Shown here piece after piece: positions 1 to 64,000 of a stretch of DNA of 64,000 bases (position 1 is the stretch's first letter; each line of letters opens with the position of its first letter). The DNA lies in NCBI RefSeq assembly GCF_018398315.1, contig NZ_JAHBRW010000002.1:294637-358636 (forward strand). Direction: 5' to 3'. The notes below the pieces were generated by a model. That model was not told where the DNA came from. It made no database searches and was given only the letters and a program-made list of their open reading frames with translations. Origin of the DNA: Chelatococcus sp. YT9. Lineage in GTDB: Bacteria; Pseudomonadota; Alphaproteobacteria; Rhizobiales; Beijerinckiaceae. The position numbers were made by a program, and so were the translations under genes.

Positions 1-2
1 TG

Positions 3-539
3 GCGAACATGGTTTGGGGACTGGAGCAGACCGTGCCCCTGCCGACCGGCATGCCGAAGCCTGGCGCGGCCGCCGCCCGCGAAACGCGGCTCTTCTTCGA
101 AAAGGACGTGGAACGGCGCCTCGGTGCGCCACCGCAACCGCCACCCGCGGCGACTGGCGCCAGGATCCGCTACAAGGTCATGAGCACCATGCCGGAAAAT
201 TGGATCCCCATGATCCCGGTGCATGTGCCCGGCGACAATCGCGAGGTTCAGCTCCAGCGCGCGGCCATGCTGCGCGTTATCGAAGGCGACCCCGCCCCAC
301 CAGCCAGCGTACGGCCGCGCAGCGCGCTGTTGCGCCACGGCCTCGACGAAACGCCACCGCAGCCATATTTCCTGCACGAGGAGGAAGTGCCGCGCGCCGG
401 CGTGCGCGTGACCAAGAGCTTCCAACGCACGCGCTGGCGCGACGGCCGTGTGTGGCTGTGGCTAGGGCTCCGCAAGCAGACCGGCCGCGGCGGAGGCTCG
501 AGTGGCCTGTCCTTTGACCGTATCGTCGATCTGCCGTGA
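3..539 (+). CDS. Unrecognised protein, C-terminal part (5' end outside window)
   Basis: The reading frame is open from the first bases and stops at 537-539, so the start probably lies upstream; an internal ATG at 9 has no ribosome binding site because nothing precedes it here. About 178 residues are visible. They are rich in Pro, Arg and Glu. The C-terminal third is basic and aromatic (a Trp-Arg-rich stretch, then a Gly-Arg-Gly-rich stretch) and the protein ends in DRIVDLP. I see no membrane segment and no motif I can name. The coding call rests on the uninterrupted frame and GC-rich third positions. It is followed by 263 bases without a gene, so it is probably not co-transcribed with the FadR-type regulator downstream. 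Confidence 0.55.
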   Translation, partial: ANMVWGLEQTVPLPTGMPKPGAAAARETRLFFEKDVERRLGAPPQPPPAATGARIRYKVMSTMPENWIPMIPVHVPGDNREVQLQRAAMLRVIEGDPAPPASVRPRSALLRHGLDETPPQPYFLHEEEVPRAGVRVTKSFQRTRWRDGRVWLWLGLRKQTGRGGGSSGLSFDRIVDLP

Positions 540-802
540 CCTGCGCGGCAACGCTTACTTCCACGGATCCCGCATGGATGAACGCCATGGCCTCATCGGA
601 GAGCGTGGTCATAGTCGCAGGATAGCCGTGGGTCTGCTCGCCCGCTGCAATGACTGAACCTTACGGGGTTCCGGTGGTTTCGCCGGCCGGGCGATTGGAC
701 AGGCCAATTTTCCTTTCCGCAGCTCTAATCCTCGAAAAGCCGCTTGACGCCGCTCGCTCCCGCCCATATTGTCCTGACCAATAGATCTTTCCAGGAAATG
801 GC

Positions 803-1540
803 ATGACCAATCCCGCGTCCAGGACGACGCCAACCCTCTCGATTGTGCGAAGCAAGCGTGTCTACGAGCAGATCGCCGAACAAATCGGCGAAATGATCCG
901 GTCCGAACACTACCGCGCGGGTGAACGCATTCCGCCGGAGCGGGACCTTGCTAAGGCGCTCGGCGTCAGCCGCCCATCGGTCCGCGAGGCGATGATCGCG
1001 CTCGAGGCCGCGGGATTGATCGAGGTACGCGTTGGCGATGGCACCTACGTGCGGGAAAGCGCCGCCGCGGCCGGCGTTATGCCCTGGTCCGCCGGCGCGG
1101 ATCCAGGACCCGGGCCGCTGGAGCAATTCCAGGCGCGCCGCCTGATCGAGACGGAAATGGCGGCACGCGCCGCCGTCAGCGCCACCGCAGGAGAAATCCA
1201 GGAGTTGGAGGCTCTGGTCGGAGAAATGGCTCGCGTCTATCCAACCCTTGATGATTTCGACGACAAGCTCGGCTTCCGCTTCCATACCGCACTCGCGCGC
1301 GCCGCGCGCAACGGCGTCCTCGCCAATGTCGTCGAGTATCTTTGGACCCTTCGCGACAGTGACATGTGGCGGCATCTTCGCCGACGGGTCGTCACGCCCG
1401 ATAACCGGCGCCAGGTCGTGCTCGATCGTCAGGAGATCGTCGCTGGCATTGCCGAGCGCAATCCCGCTCGCGCGAAGGCGGCCATGATCGCGCTGCTCGA
1501 TCGCGCCGAACGGCGTTATTTTGGCCTGGACGATGAATAG
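803..1540 (+). CDS. FadR-type GntR family transcriptional regulator (FCD domain)
   Basis: A 245-residue DNA-binding regulator. Residues about 18-85 form the GntR winged helix, with the classic PPERDLAKALGVSRPSVREA stretch at about 44-63. Residues about 110-235 form an all-helical FCD effector domain with the FHTAL segment expected of a metal/ligand site. The start at 803 has AGGAAATGGC just upstream. The gene lies 118 bases before the peptide-type ABC operon on the same strand, so it probably controls that operon and responds to the transported compound or a breakdown product (inference from position). Length and domain order are normal for FadR-subfamily members. The ligand cannot be read from sequence. 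Confidence 0.92.
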   Translation: MTNPASRTTPTLSIVRSKRVYEQIAEQIGEMIRSEHYRAGERIPPERDLAKALGVSRPSVREAMIALEAAGLIEVRVGDGTYVRESAAAAGVMPWSAGADPGPGPLEQFQARRLIETEMAARAAVSATAGEIQELEALVGEMARVYPTLDDFDDKLGFRFHTALARAARNGVLANVVEYLWTLRDSDMWRHLRRRVVTPDNRRQVVLDRQEIVAGIAERNPARAKAAMIALLDRAERRYFGLDDE

Positions 1541-1658
1541 TTCTGCAACACCAAGGTATCACAGTATGTAACAACCACATTCGTGGCAATCGCACAGCAC
1601 CGCCATTCATGGCTCAAGAAAAACGCGATGCCTGTCGAACAACGGAGAGGAACGAATA

Positions 1659-3605
1659 ATGGGGCTCATTCGCATGACGCCGTCCCGGCGCACCCTTCTG
1701 CTCGGCAGCGCGGCAGCGGTCGCGCTGTTGTCGCCGCATGTGGCGGCCGCGCAGGAAACCTATAAGGAAGCGCCGGCGCTCGCGGCGCGCGTTGCCAAGG
1801 GTGACCTGCCACCCGTCGCCAAGCGGCTGCCGACCAACCCGCAGGTCATCAAGCCGAACAAGGAAATCGGCCGCTACGGTGGAACCTGGCGGGCAACGAT
1901 GCTGGGCGCCTCGGACCATTGGTGGCTGATCAAGACGATCGCCTATGATGGTCTTATTCGCTACGATCTGGATACAAAGGGCTTCACCGGAAATCTCGCC
2001 GAAAGCTTCGAGGCGTCGCCCGACGGCAAGGAATTTACTTTCAAGCTGCGCGATGGACTCAAATGGTCCGATGGACAGCCCTTCACCTCGGCCGACATCC
2101 AGTTCTGGTACGACAGTGTCGCCAAGAACGCTCAGCTGACGCCGAGCTTGCCCTCCTGGTTGCGCACGGCAAGCGGCCCCGTGGAAATTACCTCTCCCGA
2201 CGCGCGCACGGTCAAGTTCGTCTTCAAGGAGCCAAACGGCCTCTTCCTGCGCAACCTCGCGTCGAACTCGAACATTGGCGATAATCCACCGATTGAAGGT
2301 TTCCCCAAGCATTACCTCGCCAAACTCCACGCCGACCACAATCCAAATGCGGACGCGGAAGCTAAAGCCGCAGGCTTCTCCGGCTGGGTCGAGCGCTTCA
2401 CAACGGTCACCGGCCCCTTGAGCCGCTGGCGCTTCACCGGCCTGCCCACCATGCAGGCCTGGGTTCTGACCGCGCCTTATGACGACAAGCGACGCGTGGC
2501 CGCCGAACGCAACCCCTACTACCACAAGGTCGACCCGAGCGGTCAGCAGCTACCTTATCTGGATGGCTATGATTTCCGCGTCGTCGACGATGCCGAGGCG
2601 ATGGTCCTCCGCGCGACTGCCGGAGAAATCGACCTGCAGGACCGCACGCTCGCAAGCCTGCGCAACAAGTCGGTGCTCTTCGACAACCAGGACAAGGGCA
2701 AGTATCACTTCTTCGAAGTGCCGCAGCCGCATCACAATACGATGGTGCTGTTCCTGAACCACAACCATGCCAATCCGCAAAAGCGCGCGCTGATCCGCAA
2801 CAAGGACTTCCGCATCGCGCTGAGCCATGCGATCAACCGCAAGGAAATCATCGATCTTGTCTATTACGGGCAGGGCGAGCCTTGGCAGGTCGCGCCGCGC
2901 AAGGGATCAGTCGGCTACGACGAAAAGGTCGCGAAGCAATATACGGAATACGACAAGGCAAAGGCCAACAAGATCCTCGACGAGTTGAAGCTCGACAAAC
3001 GTGATTCAGCAGGCTTCCGCATCGGCCCGGATGGATCGCGCCTCAGCATCATCGTCGAAGCGCCGTCGGACTTCCGGCCCGACTGGATCGACGTGCTCGA
3101 GACGGTCAAGAAGCACTGGAAAGAGGTCGGTGTCGATCTGCAGATCAGGACACTCGGACGCGCGCTCATTCGCAACCGCGCGCTGGCCAATGAGCATGAG
3201 GCCTTTGTCTTCCTCGGCAACGGCGGCGAGGATATCGATCTCGTCATGCATCCCGACAACTTCCTGCCCTATGACCAGACCGGCTACCGCACTTTCGCGT
3301 TGTTGTGGTCCAACTGGTTCGCGGGAAAGCAGCCTTCCGAAGAACCTCCGGAAAACATCAAGAAGGCCTTTGAACTCTACCGGAAGGTCCAGTCATCGCC
3401 AGATCCAAAAGTACAGGGAGAGGCGATCAAGGAGATCGTCAAGATCAGCGGTGACGAATTCTTCAACATCGGCGTTTCGCTGGCGCCGCCCGGCTATGGG
3501 CTGATTGCCAATTCGATGCGGAACGTCCCCGATTCGATCACGGATATCGGCACGATACCCTATATCGGGGTCGTCAAACCGGAGCAGTTCTTCAAGGCGC
3601 AATAA
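1659..3605 (+). CDS. ABC transporter substrate-binding protein, family 5 (peptide/opine type)
   Basis: A 648-residue periplasmic binding protein of the DppA/OppA family (SBP_bac_5). The start at 1659 follows a strong GGAGAGGAAC site; a second ATG six codons later is also possible. The N-terminus carries twin arginines in a PSRRTLLLG context, a hydrophobic stretch and an AAAQ cleavage site near residue 33, so Tat export is plausible. The body shows family 5 hallmarks: an L(A)ESFEASPDGKEFTFKLRDGLKWSDGQPF segment split over residues about 113-142, and FRIALSHAINRKEII-like residues near 385. At 648 residues it belongs to the long subgroup, larger than classical DppA (about 535). It heads an operon with two permeases and two ATPases. 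The substrate is unknown; sugar-conjugate or opine-like ligands fit the neighbouring enzymes. Confidence 0.93.
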   Translation: MGLIRMTPSRRTLLLGSAAAVALLSPHVAAAQETYKEAPALAARVAKGDLPPVAKRLPTNPQVIKPNKEIGRYGGTWRATMLGASDHWWLIKTIAYDGLIRYDLDTKGFTGNLAESFEASPDGKEFTFKLRDGLKWSDGQPFTSADIQFWYDSVAKNAQLTPSLPSWLRTASGPVEITSPDARTVKFVFKEPNGLFLRNLASNSNIGDNPPIEGFPKHYLAKLHADHNPNADAEAKAAGFSGWVERFTTVTGPLSRWRFTGLPTMQAWVLTAPYDDKRRVAAERNPYYHKVDPSGQQLPYLDGYDFRVVDDAEAMVLRATAGEIDLQDRTLASLRNKSVLFDNQDKGKYHFFEVPQPHHNTMVLFLNHNHANPQKRALIRNKDFRIALSHAINRKEIIDLVYYGQGEPWQVAPRKGSVGYDEKVAKQYTEYDKAKANKILDELKLDKRDSAGFRIGPDGSRLSIIVEAPSDFRPDWIDVLETVKKHWKEVGVDLQIRTLGRALIRNRALANEHEAFVFLGNGGEDIDLVMHPDNFLPYDQTGYRTFALLWSNWFAGKQPSEEPPENIKKAFELYRKVQSSPDPKVQGEAIKEIVKISGDEFFNIGVSLAPPGYGLIANSMRNVPDSITDIGTIPYIGVVKPEQFFKAQ

Positions 3606-3684
3606 GTCCGCGTCTGAACATCGGTTCCCGGCACGTCAAAATCGCGCGCCGGGGCTACCCGTCCCTCACGGGGAATACGCATCC

Positions 3685-4677
3685 ATGCTTGCTTTCATCA
3701 TCAAGCGTACCGCGCTGATGGTGCCGACGATGCTCATCATCTCGGCCATCGTCTTCGTGGTGATCCAATTGCCGCCCGGCGACTTTCTCGACACGCTCGC
3801 CTCCCAGCTCGCGTCACAAGGGGAAGGCCTCGCCGACTCGCAGATCGCGCTGCTCAGGGAGCGCTATGGGCTCGATCAATCGATCCTTGTCCAGTATTTG
3901 AAGTGGATCACCAATATTGTGACCGCTCTTGATTTCGGCCAATCCTTCGAGTGGAACAAGGCGGTTCTCGATGTTATCGCGCCTCGCTTCTGGGTCACGC
4001 TTGGTATCGCGCTTCTGTCATTGGCGCTGACGGCCGTGGTCGCGATCCCCTGCGGCATCTATGTGTCGCTGCGGCAGTATTCGCTTGGGGATAATCTGGC
4101 GACATTCCTCTCATTTCTCGGCCTTGCCGTCCCCAACGTGCTGATGACGCTTGTGCTGATGTACGCAAGCTTCACCCTGTTCGACGCCAACCCCGGCGGC
4201 CTGTTCAGCGCGCAGTATCAGGACGCCCCCTGGTCCGTGGGGCGCGTCCTCGACCTCATGGCGCATCTGTGGATACCGGTCGTCGTTCTCGCGACGGCGG
4301 GCACCGCGGAGGTGGTCCGGGTGATGCGCGCCACCATGCTCGACGAGTTGTCAAAGCCCTATGTGGACACCGCGCGCGCCAAGGGGCTGACAGAGGCTCG
4401 CTTGACAATGAAATATCCCGCGCGCATCGCGATCAATCCGATCGTATCCAAGCTCGGATGGATGATACCGATCATCGTATCGAGCGAGGCCGTCGTCAGC
4501 ATCGTTGCCGATATTCCGACGATGGGTCCCTTGCTTTTGCGATCCTTACTGGCGCAGGATATGTATCTCGCGGGCGCCATCATTCTTCTGCTTGCGTTTC
4601 TGACGGTCGTTGGCACGCTCATCTCCGACATTCTCCTAGCGCTGCTTGACCCGCGCATCCGCCATGCGATGGAGTAG
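3685..4677 (+). CDS. ABC transporter permease, DppB/OppB type
   Basis: A 330-residue inner-membrane permease. I chose ATG 3685 because the protein then begins with the canonical short basic N-terminus and first membrane helix (MLAFIIKRTALMVPTML). The longer open frame back to 3505 overlaps the preceding gene and has no homologous character. There are six predicted membrane segments, a periplasmic region after TM1 with the RYGLDQ segment typical of DppB, and the cytoplasmic EAA-type loop (DTARAKGLTEARL) around residues 228-240 that contacts the ATPase. Its stop lies two bases before the next gene, indicating translational coupling. It pairs with the DppC-like permease at 4680. Confidence 0.93.
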   Translation: MLAFIIKRTALMVPTMLIISAIVFVVIQLPPGDFLDTLASQLASQGEGLADSQIALLRERYGLDQSILVQYLKWITNIVTALDFGQSFEWNKAVLDVIAPRFWVTLGIALLSLALTAVVAIPCGIYVSLRQYSLGDNLATFLSFLGLAVPNVLMTLVLMYASFTLFDANPGGLFSAQYQDAPWSVGRVLDLMAHLWIPVVVLATAGTAEVVRVMRATMLDELSKPYVDTARAKGLTEARLTMKYPARIAINPIVSKLGWMIPIIVSSEAVVSIVADIPTMGPLLLRSLLAQDMYLAGAIILLLAFLTVVGTLISDILLALLDPRIRHAME

Positions 4678-4679
4678 CC

Positions 4680-5843
4680 ATGTCGTCCGCCACTGACACG
4701 ACAACCGCCGCAGCGGCTCCGGCCGTTCCCGCCGCGATCGCCGCGCAGGAAAACCGTCTGGCCGGTGCCAGCGAATGGCGCCTCATCTGGTGGCGCTTCC
4801 GCCGCCACCGTCTCGCTTTCGCGTCAGGCATCGTCGTGCTCGCGATCTATGTCGTCGCGCTCCTCGCCGACCCGATCGCGCCAGCCTCGACGGAGGCATC
4901 GAAGCCCCAATACACCTACGCGCCGCCTCAAATGCTGCATCTGTTCCGCGCTACGGCCGACGGCTGGCGCTTCGAACCGCATGTCCTCGGCTATCGTGTC
5001 CAGATCGACCCCCGCGCCATGCGACGCAGCTTCGTGACCGATCCCGATACGATCATTCCCGTGGGGCTCTTCGTCCAGGGCGATCGCTACAGCTTCATGG
5101 GGCTGTTCGAGAGCGACCTCCATCTCTTCGGCCCCATCGAGGCCGGCCAGCCGTTCTTCCTGCTCGGTGCGGACAGGCTGGGGCGGGACGTGCTCAGCCG
5201 CACGATCCATGGCGCCCGCGTCTCGATGTCGATCGGCCTCGTCGGCGTCCTGATGAGTCTTGCGATCGGCGTCGTGCTCGGCGGCCTGTCGGGCTATCTC
5301 GGCGGCTTCGTGGACAGCACCATTCAACGGACGATCGAGATCATCCGCTCCATCCCGACGATCCCTTTGTGGATGGGTCTCGCGGCCGCCGTTCCTCTCA
5401 CCTGGCATCCGCTCGCGGTCTATTTCGCCGTCACGGTCATTCTGTCACTGATCGGCTGGACGACCATCGCGCGGATCGTACGGGGCAAATTCCTGTCGCT
5501 GCGCAGCGAGGATTTCGTCGTGTCGGCGCGGCTCGATGGCGCTTCGCAGACACGCATCATCCTCGTGCACATGCTGCCCTCGTTCTACAGCTACATCATC
5601 GCCGCGACCACGCTCGCCGTGCCGACGATGATCCTGTCGGAGACGGCGCTCAGCTTCATCGGCCTCGGCCTGCAGCCGCCCATGGTGAGCTGGGGCGTGC
5701 TGTTGAAGGAAGCGCAGAACATCCGCTCGCTCGCGAGCGCGCCCTGGCTGTTCGCGCCCGGCGTCGCCGTGATGATCGCCGTTCTTTCCCTGAGCTTTCT
5801 TGGCGACGGCCTCCGCGATGCCGCAGACCCCTATCAGAAATGA
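4680..5843 (+). CDS. ABC transporter permease, DppC/OppC type, with long periplasmic insertion
   Basis: A 387-residue permease with an OppC N-terminal domain and a BPD_transp_1 domain. TM1 is at about residues 55-75, followed by roughly 100 residues before the LGADRLGRDVLSR motif (about 162-174). In ordinary DppC proteins that gap is much shorter and total length is about 300. The extra segment probably faces the periplasm and may contact the unusually long binding protein of this operon. The EAA loop (SARLDGASQTRIILVHMLP) and the terminal [16 protein letters not shown] motif are intact. The start at 4680 follows the dppB-like stop almost directly, and the stop overlaps the next ATG (ATGA). 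Confidence 0.93.
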   Translation: MSSATDTTTAAAAPAVPAAIAAQENRLAGASEWRLIWWRFRRHRLAFASGIVVLAIYVVALLADPIAPASTEASKPQYTYAPPQMLHLFRATADGWRFEPHVLGYRVQIDPRAMRRSFVTDPDTIIPVGLFVQGDRYSFMGLFESDLHLFGPIEAGQPFFLLGADRLGRDVLSRTIHGARVSMSIGLVGVLMSLAIGVVLGGLSGYLGGFVDSTIQRTIEIIRSIPTIPLWMGLAAAVPLTWHPLAVYFAVTVILSLIGWTTIARIVRGKFLSLRSEDFVVSARLDGASQTRIILVHMLPSFYSYIIAATTLAVPTMILSETALSFIGLGLQPPMVSWGVLLKEAQNIRSLASAPWLFAPGVAVMIAVLSLSFLGDGLRDAADPYQK

Positions 5844-6889
5844 GTGCAGACATGAGAGCGCCCACGCTTGCGCCCCTGCTCGAGGTCGACGATCTCCGCA
5901 CCCATTTCACGACGCCGGGCGGCATCGTGAAATCGGTCGATGGCGTCAGCTTCACGGTCGGACATCGAGAAACCGTCTGTATCGTCGGTGAATCCGGGTC
6001 CGGCAAGTCGATCACCGCGCGCTCGATCATGGGTCTCGTGCGTCGCCCCGGCCGGGTTGTCGGCGGGCGGATGGAATTCCGGCGCCGCGATGGATCGACG
6101 GTCGATCTCGCGGCGATCCCCCCGGATTCGGCCGCCTACCGCGCCATTCGTGGACGTGAGATCGGCATGATCTTTCAGGAGCCGATGTCCGCCTTGTCAC
6201 CGGTGCACACCATCGGCAGCCAGATCGAGGAAGGCATTCGCCTGCACCTCGGCCTTGGCGCGCGGGCAGCCCGCGAACGCGCGGTCGATGCGCTGGAGAA
6301 GGTCGGTTTTCCGGGCGCCCGCCAACGACTGAATACTTACCCTTTCCAGCTGTCCGGCGGGCTGCGGCAGCGTGTCTGCATCGCCATGGCTCTCGCCTGC
6401 GAGCCGAGCCTTCTCATCGCGGACGAGCCGACGACGGCGCTCGATGTCACCACCCAGGCCAATATCCTCGAACTGCTGCTGCGCTTGCAGGGGGAACTCG
6501 GCATGGCGATTGTCTTCATCACCCATGACTTGGGGGTGGTGGCGGAGATCGCGGATCGCGTCGTCGTCATGTATCTCGGTCAGGTCATGGAGGCGGGCCC
6601 TGCCGGCAATGTCCTGGGCCAACCCCGTCATCCATATACCCGGGGGCTTCTGCGCTGCGTCGCGGATATCGAAGGCGACGGGCTGCTGCGCGCCATACCG
6701 GGAATTGTCCCGCATCCCCTCGCTCGCCCACGCGGATGCCCGTTCAGCACCCGCTGCGAGGAGATGATGCCCGGACTCTGCGACACCACCGCGCCGGATC
6801 TCCTGGCGCTCGACCATGAGACACAGGTCAGGTGTCATCTCTGGTCGTGTGGCGAGGTCCAGAGCATTGAGGGAGCGGTCCATGGCTGA
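5840..6889 (+). CDS. ABC transporter ATP-binding protein, DppD/OppD type
   Basis: A 349-residue ATPase. The ATG at 5840 overlaps the preceding stop (ATGA); a second ATG at 5852 is possible. The same frame is open far upstream, but that part is a shadow of the permease gene. Walker A GESGSGKS is at residues 50-57, the signature LSGGLRQR begins at residue 171, and Walker B LLIADEP is near 190. The C-terminal oligopeptide/dipeptide extension contains the Cys-bearing CPFSTRC segment, which in DppD/OppD relatives can hold an iron-sulphur cluster. It powers uptake with the DppF-like partner whose ATG lies inside this gene's last codons. Confidence 0.93.
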
Positions 6890-7952
6890 GCCCATCCTGT
6901 CCGTCCACGACCTGCAGCAGCATTTTCACCGCCGCAAAGGCTTTCTCAAGCGCGAGATCACGACAATTCGCGCCGTGGACGGCATCTCCTTCGACCTCAT
7001 CGAGGGCGAGACCCTTGGCCTTGTCGGCGAGTCCGGCTGCGGAAAGTCGACGACGGGCCGGGCGCTCGTCGGCGCCTACCGTCCAACAGCAGGCTCGGCC
7101 CGCTATCGCCGTGCGGATGGGCGGATGGTGGATCTCGTCCAGGCGGATCCGGCGGTACGCCGCGCTATGTTCTCCGAGATCCGTCTCGTCTTCCAGGATC
7201 CGCAGTCCTCGCTCAATCCGCGCATGCGGGTCATCGATATCGTGGGCGAACCCTTGCGCAATTTCGGCCTCGCCAGAGGCGCGGAGCTGCGCGAGCGCGT
7301 CGGCCAGCTCCTCGCGCAGGTCGGCCTGCGCCCTGAATACATCGACCGCTACCCCCATGCCTTCTCCGGTGGCGAGCGCCAGCGCATCGGCATCGCCCGC
7401 GCCATCGCGACACGGCCCCGCCTTCTCGTTGCCGATGAGGCCGTCTCGGCGCTGGACGTCTCCATTCGCGCGCAGATTCTCAACCTCCTGGTCGAGCTGC
7501 AGTCGAGCCTTGGTCTGACCTATCTGTTCATCTCGCATGACATGAGTGTCGTCCGGCGTATCGCATCCCGGGTCGCCGTCATGTATGTCGGCCGCATCGT
7601 CGAGATCGCCCAGACTTCGGATATCTTCCGGCAGCCGCTGCACCCCTACAGTCGGGCGTTGCTGTCGGCGGTTCCAGACGTCCACCGGCCGAAATCGGCC
7701 CACGCGCGACGCATTCGCCTCGCGGGAGAGGTCGCCGACCCGGCCAACCCACCGTCCGGCTGTCATTTTCATCCCCGCTGCCCCTTTGCCACTGAGCGCT
7801 GCCGCACCGAGGCGCCGGCCCTGCGTCGCATCGTCGGCAGCGGCGAGGTCGCCTGTCATCACGCCGAGGAGATCGCGGCCACCAGTCCCGCGATCCCACA
7901 GGCGCAGCCCGCCATTTCCCAGGAAGGACAACAATTATGGACAACGGTTTAA
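6882..7952 (+). CDS. ABC transporter ATP-binding protein, DppF/OppF type
   Basis: A 356-residue ATPase. I chose ATG 6882, which overlaps the end of the DppD-like gene by eight bases and gives the expected [11 protein letters not shown] start; an upstream in-frame ATG at 6816 lies well inside the previous gene. Walker A GESGCGKS is at residues 49-56, followed by the signature FSGGERQR and Walker [13 protein letters not shown]. The C-terminus has the oligopeptide domain with CHFHPRCPF. The last 16 bases overlap the following SDR gene, so transport and metabolism genes form one transcription unit. Confidence 0.93.
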
Positions 7953-8695
7953 AGGGACGTGTCGTCTTCATCACCGGGGCGGGGGGCGGCATCGGCCGCT
8001 CTATCGCGCGGCACTTCGGCGCGGAGGGCTCCGTGGTCGTTGTGAGTGATATCGATGTGGCGGCAGCCGAACGCACCGCCGGCGAGATCCGGGAAGCCGG
8101 GGGCGCGGCGGAAGCCCACGGGCTCGACGTCGCCAAGCGCGACGCGGTGTTCGACATTGTCGGGACGGCTACACGCAAGCATGGCCAGATCGATGTGCTC
8201 GTCAACAATGCCGGCGTTGTCGGCCTCGCCAAGATCGAGGAGATCACCGATGCGGAGTTCGACCGTCTCTATGGCGTCAACGTCAAGGGCAAGCTCTGGT
8301 GCATGCAGGCCGCCGTGCCGTCCATGAAGGCCCGCAAATGGGGCCGCATCATCAACTTGTGCTCCATCTCCGGCAAAACCGGCGGCCGTCTGCCCTACGC
8401 GCACTACACATCATCAAAAGGCGCGGTCTGGACGATGACGATGGCGGCCGCGCACGAATTCGCGCCCTGGAACATCAACTGCAATGGCGTCGCACCCGGG
8501 TCCGTCATCGGCACGGCCTTCTCTAAGGACTTCGAGCTGACCAACGATCCCGAAGTCCTGCGCGCGACGATCCCCCTGGCCCGTCGCGGCGTTCCCGACG
8601 ATATCGCCCCCGCTGTCGTGTTCCTCGCTTCCGAGGGCGCCCGTTACATCACCGGCGAACTCATCGATGTGAACGGCGGCCTGCATATGGATTGA
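7937..8695 (+). CDS. Short-chain dehydrogenase/reductase (classical SDR)
   Basis: A 252-residue NAD(P)-dependent oxidoreductase. The cofactor motif TGAGGGIG is at residues 13-20, NNAG near residue 92, and the catalytic YTSSK has Tyr157 and Lys161. An Asp after the second strand (VVVSDID, residue about 37) favours NAD(H) over NADP(H). The C-terminal SEGARYITGELIDVNGGLH ending is typical of FabG-like and sugar-alcohol dehydrogenases. The start overlaps the ATPase stop and has AAGGACAACAATT upstream. Its place between the transporter and a sugar-acid dehydratase-like enzyme suggests oxidation of a hydroxyl group on the imported compound or product; the substrate cannot be assigned. Confidence 0.92.
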   Translation: MDNGLKGRVVFITGAGGGIGRSIARHFGAEGSVVVVSDIDVAAAERTAGEIREAGGAAEAHGLDVAKRDAVFDIVGTATRKHGQIDVLVNNAGVVGLAKIEEITDAEFDRLYGVNVKGKLWCMQAAVPSMKARKWGRIINLCSISGKTGGRLPYAHYTSSKGAVWTMTMAAAHEFAPWNINCNGVAPGSVIGTAFSKDFELTNDPEVLRATIPLARRGVPDDIAPAVVFLASEGARYITGELIDVNGGLHMD

Positions 8696-8732
8696 GGCTG
8701 CTGCGTGAAGATCCAGCAATGAGGATGCTGCT

Positions 8733-9947
8733 GTGAGCTCCCTGAGAATTGAATCGATCGAGTGCATACCCGTCACCGTACCGGTCGAGGCCCCGATCCT
8801 GACCTGTTACGGCTCGCTCGGCGCCTACCCGCGCGTGCTCATCAAGATTGTTGCTGAAAACGGGCTTGTCGGATACGGCGAGACTTCGGCACGCTACAAG
8901 GCCGATACCTTCCGGATGTTTGAAAACATCTTCAAGGGCGCCAGCCCTTGGGAGTCGACGCGCCTGATCAACCGTATCAAGCACTGGAATTATTATCCCT
9001 GGCAGAAGCCGGAACCGCTGATGGCTGGGCTCGAGATCGCGTGTCTCGATCTCGTCGGCAAGGCGACTGGTGAGCCGCTGCATCGCATCCTGGGCGGCAA
9101 GATCCACAATGAAGTGCCTGTCGCGTCCTATCTCTTCTACAGGCATGCGAATGCCGAAGGGCACGGCAAGATCCACACCGTCGATGAACTCGTGGATTTC
9201 GCCAAGGCGCAGGTCGCGACCCACGGCTTCTCGGCCTTGAAGCTCAAGGGTGGCTATTTCTCACCCGAGATCGATCGCGACGTGCTCTACGCATTGCGCG
9301 AAACCTTCGGCCGTGACATGCGGCTCCGGTTCGACCCGCAAGGAAGCTGGACACCCGTCACGGCGATCCGCATTGGCCGGCAGCTCGACGCGATCGATCT
9401 CGAATACTACGAGGATCCTTGCTGGAACGCGGCCGCCATGGCGCAGGTTCGCAAGTCCGTGACGACACCCCTTGCGACCAACATGTGCGTCACCCAGTTC
9501 GAGGAGTTCCATCCCGCCACGCAACTCGGCGCGGTGGACGTCGTCCTCAGCGACATCTGGTACTGGGGCGGCGTGCGGGCCACCATGGCGGCGGATCGCA
9601 TGTGCCACGCCACCGGCATCGATCTCGGGATGCACTCGAGCGCCGAACTCGGCATTGCCTGGGCCACGATGATTCATGTGGCAAGCGCGATGCCGCATAT
9701 GAAGCTCGCAATCGACTGCATGAACCTGCATCTCGCTGACGACATCATCCGGGGTGGCAAGATCGAGCCCCGCGGCGGCTTCGTCACGCCGCCGGACGGC
9801 CCCGGCCTCGGCGTCGAGATCGATGAGGAAAAGCTCGCGAAATACAGCGCGCTGGCGACATCTGGCGCCGCCAGCGACCGCTTTCTCAACCCCAATCTCG
9901 CAGACAGCGCACGCCCGGGTTGGGCACCGCACAGTCCCGCCTGGTAA
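8733..9947 (+). CDS. Enolase-superfamily dehydratase, glucarate-dehydratase-like
   Basis: A 404-residue enzyme with the enolase capping domain (1-130) and a barrel domain. Catalytic-type residues fall in the glucarate dehydratase pattern: KxK at Lys170/Lys172, metal ligands Asp201, Glu227 and Asn250, and a His-Asp pair at Asp274/His301. Asn rather than Asp/Glu as third ligand and the N-to-D and N-to-H spacings (24 and 51) match that subgroup as I know it (N289, D313, H339 in the E. coli enzyme). The predicted chemistry is abstraction of a proton alpha to a carboxylate and loss of water, giving a 2-keto-3-deoxy acid. The start is GTG at 8733 with GAGGATG upstream. The exact acid-sugar substrate is open. 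Confidence 0.88.
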   Translation: MSSLRIESIECIPVTVPVEAPILTCYGSLGAYPRVLIKIVAENGLVGYGETSARYKADTFRMFENIFKGASPWESTRLINRIKHWNYYPWQKPEPLMAGLEIACLDLVGKATGEPLHRILGGKIHNEVPVASYLFYRHANAEGHGKIHTVDELVDFAKAQVATHGFSALKLKGGYFSPEIDRDVLYALRETFGRDMRLRFDPQGSWTPVTAIRIGRQLDAIDLEYYEDPCWNAAAMAQVRKSVTTPLATNMCVTQFEEFHPATQLGAVDVVLSDIWYWGGVRATMAADRMCHATGIDLGMHSSAELGIAWATMIHVASAMPHMKLAIDCMNLHLADDIIRGGKIEPRGGFVTPPDGPGLGVEIDEEKLAKYSALATSGAASDRFLNPNLADSARPGWAPHSPAW

Positions 9948-9968
9948 CGTGCCAAGAGAGACAGAACA

Positions 9969-10634
9969 ATGCAGCTCGACAATCACGATTGGCCTTCCAT
10001 CGCCGAGCGCTTCAAGCGCCTTTATACGCCGGCGGTCTGCGATGTGCTCGATTCCTACGAATTGCGGTTCCAGTTCGTGCATCACTCCATCCGGCCGCTG
10101 GACCATCGCCTGATGGTCGCTGGACCGGCTTTCACCATCGTCGGGATGTCGAATGCGACACGCGACCAGACCAAGCGCATGGGCCCGCGCGTCATCGACA
10201 GTTTCCTGCCCCATGTGGTGGCTTGCTACGACACCATGGGTGACGAGGAAACGGGCGTATGGGGAGAGTTGTGGAGCGCGGGCGCGGCTCGGCGTGGCTG
10301 CGTCGGCGCCGTGGTCGACGGCGGCATCCGCGACACCGCATATATCCGCCGCGCCGGCTTTCCGATCTTCCACAAATATTGCATTCCCGGCGACGCGGTT
10401 GGTCGTTTCAACATCGTTGACTTCGGCTGCCCTGTGTCCATCGGCGGCGTGCGGGTGAATTTCGGCGACTATGTCTTCGGGGACGAGGACGGCGTCGTGA
10501 TCATTCCGCGCGAATTGACGCTGGAAGTTCTTCAGCGCTCGGAAGAGGTCTGCTCGAAGGAGAACCGTATCCGTGACGCCATCCAGGACGATACGTCCCT
10601 GGCCGATCTCTACAAGAAGTTCGGCAAGTTCTGA
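9969..10634 (+). CDS. RraA-like / HMG-type aldolase or 2-keto acid decarboxylase
   Basis: A 221-residue protein of the RraA-like superfamily, which includes 4-hydroxy-4-methyl-2-oxoglutarate/4-carboxy-4-hydroxy-2-oxoadipate aldolase and oxaloacetate decarboxylase. The GDEETGVWGELWSAGAARRG region (91-110) and the GGIRD motif (Arg121, Asp122) supply the pyruvate-enolate and divalent metal site of catalytic members; true RraA RNase E inhibitors act differently. It sits directly after the glucarate-dehydratase-like gene, where an aldolase cleaving a keto-deoxy acid to pyruvate makes sense (inference). The start ATG at 9969 has GAGAGACAGAACA upstream, and only three bases separate its stop from the next gene. 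Confidence 0.88.
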   Translation: MQLDNHDWPSIAERFKRLYTPAVCDVLDSYELRFQFVHHSIRPLDHRLMVAGPAFTIVGMSNATRDQTKRMGPRVIDSFLPHVVACYDTMGDEETGVWGELWSAGAARRGCVGAVVDGGIRDTAYIRRAGFPIFHKYCIPGDAVGRFNIVDFGCPVSIGGVRVNFGDYVFGDEDGVVIIPRELTLEVLQRSEEVCSKENRIRDAIQDDTSLADLYKKFGKF

Positions 10635-10637
10635 GCG

Positions 10638-11519
10638 ATGACGCCACCTATCCGCAGCATCCTCGTCACGGGCGCCGCCGGATTGCTCGGCCGCGCGGTG
10701 GTCTCCACCCTCAATTCCGCGGGTCATCAGGTCATCGCGCTCGATCGCCTCGAACGGCCCGTGCCGGACGGCGTGCGCCCTGTTGTAGACGACCTCAGCG
10801 ACCGCGGACGGCTGGGGCATCTGCTGGATGGCGTCGATGCGGTCGTTCACTGCGCCGCTTATGCGACGCCTCAGGCCGCCTGCGAGGAGGTCGTGTTCAC
10901 GGGCAATGTCACCGCGACGACGAACATCCTGCTCGCGGCGGAAGCGACTGGCATCAGCCGCTTCGTCTATGCCTCAAGCCAGTCGGCGCTGGGGCTGGCC
11001 TATGCGCCACGGGTCATCCCGCCCGACAGGCTGCCCGTTGACGAGACGCACCCCTGCCGCCCGCGTGAAGGCTATGCGCTGAGCAAGCTCGTTGGCGAGC
11101 AGATCTGCGCCATGGTCGCGGCGCGCTCCAACATCTGCATCACAGCGCTGCGTTTCCCGGTGATCTGGGCCGCCGAGCGGTTCGCCGAACACACCGCAAA
11201 ACGCCTCGGAGACCCTGCACAGGCGGCCAAGAGCCAATGGGCCTATGTCGATGTACGCGATGCCGCGCGCGCCTGCCGGCTTGCCATCGACCGTGGCGGG
11301 CAAGAGGGCTTCGCGCTCTACAACATCGCCGCCCCGTGGCCCTTCGCCATGCCCGAGGCGGAAACTACGCTCGCCGCGGTCTATGGTGAGCTTCCAAGGC
11401 TTGCTGGCTGGCATCCGGGTCAAGCGGTCCTGTCGCCCGAGAAAGCACGGCGGGAACTCGGCTTCGTCGCGGAATGGCGATGGACGCCCGACGCGATAGA
11501 GCGCATCGTGCCCGCATAA
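10638..11519 (+). CDS. NAD-dependent epimerase/dehydratase (extended SDR, uronate-dehydrogenase-like)
   Basis: A 293-residue extended SDR with TGAAGLLG at residues 11-18, an Asp after strand 2 (ALDRLE) that favours NAD, the YASSQ serine segment at 111-115 and the catalytic YALSK (Tyr146, Lys150). It is similar in size and motifs to UDP-sugar epimerases and to uronate dehydrogenase (about 265 residues). Next to a glucarate-dehydratase-like enzyme, a uronate or lactone-forming dehydrogenase is the attractive reading: uronate to aldarate, then dehydration and cleavage. That function is inference; the sequence alone only supports the NAD-dependent epimerase/dehydratase family. Confidence 0.88.
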   Translation: MTPPIRSILVTGAAGLLGRAVVSTLNSAGHQVIALDRLERPVPDGVRPVVDDLSDRGRLGHLLDGVDAVVHCAAYATPQAACEEVVFTGNVTATTNILLAAEATGISRFVYASSQSALGLAYAPRVIPPDRLPVDETHPCRPREGYALSKLVGEQICAMVAARSNICITALRFPVIWAAERFAEHTAKRLGDPAQAAKSQWAYVDVRDAARACRLAIDRGGQEGFALYNIAAPWPFAMPEAETTLAAVYGELPRLAGWHPGQAVLSPEKARRELGFVAEWRWTPDAIERIVPA

Positions 11520-11536
11520 AAACAGGGAGGGCATTG

Positions 11537-12442
11537 ATGTCGTCTTTCGCCGACGCCGTTCGTGAGGCGCCCGTCGCCTGGCCTCCGCCCAAACGCCTGA
11601 AACCCATGGCCGGCCTGTCGCCCGACGGCATGGCGCCACGCGCGATCACGCCCGCCGAGGTCACTGAGCGCCTGTCCAGCCGGCTGCGTGACCTCGTGGG
11701 GCCCGGGCGGCGCTGGAGCTACGCAGAAATCTCGGCGCGCACCCTGATCGACATACGCACGCTGAAAGCCTATGTGCGGGGAACCGCCTGCCCCAACCTC
11801 GCCAAGTACAAGAGGCTCGTGGTCGTCATGGGCCCCGAGGTCGCGATGGACCTCAACCGCATGCTTGGGTGGACGCCGCGCATCGGCAACGATCCGCCCG
11901 AGGCTCTCGACCTCAATGCGCTGGAGACGGCACTCCTGCGCGCTGACCAGGCCTTGACGCAATTGCACATCTCACCGCCGTCGGGACCGAAACCCGCGCG
12001 GCCGCAATCCGGCATCACAGCCGCGCGCACCGCCGATACGCTGCCTGAATTCGCGCAAAGCCTGCATGCGCAGGACATCACGCCGACAGCCATCGCTGCA
12101 AGACTGAGCTACCGGTTGAAACGCATGCTGAACGGCGACGGCGGCCGTTCCATCGGCGATATCGCAGAGGCGACGGGCATTTCGCGCGGGGTCATAGAGG
12201 CCTATGTCGCGGGCACGGCCTGCCCCAATCTCGCGCGCTATTTCCGCCTGGAGCGTGTCCTTGGCCAGGAACTCGGCATAGAATTCGCGCTGATGCTCGG
12301 CTGGACGCCGCGTTTTCATGCCGGCCGTGACATCGCGGACCCCGTCATCGCCGATCTGCACGACCGCGTCCGCGCCTGCCTCCACATACTCGCCCGCATC
12401 AAGGATGCGGGCGAAGGCTCATCACTCAGCGGCCGCCCGTAG
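11537..12442 (+). CDS. Tandem-repeat HTH-like protein of unknown function
   Basis: A 301-residue protein I do not recognise as a named family. ATG 11537 is chosen for its AGGGAGGGCATTG site. It contains two copies of one about 74-residue unit, at residues 42-115 and 185-259. Each begins with a helical (A/T)xRLSxRL segment, then a helix-turn-helix-like stretch, then an almost identical AYVxGTACPNLAxYxRL block (79-94 and 223-238), and ends with MLGWTPR. The linker (about 116-184) is Pro- and Ala-rich. The units resemble Cro/C1-type HTH domains, so the protein may bind DNA as an internal pseudo-dimer and could be a second regulator of this operon. It is the last + strand gene of the unit and overlaps the opposing SDR gene by 17 bases. 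Confidence 0.8.
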   Translation: MSSFADAVREAPVAWPPPKRLKPMAGLSPDGMAPRAITPAEVTERLSSRLRDLVGPGRRWSYAEISARTLIDIRTLKAYVRGTACPNLAKYKRLVVVMGPEVAMDLNRMLGWTPRIGNDPPEALDLNALETALLRADQALTQLHISPPSGPKPARPQSGITAARTADTLPEFAQSLHAQDITPTAIAARLSYRLKRMLNGDGGRSIGDIAEATGISRGVIEAYVAGTACPNLARYFRLERVLGQELGIEFALMLGWTPRFHAGRDIADPVIADLHDRVRACLHILARIKDAGEGSSLSGRP

Positions 12443-13205
12443 CATCGATGAACGCGCCTGTCACAAAGGATGACCGCTCGGACAGGAGAAACAGGACGAC
12501 CTCGGCGATTTCCTCCGGACGGCCCGGCCGGCCCATCGGAATGATCCGTCCCATGCGCTCATAATGGCCCGGGCCGTCCACATCATGAGCCGGCGTCATG
12601 ACGGTTGCTGGCCTCACCGCGTTGATGCGAATGCCCTCGCCCCCAACCTCCACGGCCGCGTTGAGGGTGAAGCCGTCAACCGCCGCCTTCGCGGCGGCGT
12701 AAAGCACGAGCCCCTCCGCCGTTGCCTTGCGGCTCGTCGGTCCGCCGCGCCGGGCGCAATCCGAGGAGATGTTGACGATGGAACCGCCCTTGCCGCCGTG
12801 GCGTGTCGACATCCGGCGCACCGCCTCACGGGTGCAAAGCATCGTGGACACCACGTTGAGGGCCATGATGGCGTGCATCTCATCAGCCGTTGCGTCCTCC
12901 ACGCGCGCGCCATCGGGACCAAGGACGATCTTCCCGCCGCCGGCGTTGTTGACGAGGCCAGCGACCGGACCGAGCTCGGCGTCCACCCGCTGGAACATGG
13001 CGACGACGGCCGTCTCATCCGTCACATCGGCCTGGACGGCGATGGCGCGGCCACCCGCATCACGAACGGCGGCCGCGACATCTTCCGCCGCGGCGCGGGA
13101 GGTGTTGTAGTTCACGGCAACATCCCAGCCATTGCGGCCGAGGACCGGGCAGATGCCCGCGCCGATCCCGTGGCTACCGGCGGTGACAATGGCGACAGGT
13201 CTCAT
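12426..13205 (-). CDS. Short-chain dehydrogenase/reductase
   Basis: A 259-residue classical SDR. I chose the ATG at 13205, giving MRPVAIVTAGSHGIG; in-frame codons further upstream encode a low-complexity extension with no family character. TAGSHGIG is at residues 8-15, NNAGG near 92, and a YAAAK catalytic motif follows (Tyr and Lys four apart). The C-terminus SFVTGAFIDATGGR is typical. It runs opposite to the upstream operon with its 3' end overlapping the repeat protein gene, and is divergent from the sugar ABC operon starting at 13432. The substrate is unknown. Confidence 0.9.
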   Translation of the reverse strand: MRPVAIVTAGSHGIGAGICPVLGRNGWDVAVNYNTSRAAAEDVAAAVRDAGGRAIAVQADVTDETAVVAMFQRVDAELGPVAGLVNNAGGGKIVLGPDGARVEDATADEMHAIMALNVVSTMLCTREAVRRMSTRHGGKGGSIVNISSDCARRGGPTSRKATAEGLVLYAAAKAAVDGFTLNAAVEVGGEGIRINAVRPATVMTPAHDVDGPGHYERMGRIIPMGRPGRPEEIAEVVLFLLSERSSFVTGAFIDATGGR

Positions 13206-13431
13206 CGATGCTAGCTCCCAGCCCGGCGCCCTGGCGGGCGTCTTTATTGCGGATGGTACGAACGATAGCCGCGATGAGGGGACAGAACCTTGTTCAATCG
13301 CGACAAAGCCCGAGGGCCGCTCATTGGCTGGTTGACCGCCCCCCTCCCCGACCATGCGTTTTGCAGCAAACCGTCATTGTAACCCCGGAAGCCTCGCCGC
13401 ACTCTCACCGAAACGATAAGAGGAACGTCCG

Positions 13432-14382
13432 ATGGCCCTGCCAGACACGGCAGATTATTGGAGCAACCGACCATCGAAGCCGCTCGTGATTCCACGGCGG
13501 CGGCGGCGGTTTGCCTCCGTCGACGAGATACGCGCCTATGGCTTCATCATTCCGCTGGTTGTGCTCGAAATCCTGTTCGTCGTCACACCGCTGGTGATTG
13601 GCTTTTACTACAGCCTCTACCGTGTAGACTATTTCGAGCTGACGTCCTTTCGCGGCTTTGACAATTACTGGCGCGTCCTGACATCCCCAATGGTGCTGCA
13701 AAGTCTAGCCGCAACGGCGATCTTCGCCGTAGGAGCGCTGGTCTTGACGCTGTCTGTCGGCATGAGCCTTGCCCTCTATCTCGAGCAGGACACGCGCTGG
13801 AATATATTTTCCCGCGCCGCGGCACTGGTGCCTTACGTCATCTCGATGCTCGTGGGATCCCTGCTGCTTCGCTGGATCTTCTCCACGGATTCAGGACTGG
13901 TTGCCGCGACGCTCGGGCCTTTCGGGCTTGGTGACGCGACCATTCTGGCGGACCCCACGGCAGCGATGGGCGCGCTCATCTTCAATGCCGGCTGGCGTGA
14001 CAGCGCCTTCGCCATGATCCTGCTGCTTGCCGGTTTGAAGAGCATTCCGCCGCAACTGCATGCCGCCGCCCGCGTCGATGGAGCGAGCACATGGTATCGC
14101 TTCCGTCATATCACGCTGCCGCTGATGCGCATTCCCATCCTCATCGCCGTGGTGCGCCTGCTCATTCATTTCGTCAATGTGCTGACCTTCGCGCTGGTGT
14201 TGACCGGTGGCGGCCCGAATGGCGCGACGCAGACGATGGGGCTTGCCATGTACCGGCTCGGTTTTCTCGACGCACGCATCGGCGAGGCCAACGCACTCGC
14301 CATCCTCGTGTTCCTGTTCAACATCGTGCTGATCGGCATCAATGTCGCGCTGTTCAGCGAACGCCGTCGGAGCAATTCGTGA
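13432..14382 (+). CDS. Carbohydrate ABC transporter permease, MalF/UgpA type
   Basis: A 316-residue permease with a cytoplasmic basic N-terminus of about 35 residues, six membrane segments and the EAA loop (AARVDGASTWYRFRHITLPLM, about residues 216-236). The LTGGGPNGATQTMGL segment near 260 is diagnostic of MalF/UgpA-type sugar permeases. AAGAGGAACGTCCG precedes the ATG. It is the first gene of a permease-permease-ATPase-binding protein operon, and its stop overlaps the next ATG (TGATG). Confidence 0.92.
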   Translation: MALPDTADYWSNRPSKPLVIPRRRRRFASVDEIRAYGFIIPLVVLEILFVVTPLVIGFYYSLYRVDYFELTSFRGFDNYWRVLTSPMVLQSLAATAIFAVGALVLTLSVGMSLALYLEQDTRWNIFSRAAALVPYVISMLVGSLLLRWIFSTDSGLVAATLGPFGLGDATILADPTAAMGALIFNAGWRDSAFAMILLLAGLKSIPPQLHAAARVDGASTWYRFRHITLPLMRIPILIAVVRLLIHFVNVLTFALVLTGGGPNGATQTMGLAMYRLGFLDARIGEANALAILVFLFNIVLIGINVALFSERRRSNS

Positions 14383-15245
14383 TGGCGACTTCAGCAAAGG
14401 CTACGGTCCCGCTTTGGAAGCGCCGTCAGCGAACACGACGGCTCGTGCGCCGCGCCATCAACGTCGCGATAGCGCTCGTCGCGCTGTTCCCCATACTTTG
14501 GGGGTTATCAACCTCCTTCAAGACGGCATCCGAGCTTGCCCTGTTTCCGCCGACACTGTTGCCCGCCCATCCGACACTGGAGCACTACGCGCTTCTATTT
14601 CGCACAGGCATAGAGCGTTACATGCTGAACAGTGTCATACTGTCGATAGCGACGGTTCTCTGCTGCCTGGCCTTTGGCAGCCTTGCGGCCTATGCCATGG
14701 CGCGGATCAAATTTCGGGGTAGCAACCTGCTGCTTCTGGCGATCGTCGCGCTCATGAGCATACCCCTGCCATCCCTGCTGGTTCCAACCTTCACCTTCCT
14801 TGCGCAGCTCGGGCTTCTCGACAGCCTGACAGGCCTTGCCCTTCTCTATACAGCCTATCAATTGCCGATCGCCGTCTGGGTCCTCTATGGATATTTTCTC
14901 ACCATCCCGATCGAGCTCGAATATGCGGCGCGCGTCGACGGCTATTCGCGGTTCGCGACCCTGCGCAAGGTCATTCTGCCCTTGTCGGGTCCGGGCCTCG
15001 TCGCCGCCGGCCTGTTCGTCATCACATTTGCCTGGAACGACTTCGTCGTCGCCGTGGCGATGACATCGTCCGATGCGGTGAGAACACTCCCGGTCGCAAT
15101 CTATGGCTATCTCGGCTTTTACGGCCGTGAATGGGGGCCGCTCACCGCCTCCGCCATCCTCTCCACCATTCCCGTCATCGTCGTGTTCATTGCCTTCCAG
15201 CGCTTTTTCCTAGGCGGCATGACGAGTGGCGGCGTCAAGAGCTGA
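14382..15245 (+). CDS. Carbohydrate ABC transporter permease, MalG/UgpE type
   Basis: A 287-residue permease. ATG 14382 overlaps the MalF-like stop; upstream in-frame sequence is a shadow of that gene. The first membrane helix starts near residue 25 and the SFKTASEL segment follows it. The EAA loop (AARVDGYSRFATLRKVILPLSGPGL) is near residues 185-210, and the protein ends with the typical FFLGGMTSGGVKS of MalG-type proteins. It forms the translocation pore with the preceding permease. The ATPase starts six bases after this gene's stop. Confidence 0.92.
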   Translation: MATSAKATVPLWKRRQRTRRLVRRAINVAIALVALFPILWGLSTSFKTASELALFPPTLLPAHPTLEHYALLFRTGIERYMLNSVILSIATVLCCLAFGSLAAYAMARIKFRGSNLLLLAIVALMSIPLPSLLVPTFTFLAQLGLLDSLTGLALLYTAYQLPIAVWVLYGYFLTIPIELEYAARVDGYSRFATLRKVILPLSGPGLVAAGLFVITFAWNDFVVAVAMTSSDAVRTLPVAIYGYLGFYGREWGPLTASAILSTIPVIVVFIAFQRFFLGGMTSGGVKS

Positions 15246-15250
15246 GCGTC

Positions 15251-16432
15251 ATGACCACATCCGTCCAGTTTCGCAGCGTGACAAAGCGCTTCGGTTCCAT
15301 GGAAGCTCTGTCCAGCCTCGATCTCAAGGTCGAGCCCGGTGAGTTCGTCTCCTTGCTCGGCCCCTCCGGCTCCGGCAAGTCCACGACGCTCGGGCTTCTT
15401 GCAGGGCTCATCGAGGCCGACGAGGGCGAAATTCTCATTGGTGATCGCATCGTCAACGATATCGGGCCCGAAGACCGGGACATAGCCATGGTCTTCCAGA
15501 ACTACGCACTCTATCCCCATATGACTGTCTTCGAGAACCTCGCCTTTCCTCTGCGAGCTCGTGGGCGACGGCGCCCGGAGCAGGAGATCGAGAACCGCAT
15601 CAGCGCCGTCGCCCACGCGCTCGGCCTGCCGGACCTTCTTCATCGCTATCCCCGGGAATTGTCAGGCGGACAGCAGCAACGCGTCGCACTCGGCCGGGCC
15701 ATGATACGAGAACCGAAAGTCTTTCTTCTCGACGAGCCGTTATCGAATCTCGATGCGCGTTTGCGCATTCGCATGCGCCACGACATCAAAGCGCTCCATG
15801 CGGCTATCGGCTCGACAATCGTCTATGTCACGCACGATCAGGCAGAAGCTCTGTCGATGTCATCGCGCATTGCCGTTTTCGACAAAGGCAAGCTGCAGCA
15901 ATACGCGCCCCCCTTCGAGATATACAATCGCCCTGCGAATATATTCGTTGCCAATTTTGTCGGAGAGCGCGAAACCCTCTTTCTTGAGGGAAGCATAGAG
16001 ACAAGCCCCGCTCCCCACTTCCTCTGCCGTGGCGAAGCGCTGCCGCTCGGAAACGGCGCTGCGGATTTCAGCGCCGTCACGGGACGGCCGCTGAAGCTCG
16101 GACTTCGTGCCGAGGCGGTCACGCTGGTATCCGCGGAGATGCCGGGCGCTTTTCCCATCACGGTCTCCCAGATCGAACTCTCGGGCCCAGACGTCATCGT
16201 CTATGCGATGACCAATGCCGGCATCGCGCTGTGCTGTCGTGTACCATCAAGCTATCCGGTGACGCGTGGTGACCATCTTCACGCCGCTCTTCTGCCTGCG
16301 GCCGTGCACCTGTTCGATCCGGAAACCGGCGCGGCGGTTCCGGTGCCCGAAAAGGACGTCGGATTTGGTGGCGGGAATCAACCCGCGCATCTGGAAAAAA
16401 CCTACAGCCAAGTCGTCGAAAGAACGGCGTGA
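15251..16432 (+). CDS. Carbohydrate ABC transporter ATPase, MalK/UgpC type
   Basis: A 393-residue ATPase. ATG 15251 is preferred because the ABC domain begins at once (TTSVQFRSVTKRFGS). Walker A GPSGSGKS is at 37-44, the signature LSGGQQQR starts at 137, and Walker [17 protein letters not shown] follows. The C-terminal third (about 240-375) is an OB-fold/TOBE-like regulatory region as in MalK and UgpC. It energises the two permeases upstream. Confidence 0.92.
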   Translation: MTTSVQFRSVTKRFGSMEALSSLDLKVEPGEFVSLLGPSGSGKSTTLGLLAGLIEADEGEILIGDRIVNDIGPEDRDIAMVFQNYALYPHMTVFENLAFPLRARGRRRPEQEIENRISAVAHALGLPDLLHRYPRELSGGQQQRVALGRAMIREPKVFLLDEPLSNLDARLRIRMRHDIKALHAAIGSTIVYVTHDQAEALSMSSRIAVFDKGKLQQYAPPFEIYNRPANIFVANFVGERETLFLEGSIETSPAPHFLCRGEALPLGNGAADFSAVTGRPLKLGLRAEAVTLVSAEMPGAFPITVSQIELSGPDVIVYAMTNAGIALCCRVPSSYPVTRGDHLHAALLPAAVHLFDPETGAAVPVPEKDVGFGGGNQPAHLEKTYSQVVERTA

Positions 16433-16508
16433 GTAGAAGTTACCGAGCGCGGCCAGCAATGCACTGGTCGTTCTTTGGTCAATAACCCGAACGAGAGGGA
16501 GGAAACCA

Positions 16509-17822
16509 ATGTCAGCTCAACAGTCGCGTGCTTTACGATCCCGTGCGGTGGCGTTTGCTGGCATTTTTGCCAGTCTCATCGTCGCGCAACCACTCGCGGC
16601 CCAGACGACCGTCACGATGTGGACATTCCTTGACCCCAACAAGACCTCGCCCCGCGAGGTGGCGCTGAAGGAGATCATCGCGGGCTTTGAGGCATCCAAT
16701 CCATCAATCAAGATAAAGGTCGAGCCGCAAGACTTCGCGCAGATGCCGCCAAAGTTCTTCCTTGGCCACCGCACGGGCGGTAATCCCGATCTGGTCTGGA
16801 TTGATGCGAAGAACCTCGGCGGCCTCTCACAATCCGGCGCGGGCGCTGATCTTAACGCGCTGGCCGTGAACGCATGGTCGCAGGCCGAGCGCGACGACTT
16901 CTTCGTGAAAGCGGGATGGAATGCCGCACTGAAAGACGGCAAGCTCATGGCCATGCCGCTCTTCCACGGCGCCAGCGTCATCTATTATCGCAAGGATCTG
17001 CTCAAGGCCGCCGGCATCGACCCTGCCACTCTCACGAGCTGGGACGCGCTGGCTGCCGCCGCAAAGAAGCTGACCACCGACAAGGACGGCGATGGCCGCG
17101 TGGATGTCTGGGGCTTCGGCATGCCGCTTGCCGCCATCAAGACGGAAAGCACGCCGGTGCTCATCGGCATGCTGGACCAGGAGGGCGGCCCCTTCAATAC
17201 CTGCAAGGCGAACTATGCCACTCCGGAAGGCATCAGGTCGCTGACCTTCACGACAGACCTCATCACCAAGGACAAGGTCACGCCGCAGGAAGCCCTCGTC
17301 CAGAACGTGGACGATATCACCGAGCAATTCACGGCCGGGCGCTACGCCATGGCAATCACCTCCAACCTCCGCTTCAGCGTGATCGCGAAGGCAGCGGCCT
17401 TCGGTGGCGACAATATCGGCATCATCGCCTGGCCGTCGTGGTCGGGCAAAAAGCCGGCGCCCATGCCAGTATCCGGCTGGTGGATCGCCGCCTGGCAAAA
17501 ATCACCACGCCTGGCGGAAGCGAGCAAGTTCATCGATTATCTCGCCAGCAGGGAGGCGATCGGAAAATGGATGACGGTCGGCGGGCAGGTGCCGATCCGT
17601 AAATCATTGCTGGACAGCCCGTTCCTCAAGCAGCCCGCCAATGCGTGGATGACGACCATGGTCGATGCCTGGAGCACGTCGAGCTGGATGGAGCCAACGG
17701 AGTGCAACACCCGCACTCTCCAGTCCGCGCTGAATGAAGCGGTCAGCCGCGTCATCCTCGACAAGGTCGAGCCAAAGGCAGCCCTTCAGGAAGCCGAGCG
17801 CAAGTTCGCCGACGCGCAATAG
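16509..17822 (+). CDS. Carbohydrate ABC transporter substrate-binding protein (family 1)
   Basis: A 437-residue periplasmic protein with a Sec-type signal peptide (basic start, hydrophobic core, cleavage near AAQ at about 32). Features of family 1 binding proteins are a VTMWTF strand at the mature N-terminus, the NPDLVWID region, an IYYRKDLLKAAGIDP stretch near residue 160 and the GGWWIAAW-like strand in the second lobe. GAGAGGGAGGAAACC precedes the ATG. It is the last gene of the sugar operon, an unusual but known order. The ligand is probably a sugar, polyol or glycerol-phosphate-like compound; no more can be read. Confidence 0.9.
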   Translation: MSAQQSRALRSRAVAFAGIFASLIVAQPLAAQTTVTMWTFLDPNKTSPREVALKEIIAGFEASNPSIKIKVEPQDFAQMPPKFFLGHRTGGNPDLVWIDAKNLGGLSQSGAGADLNALAVNAWSQAERDDFFVKAGWNAALKDGKLMAMPLFHGASVIYYRKDLLKAAGIDPATLTSWDALAAAAKKLTTDKDGDGRVDVWGFGMPLAAIKTESTPVLIGMLDQEGGPFNTCKANYATPEGIRSLTFTTDLITKDKVTPQEALVQNVDDITEQFTAGRYAMAITSNLRFSVIAKAAAFGGDNIGIIAWPSWSGKKPAPMPVSGWWIAAWQKSPRLAEASKFIDYLASREAIGKWMTVGGQVPIRKSLLDSPFLKQPANAWMTTMVDAWSTSSWMEPTECNTRTLQSALNEAVSRVILDKVEPKAALQEAERKFADAQ

Positions 17823-17973
17823 GTATCAGGCACCGCTCCCGGTATCAGACGATCGGCAAGCTTTCGCTTGGATGATGGCTGGCGACCAAAGTGCCGTTGG
17901 GAAGGCGAAAGCGACGTCTTACTAAGGGCAAAGCTTCGATGTCCAGGCGGACGGGCTTCCCCCCCGCCGGGTC

Positions 17974-19524
17974 TTAAGTTGGCCCCGCAGTTTGGGAGGC
18001 TTCGCCGCGCGCGTGGTGGAAAACCACCGGAGATCCGATGGGCATCGGGCCCACATCGTGTTCAGGCCAGAAACGGCCTTTTGTCCAGTTGAACATACCC
18101 TGGGTGAAATAGCCGATCCCCGGCGTTCGCAGCATCAAGGGCTTTGCGAGGCCGGCGAAGTTCAGCGTGAAGTGATAGCCGGATTTGACGACGATGCAGT
18201 CCTGGTCCGCAATCATGATGCCGTTGTCTTCAAAGGCGGCTGGATCATGGGTGAAGCCAGGCTTGCTCGTGACGAGAACCGAGACGCGCCCATCGATCTC
18301 CAGAACCGTGACCGGGCCAAGCGCGGTCGGCTCGCCCCCTCTGTAAGGACCACGCATGTTGAACATCCCGTCGCCGATGCGCACAACGCGGGCTTCGACA
18401 TCGATCGGCAGGAAACCCGGTGTCATCCCGCCGCCAAGCTGAAAACGCGCGATTGCCCCGGGACCCAGCTGCTGGGCCCGGGCCACGCTGACCGCGTCGG
18501 TGATGGGCACGGCGGCGCGCAGGCCGTCCGAGCGAGACAACAGGGCCCTCAGGATCGCCGTCGAATCTCCCGGTGCTCCCGCAAGCACCCGGTCTCCCAT
18601 GTCGGCGAGCACGTAAGGCGTGGTACCGGCATGTTCTGCGACATGATCAAGGGCCTCATCGATTGACATGAGGTGGTCGACGAACTCGCTCCGCTTGCGC
18701 CAGAAGGCTTCGCCCAGCTCAGAGGCCGCGGCGCGGGCGCTCATCTCCGTACCCTCGGCGCTGGTGACGACCACCGCCTGCCCCATTCCAGCGTCGTCGA
18801 GAAAGCGAAACACGTTATACAGCGAGATATCCCACGTTCCCGCGGCTTGCGCCGCCAGACCACGAGCCATGTCGTGGAGATCGCGGAGTGGACCTGTCGC
18901 TGTCTCGTTACCGCCCGGCAGCAGCATGGGGATCTTTACCAGGGTGCTGACAGGCCGGAGCGATCCATCGAGGACGGAGAGGATGCCGCGCGCGACCTTC
19001 TCTCCGCAAGCGACGACGTCGGAATGGGGATTCTCCTTACAGGCAATACAGATGTCCGAGGCCACCAGCATGGCCTCTGTCAGATGCGCATGGAGATCGA
19101 GGCCAACGCCGATCACGCCATCCGGACCGATGGCCAGGCGCAAGTCGCGCAGAAGGTCGCCTTCAGCATCTGGCAGGACGGTAGTGCCCATCGCTCCATG
19201 TAGTTCGAGAGCGATGGCATCAGGGGCATGCGCTTTAACGGCTGCAAGAATTTCCTGCTTGAGGCTCAGGTAGAAGTCGTGCTCAACGAGGCCGCTTGGC
19301 GGGGCGGAGGCCGAGAGAACCGGCATCAGTTCCACGCCCGCTGCATCGAGGGCCGAAATAATGCCGCCTAGCGTTGTTCCAGATCCCCTCGCCTCGCTGA
19401 GGACCGCGTCACCCCGGGACACCAGGAAGCAATCCTGTGGCGTTGGAAGCGGGCTGAACCCGTGCGATTCATGGAAGATCCGCGCCACCATGACGCGCGG
19501 CTGAGGCAAAGTGGCCCTGTTCAT
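17974..19524 (-). CDS. M81 family metallohydrolase, MlrC-like (copy A)
   Basis: A 516-residue protein of the M81/MlrC (DUF1485) family; MlrC completes microcystin breakdown, but most members have unknown substrates. Start ATG 19524 gives the FHESHGFSP motif at residues 17-25. Conserved putative metal and active-site motifs are LHGAM (108-112), DLHAH (143-147) and CKENPHSD (162-169). In the C-terminal half the usual ADxxDNPGGGxxGD signature reads ADMGDRVLAGAPGDST, with DNPGG replaced by DRVLA. A second paralogue with the same change lies at 28482. It is the last gene of the - strand PotABC-like operon, so it probably hydrolyses the imported peptide- or amide-like compound (inference). Confidence 0.88.
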   Translation of the reverse strand: MNRATLPQPRVMVARIFHESHGFSPLPTPQDCFLVSRGDAVLSEARGSGTTLGGIISALDAAGVELMPVLSASAPPSGLVEHDFYLSLKQEILAAVKAHAPDAIALELHGAMGTTVLPDAEGDLLRDLRLAIGPDGVIGVGLDLHAHLTEAMLVASDICIACKENPHSDVVACGEKVARGILSVLDGSLRPVSTLVKIPMLLPGGNETATGPLRDLHDMARGLAAQAAGTWDISLYNVFRFLDDAGMGQAVVVTSAEGTEMSARAAASELGEAFWRKRSEFVDHLMSIDEALDHVAEHAGTTPYVLADMGDRVLAGAPGDSTAILRALLSRSDGLRAAVPITDAVSVARAQQLGPGAIARFQLGGGMTPGFLPIDVEARVVRIGDGMFNMRGPYRGGEPTALGPVTVLEIDGRVSVLVTSKPGFTHDPAAFEDNGIMIADQDCIVVKSGYHFTLNFAGLAKPLMLRTPGIGYFTQGMFNWTKGRFWPEHDVGPMPIGSPVVFHHARGEASQTAGPT

Positions 19525-19609
19525 CTCGCAAATCCATTGTCTGGATGGAAGGATAGCCTCAGCCTGCCTCGAGAGCGGTGCTTTCCAGGCCAGGCGTCGG
19601 TTGGAGGTC

Positions 19610-20473
19610 CTACCGTGTCGATGCCGCGTTCCGGCTGCGAAGCCACTCGACCCCACCCATCAAAACGAGGGAGAGGACGACCATGACCGTCGAGGCAGCC
19701 GCGATGACCGTCGTCAGATTATAGTCGATGTCCTCGAACAGCTTGCGCGTGATGGTCTTGCCGTCGACACCGGAGATGAAGAAAGCCACCGTTGCCTCGT
19801 CGAAGGAGGCAAGAAAGGCGAAGACGGCTCCGGCCGCGACGCCCGGGGCGATGTTGGGCAGCACCACATGCCAGAAGGCCCGGGCCCTGGACGCACCGCA
19901 GTTGAGTGCGGCGAGCTCGAGAGCCGGATCGATCCGCTGCAGCGCGGCTGACACCGTGAGCATGACGTAGGGCACCGACATCATGGTATGGGCGATCGCG
20001 AAGCCTGTGAAATTACCGGTGAGCCCGACGGGCGCGAAGACGAGATAGAGCGCGACCGCCAACACGATATGGGGGACGATCAGCGGCGCGAGCGTCAAGG
20101 CCTGGAGCGCCCGCGCCCCCGGCAGGTTGCCGCGTACGAGGGCGAAGGACGCCAGCGTACCAATGACTGTCGCCGACAGGGTCGTCGCCAGCGCGATCTT
20201 CAGGCTGAACCATGTCGCGTTCATCCAGTCCGCGTCCGAGAAATAGGCCCGATACCATTTCAGGGTCAGCCCTTTTGGTGGAAACTGGATATAGGCGGCT
20301 TCCCCCAGCGACATCGGCACCACAAGCAGCGTCGGCAACAGGAGAAACACGAGGACGAGACCCACGAAGCTGTTGAGAAGCCAGCGGCCAAGGGCTGGAT
20401 GCAAGGCCGCTTTCGAAGCTGGGGGCGAGCGCAAGGCATCCAGGGCGTTGGTTTCCGACAGCGTCGTCGACAT
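19610..20473 (-). CDS. ABC transporter permease, PotC/PotI type
   Basis: A 287-residue permease. The ATG at 20473 overlaps the preceding permease stop (TGATG); a GTG one codon upstream is less likely. The N-terminus has about 30 cytoplasmic residues, then TM1. The SLGEAAYIQFPPKGLTLKWY segment after TM1 is characteristic of polyamine/thiamine/iron-type PotC permeases. The EAA loop (ALNCGASRARAFWHVVLP) is near 190-208, and SFDEATVAFFISG follows. It is co-transcribed with the ATPase and PotB-like permease upstream and the M81 gene downstream. Confidence 0.9.
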   Translation of the reverse strand: MSTTLSETNALDALRSPPASKAALHPALGRWLLNSFVGLVLVFLLLPTLLVVPMSLGEAAYIQFPPKGLTLKWYRAYFSDADWMNATWFSLKIALATTLSATVIGTLASFALVRGNLPGARALQALTLAPLIVPHIVLAVALYLVFAPVGLTGNFTGFAIAHTMMSVPYVMLTVSAALQRIDPALELAALNCGASRARAFWHVVLPNIAPGVAAGAVFAFLASFDEATVAFFISGVDGKTITRKLFEDIDYNLTTVIAAASTVMVVLSLVLMGGVEWLRSRNAASTR

Positions 20474-21339
20474 CACGCAGCCTTTCCGAAGCTGAGGAAC
20501 CGCCTGAATAGGCCGACCAGACCAAGCGTCACCAGCAGCAAGACCCCGGCCAACGCGCCGGCGAATGGCCAGTTGAGCAGCTCGGTCGTCTGCTGTCCGA
20601 TCAAGGTCGCGATGGTCAGGTTCTGGGGCCCGCCGACCAGCGCCGGCGTGACATAGAACCCAAGAGACAGAATGAAGACCATGATCGCCCCCGCATAAAC
20701 GCCAGGAAGGCTGAGCGGCAGTGTGACGGCGGTAAAGCTCGTCCAGGGTCCGGCGCCAAGATTGCGCGCTGCCCTATCGAGTTCCGGCGGGATCGAACGG
20801 AGCGCAGAGAAAATCGGAAGGATCATGTAGGGAGACAGCACATGCGTCATGGCCACGATGACGGCCCCTTCGGTGTAGATCAGCTTCAGCGGCTGATCGA
20901 TCAGTCCCCAGCTCATGAGCGTGCTGTTCACCACTCCCGTACGCTGCAAAAGCACGATCCAGGCATAGGATCGGACAAGCACGCTGGTCCAGAGCGGGAT
21001 CAGGACGCAGGCGGCGACAAGCATCGCAGCGCGACCGCTAAGCCTGGTCATGACCAGAGCGACGGGATAGCCGAGGACGAAGGCGAGAAGCGTGACAATG
21101 GCGGCTGTTTGCACCGTCCGCAGGAGAATGCGCAGGAAGATGGGTTCCTGCGCGATCCGCAGATAATTCTCCGCCGTGGGGGTCGGCGTGAAAATGCTGC
21201 CCAAGAGGAGTTTCGCGACCGGTAGGAGAAACGCCAGGACGAGCAGCAAGATGAGCGGTAGCGCGAGCGCCACCGAGGCCGAGGGGGAAAGCTGGCCGGC
21301 GGCTGTGCGATCCGAAGGGGCAGCTGTCACATCAGCCAT
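20473..21339 (-). CDS. ABC transporter permease, PotB/PotH type
   Basis: A 288-residue permease (289 if GTG at 21342 is used). The junction with the ATPase reads GTGATGGCTGATGT, and ATG 21339 is taken as start. Six membrane segments are predicted, with the ENYLRI segment after TM1, an RTGVVN-type loop near residue 135, and the EAA motif (AARNLGAGPWTSFTAVTLPLSLPG) near 195-218. The same unusual start junction is found in the second PotB-like gene at 37418, suggesting the two transporter operons share ancestry. Its stop overlaps the PotC-like start. Confidence 0.9.
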   Translation of the reverse strand: MADVTAAPSDRTAAGQLSPSASVALALPLILLLVLAFLLPVAKLLLGSIFTPTPTAENYLRIAQEPIFLRILLRTVQTAAIVTLLAFVLGYPVALVMTRLSGRAAMLVAACVLIPLWTSVLVRSYAWIVLLQRTGVVNSTLMSWGLIDQPLKLIYTEGAVIVAMTHVLSPYMILPIFSALRSIPPELDRAARNLGAGPWTSFTAVTLPLSLPGVYAGAIMVFILSLGFYVTPALVGGPQNLTIATLIGQQTTELLNWPFAGALAGVLLLVTLGLVGLFRRFLSFGKAA

Positions 21340-21342
21340 CAC

Positions 21343-22485
21343 TCAGCCCTCGCCTGCGAACACGCGAACGGCGCTTGGGTCCAGCCGGACAAAGGCCCTG
21401 CCACGCTTTTCGGCACCGCTATCGCGATTGGACGAGGGAACCTGCACCTGGAGCTGTGTCCCGTCGTCGGACCTAACGATCAGGGTCCTATGCGATCCAA
21501 GGAAGATCGTGGTTTCGATCTCCCCGGCGATTGCCCCCTCGCTGGTCTCCGCCGGGCTCAGGCTCTCGGGACGGGCCGCGATGCGGACCGGGCGGCCGAC
21601 GGCAATCTCATCGCGGCCGCCGAGCTGGGACCGCGCGACGCTGATAGTCTGCCCCGAGACCGTGACATGGATCGAACGATCGTCCAGGCCACTGACGATC
21701 CCCTTCAGGAAGTTCATCTTGCCGATGAAATCGGCGACGAAGCTGCTGTTCGGCTCATGGTACAGCGCCACCGGGCTGCCCAGCTGCTGGATGCGCCCCT
21801 TGTCCATGACCGCGATGCGGTCGGACATCGTCAGCGCTTCTTCCTGATCATGCGTCACATAGATGATGGTGATGCCGAGGCTCGCGTGCAGCTTCTTGAT
21901 CTCGATTTGGAGCTCTTCGCGCAACTTCTTGTCGAGGGCTCCAAGGGGCTCATCCATCAGGAGGACCGGTGGTTGGAAGACCAGCGCCCGCGCCACGGCG
22001 ACACGCTGCTGCTGGCCGCCCGAGAGCTGCGCCGGCGAACGGTCGCCGTAATCTTGAAGCCGCACACGCGCCAGGGCCTGCTCGACAAGCGGGGCGATAT
22101 CGGCCTTGCCCAAGCCGCGCATCTTGAGCGGAAACGCCACATTCTGCGCCACGCTCATATGCGGGAAAAGGGCATAACGCTGAAACACCATTCCGATGCC
22201 GCGCCTGTTGGGCGGCACATGTGTCAGGTCTCGGCTACCCAACGTGATCGTGCCAGAACTCGGTGTTTCGAAACCTGCCAGCATCATCAGAAGCGTGGTC
22301 TTTCCGGAGCCGGAAGGACCCAAGAGCGAGAGGAACTCACCGGCCTCGACATGGAGATCGACCTCGTCCACACCGACAATCTGGCCAAACCGCTTCGATA
22401 TGCCGTTTATGACGATGGCTTCGCCTTTCGGAGGTGTCAGGCTTCGGCGTGCCTGCAAGGCATCGCTGTTCGACATCCCGCTCAT
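21343..22485 (-). CDS. ABC transporter ATPase, PotA type
   Basis: A 380-residue ATPase. Walker A GPSGSGKT lies near residues 55-62, the signature LSGGQQQR near 158, Walker B LLMDEPLGALDKKLR, and a C-terminal TOBE domain from about 290. The LGALDKKLRE variant is typical of the PotA/FbpC group that transports polyamines, putrescine-like amines or iron. It is the first gene of a - strand operon (ATPase, two permeases, M81 protein) lacking its own binding protein; two suitable binding proteins are encoded divergently at 27363 and 30036. The start is 22485 or the ATG three codons on; neither has a strong ribosome site. Confidence 0.9.
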   Translation of the reverse strand: MSGMSNSDALQARRSLTPPKGEAIVINGISKRFGQIVGVDEVDLHVEAGEFLSLLGPSGSGKTTLLMMLAGFETPSSGTITLGSRDLTHVPPNRRGIGMVFQRYALFPHMSVAQNVAFPLKMRGLGKADIAPLVEQALARVRLQDYGDRSPAQLSGGQQQRVAVARALVFQPPVLLMDEPLGALDKKLREELQIEIKKLHASLGITIIYVTHDQEEALTMSDRIAVMDKGRIQQLGSPVALYHEPNSSFVADFIGKMNFLKGIVSGLDDRSIHVTVSGQTISVARSQLGGRDEIAVGRPVRIAARPESLSPAETSEGAIAGEIETTIFLGSHRTLIVRSDDGTQLQVQVPSSNRDSGAEKRGRAFVRLDPSAVRVFAGEG

Positions 22486-22557
22486 AATCCCGCTTCGAAC
22501 CTCTGCAAGTGGCTTTCCTCGACCATTTTATGATCGGGCAGCGTCAGTTTTTGATGT

Positions 22558-22569
22558 TTGATGTATCAT
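22558..22569. promoter_or_regulatory. Putative GntR operator, site 1
   Basis: TTGATGTATCAT, an imperfect palindrome in the divergent interval 73 bases upstream of the PotA-like gene. It is preceded by an extra TTGATG half-site at 22551-22556. It matches the perfect palindrome at 22650-22661 in 10 of 12 positions. An AT-rich stretch (ATCATTTATAACTTTACA) follows and could hold promoter elements. Binding by the neighbouring FCD regulator is inferred from motif recurrence. Confidence 0.55.
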
Positions 22570-22649
22570 TTATAACTTTACACTTGTCAACCGCCGAATT
22601 TCAGCTTTCGACCGTAGCTGGACTGGCGGTGCGTGAAGACTGCCGGTAT

Positions 22650-22661
22650 TTGATGCATCAA
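22650..22661. promoter_or_regulatory. Putative GntR operator, site 2 (perfect palindrome)
   Basis: TTGATGCATCAA is a perfect 12-base inverted repeat lying 17 bases before the preferred start codon of the GntR/FCD regulator gene. Binding here would block transcription of the regulator itself, a normal autorepression arrangement. Confidence 0.6.
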
Positions 22662-22678
22662 GCAACATGAGGATTGTC

Positions 22679-23365
22679 ATGTCGGAGCATTTGCTCGCCG
22701 GAGTCGTCACACCGATTGCTCGCCAGTCCAACCTGGGGGAGCTCACCTATGGACGCCTGAAGGAGATTATCGTCGCCGGTTCCTTCCCCCCAAATGAAAA
22801 GCTGACCGTGCGATCGGTCGCAGCTGCCCTTGGTGTAAGTACGACACCGGCGCGCGATGCCATCAACCGGCTGCTCTCCGAAGGCGCTCTCGTCAACGAA
22901 GGTCCCAAGACGGTCGTTATCCCCTCGCTTACGCTCGACGCCCTCGATGAGGTGACGGCCACACGCCTTGCGCTTGAGGGCCTGGCCGCCGAGCGATCGG
23001 TCCTTGCGGCAGCGCCAGCCGAGGTTACGGCATTGGAGAGGATGCAGACCGCCATCAATGCGGGACTGGACGCCGCCGACTATCGCGAGGTCCTCAAGGT
23101 CAACCGGGAATTCCATTTCCTGATTTATCGTCTGTCCGGATGGCCGCGACTCGTCGCGATGATCGAATCGCTCTGGCTGCGGGTAGGCCCCTCGCTTAAT
23201 GAGCTCTATCCGGACTTCGCCCAGAACCGGCGGGGCGTCTCCAATCACATGGCCGCCATCGAGGGGCTACGCACAAAAGACGGTATCAAGGTGAGGGCCG
23301 CCGTAGAGCAGGACATCCGCGATGGCTATGTCCGTCTGAAAACGATGATCGCCTCGCGTAACTAG
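22679..23365 (+). CDS. GntR family transcriptional regulator, FCD domain
   Basis: A 228-residue regulator. ATG 22679 is preferred because GAGGATTGTC lies just upstream; an ATG four codons earlier (22667) is the alternative. Residues about 18-80 form the winged helix with LTVRSVAAALGVSTTPARDAINRL. The FCD domain at about 90-225 has Asn-x-x-Phe-His near residue 148 and further His residues that may ligate metal. It sits between the divergent PotABC-M81 operon and the aminotransferase operon. Three similar palindromes flank it (22558, 22650, 23399), so it is the likely local repressor of both units. Confidence 0.92.
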   Translation: MSEHLLAGVVTPIARQSNLGELTYGRLKEIIVAGSFPPNEKLTVRSVAAALGVSTTPARDAINRLLSEGALVNEGPKTVVIPSLTLDALDEVTATRLALEGLAAERSVLAAAPAEVTALERMQTAINAGLDAADYREVLKVNREFHFLIYRLSGWPRLVAMIESLWLRVGPSLNELYPDFAQNRRGVSNHMAAIEGLRTKDGIKVRAAVEQDIRDGYVRLKTMIASRN

Positions 23366-23398
23366 CGCTCAAGAACCAAGAAGGCCCAGCTAAATTTT

Positions 23399-23410
23399 TT
23401 GTTGCATCAA
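23399..23410. promoter_or_regulatory. Putative GntR operator, site 3
   Basis: TTGTTGCATCAA differs from the palindrome TTGATGCATCAA by one base. It lies in the interval between the regulator and the aminotransferase gene, about 64 bases before the latter's ATG and next to an AT-rich tract (TTTTTT upstream, AATATCAATTTG downstream). It suggests that the aminotransferase-ThDP enzyme-SDR operon has its own promoter under the same regulator. Confidence 0.55.
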
Positions 23411-23473
23411 ATATCAATTTGTCATTAGCTCTTCCTGACCGCGCGCCCTCCAGCGGTTCTTGGATCGAGAACA

Positions 23474-24829
23474 ATGACTGCAACGACGACCGAAGGTCAC
23501 AACTCCGTAGGGAGCGCTTCGCGGGAAGCGTTCAGACGCGCGCAACGCGTTTTCATTGACGGCACGACACGGATCACGATCGAGCGTGATCCTATCCCCC
23601 GCTATATGGACAAGGGGGAAGGCGCCTATCTCGTTGATGTCGATGGGCGGCGTTTCCTCGATTTGAATGGAAACTTCACGACGCTCATCCACGGCCATCG
23701 CTTCCTGCCCGTGATCGAGGCCGTCACCCGCCAGTTGCACTCCGGCTCCTGTTTCGCCAATCCTACGCTGGCGGAGATCGATCTTGCTGAACTGATCTGC
23801 GGACGCGTCCCCGGCGTCGAAACGATCCGCTTCGTCAATACGGGCTCGGAGGCGGTGATGTTCGCCATCAAGGCCGCCCGTGCTTTTACCGGGCGACCTG
23901 CGATCGCCAAGATCGAGGGCGCCTATCATGGCGCCTATGACTGGGTCGAAGTCAGTCAGGCGAGCACACCGGGCACTTGGGGGCAGGCGGATGCACCGGC
24001 GACCGTGCCTTACTATCGCGGCATGCCCGCGTCCGTTCTGAGCGAGGTGGTGCCGCTCCGCTTCAATGATGTCGCTCTCTTGGAGAAGCAGATCACAGCC
24101 CACGCCGCCGGCCTGGCGGCCATCGTGCTCGACCCGATGCCAAGCCGCGCTGGTTTGATCGCTCCAACCCCCGATTTCGTTTCGGCGATACAGCGCATAG
24201 CCAATCAACATGGCATTCTCATCATCGCCGACGAAGTGTTGAGCTTTCGCCAAGCCTATGAAGGCGCTTCCGCGCGCTACGGGCTGTCCCCGGACCTCTT
24301 CACATTCGGAAAGATCATCGGTGGCGGCCTCCCTGTCGGCGCGATCGCCGGCAATCGGGAGATCATGAGCGTCTTCGACGCATCCGGCGGGCGGCCGCTT
24401 TTGCCACAGGGCGGGACTTTCTCGGCCAATCCGCTGTCGATGGTCGCGGGCTTCGCTTCGATGACCGCGCTGGACCGATCGGCCTTTACCCATCTGGAGC
24501 AACTGGGAGACCGGCTGCGTGGACAACTCACGGCCGCGATCGCACGAAACCGGGCTCCACTCTCAATCTCGGGGGCCGCATCCCTCTTCCGGATTCACCC
24601 GAAGGCCGTCCTCCCCCGTGATTTCCGCGAGGCGACGGCAACGGCCAGCCAGGCTTATGTCATGAGGGAACTCAGTCGCGCCTTCGCCGAGAGCGGAATC
24701 ATCCTTCCGAACGGTGCCGCCGCCTGCCTCTCCACCCCGATGACCACCGCGGATACCGACCGCGTCGCCTCGGTGTTCGACGACTTTCTTGCCAAGCGCA
24801 GCGACCTCATCGAAAGCCTCGCAGTATGA
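23474..24829 (+). CDS. Class III aminotransferase, glutamate-1-semialdehyde aminomutase-like
   Basis: A 451-residue PLP enzyme. The PLP lysine is Lys280 in the FGKIIGGGLPVGA motif. Upstream are VNTGSEAVMFAIKAARAFTG near 118-137, the AYHGAYDW loop near 155, and the IIADEVLSFR aspartate motif. The overall pattern is closest to the HemL-like branch of class III, many members of which are catabolic omega-amino acid or amine transaminases rather than tetrapyrrole enzymes. Start ATG 23474 lies downstream of operator site 3, and the stop overlaps the next start (ATGA). Its context with a ThDP enzyme suggests that it deaminates an imported amine or amino acid to an aldehyde or keto acid. Confidence 0.9.
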   Translation: MTATTTEGHNSVGSASREAFRRAQRVFIDGTTRITIERDPIPRYMDKGEGAYLVDVDGRRFLDLNGNFTTLIHGHRFLPVIEAVTRQLHSGSCFANPTLAEIDLAELICGRVPGVETIRFVNTGSEAVMFAIKAARAFTGRPAIAKIEGAYHGAYDWVEVSQASTPGTWGQADAPATVPYYRGMPASVLSEVVPLRFNDVALLEKQITAHAAGLAAIVLDPMPSRAGLIAPTPDFVSAIQRIANQHGILIIADEVLSFRQAYEGASARYGLSPDLFTFGKIIGGGLPVGAIAGNREIMSVFDASGGRPLLPQGGTFSANPLSMVAGFASMTALDRSAFTHLEQLGDRLRGQLTAAIARNRAPLSISGAASLFRIHPKAVLPRDFREATATASQAYVMRELSRAFAESGIILPNGAAACLSTPMTTADTDRVASVFDDFLAKRSDLIESLAV

Positions 24830-26559
24830 CCAACCCGAAACCCACCGTCGCGCAAGCGATTGCCCGTGCCCTGAAGCGCCATGGCGTCGACGTCATCTTC
24901 GGACAGAGCCTGCCTTCGGCGGTGATCCTCGCCGCCGAGGCGATCGGCATTCGTCAGATAGCCTACCGCCAGGAAAACATGGGCGGCGCCATGGCCGACG
25001 GCTTCGCCCGGATCTCGGGACGCGTCTCTGTCGTCGCCGCACAGAACGGCCCTGCCGCGGCCCTTCTCGTGCCGCCGCTCGCCGAGGCCTTGAAGGCGAG
25101 CATTCCGATCGTGGCACTTGTCCAGGATGTCGAGCGGCATCAGGTCGACAAGAACGCCTTCCAGGAGCTCGATCACGTCGCGCTGTTCGCACCTTGCGCG
25201 AAGTGGACTCGCAGGCTGTCCGGACCTGATCGCGTCGACGACTATATTGACGCGGCCTTTGCCGCAGCCGCTAGCGGCCGGCCCGGCCCTGCGGTGTTGC
25301 TCCTGCCCGCTGATCTCCTGCGGGACACAGCGATACCCTTGGCATTTGAGCGCAACGCGAGCTATGGCTCCTTCCCACTGGACCGCATACGGCCGGCCCA
25401 GGCCGATCTCGAAATCGTCGCGCGGGCGATCGCCGCGGCGCGGCATCCGGTCGTCATGGCAGGTGGCGGCGCGCTCTCCACAGGCGCGCCGGCCGCTCTG
25501 GCGCGGCTTCAGGATCTCGCCGCCCTTCCCGTTTTCACAACGAATATGGGAAAGGGAGCCGTCGACGAGCACCACGCCCTATCCTGCGGCGTCCTCGGCG
25601 CGCTCGTCGGGCCGGCTTCGCTCGGCCGATATAGCCGGGAGCTGCTGGCCGACGCCGACGTGATCCTTCAGGTCGGCACGCGCAACAACCAGAACGGCAC
25701 CGACAGCTGGAGGCTCGTGCCTCCCACGGCGCGTGTCATCCAGATCGACATCGATCCGCAGGAGATCGGGCGAAACTACGAAGCGCTTCGCCTGGTCGGC
25801 ACGGCCGCCGAGACGCTCGAAGCGCTGGCGGATGCGCTCGGACGGATGGATCTGGCATCGCGCAACCACGCGCGGCCCGCTCTGGAAGCCCGCATCGCCG
25901 CGATGTGGCGCCAGTTCGAGGCCGCTCGCGCGCCGCTCGTCCAGCACAACACCAGTCCGATCCGGCCGGAACGGATCATGGCCGAGCTGCAGGGGCTGCT
26001 GACGGCCGACACCATCGTCGTCGCGGATGCGAGCTATTCCTCGATGTGGGTCGTCGGCCAGTTGCGCGGACTGGCTCCCGGCATGCGCTTCCTGACGCCG
26101 CGCGGCCTCGCGGGTCTTGGCTGGGGCCTGCCGCTCGCGATGGGCGCGAAGGTCGCGAAGCCCGACGCGCGGGTCGTCGCGCTCGTGGGGGATGGCGGCT
26201 TCGCCCATTCCTGGGCGGAACTCGAGACAATGGTGCGGATGGACATCGCCCTCACGGTCATCGTCCTGAACAACGGCATCCTCGGCTACCAGAAGGATGC
26301 CGAGACCGTGAAGTTCGGAGCCTACACTACAGCATGCCATTTCGCCCCCGTCGATCACGTCGCGATTGCCCGCGCCTGCGGCTGCTTAGGAGTTCGCGTC
26401 GATACGCCCTCCGCGATTCTGCCAGCCCTTCGTGAAGCTCTCGGGAGCAATCACCCGACACTGATCGAGGTCATGACCGACCCTGATGCCCATCCGGCGA
26501 TTTCGCTTTTCGACGGCACGCTCGATCACGCCGTCACACCGGAACCGGAGCTTGCCTGA
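24826..26559 (+). CDS. Thiamine-diphosphate-dependent enzyme, acetolactate-synthase-like
   Basis: A 577-residue ThDP enzyme with the three-domain order of the acetolactate synthase family. The cofactor-activating glutamate is Glu50 (YRQENMGG). The central domain runs from about 190 to 330. The ThDP-binding GDG motif is at about 455-457, with the partner Asn-Asn about 27 residues later. It lacks a neighbouring small regulatory subunit, so biosynthetic acetolactate synthase is unlikely. Catabolic relatives include sulfoacetaldehyde acetyltransferase, glyoxylate carboligase and 2-keto acid decarboxylases. Placed after a transaminase, it may act on the resulting aldehyde or keto acid. Both ends overlap neighbours, showing tight translational coupling. 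Confidence 0.9.
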   Translation: MTNPKPTVAQAIARALKRHGVDVIFGQSLPSAVILAAEAIGIRQIAYRQENMGGAMADGFARISGRVSVVAAQNGPAAALLVPPLAEALKASIPIVALVQDVERHQVDKNAFQELDHVALFAPCAKWTRRLSGPDRVDDYIDAAFAAAASGRPGPAVLLLPADLLRDTAIPLAFERNASYGSFPLDRIRPAQADLEIVARAIAAARHPVVMAGGGALSTGAPAALARLQDLAALPVFTTNMGKGAVDEHHALSCGVLGALVGPASLGRYSRELLADADVILQVGTRNNQNGTDSWRLVPPTARVIQIDIDPQEIGRNYEALRLVGTAAETLEALADALGRMDLASRNHARPALEARIAAMWRQFEAARAPLVQHNTSPIRPERIMAELQGLLTADTIVVADASYSSMWVVGQLRGLAPGMRFLTPRGLAGLGWGLPLAMGAKVAKPDARVVALVGDGGFAHSWAELETMVRMDIALTVIVLNNGILGYQKDAETVKFGAYTTACHFAPVDHVAIARACGCLGVRVDTPSAILPALREALGSNHPTLIEVMTDPDAHPAISLFDGTLDHAVTPEPELA

Positions 26560-27329
26560 TGGACCATGCTCGTCCTGTCGCTGTCGTCTCGGGTGGCAGT
26601 TCCGGCATCGGCCTCGCCGCTGCGGAAGCGCTGCTCACGGAAGGCTGGGCCGTCGCACTTTTCAGTCAGCAGCGCACCCATGTCGAGAGCGCCCGCGAGA
26701 CACTGGCGGGGCGTTTCGGAGATGACGGCCTGTTCGCTGACACGCTCGATCTTAGGGAACCGGTCGCCATCATCGGCTTCTTTGCCGCCGTTTCCGCGCG
26801 CTTCGAGCGGATCGATGCGCTCGTCTGCAACGCGGGTTTCTCACCCAAAGGGCCGGGCGGCCGCACGCCACTCGGCGAGATCCCACTTGCCGAATGGAAC
26901 GATGTGCTGTCCGTCAATCTCACCGGCGCGATGCTCTGCTGCCAGGCCGTCCTGCCCGGCATGGTAGAAAGACGTCACGGCCGCATCATCCTCATCGGCT
27001 CGATCGCCGGGCGCACGGCGCCGCGCATCGCCGGCGCAAGCTATGTCGCTTCGAAGGCAGCGCTGACCGGCCTCGCCCGCTCGATCGTCTCGGAATACTC
27101 GGAATACGGGATCACGGCGAACACCATCTGTCCCGGCCGGATCCTGACGGAGATGACCGGCCACTCGTCATCTCCAGCCAACCAATCCGCCTTGTCCCGT
27201 ATTCCGGCCCACCGCCTCGGGCGTCCGGAAGACATTGCCCGCGCTGTCGTCTTTTTGTCCGCACCGGAGGCCGGCTTTGTGAATGGCGCGGTCCTCGACA
27301 TCAACGGCGGCGAATTCACCCCGGCCTGA
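26559..27329 (+). CDS. Short-chain dehydrogenase/reductase
   Basis: A 256-residue classical SDR. The cofactor motif SGGSSGIG starts near residue 10, CNAG is near 90, and the catalytic motif YVASK is near 162-166 with the preceding serine in IGSIAG. The C-terminus FVNGAVLDINGGEF is typical of FabG-like enzymes. The ATG overlaps the ThDP gene stop (TGATG). It probably carries out the redox step after the ThDP enzyme in the same pathway; the substrate is unknown. Confidence 0.9.
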   Translation: MDHARPVAVVSGGSSGIGLAAAEALLTEGWAVALFSQQRTHVESARETLAGRFGDDGLFADTLDLREPVAIIGFFAAVSARFERIDALVCNAGFSPKGPGGRTPLGEIPLAEWNDVLSVNLTGAMLCCQAVLPGMVERRHGRIILIGSIAGRTAPRIAGASYVASKAALTGLARSIVSEYSEYGITANTICPGRILTEMTGHSSSPANQSALSRIPAHRLGRPEDIARAVVFLSAPEAGFVNGAVLDINGGEFTPA

Positions 27330-27362
27330 ACGCCAGAACAACCTGATCGCCAGGAGATCCGC

Positions 27363-28424
27363 ATGGTCAATCGCAAAGCATTGCTTGTTTCGGCCCTGAT
27401 CGGAGTGGGCTTCGCACATGGGGATAGCCACGCTCAGTCCCGGAATGAGCTCGTCATCACGACGACGGGCGGCGTCCAGGAACAGGTCCTGCGCGAGACC
27501 TTCTACGAGCCTTTCGAAAAGGCAACCGGCGTCAAAATCGTCTCTGTCTCAGGGTCAGACGCCCAGAACGTCGCACGGGTGAAAGCCATGGTGGCGGCCG
27601 GAAAAGTAAGTTGGGACCTCTATCAGGCCGGCGAAATCCAGTCGTCGTCGGCCGAGCATCGCGCCTTGAACGAAGACATGAGCGCCTTCTGTGCCCAGTT
27701 TTCGAGCCGCGACGACCTTTTGCCGGGCGCCTGCAACGCCGCAGGCGTGCTCGCCGCCTACGGCACCACGATGCTCGTCTACAACGCCGAGAAGTTTGCC
27801 AACGCCAAGCCGCGCAATTGGGCGGACTTTTGGAACGTCAAGGATTTCCCGGGCCCCCGCGCGCTGCCGAACTTCAATGATCCCTGGCGGGTGCTGGCGG
27901 CAGCCCTGCTTGCAGATGGGGTGCCGGCCGACAAATTGTTTCCGCTCGATCTCGACCGTGCGTTCCGGAAGATGGACGAGATCCGGCCGCATGTGGCGCT
28001 CTGGTGGAAAACCGGTGACCAGAGCGTCCAGGGTTTCCGCAACGACGAATATGTGATGGGCATGATCTGGCAGACACGGGCCTCCGCGTTGCGGGCCGAG
28101 AAGCAGCCACTCGAATGGAGCCTTGATCAGGCCGTTCTCGTCGGCGACCGCTGGGCTCTCGTGAAAGGGGCGCCGAATCGTGAGAATGCCCTGCGTTTCC
28201 TGGAGTTCTATCTATCGAACGTGGAAGGCCAGGCGAAGCGTTGCGAGGCGCAGACCTGTACGCCCGTCAGCCGGAAAGCTGCCGCCATGATGAGCCCGGA
28301 GACGCAGCAGGCCTTGCCGCTCGCTCCCGAGGTTTTCAAAGGCCTCATTGTACCGGACAGCGAGTGGATCAACGCTAATAAAGCGCGGCTGCTCGATCGT
28401 TGGAATGCTTGGCTGCAGCAATAA
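27363..28424 (+). CDS. ABC transporter substrate-binding protein, PotD/AfuA-like (copy 1)
   Basis: A 353-residue periplasmic protein with a signal peptide ending near HAQS (about residue 26). Mature-protein features are ELVITTTGGVQE, FYEPFEKATGVKI, YQAGEI, and the second-lobe block FNDPWRVLAAALLADGVPADKLFPLD. The latter block is nearly identical in the second binding protein at 30036, so the two arose by duplication. Polyamine-type (family 8/13) binding proteins pair with PotABC-like transporters, and the only partner lacking a binding protein nearby is the divergent operon at 19610-22485. CAGGAGATCCGC precedes the ATG. Confidence 0.9.
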   Translation: MVNRKALLVSALIGVGFAHGDSHAQSRNELVITTTGGVQEQVLRETFYEPFEKATGVKIVSVSGSDAQNVARVKAMVAAGKVSWDLYQAGEIQSSSAEHRALNEDMSAFCAQFSSRDDLLPGACNAAGVLAAYGTTMLVYNAEKFANAKPRNWADFWNVKDFPGPRALPNFNDPWRVLAAALLADGVPADKLFPLDLDRAFRKMDEIRPHVALWWKTGDQSVQGFRNDEYVMGMIWQTRASALRAEKQPLEWSLDQAVLVGDRWALVKGAPNRENALRFLEFYLSNVEGQAKRCEAQTCTPVSRKAAAMMSPETQQALPLAPEVFKGLIVPDSEWINANKARLLDRWNAWLQQ

Positions 28425-28481
28425 GCACCGCCTTCTTCCTCTCCAGTCCAGGCAGATCAAAGTATCCCACGGGCGATCGCC

Positions 28482-29987
28482 ATGCGCATATTCGTGTCCA
28501 GCCTTTTCCATGAAGGCAATAGCTTCAGCAGGCTGACAACGAGGGCGGACAATTTCGCGACTGTCCGGGGCTCAAGGCTGCTCGAGAAAGCGGCGGGATC
28601 AAGCTCCGCCCTGGGCGGTGCCTGTCGTGTCCTCGCCGATCTGGGATGCGAGATCCTGTCTGGCGTCTCCGCGGTAGCACCGCCCGGCGGACCGGTGGAC
28701 GACCGTCTCTTCTCGCAACTCCGCGGTGAGATGGTCGCCGCTGTCGAGACCACACGTCCCGACGGCGTTTACCTTGACCTTCACGGCGCAATGATCACCG
28801 AAAGCCTCGATGATCCGGAAGGCGCCCTGATCACGGCTATCCGCGAAGCGGCTGGACCGCAGACCGTCATCGCAGTCAGCCTTGATCTGCACGCCCATGT
28901 CACTAAGGCTATGCTCGCCGACACGGATGTCGTGCTCGCCTGCAAGGAGAATCCGCATACGGACTATCACCTCGCCGGTGAACGCGCGGCGACCCTGCTC
29001 GTCGAAACCGTACAGCGGCGCATCACACCCGTGACGGCGGCGATATGGCTGCCCCTGATTTTCGGGGCGCAGATGGAGACCGCGCGCGGACCTCTCTCCA
29101 GCCTCCACGCGCGCCGAAGCGAGATACTGGCGCAACATCCATCGCTGCTCGATATCTCGATCTGCAATTGCACAACCCTTGTCAACGTGCCGGGCGGCGC
29201 CCAGTGCATCACGGCGATCGCAAACGACGACCCCGCCAGCGCCAAGGACGCGGTCGAGGATCTTGCCCGCATGCTATGGGACCTGCGTGACGCATTCACG
29301 CCGGATTTCACGCCGCTCGAGACCGCGCTCGCGGACGTCGCCTCCGGTCGTCTGTCAACGCCTGTCATTCTCGGCGATCAGGGCGATCGCGTACTGGCTG
29401 GCGCAGCCGGTGATGGTACGGTGATCATGTCCGAAATCGCGCGGCACTGGCCAGATCTCAACGCGGTCGTCCCAATCACCGATCCTGACGCTGTCCTCCG
29501 CGCGCAACGCTCCGGGGTCGGCGGAGTGTTCGAGGCGGCGATTGGCGGGGGCCTCTCCAAAGGCGTTGCGCCGTTCCACGCAGAATGGTCCGTACTAGGC
29601 CTCGGCAATGGCCATTTCGTGCATGATGGTCCCTATCTGAAAAACGAACCCGCCACTCTCGGTGACACGGCCGTACTGCGATGGAGCAACCTCACCGTCC
29701 TGGTGACCAGCCTTCCAGGTTTCACCCAGGATCCGGCGGCGTTTCGCAGTCAAGGCATCGAACTTGACGACCAGGATGTCATCGTCGCCAAGTCCGGCTA
29801 CCATTTCAAAATATCATTTGGGCCGATCGGCTCCTGTGTGGTCGTCGATACGCCAGGCATCTCGAACTATCGTCCGGGCCTCCTGCCGTTCACGAAACGT
29901 CGGCCGGTCTATCCGGAAGACATGATCCCGGACCCAGACTTCATTGCGGAGATTTTCACCCGTATCCGGCCGTCGACGGCCGCGTAA
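28482..29987 (+). CDS. M81 family metallohydrolase, MlrC-like (copy B)
   Basis: A 501-residue paralogue of the M81 protein at 17974. Conserved motifs are FHEGNSFS (9-16), LHGAM (100-104), DLHAH (135-139) and CKENPHTD (154-161). Its C-terminal signature reads LGDQGDRVLAGAAGDGT, again with DRVLA in place of DNPGG. The shared variant and the end motif (GYHFK, DTPG, R/KPxPPED-like) show both are one subgroup within M81. It lies between two paralogous binding proteins, so transport and hydrolysis of the same class of compound are probably linked. No signal peptide is seen, so it acts in the cytoplasm. Confidence 0.9.
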   Translation: MRIFVSSLFHEGNSFSRLTTRADNFATVRGSRLLEKAAGSSSALGGACRVLADLGCEILSGVSAVAPPGGPVDDRLFSQLRGEMVAAVETTRPDGVYLDLHGAMITESLDDPEGALITAIREAAGPQTVIAVSLDLHAHVTKAMLADTDVVLACKENPHTDYHLAGERAATLLVETVQRRITPVTAAIWLPLIFGAQMETARGPLSSLHARRSEILAQHPSLLDISICNCTTLVNVPGGAQCITAIANDDPASAKDAVEDLARMLWDLRDAFTPDFTPLETALADVASGRLSTPVILGDQGDRVLAGAAGDGTVIMSEIARHWPDLNAVVPITDPDAVLRAQRSGVGGVFEAAIGGGLSKGVAPFHAEWSVLGLGNGHFVHDGPYLKNEPATLGDTAVLRWSNLTVLVTSLPGFTQDPAAFRSQGIELDDQDVIVAKSGYHFKISFGPIGSCVVVDTPGISNYRPGLLPFTKRRPVYPEDMIPDPDFIAEIFTRIRPSTAA

Positions 29988-30035
29988 GGTCCTCGGCCCT
30001 TACCTGCTATTCAACACACCAGGGGAATTTTGACT

Positions 30036-31121
30036 ATGAGCACCATTGGTCCGCGCCCAAGCGCATGCAGCCTCATCTTCGGTCTTGCTCGCCAGATCGG
30101 CCTTGGTCTCCTACTCACCACGGCTGCTGCAGCCCAGTCGGGTGAGGTCGTCGTGGCCACGACGGGCGGCGTCTACGACAGGGCGCTCAAGGAGATCTGG
30201 TTCGAGCCCTTCACCAAGGCAACGGGTATCAAGGTCGCCACCGTCACGGCGACCGATGCTGAGCAGCGTACCCGCGCCCAGGCCATGGCGAAGGCCGGAA
30301 GTGTCACATGGGACATTATCAATAACGTCGATATAATCGCGGAGTCTGAACAAAATCGTTCTTTCACGCGCGATCTCACCTCGTTCTGCGAACAGTTCGT
30401 CACCCGTAAGGATCTCGTGGACAAAGCCTGCAATCCATCTGGCGTCCGCATTACACTCAATGCGACGTTACTCGCCGTGAATACAGACGACTTCAAGAAT
30501 GGGCAGCCTAAAAACTGGGCTGACTTCTGGGACATCAAGCGCTTTCCAGGTGCGCGTGCGCTGCCTAGTTTCAACGATCCCTGGCGCGTGCTCGCCGCTG
30601 CACTGCTTGCCGACGGCGTGCCGGCCGACAAGCTTTTCCCGCTCGACATCGACCGGGCGATCAAAAAACTCGATGCGATCAAGCCACAAGTTCAGCTGTG
30701 GTGGCGCACCGGGGACCAGAGCCAGCAGGGATTCCGCAACCGGGAATATGTCGTCGGCATGATCTGGGGCACACGCGCCTCTGCCCTGAAGACAGAAGGC
30801 CAGCCGGTCGGAACTTCATATGAGGGCGCGTTCCTGCTTGCCGACACCATGCAAGTCCTGCGTGACGGCCCCAACCCCGCGGGCGCTGAAGCGTTGCTCA
30901 AATATTACCTCGACAACCCGACAATCCAAGCGAAGCTCGCTGAAAAACTGAACGTTACGCCGCCCAGCACAGACGCGGTTGCTCTGATGAGCGAAGCAGC
31001 CCGCGCTAATATACCCAGTTCACCAGAAGCCTTCCGGGCCGTCGTCAAGCACGATACCGCGTGGATCGCTGCCAACCAGGCACGGATGCTCAACGCATGG
31101 AACGCATGGATTCAGCGTTGA
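30036..31121 (+). CDS. ABC transporter substrate-binding protein, PotD/AfuA-like (copy 2)
   Basis: A 361-residue periplasmic protein. ATG 30036 is preferred over TTG 30030, with AGGGG upstream. The signal peptide is hydrophobic at about 15-30 with cleavage near AAAQS. The blocks EVVVATTGGVYD, SFNDPWRVLAAALLADGVPADKLFPLDID and WWRTGDQSQQGFRNREYVVGMIWGTRASALK closely parallel copy 1. Regions around residues 95-115 (NNVDIIAES against YQAGEIQSS in copy 1) differ, which could reflect different ligand preference. It is the last gene of its operon and is followed by a long palindrome. Confidence 0.9.
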   Translation: MSTIGPRPSACSLIFGLARQIGLGLLLTTAAAAQSGEVVVATTGGVYDRALKEIWFEPFTKATGIKVATVTATDAEQRTRAQAMAKAGSVTWDIINNVDIIAESEQNRSFTRDLTSFCEQFVTRKDLVDKACNPSGVRITLNATLLAVNTDDFKNGQPKNWADFWDIKRFPGARALPSFNDPWRVLAAALLADGVPADKLFPLDIDRAIKKLDAIKPQVQLWWRTGDQSQQGFRNREYVVGMIWGTRASALKTEGQPVGTSYEGAFLLADTMQVLRDGPNPAGAEALLKYYLDNPTIQAKLAEKLNVTPPSTDAVALMSEAARANIPSSPEAFRAVVKHDTAWIAANQARMLNAWNAWIQR

Positions 31122-31133
31122 ACAGATTCAACT

Positions 31134-31159
31134 TGGATGGAATCATGTGATTCCATCCA
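31134..31159. terminator. Long perfect inverted repeat, likely operon-end hairpin
   Basis: Two 12-base arms, TGGATGGAATCA and TGATTCCATCCA, are separated by two bases. They lie 13 bases after the stop of the binding protein gene. The RNA could fold into an 11-pair stem with a 4-base loop. There is no T-run after either side, so a classical rho-independent terminator is not certain. A transcript-stabilising hairpin or a protein-binding palindrome is possible. Confidence 0.5.
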
Positions 31160-31318
31160 GCCAGTGCATTTGCGGCCACGGCGCGGCTGCGTCCTCCGCG
31201 TCAGAGCGCCTCCACAGCAAGGGCAACCCGGCTGTGAGGAATGAGATCTCAGTTGCACAACCACGATCTCGCCCTGCAGCCGCATACGCGGAGTAGGCTC
31301 ATCCGCCCGTCCGACGCC

Positions 31319-32221
31319 TCACGGCTTCTCGCGCACGATCGGGGTGCCGGAGGAGCCGACCGCATTGGAGAGATGCGCGTGCATCACCTCGCTGGCGCGT
31401 CGATAATCTCCGGCAAGAACGGCGTCGATAATAGCGAGATGTTCTTTACACCACTCGCGAACGCGCCGCCGGTTCCGGTAACCACCGAATTCAAGAAGAC
31501 GCCTCAGACGATTCTGCTGCTGTACGGCTTGCAGAAAGAAAACATTTCCACTGAACTCTGCAAACATCTCATGGAAACTTGCATCCGTCGAAAAGAGCTG
31601 CATGCTGTCGACGCCGCTTATATCGGGATGTGACGCGAGATACATGTGTTGCAGTCGGGCGCGCTCAAGGGCGGCCATGTCGGGCTTGAATGTGCTCAGG
31701 AGAAATGACGCCGGCTCAATCGTCAGGCGGAAGTCGTAACTCGAGTGAAGCGCGAGCTTGGAGTCGAGCGTCGGGAGAAAAGTCCAGCCGTGCCCCTTGT
31801 TGCGCGCGATTAGTCCGTCTTCTGAAAGTCGCCCGAGCGTCCTCAACATCACTACGCGATCAACGTCGTAACGCTGTGCGATCTCACTCTGAGTCAATGA
31901 CTGCGGGAGTATCCCGGCGAGCCTGTCTCGTACGAGCTGTTCATAAAGGCTCTGGTCAAGGGACGTCGGCACCTCAATTTCAATGCGGTGAAGCGCGTCA
32001 AACGGCTTGATGAGGAAAAAGCCCTGGTTCCGGCGAGCCTCCACGATTCCGAGCTCGGTCAGAAGCATCAATGCAGCGCGGATCGGTGTCCGCGAAACAC
32101 CTAGCAAGTCGCCAAGCTGCTGCTCGCGCAAATGATGGCCTGGCTCAAACTTCGCGTCCCGAATGAGATCGAGGATCTGGTTGGCGAGGCGGTGCCGACT
32201 CTGGTTGGATGATCGCGCCAT
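31319..32221 (-). CDS. GntR family regulator with two HTH units and an FCD domain
   Basis: A 300-residue regulator, longer than usual FCD members (about 220-250). The first winged helix at about 10-73 holds LREQQLGDLLGVSRTPIRAAL. A second HTH-like unit at about 92-150 (LTQSEIAQRYDVDRVVMLRTLGRL, then DGLIARNKGHGWTF) resembles another winged helix. The FCD domain follows from about 158, with SFHEMFAEFSGN and later His residues for a metal or ligand site. The nearest targets are the dehydrogenase and M24 genes upstream on the same strand and the transporter operon at 35086. The ligand is unknown. Confidence 0.88.
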   Translation of the reverse strand: MARSSNQSRHRLANQILDLIRDAKFEPGHHLREQQLGDLLGVSRTPIRAALMLLTELGIVEARRNQGFFLIKPFDALHRIEIEVPTSLDQSLYEQLVRDRLAGILPQSLTQSEIAQRYDVDRVVMLRTLGRLSEDGLIARNKGHGWTFLPTLDSKLALHSSYDFRLTIEPASFLLSTFKPDMAALERARLQHMYLASHPDISGVDSMQLFSTDASFHEMFAEFSGNVFFLQAVQQQNRLRRLLEFGGYRNRRRVREWCKEHLAIIDAVLAGDYRRASEVMHAHLSNAVGSSGTPIVREKP

Positions 32222-32384
32222 GGATCTGCTTCTGTTCTAAGGACGTTTAGTGACGGCAACCGAGCAATTGGAGTTCCTCGAACAGCGTAAGCAAACGGTC
32301 TCGCGCTTGGATACCGGAAGCCCGCTGCACTATCTGTTGCGCGAAGCAGTGTCCAGTGCGAATCCGCGGCGATCCTGCATGGCC

Positions 32385-33446
32385 TCAGGCCTTCAAGCCA
32401 TCGACAAAGCGCCTGGCCCCGGGGAGGAAATCTGATAATTTTTGCGCCGCAAGCGCAGGATCTCCGAGTGTGTCAATAATCGTGAACCAGGGCATCGTGC
32501 GCGCATAATCCGGCAATGCGACGAGAGTGTCGGCAACCAGATCCCAACTAGCACCGATATGATCTGGATGGAACGGCAACCGCGCGTCGACAATCAGCCG
32601 GGCAGGACTGTCCGGGTCGTTTCCTTGCAGAAGGGCCATCAGCAAAATGCCAAGCGCCACCGCTTCGCCATGGATCATGCGGCGGCCAGCCGTGGCATCG
32701 AGGGCCCAGGCAAACAGGTGCTCCGAGCCCGCGTTGAAGCGCGCTTTGGGATGGGAGGAAAACCAAGGCGCGAAGCGCGCGCAAGCTCTGATGATACCGA
32801 CGAACGCGTCCGGCTCCCCGTGTGCGACGGCCGGGATCATCTGAGGAACGGCTTCGAGTTCATTCAGGGCGAATGCGAGCAGGGTTTGGTCCCAGTCAAC
32901 GTCCAACCCGGCCTTGTGCCCGAGAGCCCAATCGAACACGGCGGTGTGGCTGCATAGAATTTCTGCCAAGCCCGCCCGATTGAATGACGGAGGCGCTGCA
33001 GCGATCAGCGCAGTGTCCGCAATTATCGCATGCGGAACCGGGCAGTCCCTTTCCGCAATACGCCGCCCTCCATCCATCGCCCAAGCTGTCCGCGTGAAGC
33101 ACGCATTATTCGAGGCACTGCTCGGAACTTGGACAAGGACCTGCCCATTCTGCCGTGCGACATACTTTGCCGCATCCATGACAAGGCCGCTGCCGACCCC
33201 GACAACCGTGTGGAACGCCGCGGCCTCGCGAGCGTATTGATCGAGCAATTTTCGATCATTCCCTTCCACTACGATGACTGACAGGGGGGGTGATGCAAGA
33301 ATGGTGGCGACTGCACGCAGCGGGGAACGCGTTGTCAGGATAACAGGCCGCGTCCATTCTTCGCTCGCCTTTCGCAACACTCCCGATCCATGAATGATGG
33401 GGGGCCAATCGCGAGCGGAATCTATGCCATGAGGCACGGCTTGCAA
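32385..33446 (-). CDS. Iron-type alcohol dehydrogenase / glycerol-phosphate dehydrogenase-like protein
   Basis: A 353-residue oxidoreductase of the glycerol dehydrogenase/sn-glycerol-1-phosphate dehydrogenase superfamily. The nucleotide-binding motif GVGSGLVMDAAK lies at 83-94 with Asp91. Metal-site candidates are His243 (GSEHLFAW) and His259 (MIHGEAVALG). The usual metal-binding Asp is replaced by Glu162 in AGLAEIL, which may alter metal preference. It is encoded between the double-HTH regulator and the M24 gene on the same strand, so it probably belongs to the same catabolic locus and reduces or oxidises a polyol- or aldehyde-like intermediate. I cannot assign its substrate. Confidence 0.82.
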   Translation of the reverse strand: MQAVPHGIDSARDWPPIIHGSGVLRKASEEWTRPVILTTRSPLRAVATILASPPLSVIVVEGNDRKLLDQYAREAAAFHTVVGVGSGLVMDAAKYVARQNGQVLVQVPSSASNNACFTRTAWAMDGGRRIAERDCPVPHAIIADTALIAAAPPSFNRAGLAEILCSHTAVFDWALGHKAGLDVDWDQTLLAFALNELEAVPQMIPAVAHGEPDAFVGIIRACARFAPWFSSHPKARFNAGSEHLFAWALDATAGRRMIHGEAVALGILLMALLQGNDPDSPARLIVDARLPFHPDHIGASWDLVADTLVALPDYARTMPWFTIIDTLGDPALAAQKLSDFLPGARRFVDGLKA

Positions 33447-33489
33447 CTCCCATTTCGAACCACCCTGCGCGAACCTCTTGTGACCGATG

Positions 33490-34677
33490 CTAAGCTTGGA
33501 CGATCTCGCGACTTATGTTGCTGAAGGTTCGTGGCGCACCATCCGTCACCAGGACCGTCTCGCTCACGGCAACCGTGAACTTGTTGTAAGCCCGCAGTGT
33601 AATTGGCACATGAAAGGCCATGCCCGGCTCCAGAGGGATGTCGATCCCGCGAAACAGGCTGAGGATGTTACCCTCTCCCCAATCCGGAGCGAAGGAAATG
33701 CCCATGCTGTAGCCCGTGCGCTTACGGTAGCCGTTCGTCTGCCCATGACGATCGATCACAGCCTGTACGGCATTGTGAACGTCGGCACATGTATTGCCGG
33801 GGCGGAGTTTTTCCAACGCCACCTCAAGGGCCTCGCCGCACACCTGATACATGTCGCGTGCAACCTGAGGAACACCGCCGCATGCGACAGTGCGGAAGAG
33901 TGCCACGTGGTAACGGTTGTAGCACGCCGACGTCTCGAGAACAGTTACGTCGCCAGGCTCGATCTGGCGGCGACGCCATGTCGTATGGGGAATTCCGGAA
34001 CGAGGTCCTGAAGTAACAAACGGTTCCATCCCGACATATTCGGACCCCGCCTTGATGGCGGCGCCCATGATAGCGGAAGCGATGTCGTTCTCGCTCGCCC
34101 CGATCTTCGTTACGGCAAGTCCGGCGCTCATTCCAGCCTCATTGGCGAGACCGGCCTTTTCCATCTGCTCGATTTCCAAAATGGACTTCACACGGCGGAG
34201 GGGCTCCACAAGCCCAGTTGCGTCGAGGAGAGGGCCGAAGTCCGCGACAAGCTTGTTGTAAATATTGATGGTCAGGAACCATCCACTTTGATCAATCGCC
34301 ACACGCTTCCCGCGCCAGCCGCGCGCAACGAGCACTTCAGCCACGGCGCTCGCCGGGAGGACATCGTCGGCGTAGCCAATGATGTCATCGATGTAGGTAT
34401 TGAGGCGCGCATTCATGGCCTCCAGTCCACGCAGGACATGGAACGGTTTACCCTCGAGTGGCACGCACAGACATTGGAATGTATAGTAGCCCGGCGTCTG
34501 CTGGCCAGATAGATAGAAGATATTCTCAGGCCCTGACAGAAGGACAAGATCGAAGCCGCGCTCGCTCATCATTGTACGGAGCCTGGCAAGACGTCGCTCA
34601 TATTCGTCTCTCGGGAAGACGCTCTCTTTGCCCTGCGGCACTTCCTGCAAGATGTCGTTGAGATCAAAATCTGCCAT
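33490..34677 (-). CDS. M24 family hydrolase of creatinase/ectoine-hydrolase type (copy A)
   Basis: A 395-residue pita-bread-fold protein. ATG 34677 is chosen for its GGAGAAAATCGATC site. The N-terminal creatinase domain covers about 20-160 (LLSGPENIFYLSG), and the catalytic domain about 170-395. The five metal ligands of aminopeptidase P are not conserved: Glu248 and His257 stand near the two Asp positions, RKRTGYS (318-324) replaces the HGxGH motif, and FHVPITL (355-361) lacks the Glu; only Glu373 remains. His231 (SGIPHTTW) sits where creatinase has its catalytic His. It therefore resembles metal-free C-N hydrolases such as creatinase or ectoine hydrolase rather than peptidases. A close paralogue lies at 41209. 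Confidence 0.88.
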   Translation of the reverse strand: MADFDLNDILQEVPQGKESVFPRDEYERRLARLRTMMSERGFDLVLLSGPENIFYLSGQQTPGYYTFQCLCVPLEGKPFHVLRGLEAMNARLNTYIDDIIGYADDVLPASAVAEVLVARGWRGKRVAIDQSGWFLTINIYNKLVADFGPLLDATGLVEPLRRVKSILEIEQMEKAGLANEAGMSAGLAVTKIGASENDIASAIMGAAIKAGSEYVGMEPFVTSGPRSGIPHTTWRRRQIEPGDVTVLETSACYNRYHVALFRTVACGGVPQVARDMYQVCGEALEVALEKLRPGNTCADVHNAVQAVIDRHGQTNGYRKRTGYSMGISFAPDWGEGNILSLFRGIDIPLEPGMAFHVPITLRAYNKFTVAVSETVLVTDGAPRTFSNISREIVQA

Positions 34678-35085
34678 GATCGATTTTCTCCACGCTGGAA
34701 GATGCGCGCACTGCACGGCACCGGCGGCCGTCCACGATTGTATATTAACGCGCTATTTGACCAATTCAATACCAATCGTCTCTGACGTGCAAGCGGCCAA
34801 GCACCTCCTAATCCGCTACGATGCTTTAAATCCGGGCACGAGAAAATAACAGCGCCCCAATAATTTCCTCAAGGATTATCAGGTATTTACAGCAGTTCAC
34901 CCTGTCAGCGCCGGAATTTCGCGACTTGGGGCCGGTTGCAAAGCTGCCAGGCATCTGCTGAAATGGTGGGCATCACATTGCTGAAAATGTATCAAAAAAA
35001 ACAAAATGCGTGCTGGACACCGGCATCTTCGCGTTCTTAAATGTGGCTTCAACACAAGAAAAAACTGAACTGACGAGGTGGAACC
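34678..35085. promoter_or_regulatory. Divergent intergenic region, probable promoters
   Basis: This 408-base AT-richer interval separates the divergent M24 gene and the transporter operon. On the - strand, TTGGTC and TACAAT with 16 bases between them (around 34735-34765) resemble a sigma-70 promoter. On the + side, A-rich tracts (around 34991-35005 and 35055-35068) precede the ribosome site GAGGTGGAACC. No ORF or RNA gene is evident. Confidence 0.4.
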
Positions 35086-36162
35086 ATGAAAAGTCGTGCG
35101 AGCCGCATGGCGGCGGTCGTCGGGTTGGCAGTTTCCTGTTTAGCAGCCAATCAGCTCCAGGCTCAGGAAGCCTGCACTTCCATGCAAGTATTCCTCGGCA
35201 TCGCGCCAAACCATCGCGAGAACGTGATGGAATACATAGCGCCCAAGCTGAAGGAAAAATTCAATGTCGAGCTCGTCGCCGAGGCGATCGGTTCAGCCAA
35301 CATGGTCGAGCGTATCACGGCGCAGGGCGCCAACCCGCGCATCTCGATCGCACAATGGGATGTGCCTATCGGGCTGACGGCCTGCGAGCAAGGGTTGTGC
35401 AAGGCCATTGATGTCAATCGTGCGCCTAATACCAAGAATCTAGCCGAGTGGGCTGTAACCAAGGACAAGGACGGCAACCCGAATGTCCTGGCCACCAATG
35501 TGCTGGGGGTTGGCATCATCTACGATGAGGAGCAGTTCAAGAAGAACAACATGGCCCCTCCTAAGTCATGGTCAGACCTTGGTCGTCCCGACATGAAAGG
35601 CAGGGTTGCGATAACCGCTCCACAGAGCACGATGGGCACAGCGGCTCTTGTCATGCTGGCCAAGAATAACGGTGGTGGCGAAGCCAACATCGATCCTGGA
35701 TTTGATGCAACCAGGAAGCTTCTCCCTAATATCCACACTGTTTTCACCTGGACCTCTGAGCTCTCCAATCTCATGCAGCTTGGCGAGGTCTGGGCCGCCG
35801 TAACCAGTTCGAACATCGCCCCCGCTCTGCGCGCTCAAGGAATTCCGATGAAGTTCGTAATTCCGCAGGAAGGTTCGCCCACGGTCAATGGTGGACTGTC
35901 GCTGGTCAAGGGAGCACCGTGCGAGGAGGTCGCTTATGAGTACATCAACTTGTACTATAGCGACGAGTTCCAGGCCCTGCGGATGCGGAAAGGCGCAACA
36001 GCGAGCCCCAGCGCGTCAGCCTGGACCAAGCTCACTCCGGAAGAGCGAGCCGGAATGGGACTGACGGCTGACGATTTCTCTAAGCTTGTCAATTTTGATT
36101 GGCGCGCCATCAATGCGGCACGCCCGGCCTGGATCGAGCGCTGGCAGCGTGAAGTTCGCTAG
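35086..36162 (+). CDS. ABC transporter substrate-binding protein, PotD/AfuA family
   Basis: A 358-residue periplasmic protein with a Sec signal peptide cleaved after LQAQ (about residue 26). Two Cys pairs are visible (near 29, then TACEQGLC near 103-108), which could form disulfides. The WSDLGRPDMKGRVAITAPQSTMG and VNGGLSLVKGAPCEEVAYEYINLYYS blocks are typical of the spermidine/putrescine/iron(III)/opine-type family. It heads the operon that continues with ATPase, PotB-like and PotC-like genes. It is clearly diverged from the two duplicated binding proteins at 27363 and 30036. Confidence 0.9.
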   Translation: MKSRASRMAAVVGLAVSCLAANQLQAQEACTSMQVFLGIAPNHRENVMEYIAPKLKEKFNVELVAEAIGSANMVERITAQGANPRISIAQWDVPIGLTACEQGLCKAIDVNRAPNTKNLAEWAVTKDKDGNPNVLATNVLGVGIIYDEEQFKKNNMAPPKSWSDLGRPDMKGRVAITAPQSTMGTAALVMLAKNNGGGEANIDPGFDATRKLLPNIHTVFTWTSELSNLMQLGEVWAAVTSSNIAPALRAQGIPMKFVIPQEGSPTVNGGLSLVKGAPCEEVAYEYINLYYSDEFQALRMRKGATASPSASAWTKLTPEERAGMGLTADDFSKLVNFDWRAINAARPAWIERWQREVR

Positions 36163-36305
36163 CCGACGGGTCAAGAAGGCCCGCTTCCTTGAGATCGGGC
36201 ATTCACTCTCGCCAGGAACACGCGCTCAGGCGTGCCTCATACGTCGTGAAACTGCCTGCAAAGAGCTTTCTCATGATCGCTGCCCTCAGGAGACACGAAG
36301 CGCCT

Positions 36306-37418
36306 ATGGCCAGTTTCGCGTTCGAAAGCCCCCGCAAACCGATCCTGAAGATCGAGGGCGTCAACAAGACATTCCAGAATCAACACGTTCTGCAGGACCT
36401 CAATCTGGAGATTGCCGAGGGTGAATTCCTGACGCTGCTTGGCCCCTCAGGCTGCGGCAAGACAACGACATTGAACATGGTCGCGGGATTTCTTCAGCCA
36501 GATTCCGGGAACTTGTTCCTCCGCGGCCTTTCCGCAAACACCTTGCCGCCACAGAAGCGGAGACTGGGCATGGTGTTCCAGTCCTGGGCGCTCTTTCCTC
36601 ACATGTCCGTATTCGACAATGTCGCTTACGGATTGCGCATGCGCGGCTTTCCTGGAAGCGAGATCCCGACGCGCGTCACGGCGATGCTCGAGATGGTCCG
36701 TCTGTCGAGCGCCAGGGACAAGTTTCCCTCCCAACTCTCGGGCGGCATGCAGCAACGTGTAGCGCTCGCGCGCGCGCTCGTTACCGAGCCGGATCTTCTC
36801 CTCCTCGATGAGCCCCTCTCCAACCTCGACGCGGCCTTGCGCAAGGATATGCAGGTCGAGATCAAGCGCATCCACGAACGGCTGAAGGTGACAACGCTTC
36901 TGGTCACCCATAGCCAGGAGGAAGCGCTCGTCATGTCTGACCGGATAGCTGTCATGCGAGGAGGCCGCATCGAGCGCATCGCATCGCCACACGCCATCTA
37001 TACGGATCCTCATACCGCTTTTGTCTGTACTTTTGTCGGTGACGCCAACGTCTTCGATGCCACGATCGAGAGCATCTCCGGCAGCACCGCGGTGCTCCGT
37101 GTCGGCAGCCAGCGTATTCTCGCGCCCCGAGCTCCACGGGCTGACGGCCGTGGTTCCGTGCAGATCGCCATCCGGCCGGAAAATGTCGCGATAAGCCGGG
37201 TGGGGAACGTCAAGGGGGACAACGTCCTCGAAGGAACCGTCGAAGACACGATCTTCAAAGGCAACAACATTACCTACGAAGTGGACGTGGCGGGGCATAA
37301 ACTTCACGTTCTCGATCTGCCGAAAGTGGGACAAGACCTGTATCGGCGTAAGGATCACGTCAGCCTCGCGTTCTCCCGGGAGAGCGTCATTATCCTAGAT
37401 GGCGAGAGGAGCGCGTGA
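36306..37418 (+). CDS. ABC transporter ATPase, PotA type
   Basis: A 370-residue ATPase. ATG 36306 (MASFAFES) is preferred; an ATG at 36273 is an alternative and the frame is open to 36189. Walker A GPSGCGKT lies near residues 46-53, signature LSGGMQQR, Walker [17 protein letters not shown], and a TOBE domain from about 285 ([11 protein letters not shown]). The upstream gap of 143 bases after the binding protein gene contains a weak GCCCG/CGGGC stem, common where binding proteins need higher expression. The stop overlaps the PotB-like ATG. Confidence 0.9.
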
Positions 37419-38338
37419 TGGCTGATGTCACCGCTAGCACTGCCCCTGCGCCGACGGGCGTGGCACGAAGGCTTGGCGCTAACGTTACAGCGTTGTTCTT
37501 CACGGCGCCGATCATTCTGCTCCTGATCGTCTTTTTCGCTGTACCACTCTTTGATCTGTTCGGCTTCAGCTTTACGGCCTATAAGGCGGGGCCGCGCACG
37601 AGTGACGGACCGATGACGCTGGTGAATTTCACCGCGATATTCGGTGATCCATTCTACCTTGCGATGATCGGCAATTCGCTCATGCTCGGCTTGTTGACCG
37701 TGATCGCGACGCTTCTCATCGGCTATCCGGTCGCGTTTTACCTGACACGCGCCAGCGGATGGGAGCGCACGCTGATCTCCGTTGCTTGCCTCCTCCCCAT
37801 TTTCGTTAATCTGATTGTCGGGATCCTGGGCTGGTATATCCTGTTGTTACCCTTTGGTGTTTTCCAGCAGATCCTTTCCTCGGTCGGCCTCGTTGATGGT
37901 CCCCTACCCTGGCTGCGGTCGTTCTGGACACTCGTTGCGGTCCTCACCTACGAGCATCTCCCATTCGCCATCCTCATCCTGGCGTCAACGATTCAGGCCG
38001 TGCCACAGGACAAGATCAACGCCGCGCGCATTCTCGGCGCGTCCACGCCGCGGATCATCTGGAACCTGATGCTGCCCCTGACGGCGCCCGGTCTGGTCGC
38101 CAGCGCCATCCTCGTGTTCTCGCTCAGCGTCTCGTCCTACCTCATCCCCATCCTGATCAGTGGGCCGCGGACACAAGTCTTGCCAATCGCGATCTTCAGC
38201 TATGCGAGTGAGCTGATGAATTGGCCGATGGCCTCGGCGCTCGCCCTCGTGCTCCTCATCGTCGTCGCGACGATGACCTATGCCGCAGCGGCGGTCGCGA
38301 ACCGCGTGACCCGCCGCGGACAGTGGGAGATGGTGTAA
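37418..38338 (+). CDS. ABC transporter permease, PotB/PotH type
   Basis: A 306-residue permease with about 25 cytoplasmic N-terminal residues, six predicted membrane segments, the LVNFTAIFGDPFY segment after TM1, and the EAA loop (NAARILGASTPRIIWNLMLPLTAPGL) near residues 197-222. The start junction is GTGATGGCTGATGT, as in the PotB-like gene at 21339, and both proteins begin MADVTA. The stop overlaps the PotC-like start (TAATG). Confidence 0.9.
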   Translation: MADVTASTAPAPTGVARRLGANVTALFFTAPIILLLIVFFAVPLFDLFGFSFTAYKAGPRTSDGPMTLVNFTAIFGDPFYLAMIGNSLMLGLLTVIATLLIGYPVAFYLTRASGWERTLISVACLLPIFVNLIVGILGWYILLLPFGVFQQILSSVGLVDGPLPWLRSFWTLVAVLTYEHLPFAILILASTIQAVPQDKINAARILGASTPRIIWNLMLPLTAPGLVASAILVFSLSVSSYLIPILISGPRTQVLPIAIFSYASELMNWPMASALALVLLIVVATMTYAAAAVANRVTRRGQWEMV

Positions 38339-39123
38339 TGCGGTTCCTGCGCGTCTTCGTCTATCTCATCGTCGTTCTAATGCTTCTTCCGACGCTCATC
38401 AGTCTGCCGGTAGCCTTGACCGCAACATCAGGGATCCGGTTCCCTCCGGTTGGCTTAAGCACACGGTGGTTCGAGGCCATCTTCGCCGACGGCGTCCTAC
38501 TGGCATCGATCTGGCGAAGCTTCGTGCTTGCGGTCATTGCATCCGTTGTCGCCGTCGTCATCAGCGTACCCTGCGCCTTCGCACTTGAGCGTTCACGCGG
38601 CAAATGGCGCAACTCGGTCGAGACCTTCATAACCGGTCCGCGGATGATTCCACAGATTGTCTTCGTCCTGGCGCTTCTCGTCTACTTCGAGCGGCTTGGC
38701 ATCGCGGAAACGTTCGTTGGCCTCGTCATCGCTCATCTCGTCATCTCGATCCCCTTCGCCTTCCGTACAGTCATGGTGTCCGTCGCGTCGGTAGACCGCC
38801 GGCTGGAGTGGAGTAGTGCGATCCTCGGGGCAAATCCCGTATCCACTTTTTTCCGTATCGTTGTTCCTCAGATCAAGACAGGAATGATCGCGGCGTTCAT
38901 CTTTACATTCATCCTGTCGTTCAACAACGTCACAATGGCACTATTCCTCTCGGGCATTGGTGAGCGCACTCTACCAGTCGAGATGTTCCAGAGGATGTAC
39001 GTAGGTGGCATGACACCTGTGATCCCGGCGATTTCCTTCCTGCTGGCGATCGTTGGCATCATCGCTTTCATCATCCTCGACCGCACGATCGGTGTGTACA
39101 AATACTTGGCCGGACGTGACTGA
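38338..39123 (+). CDS. ABC transporter permease, PotC/PotI type
   Basis: A 261-residue permease. ATG 38338 overlaps the PotB-like stop; the frame upstream is a shadow of that gene. TM1 starts almost at the N-terminus, followed by the FPPVGLSTRWFEAIF segment typical of PotC proteins. The EAA loop (SSAILGANPVSTFFRIVVPQIKTGM) is near 160-185 and SFNNVTMALFLSG follows. It completes a PotDABC-like transporter (35086-39123). Confidence 0.9.
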   Translation: MRFLRVFVYLIVVLMLLPTLISLPVALTATSGIRFPPVGLSTRWFEAIFADGVLLASIWRSFVLAVIASVVAVVISVPCAFALERSRGKWRNSVETFITGPRMIPQIVFVLALLVYFERLGIAETFVGLVIAHLVISIPFAFRTVMVSVASVDRRLEWSSAILGANPVSTFFRIVVPQIKTGMIAAFIFTFILSFNNVTMALFLSGIGERTLPVEMFQRMYVGGMTPVIPAISFLLAIVGIIAFIILDRTIGVYKYLAGRD

Positions 39124-39182
39124 TACTGTCCGTAGATCAACGAGACCAGAGCCGAAGCGCCCAGACGCGACGGGGATTCCTC

Positions 39183-40325
39183 ATGCAAATTGCTGCAATC
39201 ACAATCTACACGGCCGATCTCCCGCTGGCGGATCCGTTCCAGCATGCATCATCCGGTCTGATCGACGTCCTCAAGGAAGTCGTTGTCAAGGTCGAAACTG
39301 ACGAGGGCGCTGTTGGCTGGAGCGAGGTGCGTGGCAATGCGCCCTACGTGACAGGCGAGACGCAGGGGCGTGTTGTCGCGATATTGCGCGAACTGCTCGC
39401 CCCCAAGGTGTTGCTGTTAGAGGATGCAGCACCAGCGGCATTGCCCCGGCAACTCGACGCGATCGTACCCGGCAATACGACAGCCAAGGCGGCGATCGAC
39501 ATCGCCGTTCACGATGCCGCCGCGAAGATCGCCGGGCTTCCCCTCAGACAGATGCTGGGCGGAGGGGGCGGCAATTGTGTCCACATTCACGGCACCCTGC
39601 CGTTCTGCACGGCCGAGGCAGCCGGGCATCAGGCCCTCGCCTATCTCGACCAGGGTATAACAACCATCAAGGTCCGCCTCGGCCTGCCTGCCTTCGCCGA
39701 CGATCTCGCCCGTCTGCGAGCGGTGCGAGCGGCGATCGCAGACCACGCGCGAGCGGCAGACGCAGTAATTGCCGCGGATGTCAACCAGGGCTGGGGCTCC
39801 AAGGAGGCGTTGGCGAAAGCGAAACGCCTCAGCGAGAATGATCTCGGATTCACTTTGGCCTGGCTGGAACAGCCCGTTTCGGCCGCCGATATAAACGCAT
39901 TAAAGGCGGTACGGGAGACGGTCGATATCCCGGTATTCGCGGACGAGGCGTGCGGCACGCCGCAGGACCTGCTCGCGCTGATAAGGGCCAACGCGGTCGA
40001 TGGCGTCCACCTCAAGCTTTGCAAGGCGGGCGGCATCCGCCGATTGATGGGGATGGTCGCGCTCGCGGAGGCGGCCGGCCTGCCCTATCTCATGGGCCAG
40101 ATGGATGAAGGCATGCTGGCCACGGCTGCCGCGCTGCAATGCGCAGCAGCGAGTTCCCCGCTGTCATGTGAGCTCTGGGGATATCAGAGGGTCGGCAGCC
40201 AACCGTTCTACGGGATCACGATGGTTGATGGTGATATGCGACTGTCGCCGGATCCGGGCCTCGGCGTCACCATCGACGAGGCGCGGCTGACTCTCATTGA
40301 ACGGATCGAAAGGCCGCAATCGTGA
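39183..40325 (+). CDS. Enolase-superfamily enzyme, MLE/dipeptide-epimerase-like, KxR variant
   Basis: A 380-residue enzyme with the enolase capping domain and barrel. Metal ligands appear as Asp199, Glu229 and Asp254. The second catalytic lysine of the muconate-lactonising/epimerase group is Lys278 (HLKLCKAGG), 24 residues after Asp254 as in dipeptide epimerases. On the second strand the usual KxK reads Lys163-Val-Arg165, so the position expected to be a catalytic Lys is Arg. It could be a racemase, epimerase, cycloisomerase or dehydratase with one-base chemistry. It follows the PotDABC-like transporter by 59 bases, and its stop overlaps the next gene's GTG start. Confidence 0.87.
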   Translation: MQIAAITIYTADLPLADPFQHASSGLIDVLKEVVVKVETDEGAVGWSEVRGNAPYVTGETQGRVVAILRELLAPKVLLLEDAAPAALPRQLDAIVPGNTTAKAAIDIAVHDAAAKIAGLPLRQMLGGGGGNCVHIHGTLPFCTAEAAGHQALAYLDQGITTIKVRLGLPAFADDLARLRAVRAAIADHARAADAVIAADVNQGWGSKEALAKAKRLSENDLGFTLAWLEQPVSAADINALKAVRETVDIPVFADEACGTPQDLLALIRANAVDGVHLKLCKAGGIRRLMGMVALAEAAGLPYLMGQMDEGMLATAAALQCAAASSPLSCELWGYQRVGSQPFYGITMVDGDMRLSPDPGLGVTIDEARLTLIERIERPQS

Positions 40326-41212
40326 GCGAGGTCGGCTTGATATGGCTGATCGACGCCGATCCTCCTAGCGAGGCCGGCGGGGGCAAAGGTTTTTACCCTG
40401 CGGCCCGCTATAAAACCTCGCCCGATCACGCGGTCATGATGCATCGGTTTCAGACGATTGCCTCGCTCGTTGACAGTGAGGCGGGCGGTATGGCCGTCAT
40501 CACCCTGCATACCAGCCCACGATATCGGAAGGATTTCTTTGAGGGGCCTTACCAGGAGTTCTGGCAGGAACGCCGGCGGGCTGGGACAAGCATTGCTCTT
40601 CACCCTCATGAAGATCGAGAGGACGGCTCCAGCCTTTATGATGAACTCGATCACCTTGAAAGGGTAATTGAAGCATCGATGAGGCGCGCCGCCTCTGCCA
40701 ATATCTCTTTTGATATCTTTCGGTCAGGCGGGTTCTCCTTTCATCCAGATCTGCCAGCCCTTCTGCGCCAGGTCGGACTGACGGCCGACTGCTCGGCGGC
40801 TCCCGGCCGGCGCGACCTCAGCCGCGCCATAGATTGGCCGGCCGCTCAGGTGACGGCGATCGGCGAAGTCGAACGGGAGGTTGCGGAGGTTCCACTTGGC
40901 TGGAATGGCTCCGGCACGACATTGGAACGGGACTATCTGTACAACGAAAAGCAGGACCTGGAAGGTCTTAAGCGCGTATGGGATTGCATCCTCAGGCAAA
41001 GTGAGACACCGCGGAACCCGCGCGCCGTCAACTTCCTGACGCACGCCTTTGGCCTCGTGGACCCGCGCTGGCGGGATCAGGCAATTCGCTTCCTTGACTG
41101 GGCGTGCCGGCACGGTGGCGCGCTCGTCAACGCCGAAGGCGCGCTGCGCATGATGTCCCTTACCCGCGTGAGCGAAAGACAACCGACCGCGCCGATCTCT
41201 GCTGGTCGATGA
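40322..41212 (+). CDS. NodB-fold (polysaccharide-deacetylase-like) hydrolase, cytoplasmic
   Basis: A 296-residue protein starting at GTG 40322, overlapping the previous stop (GTGA). It has no signal peptide or membrane segment. The pattern of a LIDAD strand near the N-terminus, ALHPHED near residue 98, and FRSGGFSFHPDLPALLRQVG followed by DCSAAPG near 135-160 resembles the motif series of carbohydrate esterase family 4/NodB-fold deacetylases (Asp, His-x-His, Arg). Those in catabolic operons usually act on small amides such as allantoin- or imide-type compounds rather than polymers. The identification is by motif order, not overall similarity, so it is moderate. Its stop overlaps the next ATG. 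Confidence 0.6.
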   Translation: MSEVGLIWLIDADPPSEAGGGKGFYPAARYKTSPDHAVMMHRFQTIASLVDSEAGGMAVITLHTSPRYRKDFFEGPYQEFWQERRRAGTSIALHPHEDREDGSSLYDELDHLERVIEASMRRAASANISFDIFRSGGFSFHPDLPALLRQVGLTADCSAAPGRRDLSRAIDWPAAQVTAIGEVEREVAEVPLGWNGSGTTLERDYLYNEKQDLEGLKRVWDCILRQSETPRNPRAVNFLTHAFGLVDPRWRDQAIRFLDWACRHGGALVNAEGALRMMSLTRVSERQPTAPISAGR

Positions 41213-42390
41213 GTGATAACAGGACAGAGCGAATGATCGAGCACAACATCCAGCAGGAACTCTTCTTCCCCCCGGAGGAATTCGAGAGGCGGCTAGCAGC
41301 GATCCGAAAAGAGATGTCGACGAAGAATGTCGACGTCATACTATGCTCGGGTCCGGAGAACATCTTCTACGCGTCCGGTTACCAGACCTTCGGATATCAC
41401 AATTACCAACTCCTCGCGATCCCCTTGGAGGGGAAACCCTTTCTGATCCTCCGTTACCTTGAGAGCCTGCTGGCGTATCGGTATTCCTTCATTCAGGACG
41501 TCGTAACCTGGGACGATACTGACGATCCCGTTGCGATCACGATTGCCGCACTCGAGGAGCGTGGGCTGGCACACGGCGCTGTCGGCGTTGAACTGAAGAG
41601 CTACTTCTTTCAGGTCGCGACATTCCTCAAGCTTAAGGATGGTCTTGACCGGGTGGTCGACGGGTCGGGCATTGTAGAAGCCGCCCGAGCCATCAAGTCT
41701 CCCCTTGAAATAGAATGCATGCGTGAGGCGGCACGCCTCACAGACGTGGGCATGGCCGCGGCGATCGCGGAAATCGCCATCGGCAAGCTTGATCAGGATA
41801 TCGCCGCCGGCTGCTTCGATGCGATGACACGCGCAGGATCGGAATGGACCTGCCGTGATCCGATTGTGACCACGGGTGATCGTTCTGGTCTGCCCCATAG
41901 CTGCTACATGCGGCAGACACTCGCGGCCGAAGACGCCGTGCTCATCGAGATTTCGGCCGTCTACAAGCGCTACTACGCTCCCATGATGAGGGGTGGGCTT
42001 GTGGGGCGCTCCAATGCCAGGATCGAACGCCTCGCGAATATATGTATCGAAGCCTTGGAGGCGGCGATCGACGCCATACGCCCGGGCGTGACCTCCGGAG
42101 AGGTCGACTACGCGGCGCGGCGCATCATCGAACGCGAAGGCATGTGGGAGAATTATCGCAAACGCACCGGCTATTCAGTCGGACTAGGCTTCTCGAGCTG
42201 GGTCGAAGGTGCGATTGGCAGCATCAAGAAGGATGATCCGATGGTTCTTCAACCGGGCATGTGTTTTCATCTGCCCGTCGCCTTGCGACTTTATGGTGAG
42301 GCCGGGCTCGGCTTCTCGGAAACGATCGTTGTCACTGACACGGGCGTCGAGGTTCTCGGCAAAACGCCGCGCGAACTCGCCATAAGGTGA
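41209..42390 (+). CDS. M24 family hydrolase of creatinase/ectoine-hydrolase type (copy B)
   Basis: A 393-residue paralogue of the M24 protein at 33490. ATG 41209 overlaps the previous stop (ATGA); an ATG eight codons on is possible. The two proteins share FYxSGxQT, PLEGKPF, NYRKRTGYS and ETxxVTD blocks. Aminopeptidase metal ligands are missing here too: Glu247 and Tyr/Ala replace the two Asp, RKRTGYS (317-323) replaces HGxGH, and FHLPVAL (353-359) lacks Glu; Glu371 remains. His230 (SGLPHSCY) is the likely catalytic His. A metal-independent C-N hydrolase is predicted. Keeping two diverged copies in one locus suggests two related steps or substrates, or a hetero-oligomer. Confidence 0.88.
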   Translation: MSDNRTERMIEHNIQQELFFPPEEFERRLAAIRKEMSTKNVDVILCSGPENIFYASGYQTFGYHNYQLLAIPLEGKPFLILRYLESLLAYRYSFIQDVVTWDDTDDPVAITIAALEERGLAHGAVGVELKSYFFQVATFLKLKDGLDRVVDGSGIVEAARAIKSPLEIECMREAARLTDVGMAAAIAEIAIGKLDQDIAAGCFDAMTRAGSEWTCRDPIVTTGDRSGLPHSCYMRQTLAAEDAVLIEISAVYKRYYAPMMRGGLVGRSNARIERLANICIEALEAAIDAIRPGVTSGEVDYAARRIIEREGMWENYRKRTGYSVGLGFSSWVEGAIGSIKKDDPMVLQPGMCFHLPVALRLYGEAGLGFSETIVVTDTGVEVLGKTPRELAIR

Positions 42391-42399
42391 AGGTGCGAC

Positions 42400-44085
42400 G
42401 TGGCAGGACTTCCGATCGAGAGCGAGATCATCGAAACTGACGTTCTCATCCTGGGTGGCGGGCTTGCAGGTTTGCGCGCCGCCATCGCGGCCCGCGAGAC
42501 CGGCGCGCGCGTCATCGTATCCGTGAAGGGGAAGATCGGGCGCAGCGGCTGCTCGGCCATGACAACCGCCGGCTATGCCGCGGCGATGCCCGCGCAGGAT
42601 CCGGGCGACAGTTCGCTTTGCTGGTCAGCCGACACCCTTCGTGGTGGCGCGGATATCGGCGACCCTGTTCTCGTCGACGCGCTCTGCCGGGAGGGGGCGG
42701 AGGAGGTTCACGCGCTGGAAAGAATCGGTGGATCTTTTCAGCGCGTTGATGCCGGTTACAGGCTTTCGGCGAGCGGCGATCACTCCCGGGCGCGCGTGCT
42801 GGTGACACCTAACAATCTCGGCACCGATTTGACGGTTCCGCTCGCTTCACAGGCCGAGGCATTGGGCGTCAGCGCGCTCGATTTCACCATGGCGGTCGAC
42901 ATCGTCGTGGGCAGCCATGGCGTGGTCGGAGCGATCCTCCTGGATTTAAAGCGCGGGCAACTGCTCAGGATCGCAGCCTCTTCCGTCATCATTGCGACGG
43001 GTGGCGCGGGCCGGCTTTTCTCGGTCACCAGCAATCCGAATGATGTCACAGGTGACGGCTTCTCGCTCGCGGCTGCCGCCGGCGCGCAGCTTCGCGACAT
43101 GGAGTTCATTCAATTCTATCCGTGGCGATGTATAGACCCCTTCGACAAGGCGCGGGTCTCCATCCAGCCTTCGACATTCGTGCACGGCGCGAGGCTATAC
43201 AATGCGCGTAACGAGCGCTTCATGGAGGTATTCAATCCGGGCGGCGTTGAAATCTCGACGCGCGATATCGGCGCAAGGGGCATTTATAGCCAGATGCGCC
43301 AGGGGCTTGGCGTTGGCGGCGGCGTGCGCCTCGACCTCTCGCAGGTATCGCCCGAAGACTTCGCGCGCTCAAATCCCAAGGTCGCGAAATACGTGGCCGC
43401 ACAGAACCTGGATTATGCCGCCTATCCCTTCATCGTCACGCCGGAGGCCCATTTTTGGATGGGCGGCGTCGCCATTGGCGAAGATGGCGCGGCAACCGTA
43501 GCCGGGCTTTACGCTGCTGGAGAGGCAGCCGGAGGGATCCACGGAGCCAACCGGCTGAATTCGAATGCCTTACCCGATACGCAGGTTTTTGGCGCGCGTG
43601 CAGGCCTTGCGGCGGCTGGGACGAGGCAGCGCCACGACAATCAGCGCCATGGCAAGTTCGGCCTCGATGCCGCAGCGGAACACTGGTCCGTGCGCATGAG
43701 CCAGCCGTCCGGCATGGCGCCTGAGGAGCTGAAATCGCATTTGGCGATGCTTCGGCGAACTATGTGGGAGAGCTTGGGGATCATTCGCGAAGCATCATCC
43801 ATGGAGGCCGGCCTCGCCCAGGCTCGCGTACTTCGCGCCGAGCTGGATGAGCGTGGCGCCGCAGTTGGCGCCGCGCGCGCCTGGCGGGAACTCTGCTTCC
43901 TGTGTGACACCGCCGAACTCTCATTGGCGAGTGCCTTGTTTCGGCGGGAAAGCCGCGGCGCTCATTTTCGGGACGACTATCCCGAGCGGGACGACGAACG
44001 ATGGTGCGGCAGCGTTTTCATCGCCGCCGCGGCAGCTGCGGAACCCAAGGTGACATTCAGCCCGAGGATAAGACATGCGGCGTGA
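42400..44085 (+). CDS. FAD-dependent oxidoreductase, fumarate reductase/SdhA-like
   Basis: A 561-residue flavoprotein beginning at GTG 42400 with AAGGTGCGAC upstream. The dinucleotide motif LILGGGLAGLRAA starts at residue 16, and ATGGAGRLFSVTSNP near 198-212 contacts FAD. The C-terminal YAAGEAAGGIHGANRLNSNALPD motif (about 370-393) is the classic SdhA/FrdA/L-aspartate oxidase signature. The capping-domain pattern fits enzymes that oxidise or reduce a C-C or C-N bond next to a carboxylate. No iron-sulphur or membrane-anchor partner is encoded nearby, so a soluble oxidase such as an amino-acid oxidase type is more likely than a respiratory complex. The last 11 bases overlap the M20 gene. Confidence 0.88.
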   Translation: MAGLPIESEIIETDVLILGGGLAGLRAAIAARETGARVIVSVKGKIGRSGCSAMTTAGYAAAMPAQDPGDSSLCWSADTLRGGADIGDPVLVDALCREGAEEVHALERIGGSFQRVDAGYRLSASGDHSRARVLVTPNNLGTDLTVPLASQAEALGVSALDFTMAVDIVVGSHGVVGAILLDLKRGQLLRIAASSVIIATGGAGRLFSVTSNPNDVTGDGFSLAAAAGAQLRDMEFIQFYPWRCIDPFDKARVSIQPSTFVHGARLYNARNERFMEVFNPGGVEISTRDIGARGIYSQMRQGLGVGGGVRLDLSQVSPEDFARSNPKVAKYVAAQNLDYAAYPFIVTPEAHFWMGGVAIGEDGAATVAGLYAAGEAAGGIHGANRLNSNALPDTQVFGARAGLAAAGTRQRHDNQRHGKFGLDAAAEHWSVRMSQPSGMAPEELKSHLAMLRRTMWESLGIIREASSMEAGLAQARVLRAELDERGAAVGAARAWRELCFLCDTAELSLASALFRRESRGAHFRDDYPERDDERWCGSVFIAAAAAAEPKVTFSPRIRHAA

Positions 44086-45232
44086 CGCAATCATCGCGGC
44101 AGTGACTGCACGCGAGGAGGCGATGCAGGCATTTCTGCGTCACATCGTCGATATGGATTCGCCAACCGAAGACAAGCGGCTATCAGACGCTGTCGGCGCG
44201 GTGCTGGAGGCCAAGGCTCAAAGCCTCGGTATGCATGTCACCCGCGATCCGCAAGCGTACTTCGGAGATAATCTCGTCTGCCGGGCAATTCCAACGCACA
44301 AGAGTAATGCGCCTCGTGTTCTGCTTGTCGGCCATTTTGATACAGTCTATGCCGCCGGCACGGTGGCAGAACGTCCTTACAGACTTGACGGTGATCATGC
44401 CTATGGTTGCGGCATCTATGACATGAAGGGCGGATTGACAATCGGTCTCTTTGCGCTTGAGGCACTTGCTTCCGTCCGCGGCGAAATTCCGCTCCCGGTG
44501 ACATTCATCTTCAATAGCGACGAGGAAATCGGCTCACCGAAGTCGCGCCGTGTCATCGAGGAGGAGGCCGCGCGGCACGATCTGGCGCTCATTCTCGAAC
44601 CCGGCCGCCCCGGGCCCGCACTGACCATCGCCCGCAAGGGTGTCGGCATATTTCGACTGACTGTGGACGGACGGGAGGCGCACGCGGGCGCCGAACCGGA
44701 AAAGGGCATCAATGCGATCGTCGAGATTGCGCATAAAACGCTCGCCATCCAAGCGCTTAACGCCCCGGATCTCGGGACGACGGTCACGCCTGGCGTCATC
44801 ACGGGAGGCACGAAGCCCTATGTCGTCCCGGGCCAAGCCAGTCTGGAGGTCGATTGCCGCGTGCCGTCCGAGGACGAACAGAACCGCATCCTGCGAGCTA
44901 TGGATGCCATATCCGCCAGCATATCCGTTCCAGGAACCTCCACTCGTCTATCCGGAGGCTTTCATCGGTCGCCAATGGAGCCCACTGCCCGCGCTATGGC
45001 ATATGTTCGTCAGCTGCAAGCCATCGCAGATGCTGTTGGTTATCCCATCGGGGCCGAGCCAGCCGGCGGCGCCTCCGACGGCAACCTCACGAGCGCGATC
45101 GGCACGCCAACCATCGACGGGCTTGGTCCCCATGGCGGGAGGGCGCACAGCCCCGAAGAGTTCATCGAACTGGGCTCTTTGCCGGCGAAATGCCGGCTTC
45201 TGGCCTGTTTTCTCGACGAACTGGCCGGCTAG
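44075..45232 (+). CDS. M20 family metallopeptidase, glutamate carboxypeptidase-like
   Basis: A 385-residue zinc-dependent amidohydrolase. Metal and catalytic residues are readable: His87 and Asp89 (GHFDT), bridging Asp116 (YDMKGG), Glu150/Glu151 (SDEEIGSP), Glu175 (EPGRPG), and a C-terminal His in GPHGGRAHSPEEF. The order and spacing match CPG2-like enzymes that release a C-terminal amino acid such as glutamate from N-acyl conjugates. A dimerisation domain lies between about 185 and 300. The ATG is inside the end of the flavoprotein gene. It is followed by 184 bases with a new promoter-like region. Confidence 0.9.
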   Translation: MRRDAIIAAVTAREEAMQAFLRHIVDMDSPTEDKRLSDAVGAVLEAKAQSLGMHVTRDPQAYFGDNLVCRAIPTHKSNAPRVLLVGHFDTVYAAGTVAERPYRLDGDHAYGCGIYDMKGGLTIGLFALEALASVRGEIPLPVTFIFNSDEEIGSPKSRRVIEEEAARHDLALILEPGRPGPALTIARKGVGIFRLTVDGREAHAGAEPEKGINAIVEIAHKTLAIQALNAPDLGTTVTPGVITGGTKPYVVPGQASLEVDCRVPSEDEQNRILRAMDAISASISVPGTSTRLSGGFHRSPMEPTARAMAYVRQLQAIADAVGYPIGAEPAGGASDGNLTSAIGTPTIDGLGPHGGRAHSPEEFIELGSLPAKCRLLACFLDELAG

Positions 45233-45341
45233 GGAACGCTCGCATACGTATTTGAAGATGAAATCATACAATTCTATCGTCCGGCCGAGAGCCCTGCGGA
45301 TACCGATTCTGTGTCTATCATTGTGATCCTGTTGGGCGCCG

Positions 45342-45354
45342 GGTATGCAATACC
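45342..45354. promoter_or_regulatory. Small palindrome in promoter-like interval
   Basis: GGTAT and ATACC are perfect 5-base arms around GCA, located 63 bases before the M20 gene at 45417 and followed by an AT-rich stretch (TTGATATTGTATGTTTTTG). A GntR-type operator is plausible, since such sites often read TTGTATGCAATAC-like, but no second identical copy was found in the window. Confidence 0.3.
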
Positions 45355-45416
45355 GCGATGTTGATATTGTATGTTTTTGTTCATAAAATGCAAAATCTGT
45401 CACGCTTGAGGATGCT

Positions 45417-46583
45417 ATGGCCGTCCCACCAGATCACCGGCGCATGAAGCGCGATCTTGCGCGCCTGATTGGCATTGACACGCAGAACCCTCCTGGCCGC
45501 GAGGCCGAGGCTGCGGACTTCGTTGGCGAACAACTGGCCGCCGTAGGCTTCGACATCGTGCGTGACGCCTTCTGGCCCCCGCGCGTCAACGTGATTGCAA
45601 CGATGAACAATGGTCCGGGCCCCGTCTTCGCGTTCAACACGCATATGGACACAGTACCTGTCGGCGAAGGCTGGACATCGGACGCGCTCGTGATGCGAGA
45701 GACCGATGGCCGGCTCTACGGGCGCGGTGCCTGCGACTGCAAAGGCCCCCTGGCCGCGATGTTGGAGGCGATGCGGATGCTTGCAGCGGATCGTTCCGGC
45801 TGGTCCGGAACATTGCTCGGCGTCTTTGTGGCTGATGAAGAAGTAGGAAGTGCAGGCGCCCGGCATTTCGTGTCCACCGCTCCCCGCATCGATTTCGCGG
45901 TTATTGGAGAGCCAACTTCCAATACAACTTTCGCGGCCCATAAAGGTAGTCTGCGTCCCCTTGTGCGGGTGAGGGGCGTCACCGCGCATTCCGGCTCTCC
46001 GCATCTCGGTGAGAACGCGATCTACCGGGCGGGGGAAGTACTCGCAATGATCGCCGCCTTCCACGAAACCGATGTAAGCCGCCGCACGCATCCGCTTGTT
46101 GGCCAGGCAAGTCTAACGGTCACGCGCATCAGCGGGGGCCATGCGGACAATGTCATTCCGGACGCCTGTGACCTGTTGCTCGACCGCCGCATGATTCCGG
46201 GGGAGGACGAGGACGCGGTCAAGGCTGAGATCGCCGCATTGCTGGCGGAAGCCAATCGACGTCACGGATTGCGTGCGGAGATCATCGAGTATCGGACGAC
46301 GACTGGAGGCGCTACCGAAACGCCCGTTGATCACCCGATCGTGCGCGCGAGCCTCGCGGCCTGCCGCGCTCACGGAACAGCCGATCCCGGGCCATTCGGC
46401 CTGCAGGGCGCCTGCGACCTGGTCCATTTCAATCGCATTGGCGCGCGGGGCGTGGTGGTGGGCCCCGGCAATATAGCAGCGGCACATAAACCGGATGAGT
46501 TTGTGCCGGAAGCGGAATTCCTGACGTCCAGCCTGATCTATCGCGACATCGCCTTGGCCATGTTGCGGGACGAAGCGCGATGA
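45417..46583 (+). CDS. M20 family deacylase, ArgE/acetylornithine-deacetylase-like
   Basis: A 388-residue amidohydrolase with ligands His76/Asp78 (NTHMDTVP), Asp107 (GACDCKG), Glu141/Glu142 (ADEEVGS), Glu165 (IGEPTS) and a C-terminal His in AAAHKPDEFV. The GACDCKGPLAAML and GEPTS patterns fit ArgE/DapE-like deacylases. GAGGATGCT precedes the ATG. It is separated from the upstream M20 gene by its own putative promoter and is followed by a DapA-family gene. A role in removing an N-acyl group from an amino acid derived from the transported compound is inferred. Confidence 0.9.
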   Translation: MAVPPDHRRMKRDLARLIGIDTQNPPGREAEAADFVGEQLAAVGFDIVRDAFWPPRVNVIATMNNGPGPVFAFNTHMDTVPVGEGWTSDALVMRETDGRLYGRGACDCKGPLAAMLEAMRMLAADRSGWSGTLLGVFVADEEVGSAGARHFVSTAPRIDFAVIGEPTSNTTFAAHKGSLRPLVRVRGVTAHSGSPHLGENAIYRAGEVLAMIAAFHETDVSRRTHPLVGQASLTVTRISGGHADNVIPDACDLLLDRRMIPGEDEDAVKAEIAALLAEANRRHGLRAEIIEYRTTTGGATETPVDHPIVRASLAACRAHGTADPGPFGLQGACDLVHFNRIGARGVVVGPGNIAAAHKPDEFVPEAEFLTSSLIYRDIALAMLRDEAR

Positions 46584-46725
46584 TACGCGCGTCGCCGCAT
46601 GACATCAAAACCTCACCAACGGCAGGTCTTGGCGTGAAGTTTCACTCGGGCCGCAGCAAGCAACTCCGGCCGTCAATGTGTTGAACGCGCCACTTAAATC
46701 TGCCAATTCCGCAAGGACCAGCACA

Positions 46726-47649
46726 ATGAAAGACATCGTCGAATGCCGGGCGCGCTTGCGCGGCATCTTCAACATCACGGTAACTCCCTTTCACCAGGAT
46801 GGGAGTTTTGACTGGACCGGCATGTCCCGCAACATCGAAAGGGTTATCGGCCTTGGCTTCGACGGCATCTTGATCGGCGGCACATATGGCGAATTTCCAG
46901 CCATGACCGCTGGTGAACGCGCGCAGATGTTCCGCCACGTCATGGAAGTGGTAGGCGACAAGGTTCCCGTTATGCTGTGCAGTGCGGGATCCGACACCCG
47001 GGATGTTAAGGCGCTTACGGAACTTGCCGGAGCTCTCGGCGGCCTCCCCATGGTTACGCCGCCCTTCGTCTCGGAAGTAACGGATGATCAGATCGTCGGC
47101 TTCTTCCGCGATATGGCGCCTTTGTCGAAGACTGGTGTGCTCATTTATAACGCGCCTGGAATCGGTATCACGCTGTCGTCGTCAACGATTGAGCGACTCG
47201 CCGATATCGAGGGAATCGTGGGAATCAAGCAGGGCGATCTCACACCCACCGTCATCGACCAGATCGCCAACCGTCTCGGAGGTCGCATCAAGCTCTTTTG
47301 CGCATCTGATCTTGGATTTCTCGGCCCTATGATGACTGGCTTCGACGGAATCAGCTCGACGAATAGCGGCGCTCTACCCGAGTTGATCCTCAAGATCTAC
47401 CGCGCGGTCGAAAGTGGCGACGGTCATCTCGCGCGCGATCTCAACAGGCTGTGGTATCCGTTCCGAGCCGCAGCCCGATCGCTCGGTCAACCTCAGACAG
47501 TGAAGGCGGCGATGAACCTGCGGGGCTTCGATGGCGGGTCTGTACGCCTGCCCTTGCGTGACCTCACCGGCGGTAATCTTGATTCCGTGGCAAGTATACT
47601 GGAGGCTCTGGCCGCCGACCCACGCGCCGGAGTCACACTCGAGCGCTGA
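46726..47649 (+). CDS. DapA-family (dihydrodipicolinate synthase/N-acetylneuraminate lyase) aldolase
   Basis: A 307-residue class I aldolase-fold enzyme. ATG 46726 with AAGGA upstream is preferred over TTG 46678. The GGTYGEF motif at 51-57 is the family GGTTGE-type motif with Tyr in place of one Thr. Tyr141 (IYNAPG) and the Schiff-base Lys168 (GIKQG) are in place. Members condense or cleave pyruvate with an aldehyde, or dehydrate keto-deoxy sugar acids. In this catabolic setting it probably cleaves or dehydrates a keto acid rather than making lysine. A hairpin terminator follows and the next gene converges. Confidence 0.9.
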   Translation: MKDIVECRARLRGIFNITVTPFHQDGSFDWTGMSRNIERVIGLGFDGILIGGTYGEFPAMTAGERAQMFRHVMEVVGDKVPVMLCSAGSDTRDVKALTELAGALGGLPMVTPPFVSEVTDDQIVGFFRDMAPLSKTGVLIYNAPGIGITLSSSTIERLADIEGIVGIKQGDLTPTVIDQIANRLGGRIKLFCASDLGFLGPMMTGFDGISSTNSGALPELILKIYRAVESGDGHLARDLNRLWYPFRAAARSLGQPQTVKAAMNLRGFDGGSVRLPLRDLTGGNLDSVASILEALAADPRAGVTLER

Positions 47650-47673
47650 TCAGGAGCCGTGAACGCTGGAAAG

Positions 47674-47700
47674 GCCCGCCGTTGCGCAGACAAGGCGGGC
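47674..47700. terminator. Bidirectional rho-independent-like terminator
   Basis: The arms GCCCGCC (47674-47680) and GGCGGGC (47694-47700) enclose a 13-base loop. TTCTTC follows on the + side, and GAAAG precedes the left arm, giving CTTTC on the - side. It lies between the converging DapA-like gene and the aminotransferase gene, where a shared terminator is expected. Confidence 0.65.
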
Positions 47701-47729
47701 TTCTTCGAGGAGCCCCGCTGGATTTCGCG

Positions 47730-48962
47730 CTATGCCACGGCCTTCCGCGCCGCCGGCCTTGTCAAACGGCGGCAAGCATCCTCGACCCGACGGCAAGCGT
47801 CTTCAAGCACCGCGTTGTCCTGTGCGTAGGCGATGCGAATATAGGGGGACGCACCGAAGGCAGCGCCATGCACCACGGCAACCCCAGCCTCTTCCAACAA
47901 GTAGGTGGCGAAGTCGAGATCGCTGGCGATCAACTTACCGGCGGGCGTGGCAAGACCGAGAGCACCGGCGCAGTTTGCGAAAGCATAGAAGGCCCCTTCG
48001 GGCGAGACACAGGTCAGAACATCGGTATTCCGGATCATCTCCATGACGATCGCCCGCCGCTCGACCAGGCGCTCCTGCCACTCACCCATGAATGTCCGGC
48101 CGCCTTTCAACGCGGCGACGGCGGCGGCCTGCGAAATCGAACAAGCATTCGACGTCGACTGAGACTGCAGGGTTTGCATCGCGGCAATCAACCACGATGG
48201 GCCACCGGCGTAGCCTATACGCCACCCAGTCATCGAATAGCTCTTGGATACGCCATTGACGGTCAACGTCCGCGTCTTGAGACGAGGCTCGATTGCAGCC
48301 GGTGTCGCGAAGGGCACGCCGAAACGCAGATGCTCATAGATATCATCCGCCATGACGAGCACATGCGGATGGGCCATGAGCACATCCGTCAGACCCCGCA
48401 TATCCTCCGGGCTATAAACTACGCCCGTCGGATTGCCGGGCGAATTGAGGATCAGCCAACGCGTCAGCGGCGTTATCGCCGCCGCCAGGTCAGCTGGTCG
48501 CAGCTTCCACCCGTCTTCGGCCCTGCAAGGCAGGATACGGGACTTGCCATCGGCCAACGCGACCATGTCGGGATAAGATACCCAATAGGGTGCGGGAACA
48601 ATAACTTCGTCATCTGCCGCGACGGTCGCCAGCAGTGCGTTGAAAATCAACTGTTTGGCGCCGGCCCCGGCGATAACTTCCGAGGGCTGGTAGGCTAGGC
48701 CATTTTCCTCGGCGAACTTCGCAATGATCGCCTCCTTGAGCGCGGCCGTGCCGGCCACAGCCGTATACTTTGTTTCGCCTTTCTCGATTGCGGAGATCGC
48801 AGCCTGCTTCACATGATCCGGCGTATCGAAGTCCAGCTCACCTTCGCCAAGATTGGAGATTGTACGCCCGGCTTCAGTTAGGGCGCGAACCTTGTCCGAG
48901 ATCTCGGCGGTGGCGGATGGGCGCACACGAGACATGCGCGGCGACAGTACGGTCGCGTCCAT
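47730..48962 (-). CDS. Class I pyridoxal-phosphate aminotransferase (aspartate-aminotransferase-like)
   Basis: A 410-residue PLP enzyme. The PLP Lys is Lys240 (NGVSKSYSMTGWRIGY), with Arg248 contacting the phosphate side. NSPGNPTG is at 173-180, DDIYEHLRF near 206-214 carries the ring-binding Asp and Tyr, and the substrate-carboxylate Arg is expected near the C-terminus (SPYIRIAYA). The start at 48962 has AGGAGCCCCAA upstream. It belongs to the broad aspartate/aromatic aminotransferase subgroup I-gamma. It converges with the DapA-like gene and is divergent from the AllC-like amidohydrolase, and probably deaminates an amino acid released by the M20 enzymes. Confidence 0.9.
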   Translation of the reverse strand: MDATVLSPRMSRVRPSATAEISDKVRALTEAGRTISNLGEGELDFDTPDHVKQAAISAIEKGETKYTAVAGTAALKEAIIAKFAEENGLAYQPSEVIAGAGAKQLIFNALLATVAADDEVIVPAPYWVSYPDMVALADGKSRILPCRAEDGWKLRPADLAAAITPLTRWLILNSPGNPTGVVYSPEDMRGLTDVLMAHPHVLVMADDIYEHLRFGVPFATPAAIEPRLKTRTLTVNGVSKSYSMTGWRIGYAGGPSWLIAAMQTLQSQSTSNACSISQAAAVAALKGGRTFMGEWQERLVERRAIVMEMIRNTDVLTCVSPEGAFYAFANCAGALGLATPAGKLIASDLDFATYLLEEAGVAVVHGAAFGASPYIRIAYAQDNAVLEDACRRVEDACRRLTRPAARKAVA

Positions 48963-49252
48963 TTGGGGCTCCTGATCGATGTGAGGATTGTATAAATATA
49001 GACTTTTTATTCAACAAAAAACGAATCGTGAGACGCACTCACGTCGATCATTCTTTCACCGTATCCATACGCTTCACGTTAAACAAATTTCCGATATGCT
49101 CAATGAAAAGGCATGATAGTCCGGCCCGCCGCGAAATCGCTGGCAATTGCGGCACTGACACGGGGTTGACGCAGGGATCAGCTTGCACAATTGTACCATT
49201 TGAATCAAAAAGTAATCGTGATGCACTGCGCAAGGGCGCGCATGCCGACAAC

Positions 49253-50548
49253 ATGGGCTCGCTGACGATGTCCGCTAAGCTTTCGAATGGTCCAGTCGCC
49301 GAACCGGACATGGATCTGGCAACACGGCTGTTCGACACGTTGCGCGACAAGACCAGGGACGGGCGGGGCGTGACGCGAGCAGCCTATGGCGACGGCGAGC
49401 AACTGGCTCATGATCTCGTTGCTGCCGAGGCTCGGCGCATGGGTCTCGATGTGGCGGTCGACGCGACGGGAAACCTCTATGTCACGATGCGCGGCACAGA
49501 CCCCGACGGCAAGGCGGTCATCATCGGCTCGCATCTTGATTCCGTGCCTATCGGCGGCAATTTTGACGGCGCCGCAGGGGTGTTCGCCGGCCTCGCGATC
49601 TTGTCCGGCTGGCATGCGGCCGGCTTCCGGCCACGCCGGGATGTTATGGTCATGGCCATCCGCGCCGAGGAAAGCAATTGGTTTCCTTACTCCTATGTCG
49701 GGTCCAAGGGCGCGCTCGGCCTCCTTCCAGCAGAAGCCCTGGAGGTCAAGAGATCAGACACCGGAAGGTCGTTGCGAGAGCATATGATCGAACTTGGGCT
49801 TGATCCGGCGTCGGTGGCAGCGGGTATCCCACATCTGAAACCAGAAGCCGTGGCTGCCTATCTTGAGCTTCACATCGAGCAGGGACCGGTGCTGATCGGC
49901 GCGGATCAGCCTGTCACGCTCGTCACCGGCATCCGCGGCAGCTTTCGATATCGGCAGGCGCGGATGATCGGTGAATATGCGCATTCAGGAGCCGTGCCAC
50001 GCAGCTATCGGCATGACGCCGTGATCGCCGCTGCGGACTTCGTCACACGCTTGCAAGAAGAATGGATTGCGATGGAGAGTGAGGGTCATGATATGACCCT
50101 TACCGTGGGCATTTTCTCGACGGATCCGGCCCAGCATGCTTTCAGCAAGATTGCCGGGGAGGTTTCACTGGCGATCGATGTACGAAGCCATGTTACCGAT
50201 ACTCTTGATGAGATGCGACGTCGGCTTCACATACACGCCGATGCCGTGAGTCGGAAACATGGCGTGACCATCGACCTCGGGCCGCTAACGGGCAGCGCTG
50301 CCGCGGTCATGGATGCAGGCGTGCTCAAGGTCTTCGGCGGAGCGATGCGGGATCTGGGGCTGCCTCACTTTGAAATGGCGAGTGGTGCAGGGCATGATGC
50401 GGCCGTTTTCGCGAATGCCGGCATCCCGACGATCATGCTGTTCGTGCGCAACCAGAACGGCAGCCACAATCCTGACGAAGCAATGGAAATGGATGATTTC
50501 GCGATTGCCACACGGCTCCTGGCGACCGGTGTGGAACGGCTGCTGTAG
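49253..50548 (+). CDS. M20 family amidohydrolase, allantoate/N-carbamoyl-amino-acid hydrolase type (AllC/HyuC-like)
   Basis: A 431-residue zinc hydrolase. The frame is open far upstream, but that part is antisense to the aminotransferase and has no family character, so ATG 49253 (or 49268) is chosen; neither has a strong ribosome site. GSHLDSVPIGGNFDGAAGV at 92-110 gives metal residues His94 and Asp105; Glu139/Glu140 (RAEESNWF) and ELHIEQGPVL near 205 are hallmark motifs of ureidoglycolate, allantoate and N-carbamoyl amino acid hydrolases. The C-terminal MASGAGHDAAVFA carries the last His. Hydrolysis of a ureido or carbamoyl bond is predicted, which fits a locus that also encodes creatinase-type proteins. 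Confidence 0.88.
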   Translation: MGSLTMSAKLSNGPVAEPDMDLATRLFDTLRDKTRDGRGVTRAAYGDGEQLAHDLVAAEARRMGLDVAVDATGNLYVTMRGTDPDGKAVIIGSHLDSVPIGGNFDGAAGVFAGLAILSGWHAAGFRPRRDVMVMAIRAEESNWFPYSYVGSKGALGLLPAEALEVKRSDTGRSLREHMIELGLDPASVAAGIPHLKPEAVAAYLELHIEQGPVLIGADQPVTLVTGIRGSFRYRQARMIGEYAHSGAVPRSYRHDAVIAAADFVTRLQEEWIAMESEGHDMTLTVGIFSTDPAQHAFSKIAGEVSLAIDVRSHVTDTLDEMRRRLHIHADAVSRKHGVTIDLGPLTGSAAAVMDAGVLKVFGGAMRDLGLPHFEMASGAGHDAAVFANAGIPTIMLFVRNQNGSHNPDEAMEMDDFAIATRLLATGVERLL

Positions 50549-51026
50549 CGATCTCAGAGCCCAGAATATCGAGCCCGCACAGATATCCCCGAAGGACCTG
50601 TTGCCGAGGACAACTTCCATTCACCTCCGGATACTTTCGCAGTGTGGGCAAAGGCTGCCTACAAATATCAGCCACGGAACGCGAGGCCCGATCGGTCGGC
50701 CGTAAGCACGCTTCACACGAGACGCTCGTCTTGCTCGCAGAGGCCAGACGCATGTAGAGCAACCAGAGCACGAGCAAGGCCAGCATCATACATGCCATTC
50801 GACCGACGCGCCGGACCGTCTACTTTGCGAAGCTGCGCCGGCGTAGCGCCCCCACGAGCAGCACTGCATGTGGCATGTATACATTGCACGGCCGCCCCCT
50901 CGCCAGGGGGAGCACGCATTCTCCGCAAGACGTTCCATGAGACCGCTGGCCCGTTTTGCTGCCATTACCCGTGGCACAGGCGAACGGCCATATGAATGAC
51001 GCAACAAATCCCGCATCGCTCACGTC
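50549..51026. other. Gene-free interval
   Basis: This 478-base stretch lies between the amidohydrolase and the TetR gene, which converge on it. The open frames are short and show no recognisable motif, and I found no strong hairpin or RNA gene. It may hold decayed sequence or long untranslated regions. Confidence 0.4.
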
Positions 51027-51638
51027 TCATAAAGCCCTATCAGACGGGGAGCATTTCCCGGCCGGCCAGCTGGAAAGCGCCTGCTCGGCAACGGCCTCCA
51101 ACATGTCGCGGCTAAAGCCCGCTTTAGCTTGCACAGCCATGCCATGAAGAACGGCCATCAGGAAAGCCGCAAGTGCATCGGACTTTGCCGTTGCCGCCAA
51201 GTCGCCTTCCGTTTTCGCCCGTTCGAAACGCTCGCGGATCTGGATTTCCGCGGCCGCCCGGGCCTCGATGAGCGCTTGTCGTACGGGCTCCGCTTCATCT
51301 GATCCCGCAAGGACCCCGTTGATACCAAGGCAGCCCGGATGCTCGGGATAGCGCGTATTGAGTTCTGCCGCTGCATACAGGATATGCGCGGCGACTTCGC
51401 GCGCGGTTGGCAACTGAAGCGCTTCGGGCAGATAGTGCAGATATCGCTCATAGTAGCGTGTGAGCGAACGGCGAAAGAGCGCTTCCTTGTTGCCGAAGGC
51501 GGAATAGAGGGCAGGCCTTTCGACGCCGGTCGCCTCCGTCAGATCGGTGTAGGAAGCCCCTTCGTAGCCCTTGCGCCAGAACACGCAAAGCGCAGCATCA
51601 AGCGCTTTCTCCACGTCAAATTCCCGATGACGTCCCAT
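51027..51638 (-). CDS. TetR family transcriptional repressor
   Basis: A 203-residue regulator starting at ATG 51638 (GTG 51647, closer to GGAAGGGCAGA, is an alternative). The N-terminal TetR HTH covers about 5-55 (GRHREFDVEKALDAAL, then YTDLTEATGVERPALYSAFGNKEAL). The rest is a helical ligand-binding domain with Cys in HPGCLGING near residue 105, a pattern seen in the YafC/AcuR-like and redox-linked subgroup. It is divergent from an SDR gene. Two related palindromes, at 51659 and 51719, lie between the genes and are its likely operators. Confidence 0.92.
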   Translation of the reverse strand: MGRHREFDVEKALDAALCVFWRKGYEGASYTDLTEATGVERPALYSAFGNKEALFRRSLTRYYERYLHYLPEALQLPTAREVAAHILYAAAELNTRYPEHPGCLGINGVLAGSDEAEPVRQALIEARAAAEIQIRERFERAKTEGDLAATAKSDALAAFLMAVLHGMAVQAKAGFSRDMLEAVAEQALSSWPAGKCSPSDRAL

Positions 51639-51658
51639 CCCGCGCACTCTGCCCTTCC

Positions 51659-51672
51659 ATAACGATCATTAT
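51659..51672. promoter_or_regulatory. Putative TetR operator A
   Basis: ATAACGATCATTAT, an almost perfect 14-base palindrome centred on GATC, lies about 20 bases before the tetR start. Its core AACGATCATT is the exact reverse complement of the core of operator B (AATGATCGTT), 60 bases away. A TTGACA box on the + strand (51681-51686) lies between the two sites and could drive the SDR gene. Confidence 0.6.
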
Positions 51673-51718
51673 TAAACCACTTGACAGCCAGCGTCCACAT
51701 TTCATACCAATCGTTATC

Positions 51719-51732
51719 GTAATGATCGTTAC
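51719..51732. promoter_or_regulatory. Putative TetR operator B
   Basis: GTAATGATCGTTAC is a 14-base near-perfect palindrome located 52 bases before the SDR ATG, just after a weak -10-like CATACC. An extra ATCGTTAT half-site occurs at 51710-51717. A repressor here would block the SDR promoter. Confidence 0.6.
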
Positions 51733-51783
51733 ATAATTGGACGCGTTGTCGCGAGACCTTCAGCTGGGACGGGAGTGGTTTTC

Positions 51784-52539
51784 ATGTCGAACATTTTGAA
51801 GGGCAAAGTTGCCCTTGTGACTGGAGGATCGCGTGGGCTCGGCGCAGCTACCGCGGAGGCGCTTGCGGCACAAGGCGCGGACATTGCGATCAGCTACGTC
51901 GCGTCGGCCGAGAAGGCTGACGCTGTTGTTGAAACGCTGAAGGCAAAGGGTGTCCGGGCGCTTGCCATTCAAAGCGATCAGGCCGACATGGCCGCGGCCA
52001 AGCCATTGATCGACAAGGTTGTCGCACAATTCGGCAAGCTCGACATCCTCGTCGCCAATGCGGCCATCGCGGTTCAAGGCAAGACAATCGATGACCCTGA
52101 GCTCGATACCATCAATCTTGATCGCCAATGGCAGATCAATGTTCTCGGCACCGTGGCGGTAACACGCGCAGCAGCCCAGAAACTGTCAGATGGCGGTCGC
52201 ATCATTTTCATCGGCTCCGGACTTGGCAGTCGCGTCCCATTTGCAGGCGTCGCGGATTATGCGGGCACCAAAGCAGCTGTCGCCGGATACGCCAGAGGCG
52301 TCCAGCGCGATCTTGGCGCGCGCAATATCACCGTCAATGTCGTCCAGCCCGGCATCATGCCGACCGACATGGCATCGGCTGTTGCTGACAAATTGCCGGA
52401 CGCCATCATGGATCTTCACGCAATCCGCCGGATCGCAACCCTGGACGAGGTGGCGGCAGCGGTTTGTTTCCTTGCTGGTCCGGATGCCGGTTATACCAGC
52501 GGCAGCATTCTTGAAATTTCTGGCGGCTTTCAGGTCTGA
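51784..52539 (+). CDS. Short-chain dehydrogenase/reductase, TetR-controlled
   Basis: A 251-residue classical SDR. ATG 51784 is preferred with GGGAG eight bases upstream; GTG 51775 is possible. TGGSRGLG is at 13-20, and the catalytic motif YAGTK follows a serine in IGSGLGSR. The third position of the usual NNAG is VANAA here, a common variant. The C-terminal SGSILEISGGFQV is typical. The divergent TetR regulator and operators suggest that it is induced by a small reactive compound such as an aldehyde or quinone (inference from similar TetR-SDR pairs). Confidence 0.92.
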   Translation: MSNILKGKVALVTGGSRGLGAATAEALAAQGADIAISYVASAEKADAVVETLKAKGVRALAIQSDQADMAAAKPLIDKVVAQFGKLDILVANAAIAVQGKTIDDPELDTINLDRQWQINVLGTVAVTRAAAQKLSDGGRIIFIGSGLGSRVPFAGVADYAGTKAAVAGYARGVQRDLGARNITVNVVQPGIMPTDMASAVADKLPDAIMDLHAIRRIATLDEVAAAVCFLAGPDAGYTSGSILEISGGFQV

Positions 52540-52853
52540 GCATCGACGACCGGAACGCTCGCTTCCGAATCCGCCGATGGTAGACTGCTCTTCCGGCGCG
52601 CTTAAGGGACGCTCTCACCTCGTGAGGGTTTCTTCGGCTGTGTGGGAGCCGACCAGAATCTCAGCGGCGCAAGCGCTCACACCACTGCTCAGCGAGGCCA
52701 ATCGAGCGCAATGGAAGCCGTACGCCTTCCATGTGGATCGTCCGGCAGCCACGGCGCGCAAACCATTGGAAAGCTTTAGCAAGGATTGGGGTGAAAGCGC
52801 GTCAAGGACGTTGTCGCGGCGAAGCTGCTATGAAGGATATTCCCTGATTCTTC
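52540..52853. other. Gene-free interval upstream of recQ
   Basis: These 314 bases between the SDR and recQ contain no supported gene. Open frames here on both strands run into neighbouring genes out of frame and lack motifs. No strong terminator is seen after the SDR; a short CTCACCTCGTGAG-type stem around 52614 is the only notable hairpin. Confidence 0.35.
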
Positions 52854-54668
52854 ATGTTGACGCTGATGATCCCCACTGCCCTCGAAATCCTTAAGACTGT
52901 CTACGGCTATGATGCGTTCAGGGGGCCACAGGCACGCATCGTCGAACATGTCATCAGCGGCAACAATGCCTTCGTGCTGATGCCGACGGGCGGCGGCAAG
53001 TCCCTTTGCTACCAGATCCCCGCCATCGCAAGACCAGGTATGGGCCTCGTCGTGTCGCCACTTCTGGCCCTGATGGCAGACCAGGTCGCGGCCTTGCGGC
53101 AAGCGGGGGTGAGGGCAGCTGCCCTCAACTCGGATCTGATGCCCGATGAGCGACGTGCACTCTGGCGCGACATTCACAGCGGCGGCCTCGACCTGCTGTA
53201 CGTCGCGCCGGAGACGCTGCTTCGTCAGGATGTCCTGGAGCGGCTTGGCCAAGCGCGGCTGGCGCTGATCGCCATCGACGAGGCACACTGCCTGTCGCAA
53301 TGGGGACATGACTTCCGCCCCTCCTATCGCCAACTTGATCTCCTTATCCGGCAGTTTCCCGACACGCCGCGGATGGCGCTGACGGCGACTGCCGACGAGC
53401 CGACGCGCGCGGAGATACTCTCCCATCTCGAGATCGCGGAAGCTGACGCCTTTATTGCCGGTTTCGACCGCCCCAATATCCGCTACGCCATCGCGGAGAA
53501 GGATAACCCGCGCGCGCAGCTGAAGACTTTTCTCAGGCGCCACGAGGGCGAAAGCGGCATCGTCTACTGTCTGTCGAAACGGAAGACGGAAGAAACCGCG
53601 GCCTGGCTGCGTGACCAAGGATATAATGCGCTCACCTATCACGCCGGCATGGAGAAGGCCGCGCGGGAGGCCAACCAGACGCGCTTTCAGCACGATGAAG
53701 CGGTCGTCATGGTCGCGACGATCGCCTTCGGTATGGGGATCGACAAGCCGGATGTGCGCTTCGTCGCCCATGTCGATTTGCCGGGCAGCATCGAGGCCTA
53801 TTATCAGGAGACGGGTCGGGCCGGCCGTGATGGCCTGCCGTCTGAAACCCTCATGCTTTACGGCTACGAAGATATCGCGCTGCGCAGCCGCTTTATCGAG
53901 GAATCGGAAGCACCTGACCAGCGCAAGCGCATGGAGCGCCAAAAACTCGATGCACTGCTTGGGCTTGCGGAGACCGCGCGCTGTCGCCGACAAGTGCTTT
54001 TGTCCTATTTCGGCGAGCATGGCGCGCCATGCGGGAACTGCGATACCTGCACCGAACCGCCAAAGCTGTTCGATGGCACGATAGCCGCGCAGAAGGCCCT
54101 GTCATGCATCTATCGCACGGGCGAGCGCTTCGGGCAGGCCTATATTATCGAGGTGTTGCTCGGTGCCGTAAATGACCGCATCGCGCAGTTCGGGCACGAT
54201 CGCATCTCCACCTTCGGTATTGGCACCGAGCACGACAGCCGCACCTGGCGAGCGATCCTACGCCAGTTGATCGCGCTACGCTTCGTCGATGTCGATCTCG
54301 CTGGTCATGGCGGCCTGTCTATCGGGTCCGCAGGCCGCGACTTTCTGCGGGACAAGCCGACTCTCATGCTTCGTGAACCGGGCGCTCCCCGCCCCAAACG
54401 TGATAAACTCGCGCGGGGCATCAAACCCTCGGTTGCCATTCGCGCAGGGGATGATGATCTCTTTCAGGCGCTTCGGAAGAAGCGCATGGAACTAGCACGC
54501 GCCCAGAACGTGCCTCCCTACGTAATTTTCCACGACAGGACGTTGGTCGAACTGGCGGCAGCACGTCCCACGTCTCTGGTAGAGATGGCTGATGTGCCCG
54601 GCATCGGCGAGGCCAAGCTCGAACGCTACGGCTCCGCCTTTCTCCAGGTCCTGGCAGACCACATCTAG
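52854..54668 (+). CDS. recQ: ATP-dependent DNA helicase RecQ
   Basis: A 604-residue 3'-5' superfamily 2 helicase for recombination and repair. Walker A PTGGGKS is at 44-50, the DEAH box at Asp142-His145 (IDEAHCLSQWGHDFRPSY), motif III LTATA near 180, and the helicase C domain with the QETGRAGRDG motif near 320. The RecQ-Ct zinc site is Cys377, Cys393, Cys396 and Cys399, then a winged helix and a C-terminal HRDC domain (about 530-604). Length is normal. The ATG at 52854 could be replaced by one four codons on. It is a housekeeping-type gene, unlike the surrounding catabolic genes. Confidence 0.95.
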   Translation: MLTLMIPTALEILKTVYGYDAFRGPQARIVEHVISGNNAFVLMPTGGGKSLCYQIPAIARPGMGLVVSPLLALMADQVAALRQAGVRAAALNSDLMPDERRALWRDIHSGGLDLLYVAPETLLRQDVLERLGQARLALIAIDEAHCLSQWGHDFRPSYRQLDLLIRQFPDTPRMALTATADEPTRAEILSHLEIAEADAFIAGFDRPNIRYAIAEKDNPRAQLKTFLRRHEGESGIVYCLSKRKTEETAAWLRDQGYNALTYHAGMEKAAREANQTRFQHDEAVVMVATIAFGMGIDKPDVRFVAHVDLPGSIEAYYQETGRAGRDGLPSETLMLYGYEDIALRSRFIEESEAPDQRKRMERQKLDALLGLAETARCRRQVLLSYFGEHGAPCGNCDTCTEPPKLFDGTIAAQKALSCIYRTGERFGQAYIIEVLLGAVNDRIAQFGHDRISTFGIGTEHDSRTWRAILRQLIALRFVDVDLAGHGGLSIGSAGRDFLRDKPTLMLREPGAPRPKRDKLARGIKPSVAIRAGDDDLFQALRKKRMELARAQNVPPYVIFHDRTLVELAAARPTSLVEMADVPGIGEAKLERYGSAFLQVLADHI

Positions 54669-54725
54669 GCGGAGATTCCGGCGAACGCATGGGAAGCGTT
54701 GCGACACCGGGCAACCAAATATTGC

Positions 54726-54756
54726 ACGGGTGCGGAAATGCAATTCCCGCACCCGT
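54726..54756. terminator. Hairpin terminator between converging genes
   Basis: Perfect 10-base arms ACGGGTGCGG (54726-54735) and CCGCACCCGT (54747-54756) with an 11-base loop lie between the recQ stop (54668) and the CBS gene stop (54775). On the - strand the stem is followed by a moderately T-rich GCAATATTTGGTT, so it probably ends CBS transcripts and perhaps recQ transcripts. Confidence 0.65.
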
Positions 54757-54774
54757 ACTGCGATGGTCGAGCAA

Positions 54775-55221
54775 CTACCAACGAAGACTATTCGTTTGCG
54801 AATGGTCTCCACCGGGACGTGAGATCGCCGCGAGGGTCTCGCCAACGCCCGAGATGCTGTTGCTGGTCGCGATATCGCCAAGCGAAAGAATGCCGACGAG
54901 CCGCTTTGCCCGGTCCACTACTGGAATGCGGCGGATCTGCTGATCGGCAAGGTTGTGGCAAACCTCCTCCGTATCTTCGTCGTCGAAGCAGTATCTGATA
55001 TCGCGCGTCATGACCTCCCCCACAGGCGTGGAGGGATCCATGCCCTGCGCCACGGCCCGCACAGCAATGTCACGGTCCGATAGCATGCCCACGAGCCGGT
55101 CGTTGTCACCGACGGGCACGATACCCGCATCAATCTCCGCCATGATGCGGGCTGCTTGCTGGATGGTATCTTCGGGACTGGCGACACGAACGTCACGTGT
55201 CATCACTTCGCTCACTTTCAT
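54775..55221 (-). CDS. CBS-domain-pair protein
   Basis: A 148-residue soluble protein. ATG 55221 follows AGGAGTGACGATC. It consists of two CBS domains (about 1-58 and 70-128), each opening with VxEVMTRDxR and containing the VPVGDNDRLVGMLSDRDI and IPVVDRAKRLVGILSLGDIA blocks. Such stand-alone pairs bind adenosine nucleotides and act as energy or redox sensors. The C-terminal 20 residues are polar and probably disordered. It converges on recQ, with a hairpin between them. Confidence 0.93.
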   Translation of the reverse strand: MKVSEVMTRDVRVASPEDTIQQAARIMAEIDAGIVPVGDNDRLVGMLSDRDIAVRAVAQGMDPSTPVGEVMTRDIRYCFDDEDTEEVCHNLADQQIRRIPVVDRAKRLVGILSLGDIATSNSISGVGETLAAISRPGGDHSQTNSLRW

Positions 55222-55493
55222 GATCGTCACTCCTGTGTTGGAAGTGTTGTGATCCCGCACTCCTAACGACACCAGCACTCAGATGTTCCGATGGGCTCGT
55301 TGCCGCAAGCGTCCCCCGCTGACCATCACCTTGAGCGACACCCTATGAGCTCGGCTGTACCCGTAAGCCTCCGCGGAACGACCAAATTCGATAAAAATAA
55401 ATCCGTATCAAAAAGTACGTCGAACTAGGAGACGACGCGAAGCACTGATAACCTATTTTAAAATCTATAAATTTTGAAATGGGGAACCTTCCG

Positions 55494-57095
55494 ATGACCG
55501 ATAGCACCCGGCGAGAGCCAACCCGCCGCTCCGTTCTTCTGGCGGGAACCGCCGCGGTTCTGGCACCGACACTCGCGCCTGACCGTTCGAGCGCGGCAGG
55601 CACTCCGCTTTTGATGAGCATCAATGTTGAGCCGAGCACATTGCTCGCGGCCTTCAACACGACCGCCGAAGTGGCCGTCATTTCCGGCAAGATGACCGAG
55701 GGGCTGCTCACCTATGATTTCAATCTCAAGCCGCAGCCGCAGTTGGCCACCTCTTGGGAGGTCGCACCCGACGGGTTGACCATCTCCTTCAAACTCCGCG
55801 ACGGTGTGAAATGGCATGATGGCAAACCCTTCACCTCCGCTGACGTTGCCTATTCCATAATGGAGATTCTAAAAAAGCATCATCCGCGTGGACGCGGCGT
55901 ATTTGCCAAGGTCACGGCGGTAGAAACCCCAGATCCTCTGACAGCGATCTTGAAGCTGAGCGAGCCCGCGCCCGCGTTGATGTATGCCCTAGCCGCATGG
56001 GAATCGCCCATGGTGCCCAAGCATGTCTATGATGGCACCGATGTCCTCAAGAACCCTGCCAACAATGCTCCGATCGGGACTGGACCATTCAAGTTTGTGG
56101 AATGGCAGCGTGGCAGCCACATTACTCTGGAGAAGAACCCAGCTTATTGGGAAACCGGAAAGCCGCTCCTCGACAAGATCATCGTGCGCTTCTACGCCGA
56201 GCCAAGCGCGCGCGTCGCCGCGTTCGAAGTTGGGGAACTGCATCTCGGCGGAGAGGGACCGGTGCCGCTGAACGAGGTAAAGCGTTTCCAGGACAATGCA
56301 AAGTTCAAGGTGGAGATGCGTGGCATCGAGCTGACGAATAACAATGATGTCTTGGAACTCAACCTCCGCAACCCGCACCTCGCAAAACTGCCGGTCCGCC
56401 AGGCGTTGATGCACGCCATAGACCGCGATGCGATGCGAAAAACCGTGTGGTACGGACTGGCCGAGGAACTCACGGGCCCGATCCCCAAAACGCTCCCGCA
56501 TTTCTATTCCGCCGATGTGCCATCCTATCCATATGATATCGCAAAGGCAGAGGCTCTCCTCGATGAGGCTGGCTATCCGAAGGGCGCTGATGGAACTCGC
56601 TTCAAGTTGACGCTCGTTTGGCCCAATATCGGCGATACCTACGGGCGCGCCGGTCAGTTCTTGCGGCAACAGCTTCGCAAGGTCGGCATTGAACTCGACC
56701 TCAAACCTGGTGACGTCCCGTCCGTCATAAGACGAGTCTACACCGATTATGACTTCGATATTTTGATCCTTCCTTGCACGGTCGCAGCAGACCCTTCAAT
56801 CGGACTTCAACGTTTCTATCATTCGGCCGCGATCAAGCAAGGCACGCCTTTTGTTAACGCATCCGGCTATCATAATCCTGAAATGGACGAGATTTTATCA
56901 AAAGCGTCCGTCGAGCTCGACCCCACCAAACGAGCGACACTGTTCAAGCGTTTTCAGCAGATCGCAATGACGGATCTTCCCATTTTGCCCCTCGCCCGAC
57001 CGATATACGTCGCCATTGCCAACGCGAAGGTGGACAATTTCGTTACCGGGCCCGACGGGGTTCGAAGTGGCTACGCGACGCTGAGCCTGACTTGA
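55494..57095 (+). CDS. ABC transporter substrate-binding protein, family 5 (orphan)
   Basis: A 533-residue DppA/OppA-type periplasmic protein. ATG 55494, nine bases after GGGG, is preferred over 55479. A twin-arginine motif (TRRSVLL) and a following hydrophobic stretch to about residue 32 suggest Tat export. Family 5 blocks include LATSWEVAPDGLTISFKLRDGVKWHDGKPF and the VRQALMHAIDRDAMRK helix. There are no permease or ATPase genes beside it; it may feed the DppBCDF-like system at 3685-7952 or one outside the window. An M24 peptidase follows 28 bases later, hinting that peptides or prolyl conjugates are the ligand. Confidence 0.92.
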   Translation: MTDSTRREPTRRSVLLAGTAAVLAPTLAPDRSSAAGTPLLMSINVEPSTLLAAFNTTAEVAVISGKMTEGLLTYDFNLKPQPQLATSWEVAPDGLTISFKLRDGVKWHDGKPFTSADVAYSIMEILKKHHPRGRGVFAKVTAVETPDPLTAILKLSEPAPALMYALAAWESPMVPKHVYDGTDVLKNPANNAPIGTGPFKFVEWQRGSHITLEKNPAYWETGKPLLDKIIVRFYAEPSARVAAFEVGELHLGGEGPVPLNEVKRFQDNAKFKVEMRGIELTNNNDVLELNLRNPHLAKLPVRQALMHAIDRDAMRKTVWYGLAEELTGPIPKTLPHFYSADVPSYPYDIAKAEALLDEAGYPKGADGTRFKLTLVWPNIGDTYGRAGQFLRQQLRKVGIELDLKPGDVPSVIRRVYTDYDFDILILPCTVAADPSIGLQRFYHSAAIKQGTPFVNASGYHNPEMDEILSKASVELDPTKRATLFKRFQQIAMTDLPILPLARPIYVAIANAKVDNFVTGPDGVRSGYATLSLT

Positions 57096-57123
57096 CGCGA
57101 CGTCGTTCAGCTGAGGATATCCC

Positions 57124-58371
57124 ATGGGCTATATGAATAGGGCGCGATGCGCAGCGAGCCTCAAAGCAGAAGGCATTGACGCCCTCGTTGTCGTGCAACC
57201 TGAGAACTTCCGCTACGTGACAGGAAGCCATCCGGGGTTTCTATCATCCTGGAGACGGGCGGGAACCCAGATGGCACTGGTGGACGCCGATGTGGATCGC
57301 CCCGTATCTGTTGTGGTCGCTGACGCGCTCGAAGGCGCTTTCCGGCATATGGGGGCAGAGAACGTTCGAATTCACCCGGTTTGGATCGATTTCCGTCGGC
57401 TCGAACCCGGCGGCAGGAATAGGTCGATACCCGACTGCATCGAGGGTGCCAAGAACACTGGGGGAATACGTCCCAGTACATATGACTTGGACCTTGCCCT
57501 TCAACAATTGCGAGAATTGATTCAAGCAGGCGGCTTAGGTCGCTCGAGGCTCGGCATCGAGATGGATTTTATTCCGGCCAACGATCTTGCCGCATTCAAA
57601 TTGGCTCTGCCGACCGTCGAATTCGTCGATAGCTCCGCTCTTCTGAAACGACTTCAGTTGGTCAAATCACCGGTGGAGATCTCGATCCTGCGTGCGGCCT
57701 GCGAGCTCACCGAACTCGGAATTGCGCACACGGTGGAAGCCATCGAGCCCGGTCTCTGCGCACGTGACCTATCGGTGATTTTCCAGTCGGCGCTTCTCAG
57801 TGAAGTACGTCGGCAAGGTATCCAGGACTTCGACTCGTCATGGGCAGCTTTTTGCTGCGGCCCCAATGCCAGCGGGCGTGGAAATACGACCGACCCGCTC
57901 GAACTCGGTCATGCCATTAAGCTCGATTGCGGTTGTTCAATGTCAGGTTATATTTCCGACGTCGCGCGCACCTTTTTCCTGGGCCAAGCATCACCCTCTC
58001 AACGTGATCTTTACAAGGTCATCCTTGAGGCTTGGGAAGCCGGGTTTCAGCAATTTTTCCCCGGGAATCCGATATCGAAAATTTACGAGGCCGTGCAAAC
58101 ATCGATTCATAAGGCCGGCTTCACAGGCTTTCATCGTGGTCATTACGGGCACAGCATAGGCGCGTCCGTCTGGAACGAAGAATGGCCTTATATAGCGGCG
58201 AATGAGCATATGCCACTCGAGGAAGGCATGGTATTCGCTTTCGAGGTTCCGATGTATATCGATGGAATCGGAGCCTTGACGATTGAAGATCATATCGTCG
58301 TCTCAGACAGCGGGGCATATTCGATGAATAAACTTCCTCGAGAGATCCAAGAAATATACGTATCGAACTAG
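57124..58371 (+). CDS. M24 family metallopeptidase (Xaa-Pro dipeptidase/aminopeptidase type)
   Basis: A 415-residue pita-bread-fold peptidase with GAGGATATCCC before the ATG. Unlike the other two M24 proteins in the window, it keeps the full dinuclear metal set: Asp268 (LDCGC), Asp279 (SDVART), His343 (HYGHSIG), Glu374 (FAFEVP) and Glu388 (TIEDH). The N-terminal creatinase-type domain covers about 5-170. Cleavage of the bond before proline, or of a related imide, is expected. It is cotranscribed with the orphan family 5 binding protein, consistent with peptide use. Confidence 0.9.
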   Translation: MGYMNRARCAASLKAEGIDALVVVQPENFRYVTGSHPGFLSSWRRAGTQMALVDADVDRPVSVVVADALEGAFRHMGAENVRIHPVWIDFRRLEPGGRNRSIPDCIEGAKNTGGIRPSTYDLDLALQQLRELIQAGGLGRSRLGIEMDFIPANDLAAFKLALPTVEFVDSSALLKRLQLVKSPVEISILRAACELTELGIAHTVEAIEPGLCARDLSVIFQSALLSEVRRQGIQDFDSSWAAFCCGPNASGRGNTTDPLELGHAIKLDCGCSMSGYISDVARTFFLGQASPSQRDLYKVILEAWEAGFQQFFPGNPISKIYEAVQTSIHKAGFTGFHRGHYGHSIGASVWNEEWPYIAANEHMPLEEGMVFAFEVPMYIDGIGALTIEDHIVVSDSGAYSMNKLPREIQEIYVSN

Positions 58372-58401
58372 GGCGCTGATGGTGGAAGGAAAAGTGAGTT
58401 G

Positions 58402-59034
58402 ATGCCGCCCCTCCGCACCATTCTTCCCCTTCTGCTCGTTGCCTTCCCGGCGCAAGCGCATGAGACGGATGCGCGGCGCTCGCAATACGTCGTCGAGTGC
58501 AGAGCAGAGTTTGCGCCATCCACCAGCCACGCCCGTCTCGTCAAGCTATACGGCGCGAAGAACGTTACTTTCGCAGGCGTGAATCGCCCCGAAGGTGAGA
58601 TCGTCAAAGCCACCGTGCTTTTCGCGAAAGACGCAAGTCGGCGGCTTGAGATCGAGTGGCATGACGAGAAGAAACGACGTCTTCCGAGTGTAATAACCGT
58701 CTTCGGTGAGCAGAACAAATGGACCGGCCCGCTCGGCATCAAGAATGGCATGGCAATCCAGGATATCGAGCAACGCGCTGGCAGGCCATTCAAGATCAAC
58801 GGCTTCGGCTTCGACGTCGCGGGCGCCGGGCACTTCGATGAAACGAAGCTGGAAAAGCTGCCGGGCGGCTGCTTCTTCAACGCCTATTTCGACATCGAAG
58901 GGGGACTACCGCCCCAGCATCTTGAGCGCTTTGTCGGCGATGTCGAGATAAGCTCTGACGATCCTGATCTTCTGACACTCAAGCCGAAGTTGTGGATTTA
59001 CACGCTGACCTATCCCCCACCCTCGACAGATTGA
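58402..59034 (+). CDS. Secreted protein of unknown function
   Basis: A 210-residue protein with a clear Sec signal peptide: MPPLRTILPLLLVAFPAQAHE, cleaved after AQA near residue 19. ATG 58402 follows GGAAGGAAAAGTGAG. The mature part is mixed alpha/beta with a VTFAGVNRPEGEIVKATVLF segment, an FGEQNKWTGPLGIKNGM loop and one Cys pair candidate (near 31 and 152). The KNGMAIQDIEQRAGRPF stretch is reminiscent of the SmpA/OmlA- or BLIP-like repeat in lipoproteins, but I cannot assign a family. It lies 30 bases after the M24 gene on the same strand and may share its transcript. Confidence 0.75.
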   Translation: MPPLRTILPLLLVAFPAQAHETDARRSQYVVECRAEFAPSTSHARLVKLYGAKNVTFAGVNRPEGEIVKATVLFAKDASRRLEIEWHDEKKRRLPSVITVFGEQNKWTGPLGIKNGMAIQDIEQRAGRPFKINGFGFDVAGAGHFDETKLEKLPGGCFFNAYFDIEGGLPPQHLERFVGDVEISSDDPDLLTLKPKLWIYTLTYPPPSTD

Positions 59035-59054
59035 AAGCCTTTTGACAGGCCCGC

Positions 59055-59972
59055 TCAGACCAGCACCGCTGTCCGCCAGGCGCCGGAGCTGATGGCGCAA
59101 GCGGCTTGTTCGCGCAACATCCCCTCAAAGATCTTGATCGCCTGCGTCAGAGGCCGCTCTTTTGACGAGGCAAGCATCCACTCGATGTCAAAGCCCGTGA
59201 TCGGCGCCGCGGAGACTTTTCCGGCCACCAAGTGGTCGTGAAGGCCGCAATAGGAATAGACACTATAACCGAGCCCCTGCGAGACGAGATCGAGCGCGAT
59301 CGTCGCGTTGATTTCAGCGCGAATGTTTAAGACGACGTCCTGTGCCGATGCGGCTTTCTCCAGAGCAACACGCAGGCTGGCAGGCCGTGAAAGACCAACG
59401 ATCCTCAGCTCGGCCAGGGAGCGCAACTCAACAGCCCGATCAAGGGACAAGCCAGCCGACGGCGGCCCGACCAAAAACATTTGTTCCTTGAGGAGTGGTC
59501 GGCTTTCCAACGCCGATGCGGGCTCGTGGATTGAAAGAAGGCCGAGGTCCAGTTCGCCACGGAGAAGCTTGTCGCGCACGAGAGCCGAGGTGTCCTCCAC
59601 AAAACGGAAGAAGACACCGGGGTAATCCTGCATGAAGCGCGCTATGGCGGGTTTGCTCAGCAAGGTCCGCATGGAGCGGGGAATACCGACGTGCAGCGCA
59701 CCTGTGGGCCAATCGCGCCGATCTATGATCTCCTCACGCATGTTGGCGATGTGGCGTAAGAGAAAGTCCACGCGCTCGTAGAGCAGTCGCCCCACCTCGG
59801 TCAGGTGAACACCCCGGGCGTGTCGTTCCAGAAGCTTGGCGCCCAGCTCCTCTTCCAGCAGCATGATTTGCCGACTGAGAGCCGATTGGGAGATGCGAAT
59901 ACGGTTCGCCGCGCGGCTAAAGCCGCCGGTTTCGGCAACTTCCCGGAAATACTCTAGCTGGCGCACATCCAC
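59055..59972 (-). CDS. LysR family transcriptional regulator
   Basis: A 305-residue regulator. The N-terminal winged HTH covers 1-60 (MDVRQLEYFREVAETGGFSRAANRIRISQSALSRQI), then a linker helix and a two-lobed effector domain from about 90. It is divergent from the amidase and TRAP transporter genes, the normal arrangement for a LysR activator of the adjacent operon. The 161-base divergent interval contains AT-rich stretches (CAATATGACTTAT, TTCTATTCAATAC) suited to LysR binding. Confidence 0.92.
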   Translation of the reverse strand: MDVRQLEYFREVAETGGFSRAANRIRISQSALSRQIMLLEEELGAKLLERHARGVHLTEVGRLLYERVDFLLRHIANMREEIIDRRDWPTGALHVGIPRSMRTLLSKPAIARFMQDYPGVFFRFVEDTSALVRDKLLRGELDLGLLSIHEPASALESRPLLKEQMFLVGPPSAGLSLDRAVELRSLAELRIVGLSRPASLRVALEKAASAQDVVLNIRAEINATIALDLVSQGLGYSVYSYCGLHDHLVAGKVSAAPITGFDIEWMLASSKERPLTQAIKIFEGMLREQAACAISSGAWRTAVLV

Positions 59973-60133
59973 AGTGACCTACCTATCGATTTTCGGCATG
60001 GCTTCAATATGACTTATCTGCTTGTTCTATTCAATACCGGCTCCTAGCCTGTCTGGATCGGCGAAGTGCAAACCACCCGCAGCCCTCATTGAAGGGTGGA
60101 CGGTGTTGCAACTGAACGCAGGCGGGAGTGGGA

Positions 60134-61591
60134 ATGAATTCGGATCTGACGACGCTCACGGCCACCGAACTCGTCAGCGGCTATCGCAAGCGGGATTTTT
60201 CGCCTACGGAAGTTGTCAGGCAGACTCTTGAGACCATCGATGCCCTCAATCCGGCGCTGAATGCTTTCGCTTTCCTTGACCCTGAAGGTGCGCAGGCATC
60301 GGCCAAAGCCTCCGAGCAGCGCTGGATGCGAGGCGAGCCAGCCGGGCCGATCGACGGCGTGCCAACCACGCTCAAGGATCTCGCCGCCGTGAAGGGTTGG
60401 CCACGCTATCTTGGTTCACGGACAACGCCAGCCTCACCGTCGCCCGACAGTTTCGACGGTCCGGCGGCCGCGCGCCTGCGGGAGGCCGGCGGAGTTTTTC
60501 TCGGCAAGACAACGCAACCTGAATTCGCCTGGAAGGGGCTGACCGACAGTCCCCGTTTCGGCATCACGCGCAACCCCTGGAACCTGGAGCGCACACCGGG
60601 CGGCAGCAGTGGCGGCGCCGCCGCCGGGGTTGCTGCCTATATGGGGGCGCTCGCGCTGGGTACCGACGGCTCAGGCTCCGTGCGCATTCCAGCGGCGTTT
60701 TGTGGTTTGGCGGGGCTGAAGCCAACCTACGGCATCATTCCACAGCACCCCCGCGCCACCCACATGGGTGACATCGTGCATACCGGTCCCATCGCGCGGA
60801 CCGTGTCCGACGTCGCGCTGATGGCGCAGGTCATGTCGGGTCCGGATCATCGTGACTGGACAAGCCCGCCGCATGGGATCCGCTGCTTCGATGACCTGAC
60901 GCCCGCGCTGGCCGGACTTCGAGTTGCCTTCAGCCCCACTCTCGGCTTTGCGGCGGTCGACCCCGCAGTTGCCCGCATTATCCGCGACGCGGTCAACAGG
61001 CTCGCCGATGTCGGGGCGATCATCGAGGAGGTCGATCCCGGCTTCGAGGACGCCCGTGACATGATCGACATGATCTACAAGGCCGGAGCCGCGCGCACCG
61101 CCTTTGCCATGTCCGAGGATGCGCGCAGGGCCATGGACCCGAAATATCTCGCTTTTGCCACGTCAGGTCTCGGCATCACGGCCGATGACTATGTGGGGAT
61201 CGGCATGATGAAACGCGACGCGCTCAATGCGCGCATGGTCGAGTTTCACGAAACCTATGATCTCCTCATCACGCCGCAGCTCGGGTTGACGGCGCCCCCC
61301 GCCGACGAGGAGCTTTTTCCACCCTTCTATACGCATTGGTTCGATTGGGCGCCCTTCTGCTACCCCTTCAACCTGACCCAGCAGCCAGCAGCGACCGTGC
61401 CATGTGGCGTGGCCACGGACGGTCTGCCTGTCGCCCTCCAGATCGTCGGCCCGAAATTTGCTGACCAGCGCGTGCTGAACGCGGCACTGGCGGCTGAGCA
61501 GGCAATCGGCTTTAAGCCGTTGAGCAAAGATTTGGTCTTTAAGCACTGTGCCAACTTCCTAGAGGGGAATAAGAACCATGCGCATGCCTAA
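60134..61591 (+). CDS. Amidase (amidase-signature family)
   Basis: A 485-residue amide hydrolase. ATG 60134 is chosen with GGGAG upstream; GTG 60128 is an alternative. The Ser-cisSer-Lys triad is visible as Lys81 (TTLKDL), Ser158 (PGGSSGG) and the nucleophile Ser182 (TDGSGSVRIPA). The family includes GatA, but there are no gatB/gatC neighbours and the binding pocket region differs, so this is a catabolic amidase. Its stop lies 14 bases inside the next gene, the TRAP binding protein, so it probably hydrolyses the amide imported by that transporter or releases its carboxylate substrate. Confidence 0.92.
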   Translation: MNSDLTTLTATELVSGYRKRDFSPTEVVRQTLETIDALNPALNAFAFLDPEGAQASAKASEQRWMRGEPAGPIDGVPTTLKDLAAVKGWPRYLGSRTTPASPSPDSFDGPAAARLREAGGVFLGKTTQPEFAWKGLTDSPRFGITRNPWNLERTPGGSSGGAAAGVAAYMGALALGTDGSGSVRIPAAFCGLAGLKPTYGIIPQHPRATHMGDIVHTGPIARTVSDVALMAQVMSGPDHRDWTSPPHGIRCFDDLTPALAGLRVAFSPTLGFAAVDPAVARIIRDAVNRLADVGAIIEEVDPGFEDARDMIDMIYKAGAARTAFAMSEDARRAMDPKYLAFATSGLGITADDYVGIGMMKRDALNARMVEFHETYDLLITPQLGLTAPPADEELFPPFYTHWFDWAPFCYPFNLTQQPAATVPCGVATDGLPVALQIVGPKFADQRVLNAALAAEQAIGFKPLSKDLVFKHCANFLEGNKNHAHA

Positions 61592-62660
61592 GTACCTCAA
61601 GACGCTTGCATGCCTCGCGGCTGCCGGCCTGCTCGCCTCCGTGAGCGCGTCGAAGGCCGCGACCTATGACATCATCGTGGGCGCGGGCCACCCGAATACA
61701 CAGACCTTCGTGAAGTTGCTCGAAACCGTCTTCATTCCCGAAGTCAACAAGGCGATGAAGGAAGCGGGCAAGGGCGACACCATCAACTGGACAACCGGCT
61801 TCGGCGGCACGATCGTCAAGTTCGAGAGCCTGCTGGAGGGCGCGCAGACCGGTCTCGTCGATATCGTCGTCTCGCCAAACGTGATCCGCCCAAGCGAACT
61901 CCCGCTCAACATGTTCACCTATATGGCGCCCTTCGGCTCCGATGACGTCAAGCAGACGGTCGAGATCGTCCGGGCGATCTATGACAAGTTCCCGGCAGTT
62001 AAACAGCAGTGGGCACGCTTCGGCCAGCAGCCCATCGCGCATTACGTCTATGCCAGCCACAATATCATCGGGACCTTCCCGATCGAGAAGTTCGACGACG
62101 TGAAGGGCAAGAAGATCGGCGCGGCCGGCGTGGTCGGCAACTTCTTTGGCGGCACCGGCGCCACCGCCGTGAACGGCAACTTCACGACCTACTACAACGA
62201 CCTGCAGAACGGCGTCTACAACGGCGCCACGGGCCCGGCAGCCGGGATGCAGCAAGCTAAGCTTCAGGAAGTCGCCAAACACCTCAACGTCGTCAATTTC
62301 GGCACCCAGTATGTCGTGGCGCTCTCGATGAATACGGCGAAGATGGACAGCTTGCCCCCATATGTGCAGGACATCATCCGCAAGGCTGCCCTGAAATACG
62401 AGGAGGCGCTCGCCAACCTCGAGGTCGCCGAGGCTGCTGCCGCTGTCGAGACGATGAAGGCGGCCGGCGTGACAGTCCATGTTCTCCCGCAGGAAGAGCG
62501 CGCGAAATGGGCGGCCGCCTTGCCGGACCTCGCTGGCGATTGGGTGAAGCGCCTCGAGAGCCAAGGCATGCCCGGCCGTGAAGTGCTCGTCTTCTACATG
62601 GACGAGCTGCGCAAGCGCGGCGCCAAGCCGGCACGCGATTGGGACGCGGCCTATCGCTGA
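61578..62660 (+). CDS. TRAP transporter substrate-binding protein, DctP type
   Basis: A 360-residue periplasmic protein with a signal peptide (hydrophobic about 10-25, cleavage near SKAA at 28). ATG 61578 has AGAGGGGAATAAGAACC upstream. TRAP hallmarks are the VKFESLLEGAQTGLVDIV segment, IGAAGVVGNFFGGTGATAV near 180-198, and the YNDLQNGVYNGATGP region that contains the ligand-carboxylate loop. It binds a small organic acid in the periplasm for the DctQ and DctM membrane subunits that follow. Confidence 0.92.
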   Translation: MRMPKYLKTLACLAAAGLLASVSASKAATYDIIVGAGHPNTQTFVKLLETVFIPEVNKAMKEAGKGDTINWTTGFGGTIVKFESLLEGAQTGLVDIVVSPNVIRPSELPLNMFTYMAPFGSDDVKQTVEIVRAIYDKFPAVKQQWARFGQQPIAHYVYASHNIIGTFPIEKFDDVKGKKIGAAGVVGNFFGGTGATAVNGNFTTYYNDLQNGVYNGATGPAAGMQQAKLQEVAKHLNVVNFGTQYVVALSMNTAKMDSLPPYVQDIIRKAALKYEEALANLEVAEAAAAVETMKAAGVTVHVLPQEERAKWAAALPDLAGDWVKRLESQGMPGREVLVFYMDELRKRGAKPARDWDAAYR

Positions 62661-62682
62661 GCACGAGGCGGGAGCGGGCATC

Positions 62683-63240
62683 ATGTCGACTGACGGTCGT
62701 GAGGCAACGGCAGCATCTGAGGCCGGGATTGTCGAGCGCATCTTTGCCGGAGGCGTGCTCGCCCTCGGTTCCCTGGGCACCATCCTCATCCTCGTGCTCG
62801 CGGGCCTCATCATCGCCGACGTGATCGGCCGCGAGATTTTCGGGCATGCCGTACCCGGCGTGCCCGAGCTGGTCGCCATGTCGATGGTCTCGATTGTTTT
62901 CCTGCAGCTCGGTTACGCTGTGCGCGCCGAGCGGCTGACGCGCAATGGCTCCTTCATCGACAAGCTTTGCCAGACGCGCCCGATGATCGGACATGGCCTC
63001 GAGGCGATCTTCTCGCTGGCGGGTGCCGTGGTTTTCGCACTCATCGTCGCGACGACGATGCGCTATTTCCTGTTTGCCTGGACGAGCAATCAGTATTTCG
63101 GCGGTGTCGCCGGGTTCTTCGTGCCGGTCTGGCCTGTCAAGGCTGTCACGATCATCGGCAGCGCGGTGATCTCCATCCAGTTCATCTTGCGATTTTGGCG
63201 CCACGTCGGTCTGGCGCGCGATGGTGGAGCCCGTCAATGA
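62683..63240 (+). CDS. TRAP transporter small membrane subunit, DctQ type
   Basis: A 185-residue protein with four predicted membrane helices (about 22-45, 58-80, 100-122, 145-168). ATG 62683 is chosen because the upstream extension from 62578 overlaps the DctP-like gene and lacks homology. The DVIGREIFGHAVPGVPELVAMSM motif between the first helices is typical of DctQ. It couples to the large subunit, whose ATG overlaps its stop (ATGA). Confidence 0.92.
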   Translation: MSTDGREATAASEAGIVERIFAGGVLALGSLGTILILVLAGLIIADVIGREIFGHAVPGVPELVAMSMVSIVFLQLGYAVRAERLTRNGSFIDKLCQTRPMIGHGLEAIFSLAGAVVFALIVATTMRYFLFAWTSNQYFGGVAGFFVPVWPVKAVTIIGSAVISIQFILRFWRHVGLARDGGARQ

Positions 63241-64000
63241 CGCTCGGCGTGATGGTCGCATTGATCTCCATCGTGCTCATGGTGGGGCTGATCTACATCG
63301 GCATGCATGTCGGCATAGCCCTGGTCGTGCTGTCCTTCGTCAGCGTCTGGATCATGCGGGGCAATTTCGATGTGGCCTCGAACCTGCTCGCGCTCTCCGT
63401 CGCCGACAGCATCGCGGACTACAATTTCGGCGTGATACCGCTGTTCGTCTTCATGGGGTTCGTCGTCAGTGCCGCGAACTACGGGCGGGACCTGTTCGAT
63501 GTGACGAACTGGATGTTTCGCCGTCTGAAGGGCGGCCTCGGAATCTCGACCGTCGCTGCGAATGCGGGTTTTGCGGCGATCACCGGTGTGTCGATCGCCT
63601 CGGCGTCGGTCTTCACGCGCATCGCCGTGCCGGAAATGCTGCGTTTCGGCTACAATCCGCGGCTGGCTGTCGGCATCGTAGCGGGTAGCTCGGTGCTCGG
63701 CATGCTGATCCCGCCCAGCGTGTTGATGATCCTCTACGGCATCCTCACGGATGTTTCGATCGGCAAGATGTTCATTGCCGGCATAGTCCCCGGCATCGTG
63801 CTCGCTTGCGCTTTCGCGCTTGGCATCATGGCGGCGGTGCATCTCAAGCCGGAACTGATCGCGAAAACCGAAGCGGACGCGCAGGACAGCCTGACAGCCG
63901 GCGAGGCCGCCATCAAGATTGCTCCCGTTGTGGCCATGGTCGGTCTCGTCATGGGCGGCATCTATGGCGGCTATTTCACAGCGACCGAGGCGGCGGGCGT
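63237..64000 (+). CDS. TRAP transporter large membrane subunit, DctM type (3' end outside window)
   Basis: About 254 residues of an expected 420-440 are visible. The frame is open from ATG 63237 to the window end without a stop. Family features include the opening hydrophobic helices, FNFGVIPLFVFMGFVV-like segment near 65-80, the GGLGISTVAANAGFAAITGVSIASASVFTRIAVPEM region near 98-133 and GSSVLGMLIPPSVLMILYGI near 152-171. It forms the sodium-driven permease of the amidase-linked TRAP system. Confidence 0.9.
   Translation, partial: MTLGVMVALISIVLMVGLIYIGMHVGIALVVLSFVSVWIMRGNFDVASNLLALSVADSIADYNFGVIPLFVFMGFVVSAANYGRDLFDVTNWMFRRLKGGLGISTVAANAGFAAITGVSIASASVFTRIAVPEMLRFGYNPRLAVGIVAGSSVLGMLIPPSVLMILYGILTDVSIGKMFIAGIVPGIVLACAFALGIMAAVHLKPELIAKTEADAQDSLTAGEAAIKIAPVVAMVGLVMGGIYGGYFTATEAAG

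Follow-up and report, generated by a model that had tools for sequence, protein, structure and literature searches.

A conserved 16-gene cluster of Chelatococcus sp. YT9 with two metal-free M24 proteins, a candidate pathway for a small amino-acid derivative

Do the genes between positions 31319 and 50548 of the window (the whole stretch of 64,000 nt of contig NZ_JAHBRW010000002.1 of Chelatococcus sp. YT9 that was analyzed) form one catabolic system, and what kind of compound would it consume? The locus comprises a set of 16 genes over ∼19 kb that was rare among the bacteria searched. We lean towards an accessory catabolic cluster whose single substrate is a small amino-acid derivative, N-acylated or ring-closed, other than ectoine. 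The families named in the preliminary description were found at the positions given there, except for the NodB fold, which is weakly supported. The genes and candidate operators are as follows.

31319..32221, minus strand: GntR-FCD regulator with two N-terminal HTH stretches
32385..33446, minus strand: Fe-ADH_2 / glycerol-1-phosphate-dehydrogenase (G1PDH)-like oxidoreductase (FeADH)
33490..34716 (likely ATG at 34677), minus strand: M24a, metal-free M24 protein, relative of ectoine hydrolase outside that group
34737..34744, plus strand: ATTGTATA, candidate operator between M24a and the binding-protein gene
35086..36162, plus strand: periplasmic solute-binding protein, SBP_bac_8/6
36306..37418 (ORF opens at 36189), plus strand: ABC transporter ATPase, PotA/PhnT-like
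37415..38338, plus strand: ABC permease, PotB-like
38338..39123 (ORF opens at 38221), plus strand: ABC permease, PotC-like
39183..40325, plus strand: enolase-superfamily enzyme, MLE subgroup (MR/MLE)
40322..41212, plus strand: NodB-like protein of no named family, its stop overlapping the M24b start
41209..42390 (ORF opens at 41104), plus strand: M24b, second metal-free M24 protein
42400..44085, plus strand: FAD-binding SdhA / L-aspartate-oxidase-like flavoprotein
44075..45232, plus strand: M20a, glutamate-carboxypeptidase-like M20 hydrolase
45265-45272, minus strand, and 45366-45373, plus strand: ATTGTATG, two copies before M20b
45417..46583, plus strand: M20b, ArgE/DapE-family deacylase (TIGR01910, 229 vs 217.6 bits)
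46678..47649 (orthologues start near 46726), plus strand: DapA-family (DHDPS) aldolase/lyase
47730..48962, minus strand: class I/II PLP aminotransferase
48987..48994, plus strand: ATTGTATA, candidate operator between the aminotransferase and M20c genes
about 49253..50548 (ORF opens at 48770), plus strand: M20c, HyuC/AllC-type N-carbamoyl or N-acyl amidohydrolase

Two starts given earlier were revised: that of M20c at 48770 was too early, as the conserved part of the protein begins near 49253, and that of M24b was corrected to 41209, within the overlap with the NodB-like gene.

The cluster is a real, conserved unit. All 16 genes were found in G641, a genome of the same genus, and 13 or 14 of the 16 were co-located in Bosea, Afifella and Acuticoccus; a short contig of an Acetobacteraceae MAG carried the NodB-like gene (in part), M24b, the flavoprotein gene and M20a (in part). 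Shared by four lineages, which belong to at least three families, although in varying gene order, were M24a, M24b, M20b, the NodB-like protein, the flavoprotein, M20a and the importer, the set being served by one importer and one regulator. The DapA-like, aminotransferase and FeADH genes were each missing from some of the four lineages in the stretches read, and the HyuC-type protein of Bosea was only 31% identical to M20c. Among the loci read, FeADH occurred only in G641 (82%) and Bosea (49%) besides the YT9 cluster, and an SDR and a 2-hydroxyacid dehydrogenase were present in Afifella and Acuticoccus; such variation between lineages is expected if a redox step is met in different ways. In G677, also of the same genus, the stretch corresponding to 31118-52793 was missing as one block between flanks 85–86% identical, and no match to M24b was obtained in that genome. 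Joint recurrence in Bosea, Afifella and Acuticoccus, together with the block-wise absence from a genome of the same genus, argues that the genes act as one unit, and the lack of co-occurrence elsewhere that the preliminary description had named as contrary evidence was not what was found.

When 249 genomes of the order were searched, orthologues of M24b (at least 63% identity) and of the NodB-like protein (E <1e-130) were found in the same three genomes. These whole-genome scores cover first-look candidates only, and the scan of genome contigs for M24b relied on two short peptide patterns, by which distant copies may be missed. The NodB profile (A5) comprises both YT9 proteins (cluster copy and paralogue) and those of G641, Bosea, Afifella and Acuticoccus, so that the E-values of these members are flattered and the absence of the NodB-like protein from the other genomes is the informative part. 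No paper describing the gene set was found in the open PMC literature, where subscription journals are mostly not represented; to that extent, the earlier statement that the set matches no characterized pathway was borne out.

Parts of the cluster were also found apart. A simpler core (M24a and M20b, often with GntR, enolase and DapA genes) is more widespread, for example on Agrobacterium pAt; relatives of M24a and M20b were present in 15 of 15 core loci, a pairing comparable to the annotated DoeA-DoeB2 pair of Tsukamurella, and none of the 15 loci read contained M24b, NodB-like or FAD genes at the level of orthologues. The NodB-like protein, M20c and a 2-hydroxyacid dehydrogenase stood together in four of four distant loci, with no M24 gene in the 20 kb read there; one of these, the partly annotated L102, additionally carried an HpaI-type aldolase and Ldh_2. 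Several substrates are therefore possible. The corresponding alternative is a composite island, in which two or three catabolic pathways (an M24a-M20b-DapA-aminotransferase core and an M24b-NodB-FAD-M20a arm) share one regulator and act on separate substrates. The separate modules and the inconstant gene order favor it, but the co-residence of seven components in four lineages, the single importer and regulator, and the loss of the whole block in G677 make it unlikely.

Regulators 40–75% identical to the GntR protein were present in 12 of the 15 core loci and in the three other cluster lineages. A GntR operator of the form TNGTNNNACNA did not occur in any of the 11 intergenic stretches searched for it. 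Of the 27 intergenic stretches read for a shared motif (ATTGTATA/ATTGTATG), five had served to spot it by eye and 16 lacked it, including all four of Afifella and Acuticoccus; its count is partly circular, because the 27 stretches were picked after further hits were known (the YT9 aminotransferase/M20c stretch, G641, Bosea, Pantoea and G045), and was controlled by single-base shuffling only. With respect to the importer, the binding protein scored 33 bits with the PotD model (cut-off 582) and 59 with the aminoethylphosphonate model (cut-off 393). A spermidine/putrescine PotABCD system was rejected on the missed PotD cut-off, and the cationic substrate proposed earlier finds no support in either score.

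To relate the two M24 proteins to known enzymes, their metal sites were compared with that of the Xaa-Pro aminopeptidase 4fkc, whose five ligands are D, D, H, E and E. These positions read E-A-Y-P-S in M24a (alignment with 4fkc) and E-P-Y-P-S in M24b (via alignment A1), which confirms that both have lost the ligands and dismisses them as M24 metallopeptidases; the ligands were also lost in the alignment of ectoine hydrolase 6twj. The closest solved structures for both proteins were those of DoeA. Against the EutD/DoeA models TIGR02993 (cut-off 613 bits) and NF038259 (cut-off 575), M24a scored 205 and 294 bits, and M24b 182–183 and 275. In a tree of 54 rows, from which core_L016 (on a 4.4-kb contig) and the G641 M24b were omitted, M24a was grouped with the core and pxp rows (support 100/99), apart from a group of ten EutD and EutD-like rows (97/100); the link of M24b to the M24a group was weak (89/66), and a long-branch warning applies, for example to Tsukamurella DoeA.

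The substrate is thus probably a compound other than ectoine: the earlier label of ectoine-hydrolase type holds for the kinship and is unlikely to hold for the substrate. A non-orthologous variant of ectoine or 5-hydroxyectoine catabolism is quite improbable. In its favor, DoeA is the nearest structure, and in the YT9 genome, G641 and Bosea no protein exceeded the EutD cut-off or matched EutD at E 1e-100. Five of the 15 genomes with M24a-type loci, all core-type, nevertheless encoded a protein scoring above the EutD cut-off at another place, and the families detected in the cluster include no eutABC-, EnuR- or EutE-type gene. A DapA-like aldolase, a NodB-like protein and an FAD protein are not known to play a role in the ectoine route. 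Clusters of other phyla with two eutD genes are, in favor of the variant, termed putative ectoine clusters in PMC13188858 (section 8). Together with the Pxp-linked loci and the core on plasmids of Agrobacterium and Pantoea, the present cluster represents a non-EutD group in several distinct gene contexts, whose M24 proteins are annotated as "Xaa-Pro peptidase" and could pass for ectoine hydrolases; counts of ectoine users based on homology only could consequently be too high.

The remaining enzymes were examined against family cut-offs and active-site residues. The enolase-superfamily enzyme had L-Ala-D/L-Glu epimerase as its best PDB match, but reached 123 of the 500 bits of that equivalog, carries KxR in place of KxK, and has CELWG opposite DFDA where the presumed epimerase motif DxD would align; this identity was rejected. 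An unusual dipeptide or cyclic dipeptide, handled by the M24 and M20 proteins (both of peptidase families) with the enolase as dipeptide epimerase, is accordingly very improbable, given the lost metal ligands, the absence of DxD at the aligned place and an SBP_bac_8/6 binding protein with no oligopeptide model among its matches listed. The flavoprotein missed the cut-offs of nadB (311/453 bits), sdhA (319/567) and its best model NF004900 (402/718), and, whereas L-aspartate oxidase/SdhA has a catalytic Arg and His, in all four orthologues the active-site His is replaced by Tyr and the RGEGG segment is also replaced, so that neither enzyme was retained. The DapA-like protein keeps the Schiff-base Lys and Tyr, but scored 114 of 206 bits (TIGR00674) and has Ile in all four aligned proteins at the position of Arg138 of DapA; 4-hydroxy-tetrahydrodipicolinate synthase was rejected. 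M20c exceeded the HyuC/carbamoylase cut-off (TIGR01879, 269/204 bits) and missed that of the AllC equivalog (192/598). For the NodB-like protein, six homologues gave no match to PF01522, or to any Pfam model, at E up to 5, and pairwise hhalign against six PF01522 proteins of the same genome gave E 3e-4 (probability 41%). A second NodB-like copy is encoded in the YT9 genome; neither this paralogue nor the cluster copy had a match on the plasmids searched.

For a cluster acting on one amino-acid derivative, we infer every reaction, their order and the single substrate from the gene families. The GntR regulator would control divergent operons, and the ABC importer would take up the compound. Like EutD, M24a and M24b may open C-N bonds or deacylate them, and the NodB-like protein and three M20 enzymes may strip further amide, acyl or carbamoyl groups; such successive C-N hydrolyses would fit the gene company of each module. 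The enolase-superfamily enzyme might fix a stereocentre (or eliminate), enabling stereoselective hydrolases, and the flavoprotein might oxidize a C-N bond. Transamination of the amino acid thus released would yield a 2-oxo acid for cleavage by the DapA-family enzyme, the dehydrogenase disposing of the resulting aldehyde. Of the earlier interpretation, co-occurrence and kinship to EutD are kept; a cationic substrate is unsupported, and ectoine itself is unlikely; opines, creatinine, nicotianamine, pantothenate and hydantoins were dropped as substrates for lack of evidence. The chances seem about even that this is an undescribed pathway for a nitrogen compound, perhaps plant- or sea-derived, using two metal-free M24 proteins of a group for which no characterized member was found and a rare NodB-like protein as an extra C-N hydrolase. 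Identifying the substrate would name a nutrient for plant-associated and other bacteria.

The EutD-EutE pair of the ectoine route is reportedly the subject of a structural paper by Mais and colleagues (2020). Ectoine/hydroxyectoine breakdown (eutDE/doeAB, doeA-doeB2), treated in PMC13188858 and PMC8739950, combines a metal-free M24 ring opener and a deacylase, followed by an aminotransferase, with ABC or TRAP import. The cluster likewise has a metal-free M24 protein with a deacylase, an aminotransferase and an import system, but it has two M24 proteins, which score far short of the EutD cut-off and form a clade of their own, an M20b of the ArgE/DapE type, and extra NodB, FAD, enolase, HyuC-type and aldolase genes; 5 of 15 related genomes hold a co-resident match above the EutD cut-off. 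Hydantoin and allantoin (ureide) breakdown by HyuC/AllC is resembled in M20c, which lies above the hydantoinase/carbamoylase cut-off, and in the company of NodB-like and HyuC/AllC-type M20c genes in the cluster and the four distant loci; it differs in that no cyclic-ureide amidohydrolase family was among the matches and the AllC cut-off was missed. A further related system is the core operon of Agrobacterium fabrum C58 pAt (ATU_RS26185-ATU_RS26135), which also occurs on plasmids of Pantoea, Shinella and Rhizobium lusitanum and for which no name or study was found. It has an annotated amino-acid-type ABC importer, another enolase and a glutaminase-like protein, and is devoid of M24b, NodB, FAD and M20a, but it shares with the cluster homologous GntR (54–66%), M20b (62–69%) and M24a (51–52%) and, in Pantoea and Shinella, DapA (65–68%) and aminotransferase (58–60%).

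Sixteen genes were found between positions 31319 and 50548 of the window, and their families are those listed in the preliminary description. Three of the encoded proteins are referred to repeatedly:

33490..34716 (- strand): M24a, the first of two metal-free M24 paralogues
40322..41212 (+ strand): NodB-like protein
41209..42390 (+ strand): M24b, the second M24 paralogue

The start of M24b was corrected to 41209, and that of M20c, the last of three M20 hydrolases (M20a-c), to near 49253. Overlaps of a few bases were observed within ATPase-permease-permease of the importer, within enolase-NodB-M24b and between the FAD protein and M20a, and by analogy these pairs resemble coupled operons.

M24 matches with E ≤1e-80 were obtained in 13 of 249 genomes of the order, of which only Chelatococcus sp. 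YT9, Afifella pfennigii and Acuticoccus mangrovi reached at least 63% M24 identity. At E 1e-8 the NodB-like profile matched six of these genomes: those three gave strong matches (<1e-130), and G017, G131 and G231 weak ones (1e-40 to 1e-48); further copies were found in YT9 (1.9e-117, itself a profile member) and in A. mangrovi (one, weak). With genomes taken as independent, the chance that two among 248 (YT9 left out) coincide is ∼3e-5. A GTDB genome scan gave five loci, four of them in Bosea sp. BH3, Afifella, Acuticoccus and an Acetobacteraceae MAG and the fifth an unrelated M24 (22%). The regulator, M24a, M20b (cut in Bosea by the end of the stretch), four importer genes, enolase, NodB-like protein, M24b, FAD protein and M20a were common to YT9, Bosea, Afifella and Acuticoccus. 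M20c was 62-65% identical in Afifella and Acuticoccus, and outside YT9 the stretches read contained DapA only in Afifella, the aminotransferase only in Acuticoccus and FeADH only in Bosea, giving 14/16 genes for Afifella, 14/16 for Acuticoccus and 13/16 plus a 31% M20c relative for Bosea. The same-genus genome G641 carried 16/16 genes at 82-94% identity.

At 1e-100, the M24b profile matched 4 of 119 family-sample genomes, namely two with the cluster (YT9 and G641) and two with core-type M24a loci; the other two of the four genus members sampled, G677 and G708, gave no M24b match. The flanks in G677 match window positions 18953-31117 (86%) and 52794-54644 (85%), and between them G677 has 3.2 kb, holding what we read as a GGDEF-type frame, instead of 21.7 kb, which also includes TetR and SDR genes (51027-52539). 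These two genes separate M20c from RecQ; G641 is without them and has only ∼0.2 kb there. RecQ gave no match in G708 at 1e-200. Upstream, window 23474-31121 is a separate catabolic locus, encoding a class-III aminotransferase, a TPP enzyme, an SDR and two paralogous solute-binding proteins with an M81/MlrC-like protein between them, and it is conserved in G677 and, within the part read, in G641.

M24a and M24b are ∼39% identical, both match Creatinase_N and Peptidase_M24, and the nearest solved structure for each is the ectoine hydrolase DoeA (6twj). According to the alignment, M24a has the first of its five peptidase metal ligands changed from Asp to Glu and the other four replaced, and the same pattern occurs in M24b and 6twj; the loss of these ligands, previously claimed for both proteins, was thus borne out. 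Because this Glu and the His of 'PH' do not vary among the six M24a/M24b rows aligned and also occur in DoeA, both proteins would be working enzymes. In a 54-row M24 tree (midpoint root only, with a long-branch warning that includes the Tsukamurella DoeA), M24a and M24b were each monophyletic; M24a grouped with the proteins of the core and pxp loci described below (100/99), M24b stood next to that group with weak support (89/66), and EutD and EutD-like rows formed a separate group of ten (97/100). A further M24 protein is encoded at 57124-58371 (27% to M24a across part of its length).

The roles of the active-site residues of the FAD, DapA-like and enolase proteins are taken to be those of the family literature. 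In the four orthologues of the FAD protein, QFYP replaces the QFHP of SdhA and the RGEGG segment has been lost, which makes succinate or aspartate chemistry unlikely. By alignment, the DapA-like protein retains the Schiff-base Lys and the Tyr, with Ile at the Arg138 position, and the enolase retains its metal ligands, with KxR instead of KxK.

The NodB-like protein had no Pfam or NCBIfam match, six homologues had no Pfam match at E up to 5, and its profile found nothing better than E 0.15 in the PDB. A profile-level comparison with six polysaccharide deacetylase (PF01522) proteins of the same genome aligned 174 columns (E 3e-4, probability only 41%). At 1e-8, one of 385 class genomes was matched, YT9 itself. 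All four distant NodB loci (L100-L103) encode an M20c 49-52% identical to that of the window and a 2-hydroxyacid dehydrogenase 47-51% identical to that of Afifella; L102, which alone was annotated further, in part, also has an HpaI-type aldolase and an Ldh_2 dehydrogenase. Across the core, pxp and distant NodB loci we read a common theme, in which amide hydrolysis is followed by a 2-oxo or 2-hydroxy acid and finally by an aldolase, and mainly because of this theme the order of steps is proposed. A second NodB-like paralogue (27-29%; L057, G000:C1, about 1731000-1739000) belongs to a cluster that also encodes PF01522, M20-hydrolase and arginase-family proteins together with an ABC importer. The same genome has two more adjacent M24 gene pairs with Pot-type importers (L058, L059), one accompanied by an M20a relative (37%).

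Fifteen core loci, simpler sets with an M24a relative, were read (nine genome stretches, four plasmids and two more of the family; G144, on a 4.4-kb contig, not at length). They contained an M20b homologue in 15/15, GntR in 12/15, the core enolase in 11/15 (the query included as one), DapA in 8/15 and the aminotransferase in 4/15; orthologue-level NodB, FAD protein or M24b occurred in none of the 15. The nearest named models of the core enolase include the N-acetyl-D-Glu racemase DgcA (113 of 400 bits, far under the cut-off). In all five pxp loci (Salipiger, A. tumefaciens AF1/95, Methylobacterium, Shinella and R. tumorigenes), the M24a relative was accompanied by a PxpA homologue and a VOC protein, and in four each by an M20c relative, a 2-hydroxyacid dehydrogenase and a D-amino-acid transaminase.

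L045 16388-16801: VOC protein; also in L048, L064-L067 and L070

Beside or near M24a relatives, this protein is 81-92% identical across Agrobacterium, Rhizobium, Salipiger, Shinella and Methylobacterium, conservation far above that of its neighbours.

The window contains six copies of ATTGTATR where 0.87 would be expected (0/100 shuffles as high), and four of these copies fall in intergenic stretches of the cluster. In 27 cluster and core-locus stretches (7.5 kb), whose selection was partly guided by earlier motif matches, TTGTATR had 14 of its 21 copies in 357 kb, while single-base shuffles gave a mean of 1.8 and a maximum of 6 in 200. It was present in 11 stretches and absent from 16, including those of Afifella, Acuticoccus, Agrobacterium and Shinella. 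We suggest that TTGTATR may be a GntR operator in a subset of loci.

When the EutD (ectoine hydrolase) model was compared with the YT9 genome, none of 13 matches exceeded the 613-bit cut-off, the best being the two M24 proteins of the window (205 and 183 bits). An over-cut-off match at another place was found in five of the 15 further genomes that carry such loci, all five core-type. Separate near-EutD matches below the cut-off were found in Acuticoccus (598 bits) and Afifella (506 bits), and none in G641 or Bosea at E 1e-100. The substrate of the cluster is probably a compound other than ectoine.
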